In this document: one piece after another, positions 1 through 64,000 of the stretch
Layout: each line of letters begins with the position of its first letter
Numbering within the stretch: position 1 is the stretch's first letter
Assembly (NCBI GenBank): GCA_021464245.1
Contig: JADCRB010000006.1
Span: 620,001 to 684,000, forward strand
Reading direction: 5' to 3'
Source of the DNA: Carallia brachiata
Taxonomy: Eukaryota > Streptophyta > Magnoliopsida > Malpighiales > Rhizophoraceae
Length of the DNA stretch: 64,000 nucleotides
Notes under the pieces: model-generated
What the model was told of the DNA's origin: nothing
The model's database searches: none
What the model saw: only the letters and a program-made list of their open reading frames with translations
Program-made: the position numbers and the translations under genes

Positions 1-91
1 GAAAAAATTGGGTTGATAACACCGCTAGCTAAGTCACTATCATCTCTTCATTCATTGTCATTTTTGCCGTTTCTATCTGCCCTTTCTTGAT

Positions 92-304
92 AGCTTGTTA
101 CTTTGGTTTCAGCCTCTTTAGGTCCGCTTGTTCGTCGTAAGTTTGTAATTCTCCCATGGGCTCCGTACTGTTAGGCCTATCTCGCAAGAAATGTGATGAT
201 AATTGAGTATTCAACATCTCTTGCTTTTTGGATCTACCCACCTAACCCTAAGATGCCAATCAGGACTTGACCCGACCCAATAACAGTTATTATTATTTTT
301 TTCT
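92..304. repeat. Dispersed repeat R1, copy a
   Basis: This stretch matches 6,098-6,240 in the same orientation. Shared blocks include the start (TTACTTTGGTTTCA), the middle (TCTTGCTTTTTGGATCTA) and the end (AACAGTTATTATT). This copy is about 60 bp longer in the middle. The other copy abuts the broken end of a LINE, so R1 is probably part of an older mobile element. I do not recognise the family. Confidence 0.6.
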
Positions 305-989
305 TTTTAATGTTTTTTTTGAGCAATTCTTTTGAATGGTTGATCATTCATAATTTTTCTAATTATTACAGTTTAATATATAATTAATTTTTGGATCTCA
401 ACCAACATTTTAAATTTTTTAATGAAATGATTTCTTAAAACGTTATCACATTTTATTAGCAAGAAATTTTGTATTTGAATCGTGTTAGTTTCATATTTAA
501 TTGTAAACTTTTAAAAATATAATATACTTATCTTTTGTTCACAACCCAACAAATTTTCATGTGACATTTTGAAGTTTAATACATAATTCAATCTTATGTA
601 TCATCTAACAATTAAATTTTTGGGGTAAAATAGTTTTTTAAACACTAGTAATGATAAAGACAACATCGTGTCAAATGAGTCTAACAAGCAGATTTTTTGT
701 TGTTCGCGAGACCCAAATTTTAGACAATTTTATTAGCTTTGTTTCTTTTTTCCAATTTATTTTGGTCCAAGAAGATACTAAAAATCTGTTGATTATTTAA
801 AAAATCAGCAGTGCTATAGCTTTCCCAAATCCACGTGTTTTAAGCCCCGTCATGAGATAAATATGCCACTTTTGGAGGAAAAAAAGAATTATTGAGGTGC
901 AATATAACACCAAGGAGCATTTGCATAACTAAACTAGTTAGCATATGTACACAATATATCCTTAAATAAGTATCAACATTGTTTACGCG
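305..989. other. AT-rich intergenic stretch
   Basis: No reading frame, RNA gene or clear repeat structure is visible here. The sequence is AT-rich with short T runs. Confidence 0.6.
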
Positions 990-1604
990 ATGTGCCTTGA
1001 ATACTTGTATATTTTAGACTTCTCTCTACCCTCTCTAACTTTTCTTTACCCTCTACCCTCTGCATCTCCCTCACACTGCCCTCAAGCAAGCATCATCGCT
1101 AGCCAAACACGCCTTCCCCTTCCTTTCCATTTTTGCCCTTCTTTTCCTCCCGTTGGTGCCAACAACTCTCTATTCTCTCCCATTTTCTACTTCTGTTTAG
1201 TTTCTATGGAGCCTTAGGTAGTTTATCAAATCTATCCTTAATAAAGACAACCATGGCCATTTCAGCACCAGATTCAGGTTTTCCTCACATCTACGGCCAT
1301 TTTCAACCTTTCAGTCTTCTTCTCTGGTGTCGGCGCGGATGTGCAGCTCACCGCCGATGACAACGCCGCCACACCGGACCACCAGGTCACAGCGAAAGAT
1401 AGCATCGTCGAAGTTGCTGACGTAGCTCCCTCTGCAGGTTTGTTGCTCGCTCAGCTGTTGGGATCGACGAGGCTGTCACTTTTGTCGTCGACAGCCCCCA
1501 CCACTAGGACTGCTATTGCTGGCGTGGTCAATGGCCCCATTGCCATGCTTTTCGCTGCTGTTACTGACCTTGTCATGACCGCCACCTCCCACCATAGTTT
1601 CTGA
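990..1604 (+). other. Unidentified gene-like stretch: CT-rich leader followed by a GC-richer open frame
   Basis: From about 1,020 to 1,200 the plus strand is strongly pyrimidine-rich (CTCTCTACCCTCT and similar), like a plant 5' leader. An ATG at 1,253 opens a short frame of 35 codons. An overlapping frame, open from 1,245 to 1,604 but without an in-frame ATG, is rich in Ala, Thr and Ser and clearly more GC-rich than its surroundings. A small frameshift could once have joined the two, so this may be a decayed first exon or part of a mobile element. I recognise no domain and propose no function. Confidence 0.25.
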
Positions 1605-2880
1605 TGCTAAAGAGATTGGCTTGATTGGTTTTTGTGGACTCTTTTTAGGATGAGTATTAGGCTATGTTTGGATGAGTTATTTTGGGATGCTTGCTCTTTT
1701 ACATTTGTATTTAGTTGTGTGTGTTAGTAGGTTAGAAATTTGGGAAATTGTTGTTGGCTGTACTAGATTGATTTTTATCGTAGGTCCACCAGAGTGCGGT
1801 ATGTGTTGCAATATACAGTTTTGCCTGAATAAGGTATATCTACTTTAGACCTTAGTTTCAGGCAGGACTAACCTCATTCTGGTTTCTTCCCTTATTAGGA
1901 GATCTCGTCAAAACAGATCGTCTGCCCCGTTAGTTAATGGTCATTCATGTCGTGTGTAGGTCATTTTGGCTGTATTATACTACTACCTTGTGAAGGTTCT
2001 TTCGATAATCTCGAGTCAAAACTATGTACAAAATTGATTTATATTAATGCAATCTCTTTGGTTAAAAATAAAAACATTGTTCACATGATAAAATATTGGA
2101 CTAAACTCAACATAGGCCTTGACGAAAATTTTATTAGAATGATATATATTAAAATGTTCTTAGTATTTGATGATGAATTAGTTTGCAATTGCTAGATTTA
2201 TAATAATATTTTAACTAAAATGTCACATAAGCAACATTGTCAATATATCGATTGTGCAAAAAATTGAATCTGTATAATAATGGCCTTGGTGAGTGAATAG
2301 TTCTTGTACAAGTCTCTAAAGTTGGAGATGACTAGCATATTACTATAATTAATTTGTTGTGATAACAAAAAATTGTGATCTATATATCAGTCTTATCCTT
2401 CAAACAAGGTGAGTAATCTCTCAAGATAATTTGAGGTATCCACAACGACTTTCTTTAGTTGGCGTATAAACGGTGATTATACTGCACATCCATTTAAAAC
2501 AGGCCTCTAAACAAGCATCTATACTTGCACTCTTAAATTGAGCTATAGAGCTTACTGTTGCAATTTACAACCCCAAAAATCTCACTCTTATAGCATCGCT
2601 AAAAAGAATCATCAATCATCCCAAGCATACAAATAATAAATAAGATCAACTCAAACACAAATTGCATAAACAAATTCAAGCCACGTAATTACAGTTTATT
2701 TACAAATAGACTAGGATTAAACCTTTAACCAAAGGTTCTTTCACAACAAGAGTAATGCATGTATGAGCATTTCCAATTTATGCATAACCTCCACAATCGA
2801 AGGACAATCTATCAACCTTCTTTTAATGCACTAAAAGTTAGGTCAAAAATTTGTGTTAAATCATTAGTAGTGATGTAAAG
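1605..2880. other. Intergenic, no recognisable feature
   Basis: Only short chance frames are seen, with no conserved motif. Composition becomes AT-rich again after the GC-richer block that ends near 1,604. Confidence 0.5.
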
Positions 2881-3215
2881 TGAGTAGCCCAAGAATTCTT
2901 GGATCAGAAGGATTGTCAGAAAAGGCTCAAAAAGTAAATTCTAGAAGACTAGAAAAAACTTGATTCGCAAGCTTATCTAGAATGTTCTGAGTATATTTCA
3001 AGTGTATTCCATGCATGTTCTAGAATACTGCATATTCTAGAATTATGTGACAATATTTCCATTCTTAGCCAACTAACTTAATTATAAATACGTATGTAAT
3101 TTTAAGAGCTAAAACTATTCCATTGAATGATATTCTAGAGTTTTATAAAGAGATTGTCTTTGTTATCTTTTTCTCTTTGAGAAGTGTTGTCATTTAAGGC
3201 TTAATCATGTATTGT
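2881..3215 (+). repeat. Possible solo-LTR-like remnant
   Basis: The segment has repeated TTCTAGAA-type motifs (for example near 3,019-3,042), a TATA-like ATTATAAATAC near 3,081 and a short leader-like run after it. This style is common in plant copia LTRs. I could not define both ends or a target duplication, so this is a weak call made from texture only. Confidence 0.25.
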
Positions 3216-3225
3216 CTTTTACTAC

Positions 3226-3337
3226 GTCAAATAGGATAATTGTCGAGTAGTAATAAATTAACCTCAAATAAGATAATTGTCAAGTAGCAATGGATTAACC
3301 TCAAATAAGATAATTGTTAAGTAGCAATAGATCAACT
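3226..3337. repeat. Tandem repeat, 37-bp unit, about three copies
   Basis: The unit containing CAAATAAGATAATTGTCAAG starts near 3,226, 3,263 and 3,300. The copies differ at a few bases each. Confidence 0.75.
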
Positions 3338-3425
3338 ATCAATCGGCCTTGCAAGCTCTGTCTTTCTGCAACTTACCCAATAACTCCTCATCCAACTGTT
3401 TATATTCCGGTTCATATCTTTCTGC

Positions 3426-3905
3426 AAAATTTGAATCGTCTTCTTCAAACCCGGCTTATAAACAATTTTATTAGCTTTACTTAATTCCTAGTTATTTTGG
3501 TTCAATAAAATAATGAAAATGCATTAATTTCTAAAAATAAAAAATAAATAAAAATTAACCGTATATTTCTTATATGTTTCACTAAATATGTTCACTTAAC
3601 CATACTTTATAAATAATTATTGAAAATTTGCCATCATATTAAAGGCTTTAAGGAAGAAAGAACCCTTATAGACATTTATTGTGTGAGCTACTATAATTTT
3701 AACATCTGGCATCTCAATTAAGTCTGCCTGTAGTTTACAGTAACAAGAACTTGATTGTTGGATGCCATCCTAAAAAGCCATGCCTCATAAGAGCTTCAAA
3801 ACGCGTATGCTCAAAGAATTATGGAACCATTTGGTTTGTTAATTTTAGGTGGACCAGTTTTATTTTGGATAACTCATTCAGTCAAATGATCCAACCCATA
3901 ATCCT
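3426..3905. repeat. Dispersed repeat B, copy 1 (about 480 bp)
   Basis: Nearly identical over its full length to 18,391-18,869, same orientation, with only scattered single-base differences. Both copies start at AAAATTTGAATCG and end at CAACCCATAATCCT, after which the flanks are unrelated. The sharp ends and the match 15 kb away point to a mobile or recently copied unit. A short frame at 3,751-3,945 lies in it but has no recognisable domain and runs past the repeat end. Confidence 0.8.
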
Positions 3906-4188
3906 CTCTCTTTTTTTCCTCTTTTGTTTGAATGTTCATTTATAGCCGCTTTTGTTATTCCTTTCTCTCCCCTCTATTTTTTCTAGTCAAAGGGAAGGCA
4001 AAGCCTATAAAGGCAAACTAAGTGGCTACCATATTGGGCTTGTGGACACTTATAACATTTTGCTGGATAATAAATATTACTCTATTAGGAGGCTAAAGCA
4101 TGTATACCCTCATCCAATATAACAACATAATTTGCAAGTGAATTTGTCACACAATTCCCTTTCTATACACATGAGATAAATAAACCTA

Positions 4189-6093
4189 CTATTTTTTCCT
4201 CAACATCTCCTTACAACTATTAACAAGGTTTGTATAAGGGTGAGTATCAATTATGTCTTTGAGTATAGCCGGCAATTCTAACTTAGAATCGACTTCCAGC
4301 AACACCAAACGAATCCATAATTTCATGTCATGTACGACCCAGTTAAAATCTCTCATAATTTTGCTGCAAACGTTGTGCAAAATCCAATATGATGTGCAAA
4401 ACCTAAAATCCACTTCCTCGAACAATCTTTAATGACTCTCTCAACACAAGCCATACCCAAACTCCCCTTTGAAGAGCCATCTGTATTAAGCTTAATCCAC
4501 TCTCCAGTCAGTGGCTGCCACTCTACTAACTAGATCGTTCGAGCAGGGTGTTGAATCTTATCAATACTCTTCAACTTCCCTTGCACCAGTTCCTCATACA
4601 ACTATCAAACAACGTTTTTTGGAAAACAATTCCATATCTTCTCATTAAAAACTCTGTCATTCCTCCAATTCCACACCTTCCAGCTAACAACACTCACCAA
4701 TTTTTATAGCTAAACAAACATGATTGCAAAAGGCTAAATTCTAGTCAGCCTTGCCAAACTAATAGGAAAAAAACCACACGCATAGTTGACAGAACTAAAT
4801 CACACCAAAGACGTGCGACATGCCAACAATCACGAAGAAGATGAAGCAAACTCTCCTTCTAAAATCCACACAAGGGATAGAGGCTTTGCTGCAAAAAACC
4901 CTGCCTATGCCATTCCAAAGTAGTTATGAGCTTGCCCTGACACACTTGCCATAAGAAGCACTGAATCCGCTCCGGTGCGCTAAGCTTCCACAAACCATAA
5001 AATTTGGAATTCCAACCAATTCCTACATTCACAGGCAACGAACCATTATAAGTTATCTTTGCGAAAAAAAATCTCATCCTGGGTGGCTTTCCAATGAACA
5101 GTGTCAATATTTCCTTCTCTGCAGCGAACCAAACTTGTTACTAAGAGAGCTCATATATCGACAATAGATGTTCCAAGCTAGGCCAATTCCAACCCACACC
5201 CAGTAGCCACTAATACACAACTGGCCTTTTAAGCTCTTCCAATGACAACTCCCTCAACACTACTGTACTGAGTGGCACCTCACCCAGCCACACATTTTTC
5301 CAAAACAAAATCCTCTAACCTTTACCCAACCTCCAAATACTCCCTTATTCCACCACTTCTTTAGACTGCACCATACCTCACCGCACATCTGAGGAAGCCT
5401 AACGAGAAGGGAAAATATCATCCTCAGTCTAGCAATACTTCCCACAAAGGATGCGTGCCCATGAAGCATCTAGCTCCTTAATAAAGCGCCAATTCAATTT
5501 AGACAAAAGCACTTTGTTAACTAACGCAGTCGGTCGAACCTTGAGGCCATTTAATTGTTTTAGCAAACACATTGTCTTCCAATTAACTAAATGGACCTGT
5601 TTCTCATTTTTTGTGTCACCCCATAGAAAATTCCTGTTGAGCTTATCAAAAGTATCACAAAATTACGTCGGAAGCATATCTGTTTGCATTGTATACACAG
5701 GGATGGTAGATGTTACAGCTTTGACAAGCGTTATTCGCACCGCAAAAGACAATTGCTGCGCTTTCCAACAAACTAACTTCCCTTGAACCTTCTCCAAAAC
5801 ACCTCTAAACATTAAGGGAGACAAACAACCTTAAATAGTGGACACCCCAAGATATCTTCCCAAATCCTCAGTTAATGCAATTTTGGCTTGATTACTTAGA
5901 ATCCGAGCATCATGTCTGTTAACATTTGGTGACACTATCAATTTGGACTTTTAAAAACTCACTTGCTGCCCTGATGCCATACAAAATACATCCAAAACTA
6001 GCTTAACTGCCACCACCTGACTCGTAGACACCTTTTCAAACAAAAGGACATCATCAGCACAAAATAAATGTGTAATCTCTCTCCCCCCTTCTA
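4189..6093 (-). mobile_element. Decayed LINE (non-LTR retrotransposon): RT C-terminal part, zinc-binding domain, RNase H
   Basis: Read on the minus strand from 6,093 downward, the translation shows the reverse transcriptase block around FCADDVLLFEK (about 6,020-6,060; ADD is the catalytic aspartate motif), then a block resembling GRYLGV near 5,850. Next comes the plant LINE zinc-binding region near 4,860-5,110, including WKLSAPERIQCFLWQ. The RNase H domain begins with KLNTDGSSKG near 4,490 and ends with HPYTNLVNSCKEM near 4,210. Several in-frame stops and frameshifts separate these blocks, so it cannot make a working protein. The 5' half is missing: repeat R1b begins a few bases beyond the RT block. 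Strong identification at superfamily level; clade not determined. Confidence 0.85.
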
Positions 6094-6097
6094 ATTG

Positions 6098-6240
6098 CTT
6101 ATTACTTTGGTTTCAACATCTTTGAGTCCGGCTGTTTGTTGTAACTGAGTATTTTCCAATCTCTTGCTTTTTGGATCTAGATGCCTGATCCTAGAAAGCC
6201 AATCCAGACTTGGCCTAAATCGATAACAGTTATTATTTTT
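6098..6240. repeat. Dispersed repeat R1, copy b
   Basis: Diverged, shorter copy of 92-304. It starts just beyond the point where the LINE reverse-transcriptase homology stops, so it probably marks the insertion or recombination that truncated the LINE. Confidence 0.6.
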
Positions 6241-7546
6241 TTGAACTTCAAAGCAAGCGTTGGATAGACCACCGTCAGTTCGATACCAAAACACCAAATA
6301 TATGTTCATGTGGATCTGGTTTCAAATTAATTTTATTTTGAAGCTAAATATTTTCGATTAATGTCAACGCCAATATTAACAATTCTTTAAAAGTCCAATT
6401 GACGTCCACCAATATTGAGTCACCATTGTATGAAAGAAATTGGAAGGCTGAGCGTTGTTCAAATTTGACAACCTCGGCCAACTATCGAAGAAGAAGAGAA
6501 CCAATGAAAGAAAGTTATCTGCGATTGTGTTAAAAAAAATTAAAAAAAAATGGAAAAAGACCCATTAAAGAGAGTTGCCCATTCAAAAATGGAGTTGGAG
6601 TGTTCTTTGATGAACAACCACAAGGATTTCGTACTCTCGTGGAGTAATTGTGATGAAACACTATTAAAAGAAAAAAAAATCAAATCATTTAATCAAAAAT
6701 GTGAAACATAGAAATAAAGGTGATTAATATAAGAAATGAGAAAAATGCTAGTAAAAATAATAAATAAATAACTGATTTGACGCAAGAAAAACTTCAAAAA
6801 AATATCAATAAGAAAATTGTTGCGCCTGTACGAGTAAAGCCAATGGGAAAAACTGTAAGAATTTTTTTTTTCACCACTAAAGATATTTTCGGAGTCGTTA
6901 AGACGATTCTCACCTCTTCAATTCTCACGAGTCATAAAAAATACTGAAGTTTGAAATTTAAAGTGTGAGTCTGGAGTAATTAATTACGGTTGGAAAATAA
7001 GTTGAATTTTTGGAAATATAACTTTATACTTTTTTAAATTTTAAAAAATTTATTATAAATACATCAGTCATTGATAATCAATATTATTCTAATATTATTC
7101 TAGTATCATTCTAATCATTGCATTCACATAACATTTTTATCATAAGCATTTTTTGTAATACATGTCCCAAGTTATGAATGAAGCAAATACAACTTAAAAA
7201 TGAAATAATTTTTAAGTAATTAATAAAAAAAATTAATAATTTCTTACTCAGAGATATCAATTAAAATACCTCTTAAAATTTGAGGATTTCAATATTCAAA
7301 TCGCACAAAAAATCAATAAATGAATACAAAGTCAACATTATTGTACAAACTTTGTCCAACATTGTTTTGCGTGGTAAAATAATAGACCACCAAAGTCAAA
7401 AGAGATGCTCGTAAGCAACGAGCACTAATATCTGTTTTCTGAAAAAAAAAAAAGAGCACTAACATCTAAGTTCAGCCCAACGTCAACTGCCAGTCAATTA
7501 TCGACATTTTGAACTATTTCAGGCTCTTTGTTATCCTTGTGCTCAA
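6241..7546. other. AT-rich intergenic stretch
   Basis: No coding or structural feature could be supported. Its right part is the region downstream of the minus-strand kinase gene and may hold that gene's 3' UTR and polyadenylation site. Confidence 0.5.
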
Positions 7547-9791
7547 TCAATCCCTCTTATCAAAACTATGCTGCCCAACAGAACCTATCATTGGATGGAT
7601 CTGGATGGAGTCCCGCATTCGGTCGAGAAATGGACGCAAGCATCCGCATGTATGCGATCTGGTGTCCCACTCCTGAGAAGCCAAATTGTCCAGAAGTTTG
7701 ACCAATTCAGATATGTTAGGTCGATCTTCAAGGTCCCGACTAATACACTTCATGGCAATGTCAAACGCTTGGTGCCATCCACTCCGGGGATATAGACCTT
7801 TAAGCAAAGGGTCAGCCTTAAGTGGAAACTTCTCCTTGTGTATTAACTCTCGTCTTGCCTGCAGGAGATGCGACACAGAATCCATAAGCTCCATCATCAA
7901 TATTGCTGCTCTTGATGTATACAAATACAGGCACTTCAATTATCCAAGCAAGCCACTGCCTCCCAAGTTATTATATATAAACAACTTGATATAAATTCTA
8001 GAACTTAAAGAACAGCATGATGTGTATTCTGGCATTTTTCTTGTTCTGTCTAACCAAAAAAGTTATTAGGGTATGAATTGCATCATAGAATACTTTCTTG
8101 AGCACGGACAGGTCAACGACAACCATATGCCTTTGGAGTAACATTATAAAAACGGAGAATAAAGAAAAGAGCTTGATTTGGTATACATACATTCGTAGTC
8201 AGATAATACACATATAAAGTATGTTTTTTATAATAAACTTGATTATTTTTATAATTGTATTTATTATTTTTACAACAAAAAATAACGTGTTAATTTTTTG
8301 TGTCATATTTTATCAATTTTGTCATAAAAATAAATAAACTCGTCACAATAAGTATACCAAATATGTGGATACTAAACTTTTTTTTAAAGAAAATATCTTA
8401 CCCAGACAAGCAGAACCCTCTCCTCTTCATCTCTTGCCACTTCACATAACTTCTTGCCTGTCATGAGCTGCAAAAGCAACTCACCTAAACAAAAGACATC
8501 TGATTCATATGTCGCAACACCCATTGCATACTCTGGTCCGCCAAACCCGACCTCGAGCGCGAGATTAGCAGGACCATCAAAAGTTATACGCCCAACTCCA
8601 ATTGTGGCTATGCCAAAATTAACTAGGATGGGATTGTGATCCTTGCCAAGCAGAATATTGGTGCATTTTAATCCTCCAAATACAATTTTTTGATGGCGCA
8701 AGTACTCTAAACATCTGGCCACATCAACAGCTATTTTCATTCTTGTGGTCCAATCCAAGGGTTGTTGATCAGGTGCAAGATCTGTACGAAGAAAAATGAC
8801 GATCATAAGAAGACACCATAGCAATTGTAAGGAAAAAGTGTACAATTTGCGTACCAAGCAAGTGATGATCAAGAAATGCTAATGGCATGACATCGTAAAC
8901 CAATAGCCTCTCTTCTCCGACTATACAATATCCAAGAAACTTGACGATATTGGGATGATCCATTGCGCTTAAGATCAAAATTTCAGTTGCGAATTTCTTA
9001 ATCACTTCAAGCACATCTAGCGCGAGCCGTTTGACAGTGACATCCTATGTCAAAGTCAAAGATTAAATTCAAGTCTCAAATAAGTACCATCAAAAGAGCA
9101 GATTAGGCATTTCACATTGCGACCATTAAACTGAATATCTGTGTTTTCTTTTTTCTTTTCTTTTCTTTCTTTTCTGGTTTTCTTTTTTTTCTGTATAAAG
9201 AAACAATTAATATTCATATAAAAAAGGATGTTCCAAAAACGGTTTAGAATAAGATAAAGGTAATATAAGCAGAACCTTCTTAAGTCTCTTCAAGGAACCT
9301 TTGTAAAATTTTCCAAATTTTCCTTCACCCAAACAGCGATCTGCACTAAAATTGTCCGTTGCTTCCACAAGTTCTTCAAAAGTAAACTTTATGCCAGCCC
9401 TTATCTTGTCTTGTGGAATCAAATCCTTTAAGCCTGAATTCTCCAAGTCCAAAGATAATAAATCATCCTCGTCCGCCGCCTCGCCCTCCTCCTCCTCCTC
9501 CTCTATACTCCAATCCACGACTGGCTCTGGTTGCAACAGTTCTAAAGCTCAGAAAACACGAGCAAAAAACAAAGTGTAAAACATCAAAACTATGTTGCTC
9601 ATATTGATATTTTCAGAAAACATGAAAAGTTCGAACAAAATCTAAGGCAGAACTTTTACGCTAAAATGGAAAATTTTACCAAAAATAAGGGGTGCTTTTG
9701 TTCCTCACTCCTTCTCGGGTTTGACGGCCAGCACTGCTTGCTTACTTGATTGCCCATCGCAGTGAAGATAGCCCATATCCATAGACTCCAT
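7547..9791 (-). CDS. Receptor-like/cytoplasmic protein kinase homologue, predicted pseudokinase (five exons)
   Basis: The minus-strand gene model has exons 9791-9746, 9547-9276, 9044-8855, 8781-8402 and about 7933-7547; the four introns have GT donors and AG acceptors and the phases agree, giving 1,275 nt (424 aa plus stop). Exon 1 starts at an ATG (MESMDMGYL). Exon 2 has an acidic Glu-rich stretch, then FTFEELVEATDNFS and an intact glycine loop (GEGKFGKFYKG). Exon 3 starts with VTVK, keeping the ATP-binding Lys. Exon 4 has FGGLKCTNILL where HRDxKxxNILL is expected and NFG in place of DFG, so the catalytic base and the metal-binding Asp are both lost. PEYA and the F-helix region follow, and exon 5 holds the C-lobe end (DRPNISELVKLL). 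The domain order fits plant RLK/RLCK kinases. It probably acts as a binding or decoy protein rather than an enzyme, but that is inference. The start of exon 5 is the least certain boundary. Confidence 0.7.
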
Positions 9792-9873
9792 TAAAACCCA
9801 ACACACAAGGAAAAAGCACTAGTAGGGTTCTTTTAGTGACGACTGTTTTAGGGTTTTGGGGGAATATTTTACT

Positions 9874-10002
9874 TTCATTTTTTTTTTTAATTTTGTTTTT
9901 TGTTTTTTGTTTTTGTTTTTTGTTTTTTTGTTTTTTTTTTCAAATCAGGATTTATGCGGATTCTTGATGAAGGCTATCTTCATTTTTTTTTTTTTTTTTA
10001 CA
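9874..10002. repeat. Poly-T and (T)nG-rich low-complexity tract
   Basis: Runs of T broken by single G residues (TTTTTTGTTTTTTG pattern) at about 9,879-9,941, followed by a further T run at about 9,982-9,999. On the minus strand these are A-rich tails. The second run lies next to the LINE RNase H fragment at 10,090-10,476, though on the side expected for that element's 3' end. Confidence 0.7.
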
Positions 10003-10089
10003 TGAAAAGAAGTAGTTTCATTAAACAGAGCAATCCGAATCTAACAAACTAGAAAGTTCACTAGGAGGGTTGGTAGATGTCAATTTGAT

Positions 10090-10476
10090 ACTAACTGAAA
10101 TCCTAAAAAAACCGCTGTTGCCTCGGCTTGTAGGGCTGATCTGGTCTTCTTTGTCATGATACGGCCATCCACCAGCTGTCCCCTATAACTTCTGCAGACT
10201 ACCGCAATGCCAGCCCTGCTGCTGTTCACGTCGAAGTTGCATCACAGTTCACTTTGCAAAGGCCTCTGGCTGGTGGTACCCATCGAGCATCCTGGGCCCC
10301 TGTCCGAGCCGTTTGCTTTCTCTTTGCAAATAATGGAGCTCTGATACAGAGGATCGGATACGTTCCAAAAATATGCGCGGGTCTGATTGCTGCTGCTCGG
10401 AAATAAATTCATTTTTTTCCATAACATAGATAACAAATTTTTTTTTTCCTACAAAAAATTCAAATTCGTTTTGCAC
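10090..10476 (-). mobile_element. LINE RNase H-domain fragment
   Basis: Minus-strand translation gives KVNCDAT near 10,235-10,255, followed one frame away by GIAVVCRSYRGQLVDGR and then SALQAEATA near 10,115-10,145. These match the conserved Asp block, the strand after it and the ALxAEAxA helix of RNase H domains found at the end of plant LINEs. The frame changes between blocks, so it is a remnant. The poly-A-like tract at 9,982-9,999 (minus sense) lies downstream, as expected for a LINE 3' end. Confidence 0.6.
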
Positions 10477-11259
10477 GTCCTACGGTGGATCCCAATGCCA
10501 CTCCACCGTGATGTAGATCTTCGTTACCAGTCGACCAAACCTCTGATTGATGTTATCGGAGGTGACAACTTATTGTCATTTTAATATTTCGCATACTTTT
10601 CTTGAAGTACTTCAGTTGAGTGGTAATTTAGGTAGTTTAAAAGTATAAAACACAACGTTATATTCTAAATTCGTTAATATTATAATTAAATTTAAAAAAG
10701 AATTATTTTACGTTTAGTAGTACTCTGATAGTGGATCTTACTTATGAAGAGATTAAATTAAGACATCTACAACCAAAATGTTAACTTCAATTTTAAGATC
10801 TAATAACTGTTATATACGTAAAATGATTTTTTTTATGGTTAAACCAAAAAAAAAAGTGTAATTGATATAATACAATTAAAATATGGAGTTGTGGATAGTT
10901 ACATTTTGTTTTATTTTTTATAATTATTAAATAAAATTAACATATTAACATTTTTAATGATGAATTTTTAATATATTTGACTTTTTATTTTTTGAAAATT
11001 AAAAAATACATGTCACATATACATGGAGGTAAAAAAATATAAAAATAATTATCACTAGCATAATCTTTAAAACATTAATTAAATGTAAGCACTTTTTTTA
11101 TTTCACTTAGTATATGTATATCAAACAAAAATAAACTAATAAATGAGCACTTAATAATAAAAAATATTAAGTAATAATTAAAAAAATATATTATTAAATA
11201 ATTAAAATTTAAAAAAAGAAAAAAATGAATAAGCAGTTAGATTTTATTGGGTATCAAAC
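10477..11259. other. AT-rich intergenic stretch between the two kinase copies
   Basis: Very AT-rich with many A/T runs. No frame or repeat could be supported. It separates the LINE RNase H fragment from the truncated 3' end of the kinase pseudogene. Confidence 0.5.
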
Positions 11260-12845
11260 TTTTGACCAATTCAGATAAACTAGGTCGATGTTCAGGCTCC
11301 CAATTGGTGCACTTTCTAGCAATGGCAAACACTTCGCGCCATCCACCATGGGGATGTTGACCTTTAAGCAAAGGGTCGGCCATGAGTGGAAACTTCTTCC
11401 GGTGTTCGAAATCTGGACGTGCCTGCAGGAGATATCACACGGAATCCATAAACTCTATGAATTTTGTTACTTTCTTCTACACAACCACAAATATCCACGC
11501 AGGCCAGTGCCCTCCACGTTATCAAACACCTTTGGACCAATATTAAAACAAGGTGACTTGGAAAGAAAATATATCTTACCCAGATGATTAGAACTCTCTC
11601 TTCTTCCTCTCTTGCCTCATCATCAAATTTCCTGCCTGTAATGAGCTGCAAAAGGAACTCTCCAAAAGCAAAAGACATCTGATTCAAATGTCAGAAAACC
11701 TGATCCATACTCTGGTGCACCAAACCCGGTCTCGCCACGAACAGGACCCTTTAAATATATCTATATCTGTATATATACCTAATGCCAATTGTGGCTAATC
11801 CAAGATTGAACAGCTTTGGATCATGATCCTCACCAAGCAGAATATTGGGGCATCTGAAGTCTCAAAACATAATGTTTTGTTAGTGCAAATACTCTAAACA
11901 TCTGGCCATATCAACGGCTATTTTCATTCTTGTGCCCCAATCCAAAGGTGGTTGATCAGGTGCAAATCTGTACAAAGAAACAGGCTCATCTCAATATCAG
12001 ACAGTATACCCATTGTCAAGGACAAAGGTTCAAATTTACATACCAAGCAAGTGATGATCGAGTAATCCTAGTGACGCGATGTCGTAAACCAACAGCCTGT
12101 CTTCTTCGGCTATACAATATCCAAGCAACTTGACGATATTGGGATGATCTGTCATGTTTAACATCACTATTCCGGTAGAAAATTAATCCCTTCAAGCTCT
12201 TCTTCTTCTCCCAGCTTAAGTTGTCTGACAGTGACATCCTACGTCAAAATCCAAATATTAAATTCAAATCTCAATGAATATTATCGAATAGCAGATTACA
12301 AACATGATGACAAAATATAGAGCTTATAGCAAGGCACTTCACTTCGCGGCCATTAAGCTGAATATCTTAGTTTTCTTTTCTTTTATTTTTTCAAAACAAG
12401 AAACTAATATTCATGATCTTCCTCGAAATTGTCTGTTGCTTCCGCAAGTTCTTCAAGAGTAAATTTTATGCCAGCCCTTATCTTGTCCGAAGGAATCACA
12501 CACTTTAGGCCTGAATTCTCTATGTCCAAAGCTAATAAATCATCCTTAGCTGCCCCCTCTCCTCCTCCTGTAAAAACCAATCCGGGTCTGGCCCTTCAGG
12601 AAAAAATTCTACAGCTCAGAAAATAGAACACCAGTATAGAAAATCTAAGCCATTCTAGTGTGAACCGAACCTTAGCACTTTCCTTCCGATCAATGGATTG
12701 GAAAATCAACTCCAAAAATTGGGAAAATAAAAACAAAATAAAGCAGAAACATGACAAAAGGAAACCAAAATTAAACTAAACAATTACAAACACAATACAT
12801 ATATATACCAGAAAATAAAACAATGTCGTAAGACTCCGTTAAAAC
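11260..12845 (-). pseudogene. Broken duplicate of the neighbouring pseudokinase gene
   Basis: This region aligns with 7,547-9,791 exon by exon on the same strand. The ancestral start site near 12,830 reads ACG instead of ATG within otherwise matching context. The exon-2 equivalent (near 12,420-12,610) keeps part of the FTFEE-type block but lacks most of the glycine-loop end. The exon-3 equivalent (near 12,050-12,241) has VTVR, so the Lys is replaced by Arg, followed by a frameshift before DHPNIVKLLGYC-like sequence. The exon-4 equivalent (near 11,575-11,980) has stop codons at the catalytic loop and NLG in place of DFG. The 3' end is cut off near 11,260. With this many lesions it is not a working gene. 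Confidence 0.85.
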
Positions 12846-12931
12846 CCAAAGCAGAAAGGAAAAACAAATAGAGGCTGTAAGAGAGTGAAGGGAATAGAGA
12901 ATTCTTAATTAGATCACAATTCTAAAAACAT

Positions 12932-13150
12932 AGACGGACGGTAAAAAAAGCAAATCGAAAAGAGTTACAGTATAATCAATCAGTTAAATTATACAAACAA
13001 ATTGTTATTATTTGCAACAAAAAATCAATAAAATTAATTTATTTTTATTAATTTTTTATTATAAATAATAATTATTTCGTTATACAATTTAATTGATTAA
13101 TTATATTATAACTCTTTCTAATTCTTAATCTTTTTTTTTTGTCCGCGTAA
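12932..13150. mobile_element. Small foldback MITE
   Basis: A long inverted repeat: the left arm around 12,961-13,027 (AGAGTTACAGTATAATC...) is the reverse complement of the right arm around 13,048-13,115 (...ATTATATTATAACTCT) with some mismatches. Homology extends outward to a CGGAC plus A-run on the left and T-run plus GTCCG on the right. Size and AT-rich foldback structure fit a MITE; I could not assign a superfamily or target duplication. Confidence 0.6.
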
Positions 13151-13318
13151 TTGTACTCTTTTTCTTATAATTGGTGTTTGCATACATTTATAGTCTTCTT
13201 TTAGTATTTGGTATTTACATTTCAAAAAAACAAATCGAAAAGAGTTACAATTTAATCTTTTTTTTTTGTCCGCGTAATTGTACTCTTCTTCTTATAATTG
13301 GTATTTACATACATTTCA
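13126..13318. repeat. Local direct duplication of the MITE right end
   Basis: The block from the T run through GTCCGCGTAATTGTACTC to the CATACATTT end occurs at about 13,126-13,190 and again at about 13,252-13,315. The second copy is preceded at 13,230 by CAAATCGAAAAGAGTTACA, which also occurs at 12,951 in the left arm of the foldback element. So a piece carrying both ends of the MITE was copied next to it. Confidence 0.65.
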
Positions 13319-13389
13319 AAATTTACTATTTTATTCAAATCTTAGATTTTTTTTTGGTCAACAAATCTTTAGAATTTTTTAATTTATAC

Positions 13390-13640
13390 TATGTTTAAAT
13401 TGTTAGAAAGTTGTGAAAAAGAAAATTATGAGAAAATAAAATTGTTTAAATTAATGAAAAAGTTGTGAGAAAGAAAATGAATAAAGAAAATAAATAATAA
13501 TTTGTGAAAGAAAAAATAAAAATTTATTATTTAAATTAATAAAAAAGTTATGAAAAAAATTATAAAAAATTAATATAATAATGATAATTTTTTATTAAAA
13601 TTTTTATTTTTTATTTTTTCGTCAAATTATGTCAAACCGC
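13390..13640. repeat. AT-rich minisatellite-like family M, copy 1
   Basis: Imperfect tandem units of the type AATTAATGAAAAAGTTGTGAG followed by AAAGAAAATGAATAATAATTT. The same family occurs at 27,925-28,235 in the same orientation and at 25,290-25,580 in the opposite orientation, so it is a dispersed element with internal tandem structure. Confidence 0.6.
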
Positions 13641-13691
13641 CACACCATTAGTGATAGTAGAATTATTTCGCCGCAGCTCCGCACTAATAAC

Positions 13692-14322
13692 CAATGAAGT
13701 AAGAATCGGACCGGACCGGTCGATTCAATCGAAAAAATCGGGAACCAGTCCTAGGTCCGGTCCGATTCAAGTCTAGAAATGAAATTCGGACCGGACCGAA
13801 AAAAATCGATCAAAAATCGAAAAAAATCGGTCAAAAATCGGGAAAATCAGTAAAAAATCGGACCGGTTGAACCAATTCAATTTAAACCAAAAAATTTTAA
13901 ATTATAATTTGACTCAAAAATTTACCTAAATTATAATTAAGACTCTAATTTTAACTAAAAATTTTAATTTAGTTCTCATTGATTAAAATTTTCAATCTTT
14001 AAAATTAAAAAAAAATATTTAATCACTATTTATAAACATTATTTTTTAATTAATTTTTATAAATTATATTTTATTAAATAACTATTATAATATCCTTAAT
14101 GTATGTAAATATTAATATAATTCTTAAAATACACTTTATTTTTATTTTATTATCATTCTATATATATAACATTTTATATAATTATATAAATTATATAAAA
14201 ATTTAATTTTTATATATTTAATATTAAATATCGGTTTAACCGCTATTTTACTGGTCAAACCGATTGAACTTTAAATCTCTTAATTTTTCAGTTCAATAAC
14301 TGGTTCGGTTCTAACAACCTTA
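13692..14322. mobile_element. Non-autonomous hAT-like element related to the 29-33 kb hAT
   Basis: The left end (CAATGAAGTAAGAATCGGAC) and the right end (CTGGTTCGGTTCTAACAACC) match the ends of the complete hAT element at 29,245-33,393, including subterminal GGACCGGTC and GTCCTAGGTCCGGTCC motifs and a TTTAACCG/CAGTTCAATA right border. The interior is AT-rich with no frame. Possible diverged 8-bp target duplication: CTAATAAC on the left (13,684-13,691) and TTAATATC on the right (14,323-14,330), six of eight matching. Confidence 0.7.
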
Positions 14323-14799
14323 TTAATATCACGCCGTTAACTGCAATGGACGACTGATGACAGGACGTGCCAAAAAGGCCACGTGTGGAACAGGATGAAT
14401 TTTTTTGCCACAATAGTAGAATTTTTTTTAATGTTATATTTATTTTTCTTTTTATTAGAAAAAAACGAAAATATTTATACATTTTCTTAAAAAAGTCATG
14501 TCATTAACAGTAATAATTGTGAAATGCTGACTTATCATCTATTTTTTAACATGACAGTTGTTTTGGTATCACCTAATTAAATTTAACACCAATTTAAAAG
14601 AATTAAATAAAAATAATGTTCGTTTTAATGATCAGTATTAATAAATCTAAAAAAACAAGTTATGAAAATGGATCAACAAAAATAAAGTTTTTTGCTTTTT
14701 TTCAAAAATTATTAGAAAAAACGTATTTGTTATAAAATAAAAACAAAAAAAATTATCAAAAAGTTTTTCTTTAGGAGGAAAAAACTCCTACCAAATGAT
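14323..14799. other. AT-rich stretch between two hAT-like ends
   Basis: No coding frame. It includes a GC-richer block near 14,335-14,400 with a CCACGTGT (G-box-like) motif at about 14,380, too far from the next start codon to assign a role. The rest is AT-rich. Confidence 0.4.
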
Positions 14800-14838
14800 C
14801 GCCGGTTTAGTGGTCCGGTCCGGTCTTAAAAACCTTGG
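14800..14838. mobile_element. Solitary hAT-like right end, close upstream of the enoyl reductase gene
   Basis: The sequence CCGGTTTAGTGGTCCGGTCC followed by GGTCTTAAAAACCTTGG resembles the right terminus of the hAT elements at 14,322 and 33,393. No matching left end lies between 14,323 and 14,799, so it is either a fragment or the outer end of a nested element. It ends about 70 bp before the MECR start codon, inside the likely promoter or 5' UTR. Confidence 0.5.
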
Positions 14839-14908
14839 TCAAGACTAAAGCTAGAAGAGTTGATTTATTAGAGACCGGAGAAGAAGGTAAGAGTGAGAGT
14901 ACGCTGAA

Positions 14909-17821
14909 ATGGCGTTGATAATGAGATCAGTATCCATGAAAGCTCTGAAACCGAACCGGCCATCGCCGACTCTTTTCGGTCTTGCCCGGGCCCACTTGCT
15001 CCGAACCCCAGTGGAAACCATCCGGGCATTCTCCGCCTTGATGTCGCCGCCGTCGAAGGCCGTCGTCTACGATCAGGAAGGCCCCCCTGACTCCGTCACC
15101 AGGTCGTCCGACATCCACACACAAAAGACTACCTGCATAATTTCATACACACGATTTCGAGCTTTAACGTTGTTTGTTGCCTGTGATTGTCTGTGCAGGT
15201 TGGTGGAGATCCCGCCAGTGGAAGTGAAAGACAATGATGTTTGTGTTAAAATGCTGGCTGCTCCTATTAATCCCTCGGATATTAATCGAATTGAAGGTTT
15301 TTAATTAGTTTTTCTACATACCCTTTTCTTGTCTTTGCTTGCTTATTACTGTTTTGCAGAAAAGTTTTGAACTTGACACTGACTGTGAGTGGATTCTATG
15401 TGTGGAGTGAAATTTTGATTTATGGGAAAGTTAGTTTGTTTTTGAATTATTTGTTGTAAGTGATGCGTGAGGAATCCATTGTTTGATGTTTGGTGGGGTT
15501 GTAGGAGTATACCCTGTGAGGCCTTCAATACCTGCAGTTGGAGGATATGAAGGTGTGGGAGAGGTTCATTCTGTGGGTTCTGCAGTCAAGGGTCTCTCGC
15601 CTGGCGATTGGGTCCTTCCGTCTCCGCCTTCTTTTGGTACTTTACCCTTTCTGCTAAGTGTTCATATTCATAGTTTCTTACTTATAGTGTGAATTGCAGA
15701 CTTGCCTTTGACTCTGATAGCTATTGACTTCCTACTGGAGTCTTGGATATGAGCTTGTAGACGATTTTTCATCTTAGAGAAGAAAAAGTTTATGAATTCA
15801 CCTTGCATTTTTAAGTACATGTTTTGAGCTTCCCGACCTTTGTGGGTGTTGATAAATCAATTTTGGTTAGGCACATGGCAGACTTATATCGTAAAAGAAC
15901 AGAGTGTTTGGCACAACATCAGTAAAGATTCTCCTGTGGAATATGCTGCGACAGTTACTGTTAATCCTTTGACTGCATTAAGAATGCTCGAAGACTTCAT
16001 GACTCTGAATTCAGGTACTGCTCTGCCAATAGTTTTGAAATTCACTTGTTTGTTATCCTTACCCTCCCTATCAGTTGGATTAATTCCTCTGATAACAATG
16101 GGAATAAGCAGGAGATTCTATTTTGCAAAATGGGGCCACAAGTATTGTTGGACAGTGCCTCATCCAGCTTGCAAAATTTCGTGGCATCCATAGCATTAAC
16201 ATAATAAGGGACAGGTATTTATATAATATTAGCCAGCGTGCATTGTGCACATGTTTCTGTTTGTCTTCCATTAACTTACCTCAAATCTCTTGAAGTTCAA
16301 TATCAACCATTTTTACATAGAGTTTCTACTTGTATATTTTTTGAAGAGTTTATCAAAATCAAAGGAATGATACTATAAATGTGTAGCTTTTAAATGGACC
16401 AAGATTCCACTTATCTAAATGTCTAGCCAGATTGTGATAAAATTGGAGCTAAGAAATTAAAAGATTTGGAGCCAAATTTTCAAGAGGCCATTTACATAAA
16501 TTTCTGTATCCTCAGGACTGATTCCGACAAAGCAATGGAAATGCTTAAAGGACTTGGAGCTGATGAAGTGTTTACTGAGAGCCAATTGGAAATAAAGAAT
16601 GTGAAAGGTCTCCTGGTATCATCATTTGTGAACTTATTGTGGTTAATAATTGATAGTATCTAAAGCAGGGAAGTGTTAATTGTTTGTAACATGTGTGATG
16701 TTGAACTCTATTCTTATCTCTCCTTTTTTTTTAGAATTTATTTATCTCCTGGATTTTGGTTTTTTCACACAGAAGTTTACCATCTTTAACTCATTTTTTT
16801 GCTAGACCAATTTACCTGAACCTGCTTTGGGATTCAACTGTGTTGGTGGCAATTCTGCTTTTCTTGTGCTCAAATTCTTAAGGTGTGCATGCAGCGATGG
16901 ATTACTAAAGTAATCCAATCATTCTCTTTTACTTTAAATCTAATGTCTTGCGGAATGATAATTGAATTTTGTTTTCAGGCATGGAGGAACGATGGTAACA
17001 TATGGTGGGATGTCTAAGAAACCTATAACCGTATCAACATCATCATTCATTTTTAAGGTAGCCACTTCCATCCTATTGTTGCAGGGTAACATTTTTGTGG
17101 TTACTTGTGATGAAAAAACTTTATAAAAATCATCCATTTTAAGATTCTTGATATTCCTTTAAAATACATAAGAGATAGAAGTGCTTGCTGAGAAACAAGT
17201 GAAAATTGAGAAAATAGACAGTGTGTGCTCATCCTGTGATTGGTAAGGGCATCTGCATAGATTTGAATATAAAGATATTTATATACTCTCCCATTGGATG
17301 TCCTTTTTTAAGTAGCAGTATTTCATTGACTTTGATTTATAATGCCCAAGCCGTGTCGAGCGGTGAATTTTTTCCTCTCTGGAATTAGTATTTTCTTATT
17401 GTCTTATGATTTCCCTTTGTTACCAATTTTTATGTATCCATCCATTATTTCCTGTGTCCACTTACCTCACAATTCGCTCTTTGCAGGATCTATCCTTGAG
17501 GGGGTTTTGGTTGCAGAAATGGATGAGTACGGAGAAAGCAAAAGAGTGCAGAGATATGATAGATTATCTTCTGTGCCTGGCCCGAGAAGGGAATTTAAAA
17601 TACAAGTATGTATCCCTTATTAGCAAAATTTACCTTGAGGCTGTTTTGTTTCAACCAGTAGATACATTTCCTTTTGGCTTCTAGCCTCAAGTGGCAATAC
17701 ACTGAAGGGAAGTGATCCTCCATGCAGGATGGACCTGATTCCTTTCGACAATTTTCACGCTGCGTTGGATAAGGCACTAGGGAAGCTAGGCAGCCAACCT
17801 AAACAAGTCCTAATATTCTGA
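14909..17821 (+). CDS. MECR: Mitochondrial trans-2-enoyl-CoA (enoyl-ACP) reductase, ten exons, intact
   Basis: Exons: 14909-15102, 15199-15296, 15505-15636, 15871-16014, 16112-16214, 16516-16615, 16806-16882, 16979-17057, 17487-17605, 17728-17821. Every intron is GT-AG, all phases agree and the total is 1,140 nt (379 aa). The enzyme belongs to the zinc-free MDR reductases and does the last NADPH-dependent step of mitochondrial fatty-acid synthesis. The N-terminal 45 residues or so are Arg- and Ser-rich with few acids, as in a mitochondrial targeting peptide. The MDR fold follows: [10 protein letters not shown] and [12 protein letters not shown] in the GroES-like half; NPLTALRML and [16 protein letters not shown] in the nucleotide-binding half; then [23 protein letters not shown] and GFWLQKW. 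The ATG at 14,909 is the only start giving this presequence. No lesions were found. The best-supported gene in the window. Confidence 0.95.
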
Positions 17822-18390
17822 ATTTACGGATTCTGGGATGGTGAGTCGACCTTTTGGTGTATGACCGGTAAACAATTTTTTTTTTTTTGGGTAATATGGG
17901 ATCACTACGGAAACATATTGTGTATTGGACTTGTTGAGAGCACTAATTAGTGATCAAAGATTCAATATCATTATCCCTAATATCAGTAATTAAGATCGAT
18001 ACTGCTGTTGTATTGGACTTGTTGTAAAGGGATCTGTCACTAAATAATATATGATTGCCCCTCGCGGCGGTGCGGCCTCCCGGAGTGGGGAGGAGATGAC
18101 ATGGGGCAATTTGGTTTGTTGATTTGAGTGGACTGAGCTTTATTGTTTTCGGGTAGTCCATATGGGCAAATGATCCAAATGATTGAGCCGTTTGATTGAT
18201 TTTTTTTTTTTTAATTTAAGGCCAAATCAAAAGTCATCGATGTTCGTTGATCATTAAGACCACATCAAAGAAAATCATTTTTATTAAGAGTACAAGTGGT
18301 GTCACTTATCTGCATGGTACCAATCTGTTCATTTCCTTTGTTTTCTTGATTTTCTTGACCATGTATTTTAGGCATTCCACAGAGAGGAGT
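17822..18390. other. MECR 3' region with a diverged repeat
   Basis: Probable 3' UTR and downstream sequence. The part at about 18,108-18,176 (ATTTGGTTTGTTGATTTGAG ... GGCAAATGATCCAA) weakly resembles the 3' portion of repeat B (3,826-3,900 and 18,790-18,862). A GC-rich patch is at about 18,058-18,095. Confidence 0.4.
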
Positions 18391-18869
18391 AAAATTTGAA
18401 TCGGTCTTCTTCAAACCCGGCTTATAAACAATTTTATTAGCTTTACTTAATTTCTAGTTATTTTGGTTCAATAAAATAATGAAAATGCATTAATTTCTAA
18501 AAATAAAAATAAATAAAAATTAACTGTATATTTCTTATATGTTTCACTAAATATGTTCACTTAACCATACTTTATAAATAATTATTGAAAATTTGCCATC
18601 ATATTAAGGCTTTAAGGAAGAAAGAACCCTTATAGACATTTATTGTGTGAGCTACTATAATTTTAACATCTGGCATCTCAATTAAGTCTGCCTGTAGTTT
18701 ACAGTAACAAGAACTTGATTGTTGGATGCCATCCTAAAAAGCCATGCCTCATAAGAGCTTCAAAACGCGCATGCTCAAAGAATTATGGAACCATTTGGTT
18801 TGTTAATTTTAGGTGGACCAATTTTATTTTGGATAACTCATTCAGGCAAATGATCCAACCCATAATCCT
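18391..18869. repeat. Dispersed repeat B, copy 2 (about 479 bp)
   Basis: Near-identical match to 3,426-3,905 with the same sharp ends. It lies about 570 bp after the MECR stop codon. No terminal inverted repeats or poly-A tail define a known class. Confidence 0.8.
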
Positions 18870-19208
18870 AATTATAGTCAACAAGCTTTTTTTGGTCTAA
18901 TCAATTTTCTTTTTTGATATCGCGTCAAGGAATCTAATTTGACAAATTGATAGCACGTTAAAATTGTAACCAAAAAGTCAAGCGAAATATTGATCGTTCT
19001 AAAATTATAAAAAGGGATCAATTCTAAGATATACTATGGAACTCCACTTAGGAAGTTGTTAACGGAACTCCACTTCGATTTCGGATTGAATGATCGAGTT
19101 GGTGCCTGCACGTGGATAATTACCTTTTGAGAATTGATTGATTGATCGATCGCAAGTGTCGTCCAATATTATCTGCACGCATTGACTTGCAGTGCCCCGT
19201 GGAAAATG

Positions 19209-19373
19209 GAGGCTATGGTTGTTGGTTTATTGGTCAAATCTTCCATCGTTCACGCTTCCAGTAAATTAACTGCCGCCAAACGCAATTTACAAGGATATGC
19301 GACTGAGAAGAACGTATTGGTCCAAGCAATCAACAATTTTTGTTTTCTTGAAGCAAAAGAAATCAATCAATAA
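19209..19373 (+). CDS. Uncertain small open frame or first-exon fragment
   Basis: A plus-strand frame starts at ATG 19,209 (MEAMVVGLLVKSSIVHASSK) and runs 54 codons. A CAG that could act as a splice acceptor lies just upstream. The N-terminus is hydrophobic and could be a weak membrane or signal segment. I recognise no family and see no continuing exon. It may be a chance frame or a relic. Confidence 0.2.
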   Translation, partial: EAMVVGLLVKSSIVHASSKLTAAKRNLQGYATEKNVLVQAINNFCFLEAKEINQ

Positions 19374-19979
19374 ATAAATCAAGGAAAAAATTACACTAGT
19401 AAATTTTTTTTTTTTTTTGGTTTTTTTGTCAAAATACAACGAATTTTTAATTTTTTATAATTAAAAAAATACTAATATGTAATGTTTTGTTTTTTTATTG
19501 TAAAAAGTGTTATTATAATTGTAAAAAAATCGAAAATTCATTGTATTTATTGTATTTTAATAAAAAATTAGACAAAAAAAACTATGAAAATGTAGTGGAG
19601 GTCATTAATCAAATTGGGGTTCCAGAAACGCATGACAGCAGTCTTGGATTTAACGCGATTGAAATCTGAGCATGTATGACTTGCTTCCATGGCTTGGACC
19701 GCATTCTGGAGTTGAATTTTCAAAAAGTCTGTTCGTGGACATTTCCTATTGCTGATTTAGAGGAGTTCGGGTCTCAAAATTACAGGCATGGTCTATCTTC
19801 AAAATTCATTCAAAAACATGCAAGACATACGTGGAACAAAAGGTGACTCTTCTTAGAAAAGGAAATAAAGAAATTTCAAACCAACCTGTAAGACGATCAA
19901 AAATTGCACGAGGGTCTGTATGTTAAACACGTTTTATTTTTTATTTCTTTTAACTTCACTATGCAGCTTAGTCTTAAGT
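19374..19979. other. Intergenic, AT-rich
   Basis: Contains a T run at about 19,407-19,419 and AT-rich sequence. No supported gene or repeat. Confidence 0.5.
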
Positions 19980-20610
19980 AGCCAACGGCGGAGTTAGAGA
20001 TTTTAGTTAGTGGGGACAAGTTTATACGTAATTTAAAAATTATTTTTAAAATAATATAAAATTAAAATAATTGAAAAAAATTATTAACATTAATTTTTAT
20101 AATTTGTTATGGTACAACAATGAAAATTTAAAATAAATGACAAAATTACATATATATTAGTCATCTTTGATATAAGAAATTTTTTATTTTGTGAAATTGA
20201 GATATATTCAAAATTGTAACTAATGAAGAAATACTCTTATTGTTGCATTAAACTTATTCTCATCAAAATGTACGTATCAATTGAAAAACACATTCTATTT
20301 GTACACCTTAAATTTTATTGTATCATCGAATAAGAGTATCTATATCTCAAATACAACATACATTAACCATTATTATATGACATTCATTTCAATTAAAAAA
20401 TAAGAACCAATTCATTTAAATTATGTGTAATTTTTCAACAATTATTTGAAGTATTTATGTCAATCCAATACTTTTAAATTTGAAGTGGGGGCAAAAAAAA
20501 TTTTAAGTGGGGCAATGCTTTAGATTTGATCTTTATTATATGAAAATTTTTTTCCTAGTCAGGGCAACTACCCCCACAATGGTCAATATGGCTTCACCAT
20601 TATAAGTAAT
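19980..20610. mobile_element. Possible degenerate transposable element with short inverted ends
   Basis: The left border GCCAACGGCGGAGTTAGAG and, on the right, AACTACCCCCACAATGG followed by TGGCTTCACCAT, together with internal AGTGGGG motifs (20,018 and 20,486-20,515), resemble a widespread plant repeat type whose ends contain GGCGGAGC and GGGGCAACTGCC-like words. The interior is AT-rich and non-coding. Ends and target duplication are not firmly defined. Confidence 0.35.
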
Positions 20611-21923
20611 TATACGTTTATTCAATGACATCTAACTGGTTACCTATGTTTTTTTAAATTTCAATTATTCAACGACTCATTTCACTTTGTTGCTACTTAA
20701 TATTTCACTTTCTTTTTTTAATTTTTGGGAAGATAATAAGAGAAATAATGGTTGGGGTATTAACGAACAGATGTACCATCACCACATTATGTTTTACTTA
20801 GAGAGAAAGAAAGCCAGCCAGCTAAATTTGAATAAAATCTTGAATTCTTGGTTGAGGTCAATTCTATAGTTTGGTTCCATTTGACAAAAACTACACCAAA
20901 CAGATTGGTGGCGTCACTGATGTCCAATAATGTTAGTGGCTCAAGCTTTCTTAAGCCAACCAATTTCATCCTACAAAGAATAGCCTTATTAGCCAAAATT
21001 TATCGTCATCGCTAACCTCATTCAAAAACCTCGGATTATGACAATTTAGCCATTGAGAAATCACAAGTCAATTTCCTTCAAAACCAAATCCAAGTTTTAT
21101 TCCGCTGCAAGTGTTATCCTATTGCTTGCATTAGATATTTTGTTGTTGAGAAGACATTAACAATAACCGAATAGTTGTCTCTAACTTAGGGACTAGGAGT
21201 TAAATTGGAGCTAACATGTGCCAAAAAAATTAATAGCTAACAAAATAAATATTGAAATCATATTAGCACTGACAATTAAGTGTTCACAAGCGAGATAGAG
21301 GGAAACAAGTCGTCAAGTTTTCCTTCACTAAAGAAAATCCTTACTATGAAGATAGCATATCACGATTAAGTATGAACTTTTACTGTGTCACCACAATCTT
21401 ACAAATTTCTTTATAGAACGCAATACTTAAGAGTACTCATTATCTGAATATTAATAGAATGACAATTTCCTTCCTATTGAAGAGCTAGAGGGTATCTCCT
21501 CCAAATTGAAGAGACAGACGGTATCGAACCTGAAAATCACCCCTCATCGCACAAATTATAATAAAAAAGTACGAGGCAATAGTTGGTCAAAAGGCTCAAA
21601 GTTGTGGTCAACAACATTTTCATTTTATGCGAATCTGATTCTTTCTTTATTTAGAATTCTATTTATTTCCGAAAACAGAAATGAGATATGCGCTGCCTCA
21701 GAGAAAAATACTGAAATAACAATATATTCACAACACTCGACTTGCACCCGTAACAATTACAAGGCAAAAAAGCCCAACTCAACTCTCTATTTATCCCACC
21801 TTTTGTTATCGAACAGGAAAAAAAAAAAGGTAAAAGAGATGAAAAATTCTATTACAAAAAAAAAAAAAAAAGAAAGTCAAAATTTCTGGCAAATCAGCAG
21901 CTCCATTGAATGAAGCAGACAGG
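20611..21923. other. Intergenic, includes the 3' flank of the type I small gene
   Basis: No conserved coding region. The part next to 21,923 probably contains the 3' UTR of the minus-strand small gene. A-rich runs are at about 21,820-21,828 and 21,856-21,871. Confidence 0.5.
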
Positions 21924-22151
21924 TCAACATTCTACTGAATCATCTGAGGAGTACCCATTAGAAGGCACCGCAGGAGTCGAGGAGTTTGAGGTAGTGAAAC
22001 CTCCATTTTCTCTGTTCTTTTTACCAAGAAAGGTGGATGAAGCCGATTTGATTAGGCCCTTGAAGATCCTGATCTTGACTTGCCCTCTCTTGGGAGGCAG
22101 ATTTTGTTTCTTGGTTTTGGTGGGTTTTAGTGGGTGTAATTTAACCTCCAT
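21924..22151 (-). CDS. Small basic PPKRG-motif protein, type I, copy 1 (75 aa)
   Basis: I do not know this family by name. The protein has a Lys-rich N-terminus, then LPPKRGQVKIRIF at residues 18-30, a short possible helix (LIKSASSTF), KKNRENGG, a Ser/Thr/Pro stretch and a C-terminus containing NGYSSDDS. The same order of motifs occurs in three other minus-strand genes here (36.8, 44.9 and 61.7 kb), most closely the 44,903 gene (shared IKIRIF or VKIRIF, LIKSA, K-N/H-RENG). I chose the ATG at 22,151 because the family motif is about 18 residues in, as in its relatives; an upstream extension is not conserved. It is a single coding exon with a TATA box about 215 bp upstream. The basic N-terminal half and acidic/Ser-rich tail would suit a nuclear or binding protein, but this is inference. 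Confidence 0.75.
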   Translation of the reverse strand: MEVKLHPLKPTKTKKQNLPPKRGQVKIRIFKGLIKSASSTFLGKKNRENGGFTTSNSSTPAVPSNGYSSDDSVEC

Positions 22152-22364
22152 TTCTTGAAACAAGAGATTTGGATGTGTTACAGAAACAGAGCAAAAACAG
22201 AGCAAAAGAGTCTGAGAAAACAGAGTGGAAGCAGGGGACCAACTTAACAGGGTCTCAATAAGCAGACAGACTGAATTCTTGAGAAGAATGGGGAAGGGGT
22301 GAGAGCCTTCTGAGACTTTTGTGGGGGAGTTGAGAAGTGAATGGAAAGCAGAGAAATAAGAGTG

Positions 22365-22374
22365 TATTATATAG
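22365..22374 (-). promoter_or_regulatory. TATA box of type I small gene, copy 1
   Basis: On the minus strand the sequence reads CTATATAATA, about 215 bp before the start codon at 22,151. The interval is free of long frames and fits a 5' UTR of about 185 nt. Confidence 0.5.
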
Positions 22375-22379
22375 TCGAA

Positions 22380-24414
22380 GAAACGAAATAGTTTTCAATT
22401 TAATTCCCACTTCCTTGGCGAGCAAGATTGTCACTGTGCACTTGCCTTGACTTTAAAAAAGACAAAAAAAAAAAAAAAAAGACTAATAAGGGACGGGGTA
22501 AGGAACGGAGGGTTATGCGGAGGAGAGATAAGCTAAGAAAGGATTGGTGGGATCTATAATAGGTCCCATCAAATTTTTATGTTGTTATTTAAATTGTTGT
22601 TAATATAATGATTAAATTTAGTGTAGCAAATTTAAATATGAAAATTCATTTAAGTTTGTGTATATATAAGTTAAGGTTGATATGCAATAGAAATAATATA
22701 TTTGATAATGAAGGTTGATATAGAACAGACATAATTTTAATGTGCGATACACTTGAATTAATTATAAAAAAAAAAAAAAAAAAGGTGAAATTACCATGTC
22801 TGCCCCTGGTCCTTTGCCTTGTCCTTCTATCAGGGCTCAAAACGTAAAAGAAAGTCAATTTTAAACATTAAGTTTTTGCATTTTTCAAGCTTTGTGCATA
22901 ATTTTTTTTAAAAATTTAGTCTAAAACGTTAAGTCTGGCAGATTAATTCGGTCCATGCATCAATTTTTCTGTTACCACTTCGCCTGCCATGTTGTAAGTT
23001 TTGTCACTAATCAACATGTATTAATGACCTCTCATTTTTAAAATGAAGGGGAATTTTTCAGTCTAGAGGGCAAGATTGCACCTGGACAAGGTCATCCAGG
23101 GATGGTAACATCTTGAAAGAAAGAGCGCACGAGGAACAATTATTTGATCTGGGGGGGAAAGATTTAGTGGGAAAATTTTAAATGGATGCTTCAGTATCAA
23201 GTGAATTATTTGTTTCTTTGTGTTTTTTTTGGTATATTCTCCTCATGAGTCATGACTTCAAGGCCCAAGCCACATATGGATATGTTATCACAAGGCGCAT
23301 TACTGGGCAAAAAGGCTAATTAGAGAAAAGTTCAGCCATATTAGTAGCCCAAGTATTTACAAGGAAAGATGACTAAAACAAAGCATTGAATTTTGCAATT
23401 TTTTAAAATTTAACATTAATTTTATCAATTTGCCCCCCCCCCCCCCCCCCCCCAACCAAGTCTTTAGGTTGCTTGTTGAGGTAACATGTTAAGGTGAAAT
23501 AATAGCAACTTGTTAGAATTAAGAGACACGTTAAATTTTATGCTTTTTTTGGGTCCTTATTTAAAACCGTCATTATTATCTACTACTATTTTTCTCTAAT
23601 TTGTTGTCTTTTGTGATAAATTTTGAATTTTCCAAAGAAAAACATGTTTGCTACTATGAGATAAGTTATATGTATGTTTATTATTTTTTCAATGACAAGT
23701 AATTTTTGTTGATCAATGGGGTTATGTTATGTTACAGGCACTATGCTCTGAAACCAAATCAGAAAGCCTTTAGCACCAGACTTATATTTCTTTTAAACTG
23801 AAAAATGGAAATGCTAGGAATGTGTCTCAATAGTTTTATTAATGAGCATTGTGCCTCCATTTAAGAACAGTATGAACAATTTAAATAATTATAGTATAAC
23901 TAACATCAGGTCAGACATAGATTTAGCTCCACTAAATGACCTGATAGCACTTACAAATTTTCTTGTAGGGATTAACAATATGTTTTTCCACCAATTGGGC
24001 CTCAACACTAATTCTAAACAATTCATAATTATTTGAATGAACTTCCAAGCCATAAAATCATTTCTAAAACTAAAAAGAAAATAAAAAGAGAACGCGTTTC
24101 CAAAGCATCTAATTCTTGATAATAAAGTTAAGAATCATATAATCGTAATGACTTTAATATATAAATTAAGATGAAGCGATATGTTAATTTTACATAATAA
24201 TATACAGCACAAATGTACTTTTATACCATATTTTTAAGGTAACTACATCATTGATGCTTTATATCAACTTTCAAAAGGTTTGTAGTGAACAGTTTTAGAT
24301 GGAAGTGGGCTAATTTGTTTGTTTTAAAAAAATAATTTAGAAAATTGAATATGAGTTTCAAGTATTATCTCTTTTTTTTTTTTTTTTTGGTCCCAAGTTT
24401 CAAGTATTGTATCT
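22380..24414. other. Intergenic, with a 21-base poly-C run
   Basis: Contains A runs near 22,457-22,473 and 22,768-22,782 and a homopolymer of 21 C at 23,433-23,453. No gene could be supported. It precedes the C1 duplication. Confidence 0.55.
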
Positions 24415-24951
24415 TGATTCCTCGATTTGCCTCCATTATTATACGGCCTATACATTACGAGCAAAGCCCATGAGCCCAGTTCTCTTCAAACTTTAATCAA
24501 ATGCCTCCCGTTTAACCTGATATTTGGGTCGCTAATAAAAAGCCCTCAAAAAAAGGGGTTTTTTTTAAAAAAAAAAAAAAAAATCTATGCATACTGTTCA
24601 TTAGATTTGTGGGTTGAAATTGGAGTAATTTCTATTTATAACGCTTCATTCAATCACCTATAAAGAGACAGATCTACCACCCGAATATCAGTAGAACCGA
24701 GTGTATCTCTACAGTAAAAAAATGGTTTTTTATTTTCCATTTTCTTTGTTTCTTTGCATCTTTTTGTTTTTGGTATTAAATGTGTTTTTTTATCATAACT
24801 GATAGTTTAACAATAATAATAAAAAAAAAGATAGAGAATGGGGTGTAGGTTTGAAGTACACGAGTATGAGGCACAAGCCCCTAACCATTGCAACAACTGT
24901 TGCACATTTGGGACTTGAAATGTTGACAGTAACGAAACATCACATTTCTTA

Positions 24952-26300
24952 TGGGTATTTGGTTTTACAAACAGGGTGCTGTTGCTATTAAAAACTAAAA
25001 AGTAAGGTAAAATGGTGTTTGGTTATTTTTATTTAGGTGTTACTGTTATTGATAAAATTTATAAACAGTTGTTGATTAAAAAAATAGGGTATCTTTATTT
25101 TTTATTTTTATCAGCAGTTAATGAATTATATAATTACAAAATTATCTTTTAAACCAAATACTGTACTGCCAATTGTATAACGATGTAAGGGAGGGATGCT
25201 TCATAAGGAAAGTACGTCTGTGGAAAGTGATTATTTAGGTTCTATTTGTTTTATCTGGAAAACTGGGAAAGAAAAAAAAATTATAATCACTATATAATTA
25301 TTATTTCATCATTTTTTTATCACTTTTTTTTCTTAATTTTTTTTACTTATTCAAATAACTTATTTTCTTCACTACTTTTTTCTTACAAATTATTATTTAT
25401 TTTTGTTACTCTTTTTACAACTTTCTCTACTTATCTAAATAATTTATTTTTCTCATTACTTTTTCTCATAAAAATTACTATTTCATTTTTCTTTCTTTAC
25501 ATTTTTTTCACTTATCTAAACAATATTTTTCTCACCACTTTCTTTCACATCCTTTTTTCCACACTTTATTTCTCAATCCGACCACACTATTAAGTTCTTA
25601 TCCTGAATACTAAAGACTTTTTGTTTGTGTTGACCTTAGGAACAAACGGGTAGACTCTAAAGTAAATTTTTTTTAAACTTATCTTTGTGAACGATGAATA
25701 ATATAGTAAAAATAAAATGATATTATTTATGAACGGGAGAGAAGCTAAATTATTAATTTTAATTTTTTTAACTTTTCTTTGTGTAAAATATAATAAAGTA
25801 ATATTATTTATTAAAATTTTATGTAGGTACCAATGTGTATTTTTGTCATGAAAATTATATTATTTAATACAATGACTTCTCTCTTTTTTTTTTTTCTCTT
25901 TTTTATAATTTTTATTATGTGAATAGTAACTTAGGCAATAAAAATAACATTATTTTTTCAAGTACAATAATCTATATAGCAAAAATAATATTTTTTAAAA
26001 AATAATATCTATTATAAATTATAGTTGATCTTCAAGTCACACATTTAATAAATTTTTATTTCTAAATGCATAATAAATATTTTCATAATACTAATTTAGA
26101 TTAATTGAAAATAAAAAGATAATTTATTTAAAAAATAAAAATATAATCTCTAAAATGATCATTTATTACTTAATATGCAACAGTTAGTGTTAATTTAACC
26201 AAACACTATTATTTTATTTTATATATTAATAACAATAATTAATAATAATAATCACAATCATTAATAATAACAGTAATTATCAATAATGAAACTACACACC
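24952..26300. mobile_element. Insertion of about 1.35 kb in C1, probably a nested MITE
   Basis: C2 runs directly from ATTTCTTA to GTTGTTACTTG, whereas C1 has 1,349 extra bases at that point. They are flanked by TTCTTA on the left and TTCCTA on the right, a possible target duplication. Inside, GGTGTTTGGTTATTTTTA at 25,015 is inverted relative to TTAATTTAACCAAACACT at 26,190. The middle carries a reversed copy of the AT-rich minisatellite family M. No frame with coding character. Confidence 0.6.
25290..25580. repeat. Minisatellite-like family M, copy 2 (inverted)
   Basis: Imperfect tandem units with TTATCTAAATAATTTATTTTTCTCA and CTTTTTTTCACTTATC, the reverse complement of the units at 13,390-13,640 and 27,925-28,235. 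Confidence 0.6.
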
Positions 26301-27924
26301 TTCCTAATTGTTACTTTTGCAATGTGAACGCCCAACTTACATGGATTCAAATCGTTATCGATCTTTCTATAGACTTTATCGAAAATTTCAAGAATCCAAA
26401 TGAGATGCTCGGCCTTTTTGTTATTGTTTTGATTTTCTTCACCATCTTACTGCTTTTTCTCGACGTGGTCCACTCAATAATCATATCATCATTTGTAGAC
26501 TTGTAGGTTTCAGTGATCATTTTTGATGATGGATTGGGACCCTTCTAAATTCCAATTTTAACGTGTGAGGACCAAGGCTTTTGAACGCGTTAATGTATAA
26601 ACTCCAAAGAGCATGCCAACAAAATCAATCAATCAATCAATCACAGGCATTTTTCAACCACATATCATAGCGGCATTAGCCACATAACAATGTCAATGAA
26701 CGCATCCGGAAGCTTAATAACGTCCAATTTCAAACTGTCATTGATTCATGCACCGCGAATTTGTGCATCCACAAATAAGAATTTCAAGGCATAAGGGCCC
26801 AACCAATCTCTATCAGATTTGTCCTCGAGAGTACCCTAAAAAATAAAAATTTTCTCTTCTCAAATATTTAGGTTAAGAAAGTACAAAGAAACCTCTCTCT
26901 TATATTTATGTGTGTGCTGAGATTTGAAGTGTTGGAGTTTCAAATTAAGCCGATTATTATTATTATTTTTTTCATGTTATATAAGTAATGAGAATGAGGG
27001 GTGTTATGGGGTAGATTTGATGACGAATGAAAAATTGCTAAATCAAATAACTATACAAATACTCTTATTTGATTTAATGATTATGAGTCTCAATGTCTCA
27101 TTCTTATATATTCATGTTCTTACGTTCTAGTATTTTCTTAACATGTATTAAACAGAGGGCAGACTTATCCAGCCTCAATAATCTTATCTACCCCAAAGCC
27201 AGACCTCTCATAGTCAACATCCAATTAGATACAATCAATTACACAAAAACTAACAGGCTTGAACAAAAGATTTTTTCTTTTTTTTTTTGGACAGCAACTA
27301 AACATTTTTGTCTTTTGAACAGCAACTAAATGACGGGGTAGATGCGGCCTTCTTTGTCATGAAAGCCGAAAGGAACACAGAGTGGATCGTTTTATCCTTT
27401 GTCAAAAATGGTATTGTTTATTTATCAAACATCAGAAAAAATATATCGGCCGAGGGTGAAAATGAGAAGTAAAATTGGACATGTAACACGGTCACGGGAG
27501 TTTAAAAGTAAGTCCAAAGAACGTCTTAGAGCGAATTCGAGATTGTATGAATTGGGCATACAATTTTATATTTGAATCTCTTTAAGTTCATTTTATTTTA
27601 CTTGGGAGGCAAAAGCAGCCTGCCTTCACAGGGCTTGAAAAATTAGGCCCCATAGGGAAATTTTAGATGGGATGTTTTTTTTTTTTTTTTTCTTTCTGAA
27701 CACAAAAAATTGTTACATCAATTTAACTTAAAATTATACATAGATTCGATATAAAAGCTTCAAAAAACTCTGTACGAAGAAAAATATAGCACGGCCAAAA
27801 CAACCTATGGTTAGAATGGTCAAATGCTAAAATCGTACACCGACGGGATTTTGTATCCAAAGGTGCTGAAATCTCTTTGAAATTCACAACCCAATAGTGC
27901 TGTTTGACCGAATTTTTTCTAAGA

Positions 27925-28235
27925 TTTAATAGTTTATTTAGATTGTTAGAAAGTTATAAAAAAAGTAATGAGAAAATTAAATTATTTATATTAATAAGAA
28001 AATTGTTAAAAAAAGATAAAGAAAAATAAATAATAATTTATGAGAAAAAATATTATTTAAATTGATAAAAAAATTGTGAGAAAGAAAATGATTCTAAAAA
28101 AATGAATAGTAATTTTATAAGTGAAAAAATTGTGAGAAAATAATATTATTTAGATTAATTAAAAAATTATAAAAAAATTATAAATAATAATAATAATATT
28201 TTTTAATTTTTTTTAATAATTTTTCATAAACTACA
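27925..28235. repeat. Minisatellite-like family M, copy 3
   Basis: Tandem units such as AAATTGATAAAAAAATTGTGAG and ATAATAATTTATGAG. The block is absent from the matching position in C2 (about 35,025-35,070), so it was inserted after, or lost since, the C duplication. Confidence 0.65.
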
Positions 28236-28809
28236 CAAGTCATGAAAAGAAATGAATGCCATATTCATCGAGAAATTAAATAGCAAACATGGACCCATTG
28301 ATAATGAGCTACATGACCAATCGGGACTTTTATGAATCTCCCATCAAATGTCAATCGATGCAACAAAAGGGTGGTCTTTTATTTGACTCCTTTTTGGCAC
28401 TGCCGAACTGGTCCTTAGCCGCCATGCCTTGAAGTTGTTGAAACTTTGTTTGTCATTAGTCAAAGAAAAAAAAAATAAAAATTAGAACTATTCAAGTATT
28501 GAAAAACTGAAGCGTGAATTTGCATGTGAATGTCATTTGATAATAATGATGGATAGGGCTCACCACTCAGACCCGACAAAAGGAGACCCCTTCCAACCCT
28601 TTATGCAACTAACAACAGGAATTTCTTAATAGTAGAATAAGCCAGAGTAAGGTTTTTTTTTTTTTTTTTTGTTTCTCTGATGTGTTTTTTTAATTATTTA
28701 ATTCGTTACTGTAAAACACCTCAAAATAGAGTAATCAAATTTAAGATTTAGCTCAAATTTGGGATTTTTAATATCGTATTACTCAAAAGTTTGAAACTCA
28801 TATAAAAAA

Positions 28810-28959
28810 ATGTCTTTCAATTGCTTTTCTCGAAATTCTCCGTCCTCCGACGCATCATTTAGCCAAATCTTGGATAGCCGAGTCTTTGATCACCTTAGAT
28901 TATTACACAAAAATATGACAGCGAAGAATTATCTTCCCACAAAGGAGCTTGAATCCTAA
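28810..28959 (+). CDS. Small ORF (49 aa), C1 copy of a duplicated frame
   Basis: ATG at 28,810 to TAA at 28,957-28,959. The first 25 or so residues (MSFNCFSRNSPSSDASFSQI then L-D-S-R-V) match the frame at 35,657 with few changes. Relative to that copy it lacks 66 nt (22 codons) in frame, after which KNMTAKNYLP again matches. No domain is recognised. It could be a first exon of a lost gene, a small peptide gene, or non-coding sequence kept by shared descent. Kept in frame despite a deletion, it deserves a note rather than a firm call. Confidence 0.3.
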   Translation: MSFNCFSRNSPSSDASFSQILDSRVFDHLRLLHKNMTAKNYLPTKELES

Positions 28960-29236
28960 AAAAATACGGTGAATTACCATAAAATTATCACTTCTAATAA
29001 TTGAATCTTCGATTTGCCTCTTTTATTATACGGCCTATACATTATGAGAAAAGCCCATGGACCCAGTCCTCCTCAACTTTAATCAATTGCCTCCCGGTCA
29101 ACTTAATATTTGGGTCACTAATAAAAAAGCCCTCTAATAAAAAAAAGGCTTTTTATTTTCCATTTTCTTCATTCTTTTCCATTTTTTTTAATTGTCTTTT
29201 GGGTATCATTTTTTTTTTTTTTTATCAAAACTAGTA

Positions 29237-29244
29237 GTCTAATG
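29237..29244. repeat. Target-site duplication, left of hAT
   Basis: GTCTAATG, exactly repeated at 33,394-33,401. Eight base pairs is the hallmark target duplication length of hAT transposons. Confidence 0.9.
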
Positions 29245-32200
29245 CATGGTTGTCAAATCCGGACTGGACCGGTCGGTTCAACCGGTTGGACCGGTGACCG
29301 GTCCTAGGTCAGGTCCGGTCTGCTCTAAGTAATAAAATGGGGGGTAGGACGGACCGGGGAAAAACCGGTCGACCGGCCGGTTCGACCGGTGAACCGGTTC
29401 CAGGTCGACCGATTTTCCCGGTTTGATTAAAAAAATTAAAAAAAAAAGAAAAAGTAAAAACGAAGCCGTTTTATTATTCCCAACCTATCTAAAATTTGAA
29501 AAATCAATTTTCCTTCAAAACCTAGCCGTTCAACGCTTCAACTTCTCTTCTGTCTTCAAGTTCTTCAATTTGTTGCCGCCGCTCTGCAGTGTTGGTCCAT
29601 CACCGTTGCCTATCGTCTTCTAGCCTCGACCACACTCTTTAATCTTCCTTCGCCTGAAACCCCATAAATCTCCATGTTTTAACTCTCTTTTACCTCTCTT
29701 TCTCTCATATAGCCCTCTCTACAGTATCCGTCGAAGCCAGCCGAGCTAGCAACGAGCTTTTGATTCTTTGTCTCCCAAGTAAGCACATACAGAGCTGTTA
29801 ATTTTCTTCTTACCCTCTTCTAATTTGGTTGATTTCCTACCCTATCAATCACTTACATAAAACCACAATTTGATAATTGCTTAGTTAATATTTTATAATT
29901 AATACTCCTAAATTGAAAACTGTTGAATTGATTTATCTCATTATTTCCTCATCGTTTCCTTGTTCTTTGTTTCACTGAGAAGAACGCTAGGCATTAAAAA
30001 TTCGTCCACACGTGAGATTGATTTATTCTATATGTTGTGCTTGAACATCGCTGACAAGGGCTTGATTTTATTATAATTATACGCATCAGAACAAAACAAA
30101 AGAGAATTTGGTTAGATTCACTGTAATTGCAGTCCAAGATTTTACATTGTAGATAATGGACGACGTCGCTGGAATTCAGTCTAGATAACTGTGACAAATA
30201 CGGTATATGTGGCTTTTTTTAATTTTTTTCATAGACTAATGACTAGTTAATTGTGAAAGGAAGCCATGTTTGGTTGCTGAGAAGTGATGTTTTCATTGTA
30301 TATGCCATCAATTTTATTTTCAACATGATTGTTTGATCAGGAATCCAAAATTTCAATATAAAATGTCCTTGCTTGGTTCTTCTGTTGTGAACAACAAAAA
30401 TAATATTGATTCTCTCCAGCCTTTTGTTGGTCAATAGCTTGAGTATTTGCCTGAAGATTGATTTTTTTTTTAAACACCTGATAGTCTGATACTTTCTCAA
30501 ACTATACTAATTCTAATTTTCTTACTAGATAATGGAGAATTCAAATGCTCAATCTCAATCATCTGAAAAGCAATCAACGTCCACACCAAACAGTCAATCC
30601 GTCCGTCAAGCATGTGATCCTGGATGGGAGCATTGCACTAAATATAAAGGGGTGGATGGTAAAGTTGTTTATACTTGCCTTTATTGTAGTAGTAATTTCA
30701 AGGGTGGTGGAATTCATAGAATGAAACAACATCTTGCTGGAATTAGAGGTCAAGTTGCACCTTGTAAAAAAGTTCCTCATGATGTTAGAGTGCGAATCAA
30801 TGACTATATTAATCAAGCATCCCAACAGAGAAAAGAAGATAAAGAGACTATTAAAAATATGTACGGTGATGATGCTTTTGATTATGAATTGGAAGAAAGA
30901 GAGGATGATGTGGTGGAAGTAAGTGCTTCTAAAGGAAAACAAATTTTGCAAAATAAGAGAAAAAAAAGGCTAATGATGGGATTGAGAGCTTTTTTGCTCC
31001 TAGGACGACTCCTGGATCTCAACCAAGTTTAAAGAGTGTTTTGGCTGGGAAAGAGGCTAAAAAGAGAGCTGATATGGCATGGGCTAGGTGGTTTTATGAT
31101 GCTTGTATTCCATTTAATACTTTGCATTCACCTTATTTTCAAATTGCATTGGATGCTAGTCTCGCAATCGGACCTGGGTATAAATCTCCATCTTATAATG
31201 ATGTGCGTGTTAATTTGTTAAGGGAATGCAAAAAAGAGTGTCAATTACTTGTTGATTCCTATAGAGCCAAGTGGGCTTCAAGTGGATGCACTATAATGGC
31301 TGATGGTTGGAAAGATCAAAGAGATAGAACATTGATTAATTTTTTGGTATATTGCTCGGATGGAATTTCATTTATAAAATCTGTTGATGCCTCTGATGTT
31401 GTCAAAGATGCTCAAACTTTGTGCAACTTGTTTTCAGAAATAGTAGAATGGGTTGGTCCTCCTAATGTTGTTCATGTTGTCACGGATAATGCATCCAATT
31501 ATGTAGCTGCTGGAAAATTGCTTCATGAGAAATATGAGCATATTTACTGGTCTCCTCGTGCTGCTCATTGCTTAAATCTCATTTTAAAGGATATTGGTAA
31601 TATGCCTAAAATAGTTGACCTTGCCTCACGTGCTGCTGCTATTACACGATTTGTGTACAATCATTCTTTCTTTTGGCCTTGTTGAGAAAGAAACATGATT
31701 GGAAAGAAATTGTGCGTCCTGGACCAACTCGATTTGCTACTATTTTATTACATTGAAAAGCATTTATGATAAGCAAATTTTGCAAAACTTTGTGACTTGC
31801 AAAACTTTTACAAGTCATAAACTTGCAAAAAGCACAGAAGGAAAGGCTGTCACTTCCATTATCTTAGACAACAAATTTTGGGAAGATTGCTTGGTAATTG
31901 TGAAGATTGTTGGTCCAATCATAAGGTTGTTGTATTGTTGATTCTGATGAGAAACCTTCTTTGGGTTATATTAATGAGGGCATGTATAGAGTTATTGAGG
32001 GAATTAAGAAAATTTTCATGAACAAGACAAGATTCTATACACCTTTTACACAAGTGATTGAGCGGCGTTGGGATAAGCATTTTATGGAAGACCTACATGC
32101 AGCAGCATATTTCCTCAACCCAACTTTCATTTATGAGGAAGATTTCTATGAGACAGTTCAAGTTATGAATGGTCTCTATGGGTTGCTTGAAATTAAAAGT

Positions 32201-33393
32201 ATTTGTGATGATGAGATCTCAGTGATGAAGGAAATTCGAATATATCAAGAACGTCAAGGAAACTTTAATAGACAGGCCGCTCGCAATTCTACCAAAACAA
32301 TTCAACCTGGTAAGTTGTGAATTGTTGTATTCAATTTTTGACTACATTAGAATTTTATTGGTTGATAATTCCTTTGTTTTGAAATGTAGATGAATGGTGG
32401 AGGTTATTTGGACATGGTGCTCCTAATTTGCAAAAAATTGCAGTTCGCATCCTTAGTCAAACAGCTGCTTCTTCGGGATGTGAACGAAATTAGAGTGTAT
32501 TTGAGCGTATTCACACCAAAAAAAGAAATAGATTGGAGCATCAGAGACTTAATGATCTTGTCTATGTCACTTATAACTTAAAGTTAAAGCACAGGTATAT
32601 TAGTTTTTGTGTGAGAATTTTTTATTCTTTTTATAGTTATATTAGTTAATTATTTGATTTGTTTTATATTTTTATGTATATTTTTGCAGGCTTCATTCTA
32701 ATAAGAGATCGTACGATCCCATTGATTATGAGTGCATTGACAAGACCGATTTTTGGATTGAGGAAGAGGACTCACCTCAAGAACTTGACTGTGAAGAGTT
32801 GGAGAGAGAGCTTTATGAGGAATGTGCAAATCCTAACTCAAATAATGGTACTCATAATTAGTGAATAATTTATAAAATTTGTTAAGTAAAGAATTTTATG
32901 ACACATAGAAATAATTCTTTTTATATATTTGTATTTTAATATTTTAAAGTTTATGATTATTTGTTTTGTCTATTTTAGATGGAGGCAACGAATGTGGTGA
33001 CTTTGTTGATTCAGAGATGCTTGATATGGATTCATTTGATTTTGGTCATCGCTTTGGTGCTGAAAATATTATTGGAAGTGAAATTGGACTGTGTATTCAC
33101 GAGAGTGATGATGATAGATCTCTACCATAACTATCTTGTTTTTATGTTTTTTGAACTTGGGAGCATATAAACATTTCTAAGAATTTGTTTTCATTAATAT
33201 ATTGTACTACATTTCTTTGTTAATTTTTTTAAAATATTTTCTCTTTGTATTTTACATTATAGGATAATTTTTTACATTATAATTCTTAAAACGGGTTCTA
33301 CCGGTTCAATTTCCGGTTTAACCGGTTGAATCGGTTCGACCTTGAACCACTAATCTTTCCAGTTCAATAGCCGGTCCGGTTCTGACAACATTG
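29245..33393 (+). mobile_element. hAT transposon with terminal inverted repeats and perfect 8-bp target duplication (4,149 bp)
   Basis: The ends read CATGGTTGTCAAATCCGGAC on the left and, reverse-complemented, CAATGTTGTCAGAACCGGAC on the right; about 18 of the first 23 positions match. Both flanks carry GTCTAATG. Just inside each end are dense ACCGGT/CCGGTT words, the usual subterminal transposase-binding type of repeat. Inside is a plus-strand transposase gene with a 5' UTR intron (GT at 29,779, AG at 30,528, just before the ATG) and three 3' introns (32,310-32,389, 32,595-32,689, 32,848-32,978). The transposase is broken, so the element is no longer autonomous. Confidence 0.95.
30532..33130 (+). 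pseudogene. hAT transposase (BED zinc finger, DUF659-type core, hAT C-terminal dimerisation), disrupted
   Basis: The first frame (30,532-30,960) has a BED-type zinc finger: CLYCSSNFKGGGIHRMKQHL with a further Cys downstream. A frameshift in the A run near 30,961 moves to a frame from 31,041 holding TIMADGWKDQRDRT (first catalytic Asp region) and VVTDNASNYVAAG (second Asp). Another frameshift lies near 31,680. Then come ERRWDKHFMEDLHAAAYFLN and, after an intron, FGHGAPNLQKIAVRILSQ with the ASSGCERN block that holds the catalytic Glu. The Trp codon expected after CERN reads TAG. The last exons encode an acidic tail (DFWIEEEDSPQELD). At least two frameshifts and one stop make it non-functional, yet most blocks are well preserved, so inactivation appears fairly recent. 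Confidence 0.9.
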
Positions 33394-33401
33394 GTCTAAT
33401 G
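33394..33401. repeat. Target-site duplication, right of hAT
   Basis: GTCTAATG, identical to 29,237-29,244. Confidence 0.9.
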
Positions 33402-34120
33402 ATAAGGAAAGAGAGAGAATAAGATACAAAGTTTGAAGTTCAAAATTCAGACTTATAACTTTAAAGTACAAACTCTCAATCAATACGGCAACTGCTGCAC
33501 GTAAGGGCATTGAAATATTGCCAGTAACAAAACATCACATTTCTTAGTTGTTACTTGTGTAACGTGAACACCCAACTTATCTAGTCAGTTGCATCAAATC
33601 TTTATCAATCTTTTTATAGACACTGCCCAAATTTCAAGAAATCCGAATAAGATGCTCCCACTTTTTGTTATGGTTTTGATTTTCCTTCACCATCTTACTC
33701 TTTTTTCTCGACGTAGTCCACTCAATAATCAGATCATCACTTGTAGGTTTCAGTGATCATGTGTCCGATGATGGATTGGAACCCTATAAATTCCAATTTT
33801 GATGTGGGGGACCAAGGCTTTTCGACGCGTTGATGTATAAATTCTAAGGCGCTTGCCAATAAAATCAATCACTCATAGGCGTTTTTCAACCGTGTATCAT
33901 AGCGGCATTAGCCACATAATAATGTCAATGAACACATCCCAAAGCATAACGTCTAATATCACTTTCATTGATTTATGCACAGCGAAATTTGTGCATCCAC
34001 AAATTAAGACTTTCATCCAACCAATCTAGTAAAGATTGGTTCTCTAGAGTACCCCAAAAAAATAAAACCTTTTTTCTTTTCAAATATTCAGGTCCAGAAA
34101 ATACATAGACACCTCTTGTG

Positions 34121-34140
34121 TACACACACACACACACACA
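34121..34140. repeat. (AC)n microsatellite
   Basis: About ten AC dinucleotides followed by ATATACATATA. The corresponding place in C1 (about 26,907-26,920) has only a short TGTGTG run, so the array is specific to C2. Confidence 0.8.
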
Positions 34141-35656
34141 TATACATATAAGAATAGTGGGTTTTGAGATTCAAAGTGAGAGAAGAACTTTCATAGTGGG
34201 GTTTCAAGATAGACGAATTTTGTTTTTTTTCTTTTTCATATTAGAAAAGTAATGAGGATGAGAGGTGTTATTGGAATATTGGATAGATTTAATGATGAAT
34301 GAAAAATTGCTAAATCAAATGACTATACAAATACCCTTATTTGATTTAATGATTATGAGTCCCAATGTCTCATTCTTATATATTCATGTTCTTACAATTT
34401 AGTGTTGAATTACAGGCAGAAATTCAATTACTAGCCTGTATTAAACAAGGGCAGACTTATCCAGCCTCATTAATCTTATCTACCCCGAAGCCAGACCCCT
34501 CATAGTCCGCGTCCAATTAGATGCAATAAATTATACAAAATACTAACAGGCTTGAGCAAAGGCTTTCATTTTTCTCTTGGCCAGAAACTAATATTTTTGT
34601 CTTTTGGACAGCAACCAAATGACGGGTAGATGCGGCCGTCTTTTTCATGAAAGCCACAAGGAACACAGAAGGGTTCATCTTATCCTTTGTCAAGAAATGG
34701 CATTGTTTTTTTATCAAATATCTAAAAAAAAAAAAAAACATATCGGCCGAGGGTGAAAATGAGAAGTGAAATTGGATATATAACACGGACACGGGAGTTT
34801 AAAAGTAGGTCCAAAGGCAACTTTTTAGAGCAAATTCGAGATCGTATGAATTGGGCATACGATCTTGTATTTGAAATCTCTTTAAGCGCATTTTATTTAA
34901 GTTAGGGAGGCCAAAAGAAGCTTGCCTTAGGGCTTGACAAATTAGGCTCAATAGGGGATTTTAAAAGGGATGTTGTGTCCAAAGATGCTGAGATCTCTTT
35001 GAAATTCATAACCCAATATTACTGTTTGACCCAATGTTTTCACCCAGTAATGGATTTAATTGCTTATACTGCATAAAAGACGCAAAAAGAAATGACTGCC
35101 GTATTCATCGAGAAATTAAATAGCAAACATGGCCCCATTGATAATGAGCCATATGACCAATCGGGACTTTGATGAATCTCCCCTCAAATGTCAACAGATG
35201 CAACAAAAGGTTGGTCTTTTATTTGACTCCTTTTCGGCACTGCCGCACTCAGTCCTTAGCCACCATGCCTCGAAGTTGTTGAAATTTCGTTGTCATTGTA
35301 ACCTAGGGAAAAAAAATTAGAACTATACAAGTATTGAAAAACTGAAGTGTGAATTTGCATGTGAATGTCATTTCATAACAATGATGGATAGGGCACACCG
35401 CTCAAAGCCAACAAAAGGGGACCCCTTCCCCCCTTTATGCAACTAACAACAGGGAATTTCTTAATGTAAAAAAAAAATAGTAGAATATGACAGAGAAGGG
35501 TTTTCTTTTTTTTTTTTTGTTCTGATGTGTTTTTTTTTTATTATTTAATTTGCTACTGTAAAATACCTCAAAATAGAGTAATTAAATTTAAGATTTAGCT
35601 CAAATTTGGGATTTTTAATAGCGCATTGCTCAAAAGTTTGATACTGTTAAAAAAAA

Positions 35657-35863
35657 ATGTCTTTCAATTGCTTTTCTCGAAATTCTCCGTCGTCCGACGC
35701 ATCATTTAGCCAAATCCTGAATAGCCGAGTCGTTGATCACCCGAGATTATCTCATTTGGTCTCCGGACAGCCACCGGGCGGCAAATCGCAGCTAGCCGAC
35801 ATGTCGGTCCCACACGAAGGCAAAAATATGACAGCCAAGGATTATCTTCCCAATTTATTTTGA
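35657..35863 (+). CDS. Small ORF (68 aa), C2 copy of a duplicated frame
   Basis: ATG 35,657 to TGA 35,861-35,863. The C1 copy at 28,810 shares the start and the KNMTAK block but lacks 22 internal codons, without loss of frame. The extra part here (SGQPPGGKSQLADMSVPHEG) is Gly/Pro-rich and its DNA is markedly GC-richer than the flanks, which is coding-like. No signal peptide, membrane segment or known motif is visible. A TATA-like sequence is not obvious. May be an exon of a decayed gene. Confidence 0.35.
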   Translation: MSFNCFSRNSPSSDASFSQILNSRVVDHPRLSHLVSGQPPGGKSQLADMSVPHEGKNMTAKDYLPNLF

Positions 35864-35895
35864 AGGGATTGATGAATATCAATCTAGTTTCATAT

Positions 35896-35921
35896 CTATA
35901 TATATATATATATATATATAT
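35896..35921. repeat. (AT)n microsatellite
   Basis: A run of about 13 TA/AT dinucleotides just after the end of C2. Confidence 0.8.
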
Positions 35922-36835
35922 TATATTTTATATCTGTTCTGTCTAAAACTGCTCTCTTGACCGATTTCTTTACCTTTACAGAAAAAGAAAGGAAGAATGA
36001 TAGGCCACTTTTTCTTTACTTTGATTTTCTTGTATTTTTCTAGTTTATAATTACAAGATCTCTTATTATCGTTATGCCATGAGTTATAGAATAAGAACTC
36101 GAAAAAAATTTAACTTCTCAAATAAAGTGGTTTTGCTGAAGGGACATTGCATGATCATTTTTAAAGAAGAAGAAAGAATGATTACTTGCTCAAATAAGAT
36201 ATCACTTATCTCAAAGAAAACATAACCAGAAAGAGTAAGATTGCTAAACAAGCAGAATCCATAGACCCAAAGGGGACACAAACTAAAATATAATGTTGAA
36301 GGCAAATATCAAATTTATTGCCCATTTATATTGAAATTCATACAATAACTGGACATGACACAACTGACGATTTCATAAGCAAAGGTGCCATTTAATACAA
36401 GTAGACTCTTCCAAATACTTCCTCTCCTCTATAAAACTGCGGAGATGACAATAATAGAAGAGCCTTTTTTTTTGTTTTTTTTTTCTGCAGAATATATAGA
36501 CAAGTAGGACTTAATTCGAAACAACCAAACACAAGAGACATCTATGGAAAAATCACAGATGGACTAATCCTAGCAAAACCAGCCAAATCAGGTTTATGCA
36601 GAATCACCTTATTCACATCAAACTAAGACTTCTAAAAACAGGACAAAGAAAGGGAAGAGTGCTCTGATCTGATGACAATACACAGTAAAATCACAGCTTT
36701 CTTTTTTTTTTTTTTTTTTGATCCGAAAAATCACAGCTTTTTTACTTAGTATCCCAGCAGCATCTCTGAGGCTGCAAATAAAACACGAAGCCTGATCGCT
36801 TCCAGAGACAAGACGGTGATTAGAAGATCCAAGGT

Positions 36836-37062
36836 TTATCCATCAGTGTTGTAGCCACTGGCTGGTGGGGTTGTAGAAGCAGAACATCCACTATCATCTG
36901 CTCCATCACCTCTCAGAACCCTTCTAGCCTTAAGGGCTACAGATTTAACGGTCTCAGCAAAGCTCTCAAAAATATGAGCTTTGATCATCCCTCTTTTTGG
37001 TGGAAGATTTGTGTTCTTCTCTGGTGGGTGTGGGACGCGCGAGAATTGGATGCCATCGACAT
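36836..37062 (-). CDS. Small PPKRG-motif protein, type II, copy 1, probably frameshifted
   Basis: The minus-strand frame ending at 36,836 contains NLPPKRGMIKAHIFESFAE, then SVALKARRVLRGDG and TPPASGYNTDG, matching the type II gene at 61,664 almost block for block. No ATG lies in this frame upstream of PPKRG. By comparison with 61,909 the true start is the ATG at 37,056 (ATGGCATCC), or 37,062, but that frame meets a stop after the conserved region begins. An extra CG in the CGCGCG run near 37,036-37,041 would explain the shift. A good splice acceptor (CTTTCAG, ending 37,074) lies just upstream of the ATG, as in the 61.9 kb gene, so a 5' UTR intron is shared. Alternatives: an upstream coding exon supplies the start, or the CG repeat is a sequencing error. 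A TATA box is near 37,545. Confidence 0.5.
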
Positions 37063-37538
37063 TGCCTGATGATCTGAAAGATGGAGCCAAAAAAGAAGAA
37101 GGGGCAGAGAAGAGACAGAACTAGCAAACAGAGTGATTCAGAAAAAAAGAATGAATATTTATGTAGAAAAATTAGTTGCTTTGACTACAACAAAAGAAGA
37201 ATACTACAAACAAGCCAAATTCAACTGCAATATTTTAGCTAATTGAAGAGAAATTAATCTGGGTTGATGAACTGAAACTTAAAGAACTAAAGTTTATGCC
37301 TTTATGCTGGATTCTCTGTAAAAAAAAAAAAAAGCAGAGAACAAGCAGAGTCTATTTTTTGTTGTAAATTTCCATAGTGAGAGGTTGATGAAATGAAACT
37401 TAAAGAGAAGTCTGCATCTGACAAGAAAAGGAAGAATATCAGAATCCCAAATTGGTAGGAGAAGAGATTCCCCAATTTGGGGTTTGATATAAAGCAAATG
37501 CTGAGAGGAAAGATGAGGTTAAGACAATAGGACTTAGT

Positions 37539-37548
37539 GTATATATAG
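37539..37548 (-). promoter_or_regulatory. TATA box of type II small gene, copy 1
   Basis: The minus strand reads CTATATATACAC. It is about 480 bp before the candidate start codons, a distance that fits a 5' UTR interrupted by an intron ending at 37,074. Confidence 0.45.
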
Positions 37549-37609
37549 AGAGATGCAGAAAGTCGTCACAAAATAGTTCTTCATTTTTCTATTTTATTAC
37601 TATTATTAT

Positions 37610-40600
37610 TATTTTTTTTTTTTGAAAAATTCAGTGGGCTGTTTTGAAATCAATGGTGGATTTCGGTTTTGATCTTCTGGGGTGGTCCCATTTATGTAGG
37701 TAATTGCCACGAGCTCTCCTCCTTCTTTGCCTTTTAGGCAAGTTTTTTTGTTTACATATTCAGTAGCCGGGTCGGTTCCCTTCTCAGCTGCTTCCAATTT
37801 GGGCCATGGCTGCATAAAGTTTTAAGTCTTCGAATATACCGCCCACAGGAACCTGCTTGTAAAAAGTGCAAATGTGAATGAGCAAAGACACTGGCCGGCC
37901 AAGCTGGATTTGAATTTGGAATTTCCGAATTGACTAGACTTGCAGTTATATCCATTGGAACCGGCCCCATCCATTTGGCTTTTTTTTTTTTTTCTTTTAA
38001 GAGAGAGTTGAATTCATACAAGGAAAAGTCTAGTAGAAATTGAACTCTCGACTATACTCTTAATTAATAAAATTGGTGACTACTTGAGTAAATGTTCATA
38101 ATCAATCAATTTGGTATTTCGCCTCAAGATCAAACAATAAAACTATCAAGTCTGTGCAACACAAAAGCTTATATTTGACATAGTTTAACTTGTGGGGTTG
38201 TCAGTTGTCACTCGTTAGACCCTATGGCCAGAGCATGTAGCAAATGGCTCCTCTACGATTCAGCAGAGTAGTGCCAAGTACTATAAAATCTGCTCGATAA
38301 AAATTAGGAACACCTTGCAAAATCTCATATGCATTAGTAGAATCGTGTTATTTACTTGGAAAACGGACAAGCCCTTCAAATTTGTTTGCGCATGCACCCA
38401 ACCATGGTTCGGTTTCGGTCTGGTTCGAACTGTGGACTTAATTCTTTAGTCCGGTTCCTATGGTGCAATTCTTCTCCCGATTCAATTTCGAAAAATTCGA
38501 AATCTTAACCAAGCCTCTGTTGTCCAATTCCAGCTAGGATCCAATTCTAGTTCGAAACTCAGTTCGATTTCAGCCTGGTTTCGGTTCAAATTAAAATTGT
38601 GGTCAGATCTACGGGCACAACGGCTTAGAATCGTGTTGTTGGCCTTGATATTGGTTATCTTGATTTTGGCAATGGGACAAATCATTCATGTTTGCCCAAG
38701 TTAGGCAAGTTCAACCAGCTTGTCGCCTTGTTCGCATGCCATGTCCAAGTCTTCACTTATCCAAACATCACATCGAAAATGCCTAAATTGTTTCAATTTA
38801 GATTTAATCCTTGTTAAAGTATGGCTGTAATATGAGAACAAACGTGGGAGTACTTGGAATTATTTATGTTTTGGGAGTGGCAAAATCATAGACTATCGTC
38901 CTTTTAGTGCACTTATCATGTTTAATTTATTTTGGCATGTCCCTTTTTTTCTATGGACTCATCCGACAAAGAAAGTAACCATCACTTTTTCGACGAGATA
39001 AGCATCAATTTAGTCTTCAACCTTTTAAAACTTTTTCAATGCGTTCCTAAATGCTTTAAATTATTCATTTGAGTTCTAAAACGTCACAGTCCTTTTCAAT
39101 TCAAGATCAATTGGGACGGAAATAAGAATATCCCTCAAATACATAAAGAAATACATAGAAAAAAAAAAAAAATGCCATGTTTTTATATAAGTAACCCAAG
39201 GATTAATTCCTAAATATTTTAGAATTTAATTGATACTTATCCTGGGGCTAATTATAGAAAAACTTGTGTTTTTTTTTCTAATATTTCACTATATATTTGA
39301 CAAACAATTCATTTTCCATTCAAATTAATTCTGAATTAAAAAAGGATACAAAGCTTTAAGATTTAAATAAAAAACTCAAAACGTTTAAGACTATATTTTA
39401 AAAATCTTAAAAAATTTAGGATTAAGTTGATGCTCATCACCCTTTTCAATCAATACTTGGCAATGCAATTGGTGTCATATTAAAATAGTGAGCAAAGATG
39501 TCCAATGACTAATTACCATCATTTTTTTAAAAAAAAAAGGGTACCATCATTTTGGCCTTGCCATGATGCCCAATATGAAAAATGTCACGCACTAGGAAAT
39601 GAGAAATAATTAAAAAACTAAACTATGGTTTCATTCAAAATGTAGGAGAATTCTCTAACAAATGAGGTATAATTAAAAATACTGCTCATCTTAAGTTATT
39701 TTTGTTATAAATGCATTTAACATCCTACACACACGCACGCACACATATATGTGGTCTTTATTTGTTTTATGCTTTCATTTAAGGGGGGAAAAAAAAGTCA
39801 AAAAGAGCTATTTGTTTATTATTTCAAAAGCATTTCGTTTCTAGAGAACAAGCCTTCTATAGTTAAGAAAACGTGGTTGAAAAAGAATTTCCAGGAAAAA
39901 ACACTTAATACAGTTCTAATGCTACAATAGTATGCAAAGGGGCGGCAAGCAAGCTGTCAAAGTTGTATATCTTGGAATATTAAGTGCCTTTAGTAACGGC
40001 ACAAAGAATACAAGAAGTCTTTTATAATAAATAAACATAGACAGAGACGGCCAATGCCCAAACCCTGAATTTCTGCAAACGAAACAGTTGTGCACGGAAG
40101 CTCTTCCATGTATTTGGACTTTGGATTCCGTTTTCACAGTAGCGCTATACTCCAACAACAGTTTTTTGTTTTTTTAAAAAAACAACCCGAGAATTTTGTT
40201 GGCATTTATCAATGTTACTACCTAGTGGCCCGTATATGTAAATGTATGGTACAAAGAGATTTTTTTTTTTTTTGTAGTTTTACAAGAATTGTTTTAATAT
40301 AACAATACAAAAATATGAACCGTCGCATAAAATTACATTTTTATTTGTTGTTGGTTATGTATCGTACTACAATTTTACTTTTGTAAAAGTTGATCCTATA
40401 CGAAGATTTGTTTTTGAAAAAAAAAAAATCCAACGGAATCAAGGATGGTGTTATCTTCAAACGTGGTAATTAAATATTAGATTTTAGACCTCTTGATTAC
40501 CAATCAAGAGACCAAATCTTGTTCTTTTGTTTACATGAGCAAACAGCTCCAACAATTATTTTAATCGTTCAAAATAAAAACAGGGAACTGTCGGCAATAA

Positions 40601-41038
40601 TTGGTTATGCGGTTACCAGCAAAGAAAAGATTCCTCGGCAGAATCATAACTACTATTCTAATTAGGAAAGTTTTAGATGACGATATAATTATGTGAACAC
40701 AATGGGTATATAGTAATTTAAATTATTAGATCGTAAAAAATATATTAAATTTTTTTAAAAATATAAATAAATTATTAAAAATTATTGAATTAATTACGTG
40801 TTTCACGCATATGTCACTAAATGTGTCTATATAATCTTATTTTTCTTCTAATGGCTAAACAACCAGTCCGTATACACGTCAGCATATTGTATAGATATAT
40901 TTGGTTGTACGTTATTATTTAACCCATAAACTGGGGGAAACGGCCCTTTAGTGTGAAAAGCTATGCTAGATTTCAAACTCAGAATGTGCACCTTACCTCC
41001 ACTGCTCCACACATCCCAGCACAATTTCAGAAACCTTA
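37610..41038. other. Intergenic; one GGTTCGG-rich patch
   Basis: Mostly AT-rich with no supported gene. At about 38,405-38,600 words such as GGTTCGGTTTCGGTCTGG, CCCGATTCAATTTCG and CTGGTTTCGGTTCAAATT resemble hAT-type subterminal sequence but no paired ends were defined. Short A/T tracts elsewhere; a CACACACGCACGC run is at about 39,727-39,745. Confidence 0.45.
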
Positions 41039-42449
41039 ACTTAGACCAATCTATTTTATCGGTTACTAGAGATACCAAATACCAAGTAAAGAAGATATCT
41101 AGTTGGCCACTTGCGGAAATCCTCAGGAATTGCTAGAGGATGTATCAATCACTTGTAACATTGGAGTTGTGGACGGCAATGATGGTGTCGAATTGGAAGT
41201 AATTTGCACTTTTTTTTTTTCGCATAGACCTCGTGCTGTCATGGTCAATAGCTTCTTTTACAATGGTGAAACAATTGTGGGAGCACTACCCAGACTGAAA
41301 AAACCACAACGAACCCGACACATGGGCCATGCGGGTGCCGTCGTCACTTGCAATAAAATAATACTTTTTCTACATTTTATTTTTTTAAATCAATAAAATG
41401 TGCATGAAAATTAGTGAAAAGTGCAAAACAATGAAACACTATTTTATTCACAATCCTTTCTATTTGTTTTACATATTGTATTTTGCCCGCACATTTAGTT
41501 AAACTCGTGCATGATGTGGAATTTTATCAAAAAAAATTTTAAATTTTAAAAATATTAATATTTTTTTATTACGTCATCTATGCGGGTCCTACTTCGGACT
41601 CGCATCAATTTTGTAGGTGCTGGTAATGGGACTCAAAATGATTCTGACAACAAGGTCATACCAGTAATTTGAAATTTCTACCCCGGCACGTGAGAAGTTG
41701 CACACCGAACCTAATGACAAAGCTGGTGTTTGGATCTGATGCCATGGAGTTCTTTGTATGGCTAACACACTGCGATTATTATTTAATACAAAAAACAAAA
41801 GTTCCATTCGCTGCACAAGTATACTTTGATGTTGCTTTATAAATTATAAGTATATACTTTTCTTTTAAAATAATAGATTTTACTAATGGCAGTAATTTTT
41901 TTCTTTTACAGTCACTTATGTATAATATATGTTAATTGACTATTAAAAAATTAAAAATCACATATATTATAAATTTATTATTAAAAATTGTGGATGTGTT
42001 GAATTTTTATTAATAATCATAAAAAAAAAATAAAAAATAACTGTCCGCAATAAACCACTAAAATAACATGTGATTCATGTCAAAACAATCTTGGAAACAA
42101 TTTCCATTCGATCCCATCAGCACATTTTTAGGTTTGCGATTCACATATATATTACTACTATCTTTAGCTGTTGTCTCACTGCCCTTTTTTTTTTTTTTTT
42201 CCTAATTTCTGTTGCAAGTTTGAAGTTATGAAGTTACTTTAATTCGTGCACTTCTGATGAGGCCCGGCTGTCTGCCACTAGAGATTATGTTTCAATCAAA
42301 ACTTCACAAAAGAAGGGATAAAGAGAATTCCATCTTTCTTAATAATATTTCCACATCTGGGCTGTGCTGGTCATAATCAAGAAGATTAACAAAACTAAAA
42401 GAAAACAATAGCGTGACTCCTAGATTTGGTAATTAGGGTTCAAATCTTA
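41039..42449. repeat. Segmental duplication E, copy E1 (about 1.4 kb)
   Basis: Begins ACTTAGACCAATCT and ends GGTTCAAATCTTA, directly followed by the second copy at 42,450. Shared blocks include AGTTGGCCACTTGC, GATGTATCAATCACTTGTAA, GGCAATGATGGTGTCGAATT, TTAATACAAAA/TTAATACTAAA and GCCCGGCTGTCTGCCACTAG. The part at 41,103-41,200 is open in both copies but starts without ATG, so coding status is unproven. Confidence 0.85.
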
Positions 42450-44325
42450 ACTTAGACCAATCTCTTTTATCGGTTACTATAGATATGAAATACCAAGTGA
42501 AGAGGATATCTAGTTGGCCACTTGCAGAAATCCTCAGGAATTGCTAAAGGATGTATCAATCACTTGTAATATCGGAATTGTGGATGGCAATGATGGTGTC
42601 GAATTTGCACTTTTTTCTTTCTTTTTTTTTTTTGGTGCATAGACAACATGTTGTCATTGTCAATAATTTCTTTTTCAATGGGTTAAACAAGAAGTAAAAC
42701 ACTACCCAGCCTGAAGAAACCACTGCGGACCCGACACATGATCATGCGGGTACCGTCATTAGAACGTCACTAGCAATAAAATAATATATTTTTTTGCAAT
42801 TTATTTTTTAAACCGACAAAATATGTATGAAGGCTCGTAAAAAGTGCAAAATTCTGAAACGACTACTTTGTTTGAAAATTTTCCTATGTGTTTTACGCAT
42901 GGTATTCAGACTACCTGCACATTTAGTTAGACTCATTGCATATTACGGAATTTTATAGGAAAAAATTTGATTTAAAAAAGTTAAAATATTTTATGACGTC
43001 ATGCACGCAGTCCTACGTGGGACTCACTTCTATTTTGTAAAATTCTACGACAAGTCATGCTAGTAAAATTGAAATTTCTATGGTGGTACGTGAGAAGTGA
43101 GATATCCATATTTTTAATTTTAAAATTTTAAATTTTTTTATATTTGAATTTTAAATTTTTTTAACATTTTATTTGAATTTTAAATTTTTTAATTTCATAC
43201 TACATCAGTCCTTTAAGTTACAAAAAATAGTCAATCAATTAATAAATAAGTTTAACTTAATAAAAATTATTTAAAAAAGGTTAAATATATGAATTAAATA
43301 TTTTTTTCATCAACAAAATATACACATTAAATATTTTTTTAATCAACAAATATATGAATTAAATATGTAACATGCATATTTTTAATAGAAAAGACATTCA
43401 ATTCATATATGTAATCTTTTTTCAATAATTTTTTATAAAGTTAAAATTATTTTTTAATAAATTGATCACTTTTGATAAACAGATGGATTGATTTGATAAG
43501 AAATTAAAAGATTTAAGACTCAAATAAAATGTCAAAAAAATTTAAAACTCAAATATAAAAAAAATTTAAAAATTTAAGAGTAAAAATATTGATATTATCG
43601 TGAGAGGTTGCACACCGAATCTAGCGACAGGCCTGTTGTTAGGAACTGATACCCTGGAGTTCTTTATATGGTTTCCAAACTGCGATTATTATTTAATACT
43701 AAAAAAAAAAGGTTCCATTTCTTCACAAATATACTTTGATGTTGCTTTATAAATTATAAGTATACTTTATCTTTAAAATAACACGTGATTCATGTCAAAA
43801 GAATCTTGGAAACAGTTTCCACTGCATCTCCATCAGCACATATTGAGCTTTGAAAGACATAATTGCCAGACAAAGAAAATATATTACTATTATTTTTTTT
43901 TATTGATCTATAAAAAATCTTACTAAGTATTTAGAGAGAAAAAAATAAAATTAAATAAGGTTTAAATCATCAACCTACTAATTAAAAAATATTTATTTTA
44001 ATCAATTAAATATATGCTCAATCTCATATCATTATTATCTTTAACTGTTGTGTCCCTACCATTTTATTTTTCTCTAATTTATATTACAAGAAGTTTGAAT
44101 TTGTGAAGTTACTTTATTCTTTGCACTTCTGATCGGGCCCGGCTGTCTGCCACTAGAGGTTTGTGTTCAATTAAAAATTCACGAAGGAAGGGATAAAGAG
44201 AATAGCGTCTTTCTTTGATGGCATTTCCACATCTGGGTTGTGCATGTCATAATCTAGAAGAGCAACAGAACTAAAAGAAAACAATAGCTTGCATCTTAGA
44301 TTTGGTAATTAGGGTTCAAATCTTA
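42450..44325. repeat. Segmental duplication E, copy E2 (about 1.9 kb)
   Basis: Head-to-tail copy of E1. The extra length is mainly the 500-bp foldback element at 43,099-43,598, plus a smaller AT-rich stretch near 43,870-44,035. Confidence 0.85.
43090..43607. mobile_element. Mutator-like foldback MITE (500 bp) with 9-bp target duplication
   Basis: The element spans 43,099-43,598. Flanks are GTGAGAAGT (43,090-43,098) and GTGAGAGGT (43,599-43,607), eight of nine identical. E1 has the single uninterrupted site (CACGTGAGAAGTTGCACACC). The left end GAGATATCCATATTTTTAAT and the reverse complement of the right end GATAATATCAATATTTTTAC form long terminal inverted repeats that continue inward as AAATTTTTTTA-rich sequence for about 100 bp. 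A 9-bp duplication and long inverted repeats are typical of Mutator-like elements. No coding frame. Confidence 0.85.
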
Positions 44326-44902
44326 GTACCCACAAATATAAAAAAGAAAAAAAGCGAAACATGTTTGTTGCCGATAAAATGAAACCCCCGACTGGCGGCT
44401 AAAAGACCAAAATCTTTCCGGCAAAAGGCGAGATTATGTTGGTAATCCAAACACAAAGCCTTTCTTTTTGTCTAGTAAAATTGAGAGGAGAAGTTAATTA
44501 TTAGATAAGTATCAAGTTTGATTAGGCCATACCCACAAAAGCCTAACTTGCTATTATCATTACTTACTCCATCGAATTGAGCAACCATGTTTTTCAGCCA
44601 ATTGATGAACAGTAGAATAACCAATTGCAGCTTGTAACTTAATCAAGACATCGGAAAAGCAATCAAAAACTGAATTTGGCTATGTTACATTTATTTGCCA
44701 AGAATACAAGTAAAGTATTGCAATTCTACATAATTCCCATCTTTAATCATCAAATAAAAAGGGGACGAAAAAGGAATGAATCTTTAACCCAGAAATTATT
44801 CAAGATTACAACAACAATAGCTGAAATTACAGAAATTCAAAATCTTTACTTAGTCAACGGTCAATACTATTCAATAACCTCCCAAAGGATGAGAGATTAC
44901 AA
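44326..44902. other. 3' flank of type I small gene, copy 2
   Basis: No independent gene seen. Sequence close to 44,903 is likely the 3' UTR of the minus-strand gene. Confidence 0.5.
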
Positions 44903-45133
44903 TCACGACTCAGATGGGGCATCTGAGTAATACCCACTTGGAGTTGCTGGTGTTATCGGGCCTGAGCTAGCGAGACTCCCATTTTCCCTGTGATTTTTAC
45001 CAACTGATGCAATAGCAGCAGCTGACTTGATTAAATTCTTGAAAATCCTGATCTTGATTTGCCCTCTCATTGGAGGGACAGTATTAATATGCTGTTCTCG
45101 CCTCTTGGTGGGTCCAGATGCAGCAAATTCCAT
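44903..45133 (-). CDS. Small basic PPKRG-motif protein, type I, copy 2 (76 aa)
   Basis: Starts at ATG 45,133 (MEFAASGPTKRREQ). Residues 19-31 carry VPPMRGQIKIRIF, with Met in place of the Lys of PPKRG, then KNLIKSAAAIASVGK, NHRENGS and a C-terminus TPSGYYSDAPSES. It is closest to the gene at 21,924. The frame continues upstream of this ATG through a CTT repeat that would encode poly-Leu; that extension is absent from relatives and lies in the 5' UTR, so I reject it. A TATA box at 45,305-45,312 is about 175 bp upstream. No membrane segment. Family function unknown to me; conserved basic motif plus Tyr/Ser/Asp tail hint at a protein-protein or nuclear role, as inference only. Confidence 0.75.
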   Translation of the reverse strand: MEFAASGPTKRREQHINTVPPMRGQIKIRIFKNLIKSAAAIASVGKNHRENGSLASSGPITPATPSGYYSDAPSES

Positions 45134-45160
45134 TGTTTTAAAATTGGTACGAAGATTTAC

Positions 45161-45194
45161 AAGAAGAAGAAGAAGAAGAAGAAGAAGAAGAAGA
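45161..45194. repeat. (GAA)n/(CTT)n microsatellite in a 5' UTR
   Basis: About eleven GAA units on the plus strand, giving CTT repeats in the transcript of the type I small gene 30-60 nt before its start codon. CTT-rich leaders are common in plant genes and length variation here could affect expression. Confidence 0.85.
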
Positions 45195-45304
45195 TAAAGA
45201 TTGAAAAGGGCAAGAAATGAGGATGTGTTGAGAGGACTAAAGACTTCTAAGATGATAACTAGAAGGAGTGCTTGTTGAGTCAAGCAAGGGATTCGAATGC
45301 GTTG

Positions 45305-45312
45305 TTTATATA
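45305..45312 (-). promoter_or_regulatory. TATA box of type I small gene, copy 2
   Basis: The minus strand reads CCCTATATAAACAACG, a strong TATA box match about 175 bp before the start codon. Confidence 0.65.
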
Positions 45313-45682
45313 GGGATATGGGGCCAAACCAATTAATTTTGTTCAGAGAATCTAGCAACAGGTGTCAGTTGCTTAGTTTGCAAGACTAGCCGTGAGCTCA
45401 AAATGGAAAGAAAAAAAAGTTAATGTTCCAGCATTTATTGTTTCGAATTTTATTCTGATTAAAATTAAAATTGTTATTTTTAAAATAAAAATTAATATTT
45501 TTAAAATATTTTTTATTTTTATATTTTAAAAATATTAATTTTTATTAAAAAAATAATAGTAACAATTTATCTTAAGAAAAAATTCAGAATAAAATTACTG
45601 AAATATGTATGGACGCTCAAATAGAAATGGGAACGCCGAAGTTTAGTGCTCCAACGGGCCCAAAGAGTTCAGGACCACTAAT

Positions 45683-45754
45683 ACTCCTTTTTGGTGGTCC
45701 TCCAGATTTGAGACGTAAACTCCTTTTGGGTGGTCCTCCAGAGTTGAGACCACC
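45683..45754. repeat. Tandem repeat, 36-bp unit, two copies
   Basis: ACTCCTTTTTGGTGGTCCTC followed by CAGATTTGAGACGTAA (first unit), then a near-identical second unit; GGTGGTCC words also pair with GGACCAC at 45,671 and GACCACC at 45,748, so the stretch could fold back. Confidence 0.7.
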
Positions 45755-45770
45755 AGAAGTCCGATGGTCT

Positions 45771-47410
45771 TGAAGTACTATTGCCCCTGGCAACAACTTA
45801 GTCGATCCGAATAACTCAATCTAACCTACATAAAATTTGACTCGAATCAATTTTCATTAACTGAAAAAGTTAATCAAAACGAATTTAGTATGACTCAATT
45901 ATACTCAAAAGTCAATTACTGGTCATCCGAATTAGAACGAAAGCAAAATAACTTAAAATTCAAATGATTTGAAATATTTAAAGATGAAATTTAGTATGAT
46001 ACAGATACTTTAACCTGTGATACTATCTGATTATTAAATCAATACTATTAGAATTTAACATATAGTCCATGTCATGAAATCTTCCCAAAAGCTTAAATTT
46101 TTTTGTTGGATTAATTCTTTGATATGACGTTAGAGTTTTATGATCAAATAATCTTGCGTATGAATTTTGTTGTCATTATATTTAATTGTGAATTTATATA
46201 TGTATAATGGCTTTGTTCACACTTTCAATTCTACGAACTTTTGCGTGAAAGACTCATTAAAATTTAATATATAATTGACATATTAGATCCCTTCTAAAGA
46301 TTTAATCTTTTAAGTTGGATGATTGGTTCACACATACAAAAAGGAGAGAGAGGGAGAGAGAGAGAGAGAGACGAATGAACTACTTTTATAGGGATCGTGA
46401 GCCAATTTTGTTATTATTATATTCAAGTAGTATCATAACAATCAGTTTATTCTTGCCATAAATTCAAAATTGAGCAACTCAACTCTTCGAATAATTATTA
46501 ATGTGATTTGATATCTAATGTCATTTAATTAACAAGTCGACCACTTATCACAATCAGCATAGGACGGGAGTTTTGGAAGAGTAGTTGAGTTTTGCGTGTG
46601 GGGTCTAATCAAAGGGGACCAAAAGATTTTGACGCGGTTATGAGCCAGTAACGCGTGAAGTTGCATTGCACGGTATAATTAGCATAAGGTTAACAAAGTT
46701 CTTCACAAGTCTTCCGATAAAATTAATATATATTTTTTAGAGTATTGCAGTAAATGTTACTGTGGGTCGGTAGCATATTAGATATAGTACTAGTTTTTCA
46801 AATTAGTTTTGAACAAACTTAGTGGAGGTTCTAATTTAACACACACTAATTTTCGATTAACTCCACCAGGCGATTAAGTTGAATAGTCTGTTATTCACCT
46901 TGTCCTATCATCAATGCCTTTGCAATTCTCTCCCCAAAATTTTTCTGGCGGACCTAATTAATAGAAAATATTGCTTTCCAGTTCCCACAACATATTTTCT
47001 GCGTGTGACGAGAGAACCTCAGGTAGGTGAATTTTTTTGATCGTGAGTCAAGAAAATAAAGATGTACCAATTTTTTTTTATTAAAAGACTCGTTGAATTA
47101 TGAAATAAATAACAAGATTAACTGTTTTTATTCTTATAAATCTTATATTGTCATTTTTAAAATTAAAATCCAAACTTTTAAAGTGAAAGTTAAATTTTAA
47201 CTACTGAAAAATGTCTCCATAAAGACAAGAATATTAGTCTTGTTAGAAAAAATTATCTTTTTATCAATAAAATAAATTTTAAAGTCTACTTTCGATTTTA
47301 CTAAATGTCTCGATAAAATTTGGATTTATAATTTTTAATGTAACTGAACATTTAAATGATACATTCTAGACCACAGGGCATACAGTATCCTTTAGGTGCC
47401 GCGTGGGCTC
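45771..47410. other. Intergenic, AT-rich
   Basis: Contains a (GA)n run at about 46,344-46,371. No gene supported. The left part is upstream of the minus-strand small gene. Confidence 0.5.
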
Positions 47411-48179
47411 AGAGTCAGCGCCACCAGTTTCGCGAAGGAGTTGGCTGGGCCCCAAACAGTCCTGCTCACCGCCACGTGTCAAAACATGACTTGAGGTGTG
47501 GGGGACGACTTGTTTAGCCTACAAACAAGTTGGGGGTGTATGGCTGCGTTGCTTGCTTTGCTTCCGATACACCGGGCGGCACCATCGTCATCAAGGGGAT
47601 GATTGAGTTGGGACCAGGAGATTAGTGTGGGTCACAAGAAAACAAAATGTTGTGTCCCTACAATTGATCAGCTTCTGAATTGCCTGGTCCCTTCTTCTGC
47701 GGTAGAGGCGTTGAAATGGCTGTTGACAAAATATTTCAGTCTCAAACCCACCGCCCAAGCTTTGAAAAAGGGCCCATTGGTGGTTGGAAAAAGTGCTGCG
47801 ATATGCCGTAAAGGGTCCCAAAATATAACTGAAACAATTTTTCCAATAATTTAAAAGCAAGACTCGGTGGGACCTTGAGGAAGACTAAGCCAGAGGGATG
47901 AGGATAAGAAGCGGAAATGGTTCAATTCATTGGCCTGATGCTCCTTTCAACCCTTTGTAGCAACAACAGACCCCCACGCCACCGGCCCCGTCCAGTAATT
48001 TATTTGTCTTAATAGATCAATCTCTGTGCCTCAACTCCAACAAAACAAAAAAGACTATTGTTTATTAACAAAAGTTCACTGCAGCAATTATTGTCTTAAT
48101 CGACTTCAGTGCCCAATTGAAAAGTAATAAAACAAAAAAGTCCACCATCAAATTTTAATATATTTTAGTTAATTAAGCA

Positions 48180-48395
48180 ATAAAAAATGTTTTGTTTACA
48201 TATTTTCGCACACATATGAATATAATAATTATTTTTTATATTATATTAGTAAATTTTTTTTAAAAATTTTATATAATATTAATATTTTATATTTTAAAGT
48301 AACCCATATTTAAATATAAATTTAAATTTAAAAAAAATTAATTTTTTAACGCTTCTGTGTACCCCGAGCTAAAAAGCTCGGTGTGCCTATTGATG
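48180..48395. mobile_element. AT-rich insertion specific to D-A, ending in a short hairpin
   Basis: About 215 bp absent from the sister copy (near 57,890). The right part has ACCCCGAGCT-AAAA-AGCTCGGTGT, a 7-9 bp stem. Target duplication not resolved, so the type is unknown. Confidence 0.4.
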
Positions 48396-49834
48396 CCCTT
48401 CAACCACATTCTTTTTTAGTTTCTTTCTCTGAAGCCACAAATGTGAAAACGACATCAAACGTATACTGTTTTTGTTTTTTGAAATTCATATAATGTGAAA
48501 AGTAAAGATGATGTATTATAGTATCGTCAAAAAATATTACGATTCTATCTATCTTAGGAGAGCCGATGATTATGATATTTTTTATGTCAATTGCTGTGGA
48601 TTTAACTTTACCACTTGACTATAATATAGTCGTGTAATATTACTTTCAATTAATTCGGAACTTATATGTAAATCAACTAGTTGTTACTCATTTGTTTTTG
48701 AACAAAAATAGTTCTCACTCTTAATAAGACCATTTCAGTGAAAATCATATATAATGGTCTGGAAGTTTGAACCAGAAAATGTGGTCCCTTGCATTGCCAA
48801 AAAATTTCCAGCCGGCTAAAAACTGGGAAAAAAGGTCCCCCTCTCCCCCAAAAAAAACCCAACCTTGAAAATCCCAAAGTTAGGCGATTTTTTTGGGAAA
48901 CAGTAGTCTAGATCCCAAAAATCTTATAAATCATGTACTTGTTTTTAAATGAAAATATTAATTCTTTCACCTTTCCACTTTTTCACATAAAAGGTCGAAA
49001 AATTTTTCTTGATTTTATTTTTATTTTTATTTTTCCCATGTGAATGAAGTGTAAATGACTCTGGGAATATGGATATAATTGGCCTGAGCATCAATCATGG
49101 AGATGCATGGCTGCCCAAAGCTTGCAATTCAGGTTCAAGTTGTACGAACTGTCCTGCAACACAATCATCACTTCACAAAGAGCGAATCCAGGTGGGAGCC
49201 GGGTCAGTTGGATTTTGATTTTTGCGGTGGAGGGGGACAAAACCAGACATCTCCATGGCCAGGAAATTATGGGTGCTTGTCCTTTGTATGTTGTTGATCT
49301 ATTGGCAGGTCAAGCGGCCTTGTATTAGAAAAATGGCTGGATTGAAACTTCTCCAATAAGAAACAGCTTGGGCGAATAAGAATGATTAGAGAAGTAGAAA
49401 AAGAGCATAAGTGGGTTTGATTTTTTTTTTTTTTTTGGATGGTATAGTGACATTGTTTTTTTTTTTCTCTAAAAAATAATTAGTTACAAATGCGGCTAGC
49501 CAAGCAATTACCAAGCAAAGATACAGAATCAAAAATATCAGCCTTAAAAATAATAGCCTAGATATTCACAAAGGCACACTTTTCTCATATTTGAATAAAA
49601 AGAAATTTGGTTTTAAGTATGCCAAGTTGCCAATAAAATAACTGGACCATGTCGATTTTATATTATGTATACGTGCTTTGTCATACAAATCAGATCACCT
49701 GAACCGTGAAGTCTTTCTGGGACAAAAAAATATCGATTCATTTTATCATGAGGTACTTCTTAACGATACTTTTGGGTGCATTCTTAACAATACATTTCTT
49801 TGCTATTTGACTTCAAAATTTAAATACAAACAAA

Positions 49835-49839
49835 ACCAG
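49835..49839. repeat. Target-site duplication of LTR element, left
   Basis: ACCAG, versus ACCAA at 56,929-56,933; four of five match. In D-B the uninterrupted site reads AAACCAGGACCAAGCATTTG (near 59,492). Confidence 0.6.
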
Positions 49840-51261
49840 TGACCGGATAAAATCCTGCAAGTGTACAGGGTTGATCGTAATAATAAAATCCTGGTGAATA
49901 CTCCAGGTGTTGAACCTAAGGGAGTAAAGAATTAATTATGTTATTTAAACCGAAAGTTTTGTATTTGAGAAAATTAATAAGAATCATAATTATTGAATTA
50001 AAAATTAAACAATTTAACTAATAGAAAATCAAAGGCAAATTAATTAAAACTAACACAAGATAGAGGGTATCAGGGCTACGAGTTTTCACTAGAAGGGAAT
50101 GAATTACATGAATTTTGTGGATTAATGATTTGAATGTCAATTCTTTTTCTTTAGTTAGTGTTCTTTGTCAAGCAACCCTAACCATATTCAATCTATTTAT
50201 GATCTTCTTTCGAACTCATACAAAATAATTAAACTCATTAAGAACAGAGAATTTATAATGATATCATATAAACTTATCTCATGTCTGACTCAAAGTTCAT
50301 ATGTTTATCTATTTAGTGCACGATTGTGTCTCATCTGTCGATCTCAACACAAATCCTATGACTACTTTCATGATGGCCAGGTACAAAAGCATATTTAAGA
50401 ACAAAATAGATAAATCAAATCAAGTTCTCAACAGATAATTGCAATAAAATCAAAAGAACATCTAAACATCCACAAAATCAAATAATCCAACCCTAAACTA
50501 GACTACATTCTTTTCACCCTAGTTTAGGATTCTAGCTACTCATGCTAAAAACCAAAGATAAACAAATATTCAACATCATTAAGTACAAAAGAAAAAGAAG
50601 GGAAGAAAAGGAATCGAAAAACTCGTTTCTGACGTCTTCGCGTTCCTCCCTTATGCTCTTCTCCTCTTCGCTCTCTATGTTTTTCTCTGTCTTGTGTCTA
50701 CAAGATATGGCCTCCAAAAGTCCTCTAATTCTGCTGTAACTTCAGTATTTATAGTCCCCTCAAATAAGCCCTAAAAAATTTAAATTCGAGTCGGAAAAGG
50801 ATTAGTAAATTTTCTGGACAGTTTTGACCCTTATATTTTCGGACCGAAGTTTCGACCCCTTCACGTAGAATCAGAAGTTCGTCAAAACAGCAAAGTTGTA
50901 GCTTTATCTCTTAGCCTCGATTCGGCTTAAGAATCATCCAATTCTGACTTGTATAGAGGAAGTTATGGCTGAAATACCAAGCAGTGCGCAAAACTGTAAA
51001 ATTCTACCGAACCGACCACATATTAGCTTTCCAACCAAACTTTTGGTTTGGTTCTTTGGTGCTCGGCTTGTTTCTACTCCTTCAAACCCGATAGGTTCCT
51101 TTTTCCAAGCGTCAAATACTTCGGTTATGTCCAATTGTCCTAAAGCATAAAAGAAGCAACCGAATTAGAATTTACCACAATTCACAATATTTATATAGTT
51201 AAACTATCCAAATATATATAAAAAAATTATCCATAAACCTATGTAAATATTGAACCTATCA
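49840..51261 (-). repeat. 3' LTR (element sense), 1,422 bp
   Basis: In element sense it starts TGATAGGTTCAATATT and ends ATTTTATCCGGTCA, so it has the canonical TG...CA ends. It aligns throughout with 55,462-56,928; small substitutions and indels throughout indicate that the insertion is not very recent. Confidence 0.9.
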
Positions 51262-51274
51262 AATTCCCCCACAC
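51262..51274 (-). promoter_or_regulatory. Polypurine tract
   Basis: In element sense GTGTGGGGGAATT, immediately before the 3' LTR; primes plus-strand DNA synthesis in LTR elements. Confidence 0.8.
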
Positions 51275-52600
51275 TTGAACTGTTGCTTGTCCTCAAGCAA
51301 TTCAAAAATATCACATGATCTCCATAAAAATTCCATTCAAATCGAATTCTTGAAAGAGTGCCTCATTAACACATTATAAGATCAATCTAGAAGTATCACT
51401 CAACACTTCACTAATCAAATATAATCAATAGCGTTCTCATTCCCCACAAAAACACATTTTACATTAATTAATCATGTGCAAGAACCCTTTATTAATCAAT
51501 GATAACGCTTAGCTATCGTCATATAGAAAGTAATCACACACACTCATCCAAAATCCAAGGACAAATATCATCTTCTCTTAAAAATACAAAACCACACCAG
51601 GGATCAATAGAAATTAATTATTTTAACTTTTTTTTAATGTAACAGAGGCTTTAATACTCTCTCTAAATACTGACATACTATTTGACATGAATACCATCAC
51701 TTGTGGTGTCGGTACCCGATTACTACTTCACAAACAGATATTTAAAGTGATTTGCATACTCATAATTCAAGTTACTTTTTGACGTGAAGACCAACAATTA
51801 TATTGCGGACCCCCAGTTACTCAGTAACTCAAAACAGTAGAGTAGATGACATATTAACAACTTGCAAGCCTTGTTTTTTTTTTTTTTTCAACTCAATTCC
51901 TAAATCATATCCCCAAAATTCTTTAGAAGAAAAAAAGATAACGTTTGTTCAAGTACTTTAAATGAGTGTACATAATTAAAAATTACATGAAAATCTCTAA
52001 AAGCTAGCATCTATCTTTAAAAGATCATCACACAACTTTAAAATTAAATGAGAAACAATAAAATTTTTCAAGTTGAGAACAAGTTCACTACTAACCGTCA
52101 AATAATACTCAAGGACCAACCTTGGATGCATTAGTATTATCATCGGCGTCAAAAAAAATTCAGCTCAAATAGAATTCAAGTGAAGCTCATGTAAAATCAT
52201 GCAAGCACACAAAAATTAGCATTAAAGAGTAAAAAATTTTGGCAAAAAAATCAAAATAACACATCTCCCCCACACTTAGCCAACACTGTCCTCAATGTTG
52301 CAATAAAAACATAACTGAAAAGAAAAGAAAATAAAGAGGATGAAACTACCCGGACAGAGCGGAGGAGAAAAGCAACCCTCACGTGCGCCGCCATCATTGA
52401 ACAAACAACTCCATGAACTAAGTAGCTTGTAATTTGTTGCTTTGCAATGAACATGCTTTTCCTTCCCAAGTTCCTACACACAAAAAAAAGAAAACAAACT
52501 AAATTAAACTTATCAATCTAATTAAAATATAAAATAAACATTAGGTTGCCTCCCAACAAGCACTGTATTTAACGTCTATAGCTAGATGTTTTTCCCTGAA
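51275..52600 (-). other. Non-coding 3' interior of the LTR element
   Basis: No frame of note. A second CCCCCACACTTAGC block near 52,265-52,280 resembles the polypurine tract region (duplicate tract). The GGTTGCCTCCCAACAAGC motif near 52,543-52,560 is typical of Athila-type elements. Confidence 0.6.
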
Positions 52601-53356
52601 TTAAGGAGGATGATCTCCGAGAGGATAATGCCTTAAGTTGCCTCCAAGAACCTTAATCACCCCAAACTTCTTGCTCCAAATATCGATCGCTCCTTGAGGA
52701 TACACTTTGTGCACTGTAAATGATCCCAACAACTTTTTTTTCTTTCGTTTCCACGAGATTGTTCCACTGTAGGAATCATAGAGAAGCACTTTCTCTCCCT
52801 CCTTAAAGTCGCTTCCCATATAATTATGCTCTAAAGGGAGAGAAGGTTGTTTAAGCTCAAAAGGAGCCAACTTCGCAATGGAAAGTGTTGAGCTCGGCTT
52901 TGTCGCTAGGAGAGGTTGCTCAGATAACATCTCAAGTGCACTTCCCAAGTCTATATCCATTCTCTTTGAGTCTTCTTTGGGTGGCTTTGATGTTTCCATC
53001 ATGAAGCATGTATCATGTAGTGATGGACTCTTTAATACTTTGAACACGTTGAATACATGTTCTTTCTTTCCTACCCGGAATGTCAGCTTTCCTTGTTCTA
53101 CATCGATGAGGGTCTTACCAGTAGCTAGGAATGACCTCCCTAAGATTATTGGGATGTCTACATCTTCGTCCATATCTAGAACTAAGAAATCGGCAGGGAA
53201 ATAGAACTTTCCCACTTTAACTAGCACATCTTCAATCTTGCCATATGGATACTTGATGGACCGGTCAGCCAGCTGCAAGACACTGAGGTTGGCTCCAATT
53301 CTCCTATCTTCAGCCTCCTGAAAAGAGATAAAGGCATCAAATTAATGCTTGCACTT
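52601..53356 (-). pseudogene. Protease region joined to an integrase C-terminal remnant
   Basis: Minus-strand reading around 53,290-53,350 shows the active-site block: the catalytic Asp is present but the following Gly is replaced by Ser (CDLSASINLMP). A frameshift near 53,281 separates this from LQLADRS and the rest of the aspartic protease, including VDIPIILGRSFLATGKTLID (flap to C-terminal part). After a spacer the frame reads EGEKVLLYDS and then FTVHKVYPQGAIDI, the end-of-integrase GPY/F-type module, with the usual Gly-Pro-Phe weakened. Everything normally between is deleted. Confidence 0.8.
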
Positions 53357-55193
53357 AAGTCACACAACAACATTCAATACCTAAACTACCAATGGTGTAA
53401 GGGATAGTAAAACTCCTTGGATCTTTTAACTTTGGAGATAGTTTATTCTGAAGAATAGCACTACACTCTTCAGTTAAGGCAATTGTGGTGTGCTCCTCAA
53501 ATTTCCTCTTATTCGATATGATCTCCTTCAAGAACTTTGCATAATTTGACATCTGTGCAATTGCCTTTGCAAAAGGAATGTTGATGTGGATTTTCTTAAA
53601 CATGTCCAAGAACTTAAGAAAGTTCTTGTTCTCATTCCTCTTCTTCAGCCTGTTGGGAAATGGGATTGGCGGAACATACAGTTTGACTTGTGGGAGAGGC
53701 GTGGGTGGCACTGGCTCTTCAATGTTGTCCTGCTCTCCTTGTTCATCATCTGTAGCTTTCTCTTGCAAGTTCCTCTCTTTGCCACCATCTTCTATGGGCT
53801 TGTAATTTTGTTGAACATCGTCAGGATTTCCTACCACGTTCCTACTTCTCAATACAATGGCTAAGACACTCTCCTTTGGATTCACCTCAGTATTACTAGG
53901 GAGTTGACCTTGATTCCTAGTTGAAATTGCTTTGGCAAGTTGACCCACATGTACTTCCAAAGTATTAATCGAGGCTTAGTGAGTGGATGCAACTTGATCA
54001 ATTTTTAGATTCAATTTCCTCAACTCAGCATCCTGTTGTGTCATTCTTTCATCCATCTTTGACATGTACTGTATGAACATGTCTTCTATCTGTGGCTTTT
54101 TCTCCTAAGATTGAGATGGTTGACCATAAAATTGGGTTCTCGGCTGTTAAAACCCTGGTGGTACTATTTGCCTTATATTTCCCTGCTCCTTCCACCCAAA
54201 ATTTGGATGGTTGCGCCATCCCGGATTGCATGTACTAGAATATGGATCATTCTGCTGCTTGTTTCCTGCATAAGCTCCAACATAATTGACGTCTTCAAAG
54301 GAATTTCCAGAATCAATACCCATGCAAGCATTTTCATTGAGTCCAAATCGTCCACAGTACGAGCATTGTTCCTTATGCATTGAGTCTCTGCTCATAAGTA
54401 ACTTCACTTGTCGTGTCAGATCATCAAATTTTGATACCACATTTATTTGTGAAGTTAGCTCATAAACTCCAACTCTACGCCCTCTAACAGCTTTCTGTTG
54501 GGAGTTATTTGCTAGCAACTCATATATGTCATAAAGCTCGTCTGCTGATTTATTACCCACATATCCTCCAACTGCCGAATCCACTAACATCTGAGAATTA
54601 GTGATGAGACCATCATAAAAAAACTGCATCTGAAGAGGCTTGGAGAATTGGTTATGTGTGCATTGCACTAGAAGCATTTTCAATCGCTCCCACGCCTCGT
54701 GAAATGGCTCAGCATCCATTTGTGAGAAGGAACAGATTTTATTCTGAAACTCTGTAGTCTTCTGCGGGGAGAAAAACTTGAGCATAAATTTATCATATAT
54801 CTGCTCCCAAGTGTTAAGTGATTCCTCTGATAGGTTGATCAGCCACGTCCTTACCTTATCCTTGAGGGTGTAAGGAAAACACCTAATCCTTAATTCATCT
54901 GCTGAGCACCTCCCTGGAGGAAAGGTCTCGATAGTATTGTAGAAATCCCTAAGGAAAGTAAGAGGGTCTTCACTCGGTAGACCATAAAACGATGGTAGCA
55001 TGTTATAGAACATGGTCTTAAGCTCATAATTACGAGCTGCTGTACTCAGCTTGATGCAAGATGGTGAAGGACCAATCATAGGCCTTTGAATGTCCTTCAT
55101 GCTAATTCTAATCAGCTCCCTCACCTCCTGCCTATTATTGAGTGTTTGATCTTCTATCACCTGACCATCCCTGTCACCCACTCTTTCGGCCAT
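53357..55193 (-). pseudogene. Gag of the Athila-like element, broken
   Basis: The first frame starts at ATG 55,193 and runs 348 codons to 54,147. It holds the retrotransposon gag core (CFPYTLKDKVRTWLINL, YDKFMLKFFSPQKT, EPFHEAWERLKMLL, GGYVGNKSADELYDIYELLA). The zinc knuckle reads C-x2-C-x4-L-x4-C, so the expected His is Leu. After 54,147 the frame is interrupted for about 190 bp. A second frame (53,960-53,355) has Pro-rich and basic sequence plus INIPFAKAIAQM and TEECSAILQNKL, the gag-protease linker typical of this lineage. Confidence 0.85.
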
Positions 55194-55437
55194 CTCAGCT
55201 CGCTTTAATCCCCGGTTCTGTCAACAAAATCTTTCAATCTCGAGGTTCAAGGGAAGAAGATTAGTACTCTTAGATGCTCGCAATTGCATGCACTACCTAC
55301 AATCGTGAAAAAGAAATAAATAAGTAAACTAAAACTTAAAATAAATAAATAAAACTAAGCTAAGCTAAATCTTAAAAAAATTAAAAAAATAAAAATAAAA
55401 TAAAATAAAATAACAAAAAACATAATTAATGCTCAGT

Positions 55438-55455
55438 TCCCCGGCAACGGCGCCA
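55438..55455 (-). promoter_or_regulatory. tRNA primer-binding site
   Basis: In element sense TGGCGCCGTTGCCGGGGA, six bases inside the 5' LTR. It begins with the obligatory TGG and is the form I associate with Athila-type elements; the exact tRNA was not checked. Confidence 0.8.
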
Positions 55456-55461
55456 AAAACT

Positions 55462-56841
55462 TGACCGGGTAAAATCCTGCAAGCGTACAGGGCCGATCGT
55501 AGTAATAAAATCTTGGTGAATACTCCAGGTGTCGAACCCAAAGGAACAAAGAATTAATTATGATTTATGTTATTTAAACCGAAGGTTTTGTGTTTGAGAA
55601 AATTAATAAGAATCATAATTATTGAATTAAAAATTAAACAATTTAACTAATAGAAAATCAAAGGCAAATTAATTAAAACTAACACAAGATAGAGGGTACC
55701 AGGGTTATGGGTTTTCACCTAGAAGGGATGAATTACATAAATTTTGTAGATTAATGATTTGAATGTTAATTCTTCCTCTTTAGTTAGTGTTCTTTGTCAA
55801 GCAACCCTAACCGTATTTAATCTATTTATGATCTTCTCTCGAACTCACACAAAGTAGATTAAACTCATTAAGAACAGAGAATTTATAATGACATCATATA
55901 AACTTATTTCATTTCTGACTCAAAATTCATATGTTTATCTATTTAGTACACGATTGTATCTCATCTGTCGATCTCAACACAAATCCTATGACTACTTTCA
56001 TGATGGTCAGGCACAAAAGCATATTTAAGAACAAAATAGATAAATCAAATCAAGTTCTCAACAGGTAATTGCAATAAAATTAAAAGAACATCTAAACATC
56101 CACAAAATCAAATAATCCAACCCTAAACTAGGCTACATTCCTTTCGCCCTAGTTTAGGATTCTAGCTACTCATGCTAAAATCCAAAGATAAACAAATGAT
56201 CAACATCATTAAGTACAAAAGAAAAAGAAAGAAAGAAAAGGAATCGAAAAACTCGTTTCTGACGTCTTTGCGTTCCTCCCTTATGCTCTTCTCCTCTTCG
56301 CTCTCTACGCTTTTTCTCTGTCTTGTGTCTACAAGATATGGCCTCCAAAATTCCTCTAATTCTACTGTAACTTCAGTATTTATAGTCCCCTCAAATAAGC
56401 CTTAAAGAGTCCAAATTCGAGTCGGAAAAGGATTAGTAAATTTTCTGGATAGTTTTGACCCTTGTATTTTCGGACCCAAATTTCGACCCCTTTCACGTAG
56501 AATCAGAAGTTCGTCAAAACAGCAAAGTTGTATCTTTATATCTTAGCTTCGATTCGGCTTAAGAATCATCTGATTCCGACTTGTATAGAGGAAGTTTATG
56601 GCTGAAATACCAAACAGTGCGCAAAGTTGTGAAATTCTACCCGAACCGACCATATATTAACTTTCTAGCCAAACTTTTGGTTCGGTTCTTTAGTACTCGG
56701 CTTGTTTATACTCCTTCAAACCCGATAGGTTTCTTTTTCCAAGCGTCAAATACTTCGGTTATGTTCAATTGTCCTACAAAATATAAAAGAAGCAACCGAA
56801 GTAGAATTTACTACAATTCACAATATTTACATAATTAAACT

Positions 56842-56893
<52 letters not shown>

Positions 56894-56928
56894 TTATTCA
56901 TAAACTTATGTAAATATTGAACCTATCA
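55462..56928 (-). repeat. 5' LTR (element sense), 1,467 bp
   Basis: Pairs with 49,840-51,261. It is longer mainly because of an (AT)n run of about 44 bp at 56,847-56,890 where the other LTR has only ATATATATA. It contains the promoter in element sense; a TATA-like site was not resolved. Confidence 0.9.
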
Positions 56929-57081
56929 ACCAAGGACAAGAATTTGAAGAAGTTATCAATTTCTTGGGAGTTTTCACTTGAATAATAATGGAATCAATGG
57001 CTATTTCTGTGATGAATATCTGAGCACAATTTTTCTTAGATTGAGAATTTGAAGAAGTTACCAATTTCTTAGGAGTTTTCA
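56929..57081. repeat. Tail of D-A plus a local 37-bp direct repeat
   Basis: Starts with the right target duplication ACCAA. GAATTTGAAGAAGTTATCAA and the following TTTCTTGGGAGTTTTCA at 56,940 recur with two changes at 57,046-57,081, right where D-B begins. The same block also ends D-B (59,503-59,540). The repeat sits at the junction of the tandem copies. Confidence 0.7.
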
Positions 57082-58248
57082 AGAGTCTGCGCCACGAGTT
57101 TCGCAAAGGCATTGGCTCGGCCCCAAACGGTCCTGCTCACCGCCATGTGTCCAAACATGACTTGAGGTGTGTGGGGGATGACTTGTTTAGCCTACAAACA
57201 AGTCGTGGGGGCGTCTGGCCGCGTTGCTTGCTTTGGTTCCAAACTTCCAACACACCAGGCGGCACCATCGTCATCGAGGGGATGACTGAGTGGGCACCAG
57301 GAGACCAGTGTGGGCCCCAAAAAACCAAAAGGTTTTGTCCGTACAATTTGTGTCCGTAAAATTCAGCTTCTGAATTGCCTGTCCGGTTCTTCTGCGGTGG
57401 AGGCGTTTGAGGTGGGAATTAACAAAATATTTCAGTCTCAGTCCCACCGCCCAAGCTTTGAAAAGGGCCACTGGTGGCTGGAAAAAGTGCTGCGATATGC
57501 CGTAAAGGGCCCTAAAATGTAACTGAAACAATATATTTCCAATAATTTAAAAGCAAGACCACGTGGGACATTGAGGAAGACTAAGCCGGACATTGAGGAA
57601 TAAGGATAAGGAAAAGAAATGGTTGAATTCATTGGCCAGATGCTTCTTTCAAACCATTCTAGCAACAACAGGCACGGGCCGCCAACCACTAATTTATTTG
57701 TCTTAGTAGACCAATCTCTGCGCCTCAACTCCGAAAAAGAAAAAAAAAGAAAACGAAAAAGACTATTGTTTATTAATGAAGGTTCAATGCAGCAATTATT
57801 GTCTTAATCAATTTCAGTGCCCAAATGAAAAGCAATAAAAAAAGCCCATCATCAAATTTTAGAATACTTTAACGAATTCAACAATATTCTTTTTCAGTTC
57901 CTTTCTATGAAGCCCCAAATGTGGAAAGGTCATTAAATCGTGTACTGACTTTTTTTTAATTCATAAAATGAAAAAATAGCTTAGTATATTACAATTTTTT
58001 TAAAAAAAATTGTGATCCTGTCAATTTCCAAGAAAATGTAAAGGAGTGAAATAATTGAATAGTTATGACATTGTGTACTGTTACTTTTAATTTTTCAAAC
58101 ATTTACATGAATCACATAGTTGATTCTCTTACAATAAGACTGTTTTAGTAGAAATCAAATATAATTGTCTGGAAAATTGAACTAGAAAATGGGGGTCCTT
58201 CCATTCACCAAAAAATTTCTAGCCAGCTAAAAACTAGGTAAAGAGATT

Positions 58249-58273
58249 CCCCCCCCCCCCGGGGGGGCCCCCC
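58249..58273. repeat. C12-G7-C6 homopolymer block
   Basis: Twelve C, seven G, six C, followed by A8. It can form a hairpin and is prone to slippage; base counts may be unreliable. Confidence 0.7.
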
Positions 58274-59168
58274 AAAAAAAACCCACCCAACTTTGAAAAT
58301 TCCAAAGTTTTGCAAATTTTTTTGGCAAACAGTAGTCTAGATAGGATGAAAGATATTTCTTCCTTTTACTTTTTCTTTTTTTTAATCTGAATAAACTGTA
58401 AAAGATCTGGGAGTATGGATACAATTGCCAGAGCATCGACCATAGAGATGCATGGCTGTCCAAAGCTTGCGGATCAGGTTCAGGTTGTACAAATTGTCCT
58501 TCAACACAATCGTCACTTCACAAAGAGCGAACACAGGTGGGAGCTGGCCAGCTGGATCAGTTGGATTTTGAGGTGGACTGGACAAAACTAGACATCTCAA
58601 GCCAGGAAATTATGAGTGCTTGTCCTTTGAATGTTGACCTTATGGGGAGGTCAAGCAACCTTGCATTAAAAAACATGGCAGGATTGAAAAGTCTCCCATA
58701 AGTAGCAAGTTGCGTGAATAAGACTGATTAGACAAGTAGAAAAAGAGCAAAGTGATATTGGTTTTTTTTTTCAATTAATAGCCAAGCAATTACCGAGTAA
58801 GGATACAGAATCAAAAATATCAGCCTTAAAAAATAATAGCCTACTAGTATCTAGGCTTTGCTTTGGGATCATTCTTGGCTATTAATATCAAAAATATTAG
58901 CCTTAAACATAATAGCCTGTTAGTAATGAATTTTAAATTTCTAAACAATTCGATTCTTAAAATCTTAAGTATTAAGAAAAGCACAATTTTTTCATATTTG
59001 AATAAAATTTTTTTTTCTTTTGAGCTTGCCAAGTTGCCAATAAAATAACTGGACCATATATGTCGATTTTATATTATAAAAACGTGCTTTGTTATACAGA
59101 TCAGATCACCTGAACCATAAGGTCTTTCTTGGACAAATAGATATCGATTCATTTTGCCATGAGGTATT

Positions 59169-59418
59169 TCTTAACAGAATCCACATAGACCCCGAAAATT
59201 GGATGCTCGAATTTCTGTCGGATCGAAATAGAAGGATATTTTTTTAAAATAACAGTTTTACTTTTTACAATAAAAATAAAATGATGTGAAGTATTTAATT
59301 TTTTTTCGTTACAAAAAATTTTATAGCCGTTTTAAAAAATACCCTCTCGTTTTATTTAGGCAATAATGCAGATACTCTAAAATTGTGATTTGTAACTTTT
59401 CCCTTCTCGAGTCTTAAC
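59169..59418. mobile_element. Small insertion (236 bp) with 7-bp target duplication
   Basis: TCTTAAC flanks both sides (59,169-59,175 and 59,412-59,418). D-A has the site without the 236 bp (around 49,756-49,790). The insert begins AGAATCCACATAGACCCCGA and ends CTTTTCCCTTCTCGAG; no long inverted repeats or coding frame. Class unknown. Confidence 0.65.
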
Positions 59419-59602
59419 AATATTTTTTTGGTGCATTTTAAAAAAAAAACATTTTTCTTTGCTATTTGACTTCAACATTTAAAAACAAACCAAACCAGGA
59501 CCAAGCATTTGAAGAAGTCATCAATTTTTTACAAGTTTTCACTTGAATAATAATGGAATCAATGGGGATTTCTGTGACGAACATCTGAGCACAATTTTTC
59601 TA

Positions 59603-61663
59603 AAATTCTTTTATGTTTCTGGCAAGTTGCCCAAAGTGGCCAAGTGTGAAAGCGCCTTAGTTTTCAAACCATATCTGGTAGTAGGGCATACTTAGAATAC
59701 CACCATAAGATTCTACTCATTCACCTAACCAGTCTTAGAAGGAGATAACCTTTAAGAAAGTACATTTGATTGGATAATGTTTCTTTGTAATTAAGATCCC
59801 CAAACGATATCTCTTCGGGTATTTAGCTGCCACCAAACGCAATAGCTTTTGTCCTGGAAAATCATTCAATCTAGAACCTAAAAATGGAGGCCAGCACATC
59901 TTGGTGAACACCAAGTGTGAATTATTACCACATAACAGGTAGGGACAAAAAAAAAAGGACTGTAAGAGAAAATCAATAATTATGATTGAAGTGTAAGGTT
60001 TTATCCCTAATAATTATTATCACATAGGGATAGTTTAGTTAGTGATTTAGTGTACTTTTTTTCTTTATTGGTTCGAGTTTAAGTTCTCTCATAATTTTTC
60101 ACTCTCAAATAAATGGGGATTAATGTAATAGCGAAATATTGGGTTTGAAACTTGTTAGTATTGAGACTGATTATCAGAAAGACTCACTTAAACCCAAAAG
60201 TACTCGGGTAGTGGGTTCTCCATGTGGAAAATATTAAGTAAGAACGTCAATAAACGACCCTAACTTTAACTCAAAAATACAATAACCAATATACTTGAGA
60301 TACATATTTTTTGTTTCTCAAAAATTAAACGAAACTTGTCCGCTAATTATAGGGTTTTTCCTATATGACAGTAGGAAAGAGAATAAACTTGAAAAACCAT
60401 CAAATAAAAAGGAATCAGCTACCAGTGGGAATTAGCAAATTTACTACATCAATGGTTTTAAATAAAATGCTAATTTGGATCCTACAATATCAGATTTTAT
60501 TCATAAATGGGTCTTCCCAGAATTTCTCTCTAGAACAAAAAAGATCCCTTCCTTGACTTGCTTAATGTATAACCTTTTCATATATTTTGTTACTTTCATC
60601 TAATAGAATTGGTTTTTAATTACTGAAAAGTGTGAAGGCAGAAGAAAAAAAATTCAACCATGGATTCATGGTCCATGACATGATACATTTTCATCAACCA
60701 GTCCCAGGAAATTTTTTAGCTCTCGTCCTCTGGACATGATTTTTCGGTTATCAAGAGTGGCCCCCTATGCGTGGAAAACGGAAACCCCACATCTTGATAA
60801 AAAACAATAAAAAAATAAAAAAAAAGAACCATTATTTGATTAGTGGGCATAAGAAAGCAAAATTTTTCCCTTCAAAAGTCTACAATTCACTTTAGTTGAG
60901 AATGTAATCTGAGTACATGCAGTCCAAATTACAGCCACATGAAAAGCACTTGAAACAGAAGTACAAAGGGTGTCATCAGAGAGATGTGAAAAGTAAATAG
61001 GCGGGAGATATGATTTCTTATTATAGGGTCAAAATTGTCCCCTTAAAATAGAGAAAACAAAAATAGACAATTGTATTAAATCCACTTCTCCTGTCTGCCA
61101 AAATTTTCCTAACTACAGAAGGCCATGGAATATCCAAGAATGTCCCTTCAAAACTATCCAAAAAGATGGCTATGGATATCATGTCACTCTTTATTGAAGG
61201 AACAAAAATCCAATACCCCAAAAAACAAGAATTAATTTTTGGACAAACTCCATTAGGAAAAGAAACTAAAGTACGTAAAGCTAACATATAATATTGGCTG
61301 CCATTAAATCTTGAACAATACAACAACATCAGACTGACCCAACTTTTATTTAGTATCACAAACCAATAGACAGACAGACAGACAGACCAAACACAACCAC
61401 CCTATTCCAAGTATATCGTGTCCTACTCTAAAACTGCAGAACGATAGTGGAAATGACACTGCTTTAATCTAAAGCAGAACGAAACAAAATTGAATGAAAA
61501 CAGAAGGCTGTGACTTTAAAATATCCACAGCTTCAGCAAGCATTGCCTTTTTCCAATATAAACAAACAAGACAGGAAAAAAAGGCTGGAAAGACACAAAC
61601 ATGAGTGAGAATTTGAGATTATTTGGAGACCCAATTGTTAAAAAAAACTGGGCATCCATCAGA
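59603..61663. other. Intergenic, and 3' flank of type II small gene, copy 2
   Basis: No gene supported. A (GACA)n run of about four units is at 61,371-61,386. Sequence near 61,500-61,663 is probably the 3' UTR of the minus-strand gene. Confidence 0.5.
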
Positions 61664-61909
61664 TCATGGTCGAGAGATATCAGGATTGGCATCAGAATTA
61701 TATGCACTTGCAGGTGGGGTTGCAGAGGCAGAACTGGTCCCATCTCCACCTTGTCCCTTTCCATTTCTTTTCAAAGCTTCCCCTGCCTTGGTGGCCACGG
61801 AGGCAATAGCCTTGGAAAAGCTCTCAAAAATCTGAGCTTTGATCTTGCCTCTTTTTGGGGGCAAAGTTGCAGTCTTGTTCTTTTGGGAAGCAGAAGGATT
61901 GGTAGCCAT
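61664..61909 (-). CDS. Small PPKRG-motif protein, type II, copy 2 (81 aa)
   Basis: Starts at ATG 61,909 (MATNPSASQKNK). Residues 16-28 are LPPKRGKIKAQIF, followed by ESFSKAIASVATKAGEALKR, which could form a helix, then a Gly-rich stretch and TPPASAYNSD near residue 64-73. It is the intact counterpart of the frame at 36,836. A CTTGCAG splice acceptor lies 10 bases before the ATG, so there is probably a 5' UTR intron. A TATA-like element is near 62,235. Overall it is basic in the first two thirds. I do not recognise the family name. It shares no CDK-inhibitor, zinc-finger or signal-peptide signature. Confidence is high that it is a real gene because the motifs recur in four places in the same order and strand. 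Confidence 0.8.
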   Translation of the reverse strand: MATNPSASQKNKTATLPPKRGKIKAQIFESFSKAIASVATKAGEALKRNGKGQGGDGTSSASATPPASAYNSDANPDISRP

Positions 61910-62230
61910 CAATGATATCTGCAAGGAAAAAAGAGAACAGATCTATATGAAAGTGGAGCAACTGAACAGAAATAAAAGAACCAATAAATTGGAATCCATA
62001 AGAGAAGCAGAAATTAGAAGGTCAAAATAAAACAGAGACTTGTAAGATCAAGAAGAGGAGCAAAGATGGCAACTCAAGGTAGAGGGCACAGCCTAAAAAC
62101 AGAGGCTGTGCTTAGAGAAGAAAGAAAAAAGAAGCAGCAGCAAGTTCCTTTGGTTTATGAGTGAGAAGGCTATCCAGAGGATTCTCCAAGTCTATGTGTG
62201 AAGGGGGAAATGTAAAGAGAGCATTATGGG

Positions 62231-62240
62231 CATATATGTA
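62231..62240 (-). promoter_or_regulatory. Possible TATA box of type II small gene, copy 2
   Basis: The minus strand reads CTACATATATGCCC about 325 bp before the start codon, with the 5' UTR intron acceptor in between. Confidence 0.4.
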
Positions 62241-64000
62241 GGGGAATTTTAATTTAATTCACATAAAGCATAAGCCAAGTTAATTCATGAAAATAAAATT
62301 TTAAGTGGAATTTAGTTGAAATAAATAAAAAGAAATTGATAAAACAAATTTTTGGTGTTGTAAGATCGTGTATGTACAATGCTCACTCATATGAATAAAT
62401 GTAGTAAGTATTGTATATATTAGTAATTATACAGTTCTTTAAAGATATTTTAGTGATTAAAACTGAGAACTTAGATTTATAGTTTATATGTTTTAAGTTT
62501 TAATGTTGTTAAGTAAGATCTGAGATTTATAAGAATAGAAAAACTAGTTTAATTATGTAACTTATAACTCAATAAATTTTATAATTTTTTAAAAGATATA
62601 TTTAGGCAGAATTGAGGGTCCAACTTCTTAAAAATTCTGATAAACTGTTGGTTCTAAATTCAAATTATGATGTGCCAAATAAAATATAAAGTGGATTCAA
62701 ACTATTACTCAAAATTATGTTTTCTTATCTCCTTTTAAAACAAAATCCAATTTTTATGAGGGCAACTCGTTGGAATTTTATGGGTTCAGTTTGGGAAAAA
62801 CCGTTTGTTTCAATGCAGTGGTGTCCCTGTAATCAAAAGCCGGGATGTCAAATTTCACTTGTGAAGATAAGGCTGAGAGTACTTTTCTTGACTTAAATTT
62901 TGAGGAACACAGTGGGGACACAATTAAATCTCCAAATTCTCAAATTTCCCACGTAAGAGTACGCAAGACCCCCGAACTGGATAGGTGACAGATTGGCGGT
63001 TTGATGTGAATATGCAAGACCCTGAAACCATATGGTTGACAGATTGGCCCTTTGTTTTTTTCTCCAGCAAGTTTCGAAATCGAAACCTTCAGTAATAAAG
63101 ACAACTACATATTTGGCTTTCGTTCAGTGCAGCTAATCCAGCTATACCCAGCTTCTTTTGTTCCTTTCCTTGCCGTCCTTTCAGCTTTTTGTTGTTGTTG
63201 TTGTTGTTTTTTTTTTTTTTTTTTTGAGTGGACCTTTGAAGAAATGGGTAAAAAGGGGTTAGTGTAGAGGTCATCTACGTTATCAACAGAAATGTAATCT
63301 TCCAGTGATTGAAGCACAATGTCGACTATGTAGTGGTTAAATCACAATTGTCAATTGCTTAGTGCACTATGTGAGAAGCGTCCTATTTCGTACCCGAGTC
63401 TTAATATTATACCTCCAAAACAAAAGAAAAATAAAAAAATTTGTGATAGTGTGCAGAGGTGTGTTTGTGTCGATGAGCACCAAATTGTTTGATCGATTGA
63501 CATGTATGGTCTATATCAATCTATGGTATACGATACTAGCTAGCAGTGGGTCAGTTTAAAATAATTTTGCTTAAAATGGCAAGTGCCGTCTCTTTTGTTA
63601 TTATAGTTCTTAGAACTGACCACGCACTGAAAATATGAAGAATAAAGTAGCATAAAAGATTTTTTTTTATCAATGAGTTATAATTTAATTAGTACTCAAA
63701 TTTTTAAAAATTGAAAATCGTGAGTTTTAGTTACAATTAAAGTCAATTAACTAAAGAAGTATTTTTTTTTAATGAAAAAAGTGCATATAAATGTCCCAGT
63801 GAGATGCATGCAGTGCTTAATAGTCAGAACTAAAGTTTCCACAAATTGGGGAGGAAAACTGAGGAAGCTTTCTTTTTTCCCATGTGTCAAGAAGTTCCAT
63901 TAATTCAATAAACGGGCCGACAAAAACATCCCGGCACTTACCCTACCCTCCTTAGCTAGAAAAAAAATTAATTTTTAAAAAATTAAAGTTTAGAGTACTA
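62241..64000. other. Intergenic to window end
   Basis: No gene supported. Contains the 51-bp tandem pair at 62,961-63,055 and a (GTT)n plus poly-T tract at 63,188-63,225. Confidence 0.5.
62961..63055. repeat. Tandem repeat, 51-bp unit, two copies
   Basis: ACGCAAGACCCCCGAACTGG (62,961) and ATGCAAGACCCTGAAACCAT (63,012) each lead to GTTGACAGATTGG-type sequence and a T run. Confidence 0.65.

What the first reader, a model, noticed from the sequence alone, without database searches (positions are those of the whole stretch)
21924..61909. Alternating array of four small PPKRG-motif genes (type I, II, I, II) across 40 kb
Four minus-strand frames of 75-81 residues share LPPKRG (or PPMRG) followed by x-I/V-K-x-x-IF and a C-terminal Pro/Ser-Tyr-x-S/T-D motif. 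Pairwise, 22.0 kb resembles 45.0 kb and 37.0 kb resembles 61.8 kb, and only the type II genes show a clear splice acceptor just before the ATG. The order I-II-I-II suggests that an ancestral two-gene block was duplicated, after which the intergenic parts diverged and expanded. I cannot name the family; a clustered family of short basic proteins is a good candidate for an undescribed regulatory set.
Basis: partly seen in the sequence, partly recalled or inferred. Interest (0 to 1): 0.75.

Follow-up and report, generated by a model that had tools for sequence, protein, structure and literature searches.

The report
Ancient cluster of small plant proteins
Four short genes here, with a fifth just beyond the window, belong to an unnamed family of small basic plant proteins that often sits beside the same fatty-acid-synthesis gene in other flowering plants; what the proteins do is unknown.

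Summary
A profile built only from other plants' proteins finds exactly these four frames in the window (E 4e-32 to 9e-17; next best 1.2). Two corrections. The 37-kb copy has no usable ATG: its homologous ATG (37056) is out of frame with PPKRG. And the array runs on: an intact fifth, type II copy lies 6 kb past the window end, giving I-II-I-II-II. Types I and II are old groups; type II is well supported, type I less so. The array lies beside MECR (mitochondrial trans-2-enoyl-CoA/ACP reductase, 14909-17821). By locus tags a PPKRG gene lies near MECR in 11 of 17 genomes comparable in the listed rows, so the cluster looks ancient. One block duplication before the split from Jatropha stays possible (both pairs dS 1.11). 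No Pfam match above cut-off, no PDB match, and no paper with the motif strings. No named Brassicaceae or grass homologue was listed. Function is inferred only: a soluble basic adaptor made of a PPKRG motif, a short helix and a C-terminal TPPxSxYNSD motif.

The parts
21924..22151 (-). Type I gene, 75 aa, no acceptor before the ATG
36836..37056 (-). Type II copy; the homologous ATG (37056) is out of frame with PPKRG: probable pseudogene or assembly error
37066..37076 (-). Two candidate splice acceptor CAGs before the 37-kb copy
44903..45133 (-). Type I gene, 76 aa
61664..61909 (-). Type II gene, 81 aa; same protein also on contig C150; near-identical fifth copy at 70084-70329 outside the window
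61919..61921 (-). Candidate splice acceptor CAG 9 nt before the ATG, also present in the fifth copy
14909..17821 (+). MECR gene (mitochondrial trans-2-enoyl-CoA / enoyl-ACP reductase), ten exons, 379 aa; syntenic anchor of the array

Best explanation
The array is the local copy of an old plant gene cluster. It encodes two long-separated types (I and II) of a small, basic, probably intracellular protein family without a name, kept near the MECR gene in many eudicots. In this plant (Malpighiales) the cluster has grown to five copies (I-II-I-II-II), one of them probably disabled, and broken type I copies lie elsewhere in the genome. How it most likely works (inferred, not shown): the protein has no recognised catalytic domain and acts as a small adaptor or competitive regulator in nucleus or cytosol through two short conserved motifs, the basic LPPKRGQ[IV]K leading into a short helix and the flexible-tail TPPxSxYNSD motif, so that types I and II bind related partners with different preference. 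About 0.85 for family, types and old locus; about 0.3 for the adaptor mechanism.
For: Exactly four window frames match a plant-only profile. Homologues: 129 at E<=1 (120 listed) and 106 at E<=0.01. Type I and II sides split at 98/85; type II clade 97/93. A PPKRG gene near MECR by locus tag in 11 of the 17 genomes with tags for both in the listed rows, 10 of these 11 with the same longest-contig length for both genes. Constraint: dN/dS about 0.32 for both pairs; ORF windows 96-99% identical between the 61.8- and 70-kb copies against 56-85% upstream of the leader. Shape: median pI 10.0 in 172 members scored of 176, tail motif [YF]x[ST][DE] in 109 of 172, no run of nine or more hydrophobic/Gly residues in the first 35 residues of 175 of 176; invariant P, P, R, G, K in the motif over 66 rows; one predicted helix, residues 22-44, the rest without regular structure.
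Against: No expression, localisation or partner data. Structure confidence is low (mean pLDDT 64, pTM 0.24). The helix beats 95% of its own shuffles in only 24 of 172 members (8.6 expected), so amphipathicity is weak. The tail motif is missing in 63 of 172. In 6 of 17 genomes the listed PPKRG genes are not near MECR, and Rhamnella and Lonicera also have a type II gene far from it. The only asterid with the linkage is Lonicera, with type I; both types beside MECR in one genome were seen only in Jatropha and here. Type I is weak in the second tree (73/84), with asterid and Sesbania rows outside it.
Confidence: 0.5

Rival explanations
1. A two-gene block (I-II) was duplicated once, before the split from Jatropha; a later tandem duplication added the fifth copy.
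For: Equal dS of 1.11 in both pairs; Jatropha neighbours 05607/05605 nearest 45 kb/61.8 kb; the fifth copy lies in a tandem repeat of the 61.8-kb region.
Against: No similarity between blocks beyond the coding cores; neither pair is sister in the best trees; dS rests on about 50 sites per pair, is near saturation, and equality may be chance.
Confidence: 0.35
2. Precursors of secreted signalling peptides whose C-terminal conserved motif is the mature peptide.
For: Short proteins with a conserved C-terminal motif after a variable linker.
Against: A run of nine or more hydrophobic/Gly residues in the first 35 residues in only 1 of 176 members (a crude test, no signal-peptide predictor); the basic PPKRG part is the most conserved stretch.
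Confidence: 0.06
3. Decaying relics or chance frames without present function.
For: The 37-kb copy is frameshifted, and the C110 and C2 copies are disabled.
Against: Three window copies and the fifth are intact; dN/dS about 0.32; the 61.8-kb protein is identical on C150 and 95% identical in the fifth copy.
Confidence: 0.05

Closest known systems
Uncharacterised plant proteins such as Jatropha JCGZ_05607 / JCGZ_05605, Manihot MANES_11G138900 and A0A2C9V2E4, Quercus RGQ29_000499 / 000501
   Same: Same family by profile search; the Jatropha pair is also near MECR JCGZ_05611
   Different: Named only hypothetical or uncharacterised; no function on record in the listings
SDA (small defense-associated) family, Arabidopsis SDA1 (PMC7283558: outline with abstract, and passages seen)
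   Same: Small (86 aa), basic (pI 10.17), plant-specific, clustered as a small family
   Different: Defined by an N-terminal (S/G)WA(D/E)QWD; the four window proteins contain no tryptophan
ACRE75 of Solanaceae (PMC7821246: passages seen)
   Same: Small-protein gene for which that paper found no clear Arabidopsis orthologue; GFP fusions nuclear and nucleolar

Membership tests
Unnamed PPKRG family (defined here) | Match to a profile of plant homologues made without the window sequences | tested here: met
   4 of 4, E 4.3e-32 to 9.1e-17
Unnamed PPKRG family (defined here) | Intact ATG-to-stop frame holding the motif | tested here: inconclusive
   Met by 22, 45, 61.8 kb and the fifth copy; not met by 37 kb
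Unnamed PPKRG family (defined here) | Position near MECR | tested here: met
   MECR 4.1 kb from the first copy; in other plants 11 of 17 by locus tag
SDA family | N-terminal (S/G)WA(D/E)QWD domain | tested here: not met
   No tryptophan in the four proteins; motif as given in PMC7283558
ACRE75 | Sequence similarity to ACRE75 | not tested
   Sequence not held; no hit named so
Any Pfam family | Score above the gathering cut-off | tested here: not met
   0 of 4; only AAA_lid_10 at E 0.21, 12.2 bits against a cut-off of 23.2, for one protein
Secreted peptide precursors | N-terminal signal peptide | tested here: inconclusive
   Crude hydrophobic-run test, 1 of 176 positive; no predictor run

The most novel reading that the evidence does not exclude
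An undescribed seed-plant family of small regulatory proteins, in two types kept next to MECR for over 100 million years (age of the rosid-asterid split recalled) and lost in Brassicaceae and grasses, so that the main model plants hid it; its genes may share regulation with the mitochondrial fatty-acid-synthesis gene beside them.
Probability: 0.3. Interest if true: 0.7.

Novelty: new member of a known kind. Interest (0 to 1): 0.45.

Why it matters
It gives a definable family (two types, a profile, a syntenic anchor) to proteins now listed as hypothetical or given unlike names ('Junctophilin-1 like', 'receptor-like kinase 1', 'Myb-related transcription factor, partner of profilin like'), and a possible reason why it was overlooked: the searches listed no named Brassicaceae or grass member. 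Synteny with MECR would let small, often unannotated copies be found in other eudicot genomes.

Tried and rejected
SDA1: recalled as a candidate, looked up, rejected for lack of its motif. ACRE75: looked up, left untested for want of its sequence. At3g45730, recalled as an Arabidopsis gene near MECR: 2 papers, listing only, nothing usable. Literature: motif strings 0 papers (figures are not held, so printed alignments would be missed), locus names 0, general terms 0, MECR plus microsynteny 1 coral paper, listing only. PDB profile search 0; Rfam 0 and tRNA 0 in the window. No fold search was made because the model is poor. A query of the own genome with a member that lacks the YxSD tail did not complete, so the number of dispersed members is a lower bound. 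MAP-kinase docking and calmodulin-binding readings of the basic helix were considered; no call tests them and they are not claimed.

Full report
OBSERVATION. Searches show the four minus-strand frames. To test chance, I built a profile from plant homologues alone and searched all 1563 six-frame pieces of 25 aa or more in the window. Exactly the four score (E 4.3e-32, 1e-21, 1.3e-19, 9.1e-17); the next is 1.2. The homologues had been found with the four as query, so this is not fully independent; but each of the four alone also finds plant proteins at E<1e-3 at full database size: 17, 8, 51 and 61 of the 120 then held for 22, 45, 37 and 61.8 kb.

CORRECTIONS. The 37-kb copy is not a clean ORF. 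Its ATG homologous to that of the 61.8-kb gene lies at 37056 and reads into a stop in another frame; the PPKRG frame has no ATG before the motif. Between ATG and motif it is 5 bases longer than the 61.8-kb gene, not a multiple of three. It is a young pseudogene or an assembly error; dN/dS against the 61.8-kb copy (0.35/1.11) equals that of the intact pair, so much of its history was probably under constraint. The array also runs on past the window: contig C113 carries a fifth, intact, type II copy about 8.4 kb beyond the 61.8-kb gene, and no further one in the 124 kb examined. Its ORF differs from the 61.8-kb ORF at 5 of 243 bases, 1 of them silent. Identity runs at 96-99% in windows inside the ORF, mostly 84-90% in the leader, 87-97% for about 550 bases downstream, 56-85% upstream of the leader and 58-94% further downstream: a tandem duplication with a constrained, or converted, gene core.

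OTHER COPIES. Contig C150 matches C113 at 97.1% and 99.1% over two stretches that span window coordinates 47840 to 78705, and holds the 61.8-kb gene and the fifth copy; beyond 47840 only short repeat matches to the 124 kb were found. It may be an allele with a rearrangement, or a misjoin. Type I copies on C110 (frameshifted) and C2 (a fragment with a stop) resemble the 45-kb gene at 81-82% of DNA over 370 and 158 bases.

FAMILY. Protein searches found 129 members at E<=1 (120 listed) and 106 at E<=0.01. The named sources are nearly all eudicots; coconut (6.2e-7), Cryptomeria (7.1e-4) and a record Gb_35327, which I take from recall to be Ginkgo (8.0e-4), are outliers. No named hit is from Brassicaceae or grasses. 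For Brassicaceae there is a control: the same database returned Arabidopsis, Camelina, Arabis and Eutrema proteins for MECR; the listed rows give no such control for grasses. Papaya, a relative of Brassicaceae (recalled), has a type II member. The search needs shared 5-residue words, so this is an apparent absence only. Some members carry the PPKRG module twice (for example P0076, P0071, P0121). Many unnamed hits lie on contigs of 0.5-4 kb that may be transcripts (inference).

TREES. Types I and II are opposite sides of one branch in a 53-row tree (98/85). In a second, 49-row tree the type II clade is 97/93, while type I is weak (73/84) and the Lonicera, Sarracenia, three unnamed and Sesbania type I rows fall outside it. 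The 45-kb gene goes with Jatropha JCGZ_05607 (99/52 and 98/79). The 61.8-kb gene goes with JCGZ_05605 in the first tree (95/87); in the second it sits in a group of five with the fifth copy, 37 kb, JCGZ_05605 and P0091 (80/77). The 22-kb gene goes with a trimmed cassava row in the second tree (93/75). Holding 22+45 or 37+61(+70) together is not rejected (AU p 0.43 and 0.29; 0.30 and 0.29); holding all four together is (p 0.005), as is 22+61 (p 0.02). Both trees rest on 80 columns.

LOCUS. Upstream of the array lies an intact ten-exon MECR gene, the only place found in the genome. A quick tree puts it in a 13-row group whose named rows are all Malpighiales (94; order recalled). Reading locus tags by eye from the listed rows, 17 genomes have tags for both gene kinds. 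In 11 a PPKRG gene lies near MECR: Jatropha (tag differences 4 and 6), Carpinus (4, 5), Rubroshorea SLEP1 (3), Shorea SLA2020 (30, probably 3 genes), Carya (200, probably 2 genes), Xanthoceras (13), Rhamnella (3), Diplodiscus (200, probably 2 genes), Pistacia integerrima (3), Lonicera (2) and Acacia crassicarpa (2). The linked gene is type I in 8 of these and type II in 4, both in Jatropha. In 10 of the 11 (not Carya) both genes show the same longest-contig length. In six it is not near: SLE2022, Repub, LWI29, Ptkin, L1049 (377 and 1197 tags away) and HHK36. Rhamnella (RR04418, 1114 tags away) and Lonicera (LguiB_031278) have a further type II gene elsewhere. With tens of thousands of genes per genome such closeness by chance is very unlikely (inference). 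The step back to before rosids and asterids rests on Lonicera alone.

DUPLICATION. Self-BLAST joins the two blocks only in the coding cores. Both pairs show dS 1.11, with dN 0.36 and 0.35. A single block duplication older than the split from Jatropha fits; a recent one does not. The other repeats (26-29 kb with 33-36 kb; 47-50 kb with 57-60 and 65-68 kb; 49840-51254 with 55462-56893) lie within blocks and are no evidence for block duplication.

MECHANISM. Sequence gives a basic protein (median pI 10.0; above 9 in 154 of 172), no long hydrophobic run near the N-terminus in 175 of 176, invariant P, P, R, G and K in the motif over 66 rows, a tail [YF]x[ST][DE] in 109 of 172 and an S/T-P in the C-terminal part of 133 of 172. 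The model has one helix (22-44) and low confidence. Helix amphipathicity exceeds 95% of shuffles in 24 of 172, 8.6 expected, and for none of the four window helices clearly (0.05-0.16). I therefore commit, at about 0.3, to a two-motif adaptor inside the cell; partners and place are unknown.

VERDICT. A real and old family with a conserved locus, unnamed in the libraries searched; ordinary in kind (small plant proteins of unknown role), of moderate interest because of its age, synteny and apparent absence from the main model plants.

Noticed in passing
47840 (C113:667840 against C150:930778): Two contigs that match at 97-99% part company here: C150 holds the 61.8-kb and fifth copies but not the 22-, 37- and 45-kb copies or MECR. 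Haplotype rearrangement or misassembly.
   Followed up: partly
49840-56893: Two 1.4-kb direct repeats 92% alike flank gag-like frames (52604-55220, minus): probably an LTR retrotransposon, recognised by eye.
   Followed up: no
30529-32317: Frames that by eye look like a hAT-type transposase; not checked with a library.
   Followed up: no
7550-12623: Two diverged copies of broken kinase-like frames on the minus strand, recognised by eye.
   Followed up: no
61107-61660: About 550 bases downstream of the 61.8-kb ORF are 87-97% identical to the fifth copy's downstream, falling to 58% beyond: conserved 3' region or gene conversion tract.
   Followed up: partly
L031 (C110:1311788-1311961) and L032 (C2:4104057-4104212): Dispersed, disabled type I copies close to the 45-kb gene, limited to the gene and short flanks.
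   Followed up: partly
P0028, P0040, P0071, P0076, P0090, P0114, P0121 (other plants): Family members that carry the PPKRG-helix module twice in one protein.
   Followed up: no
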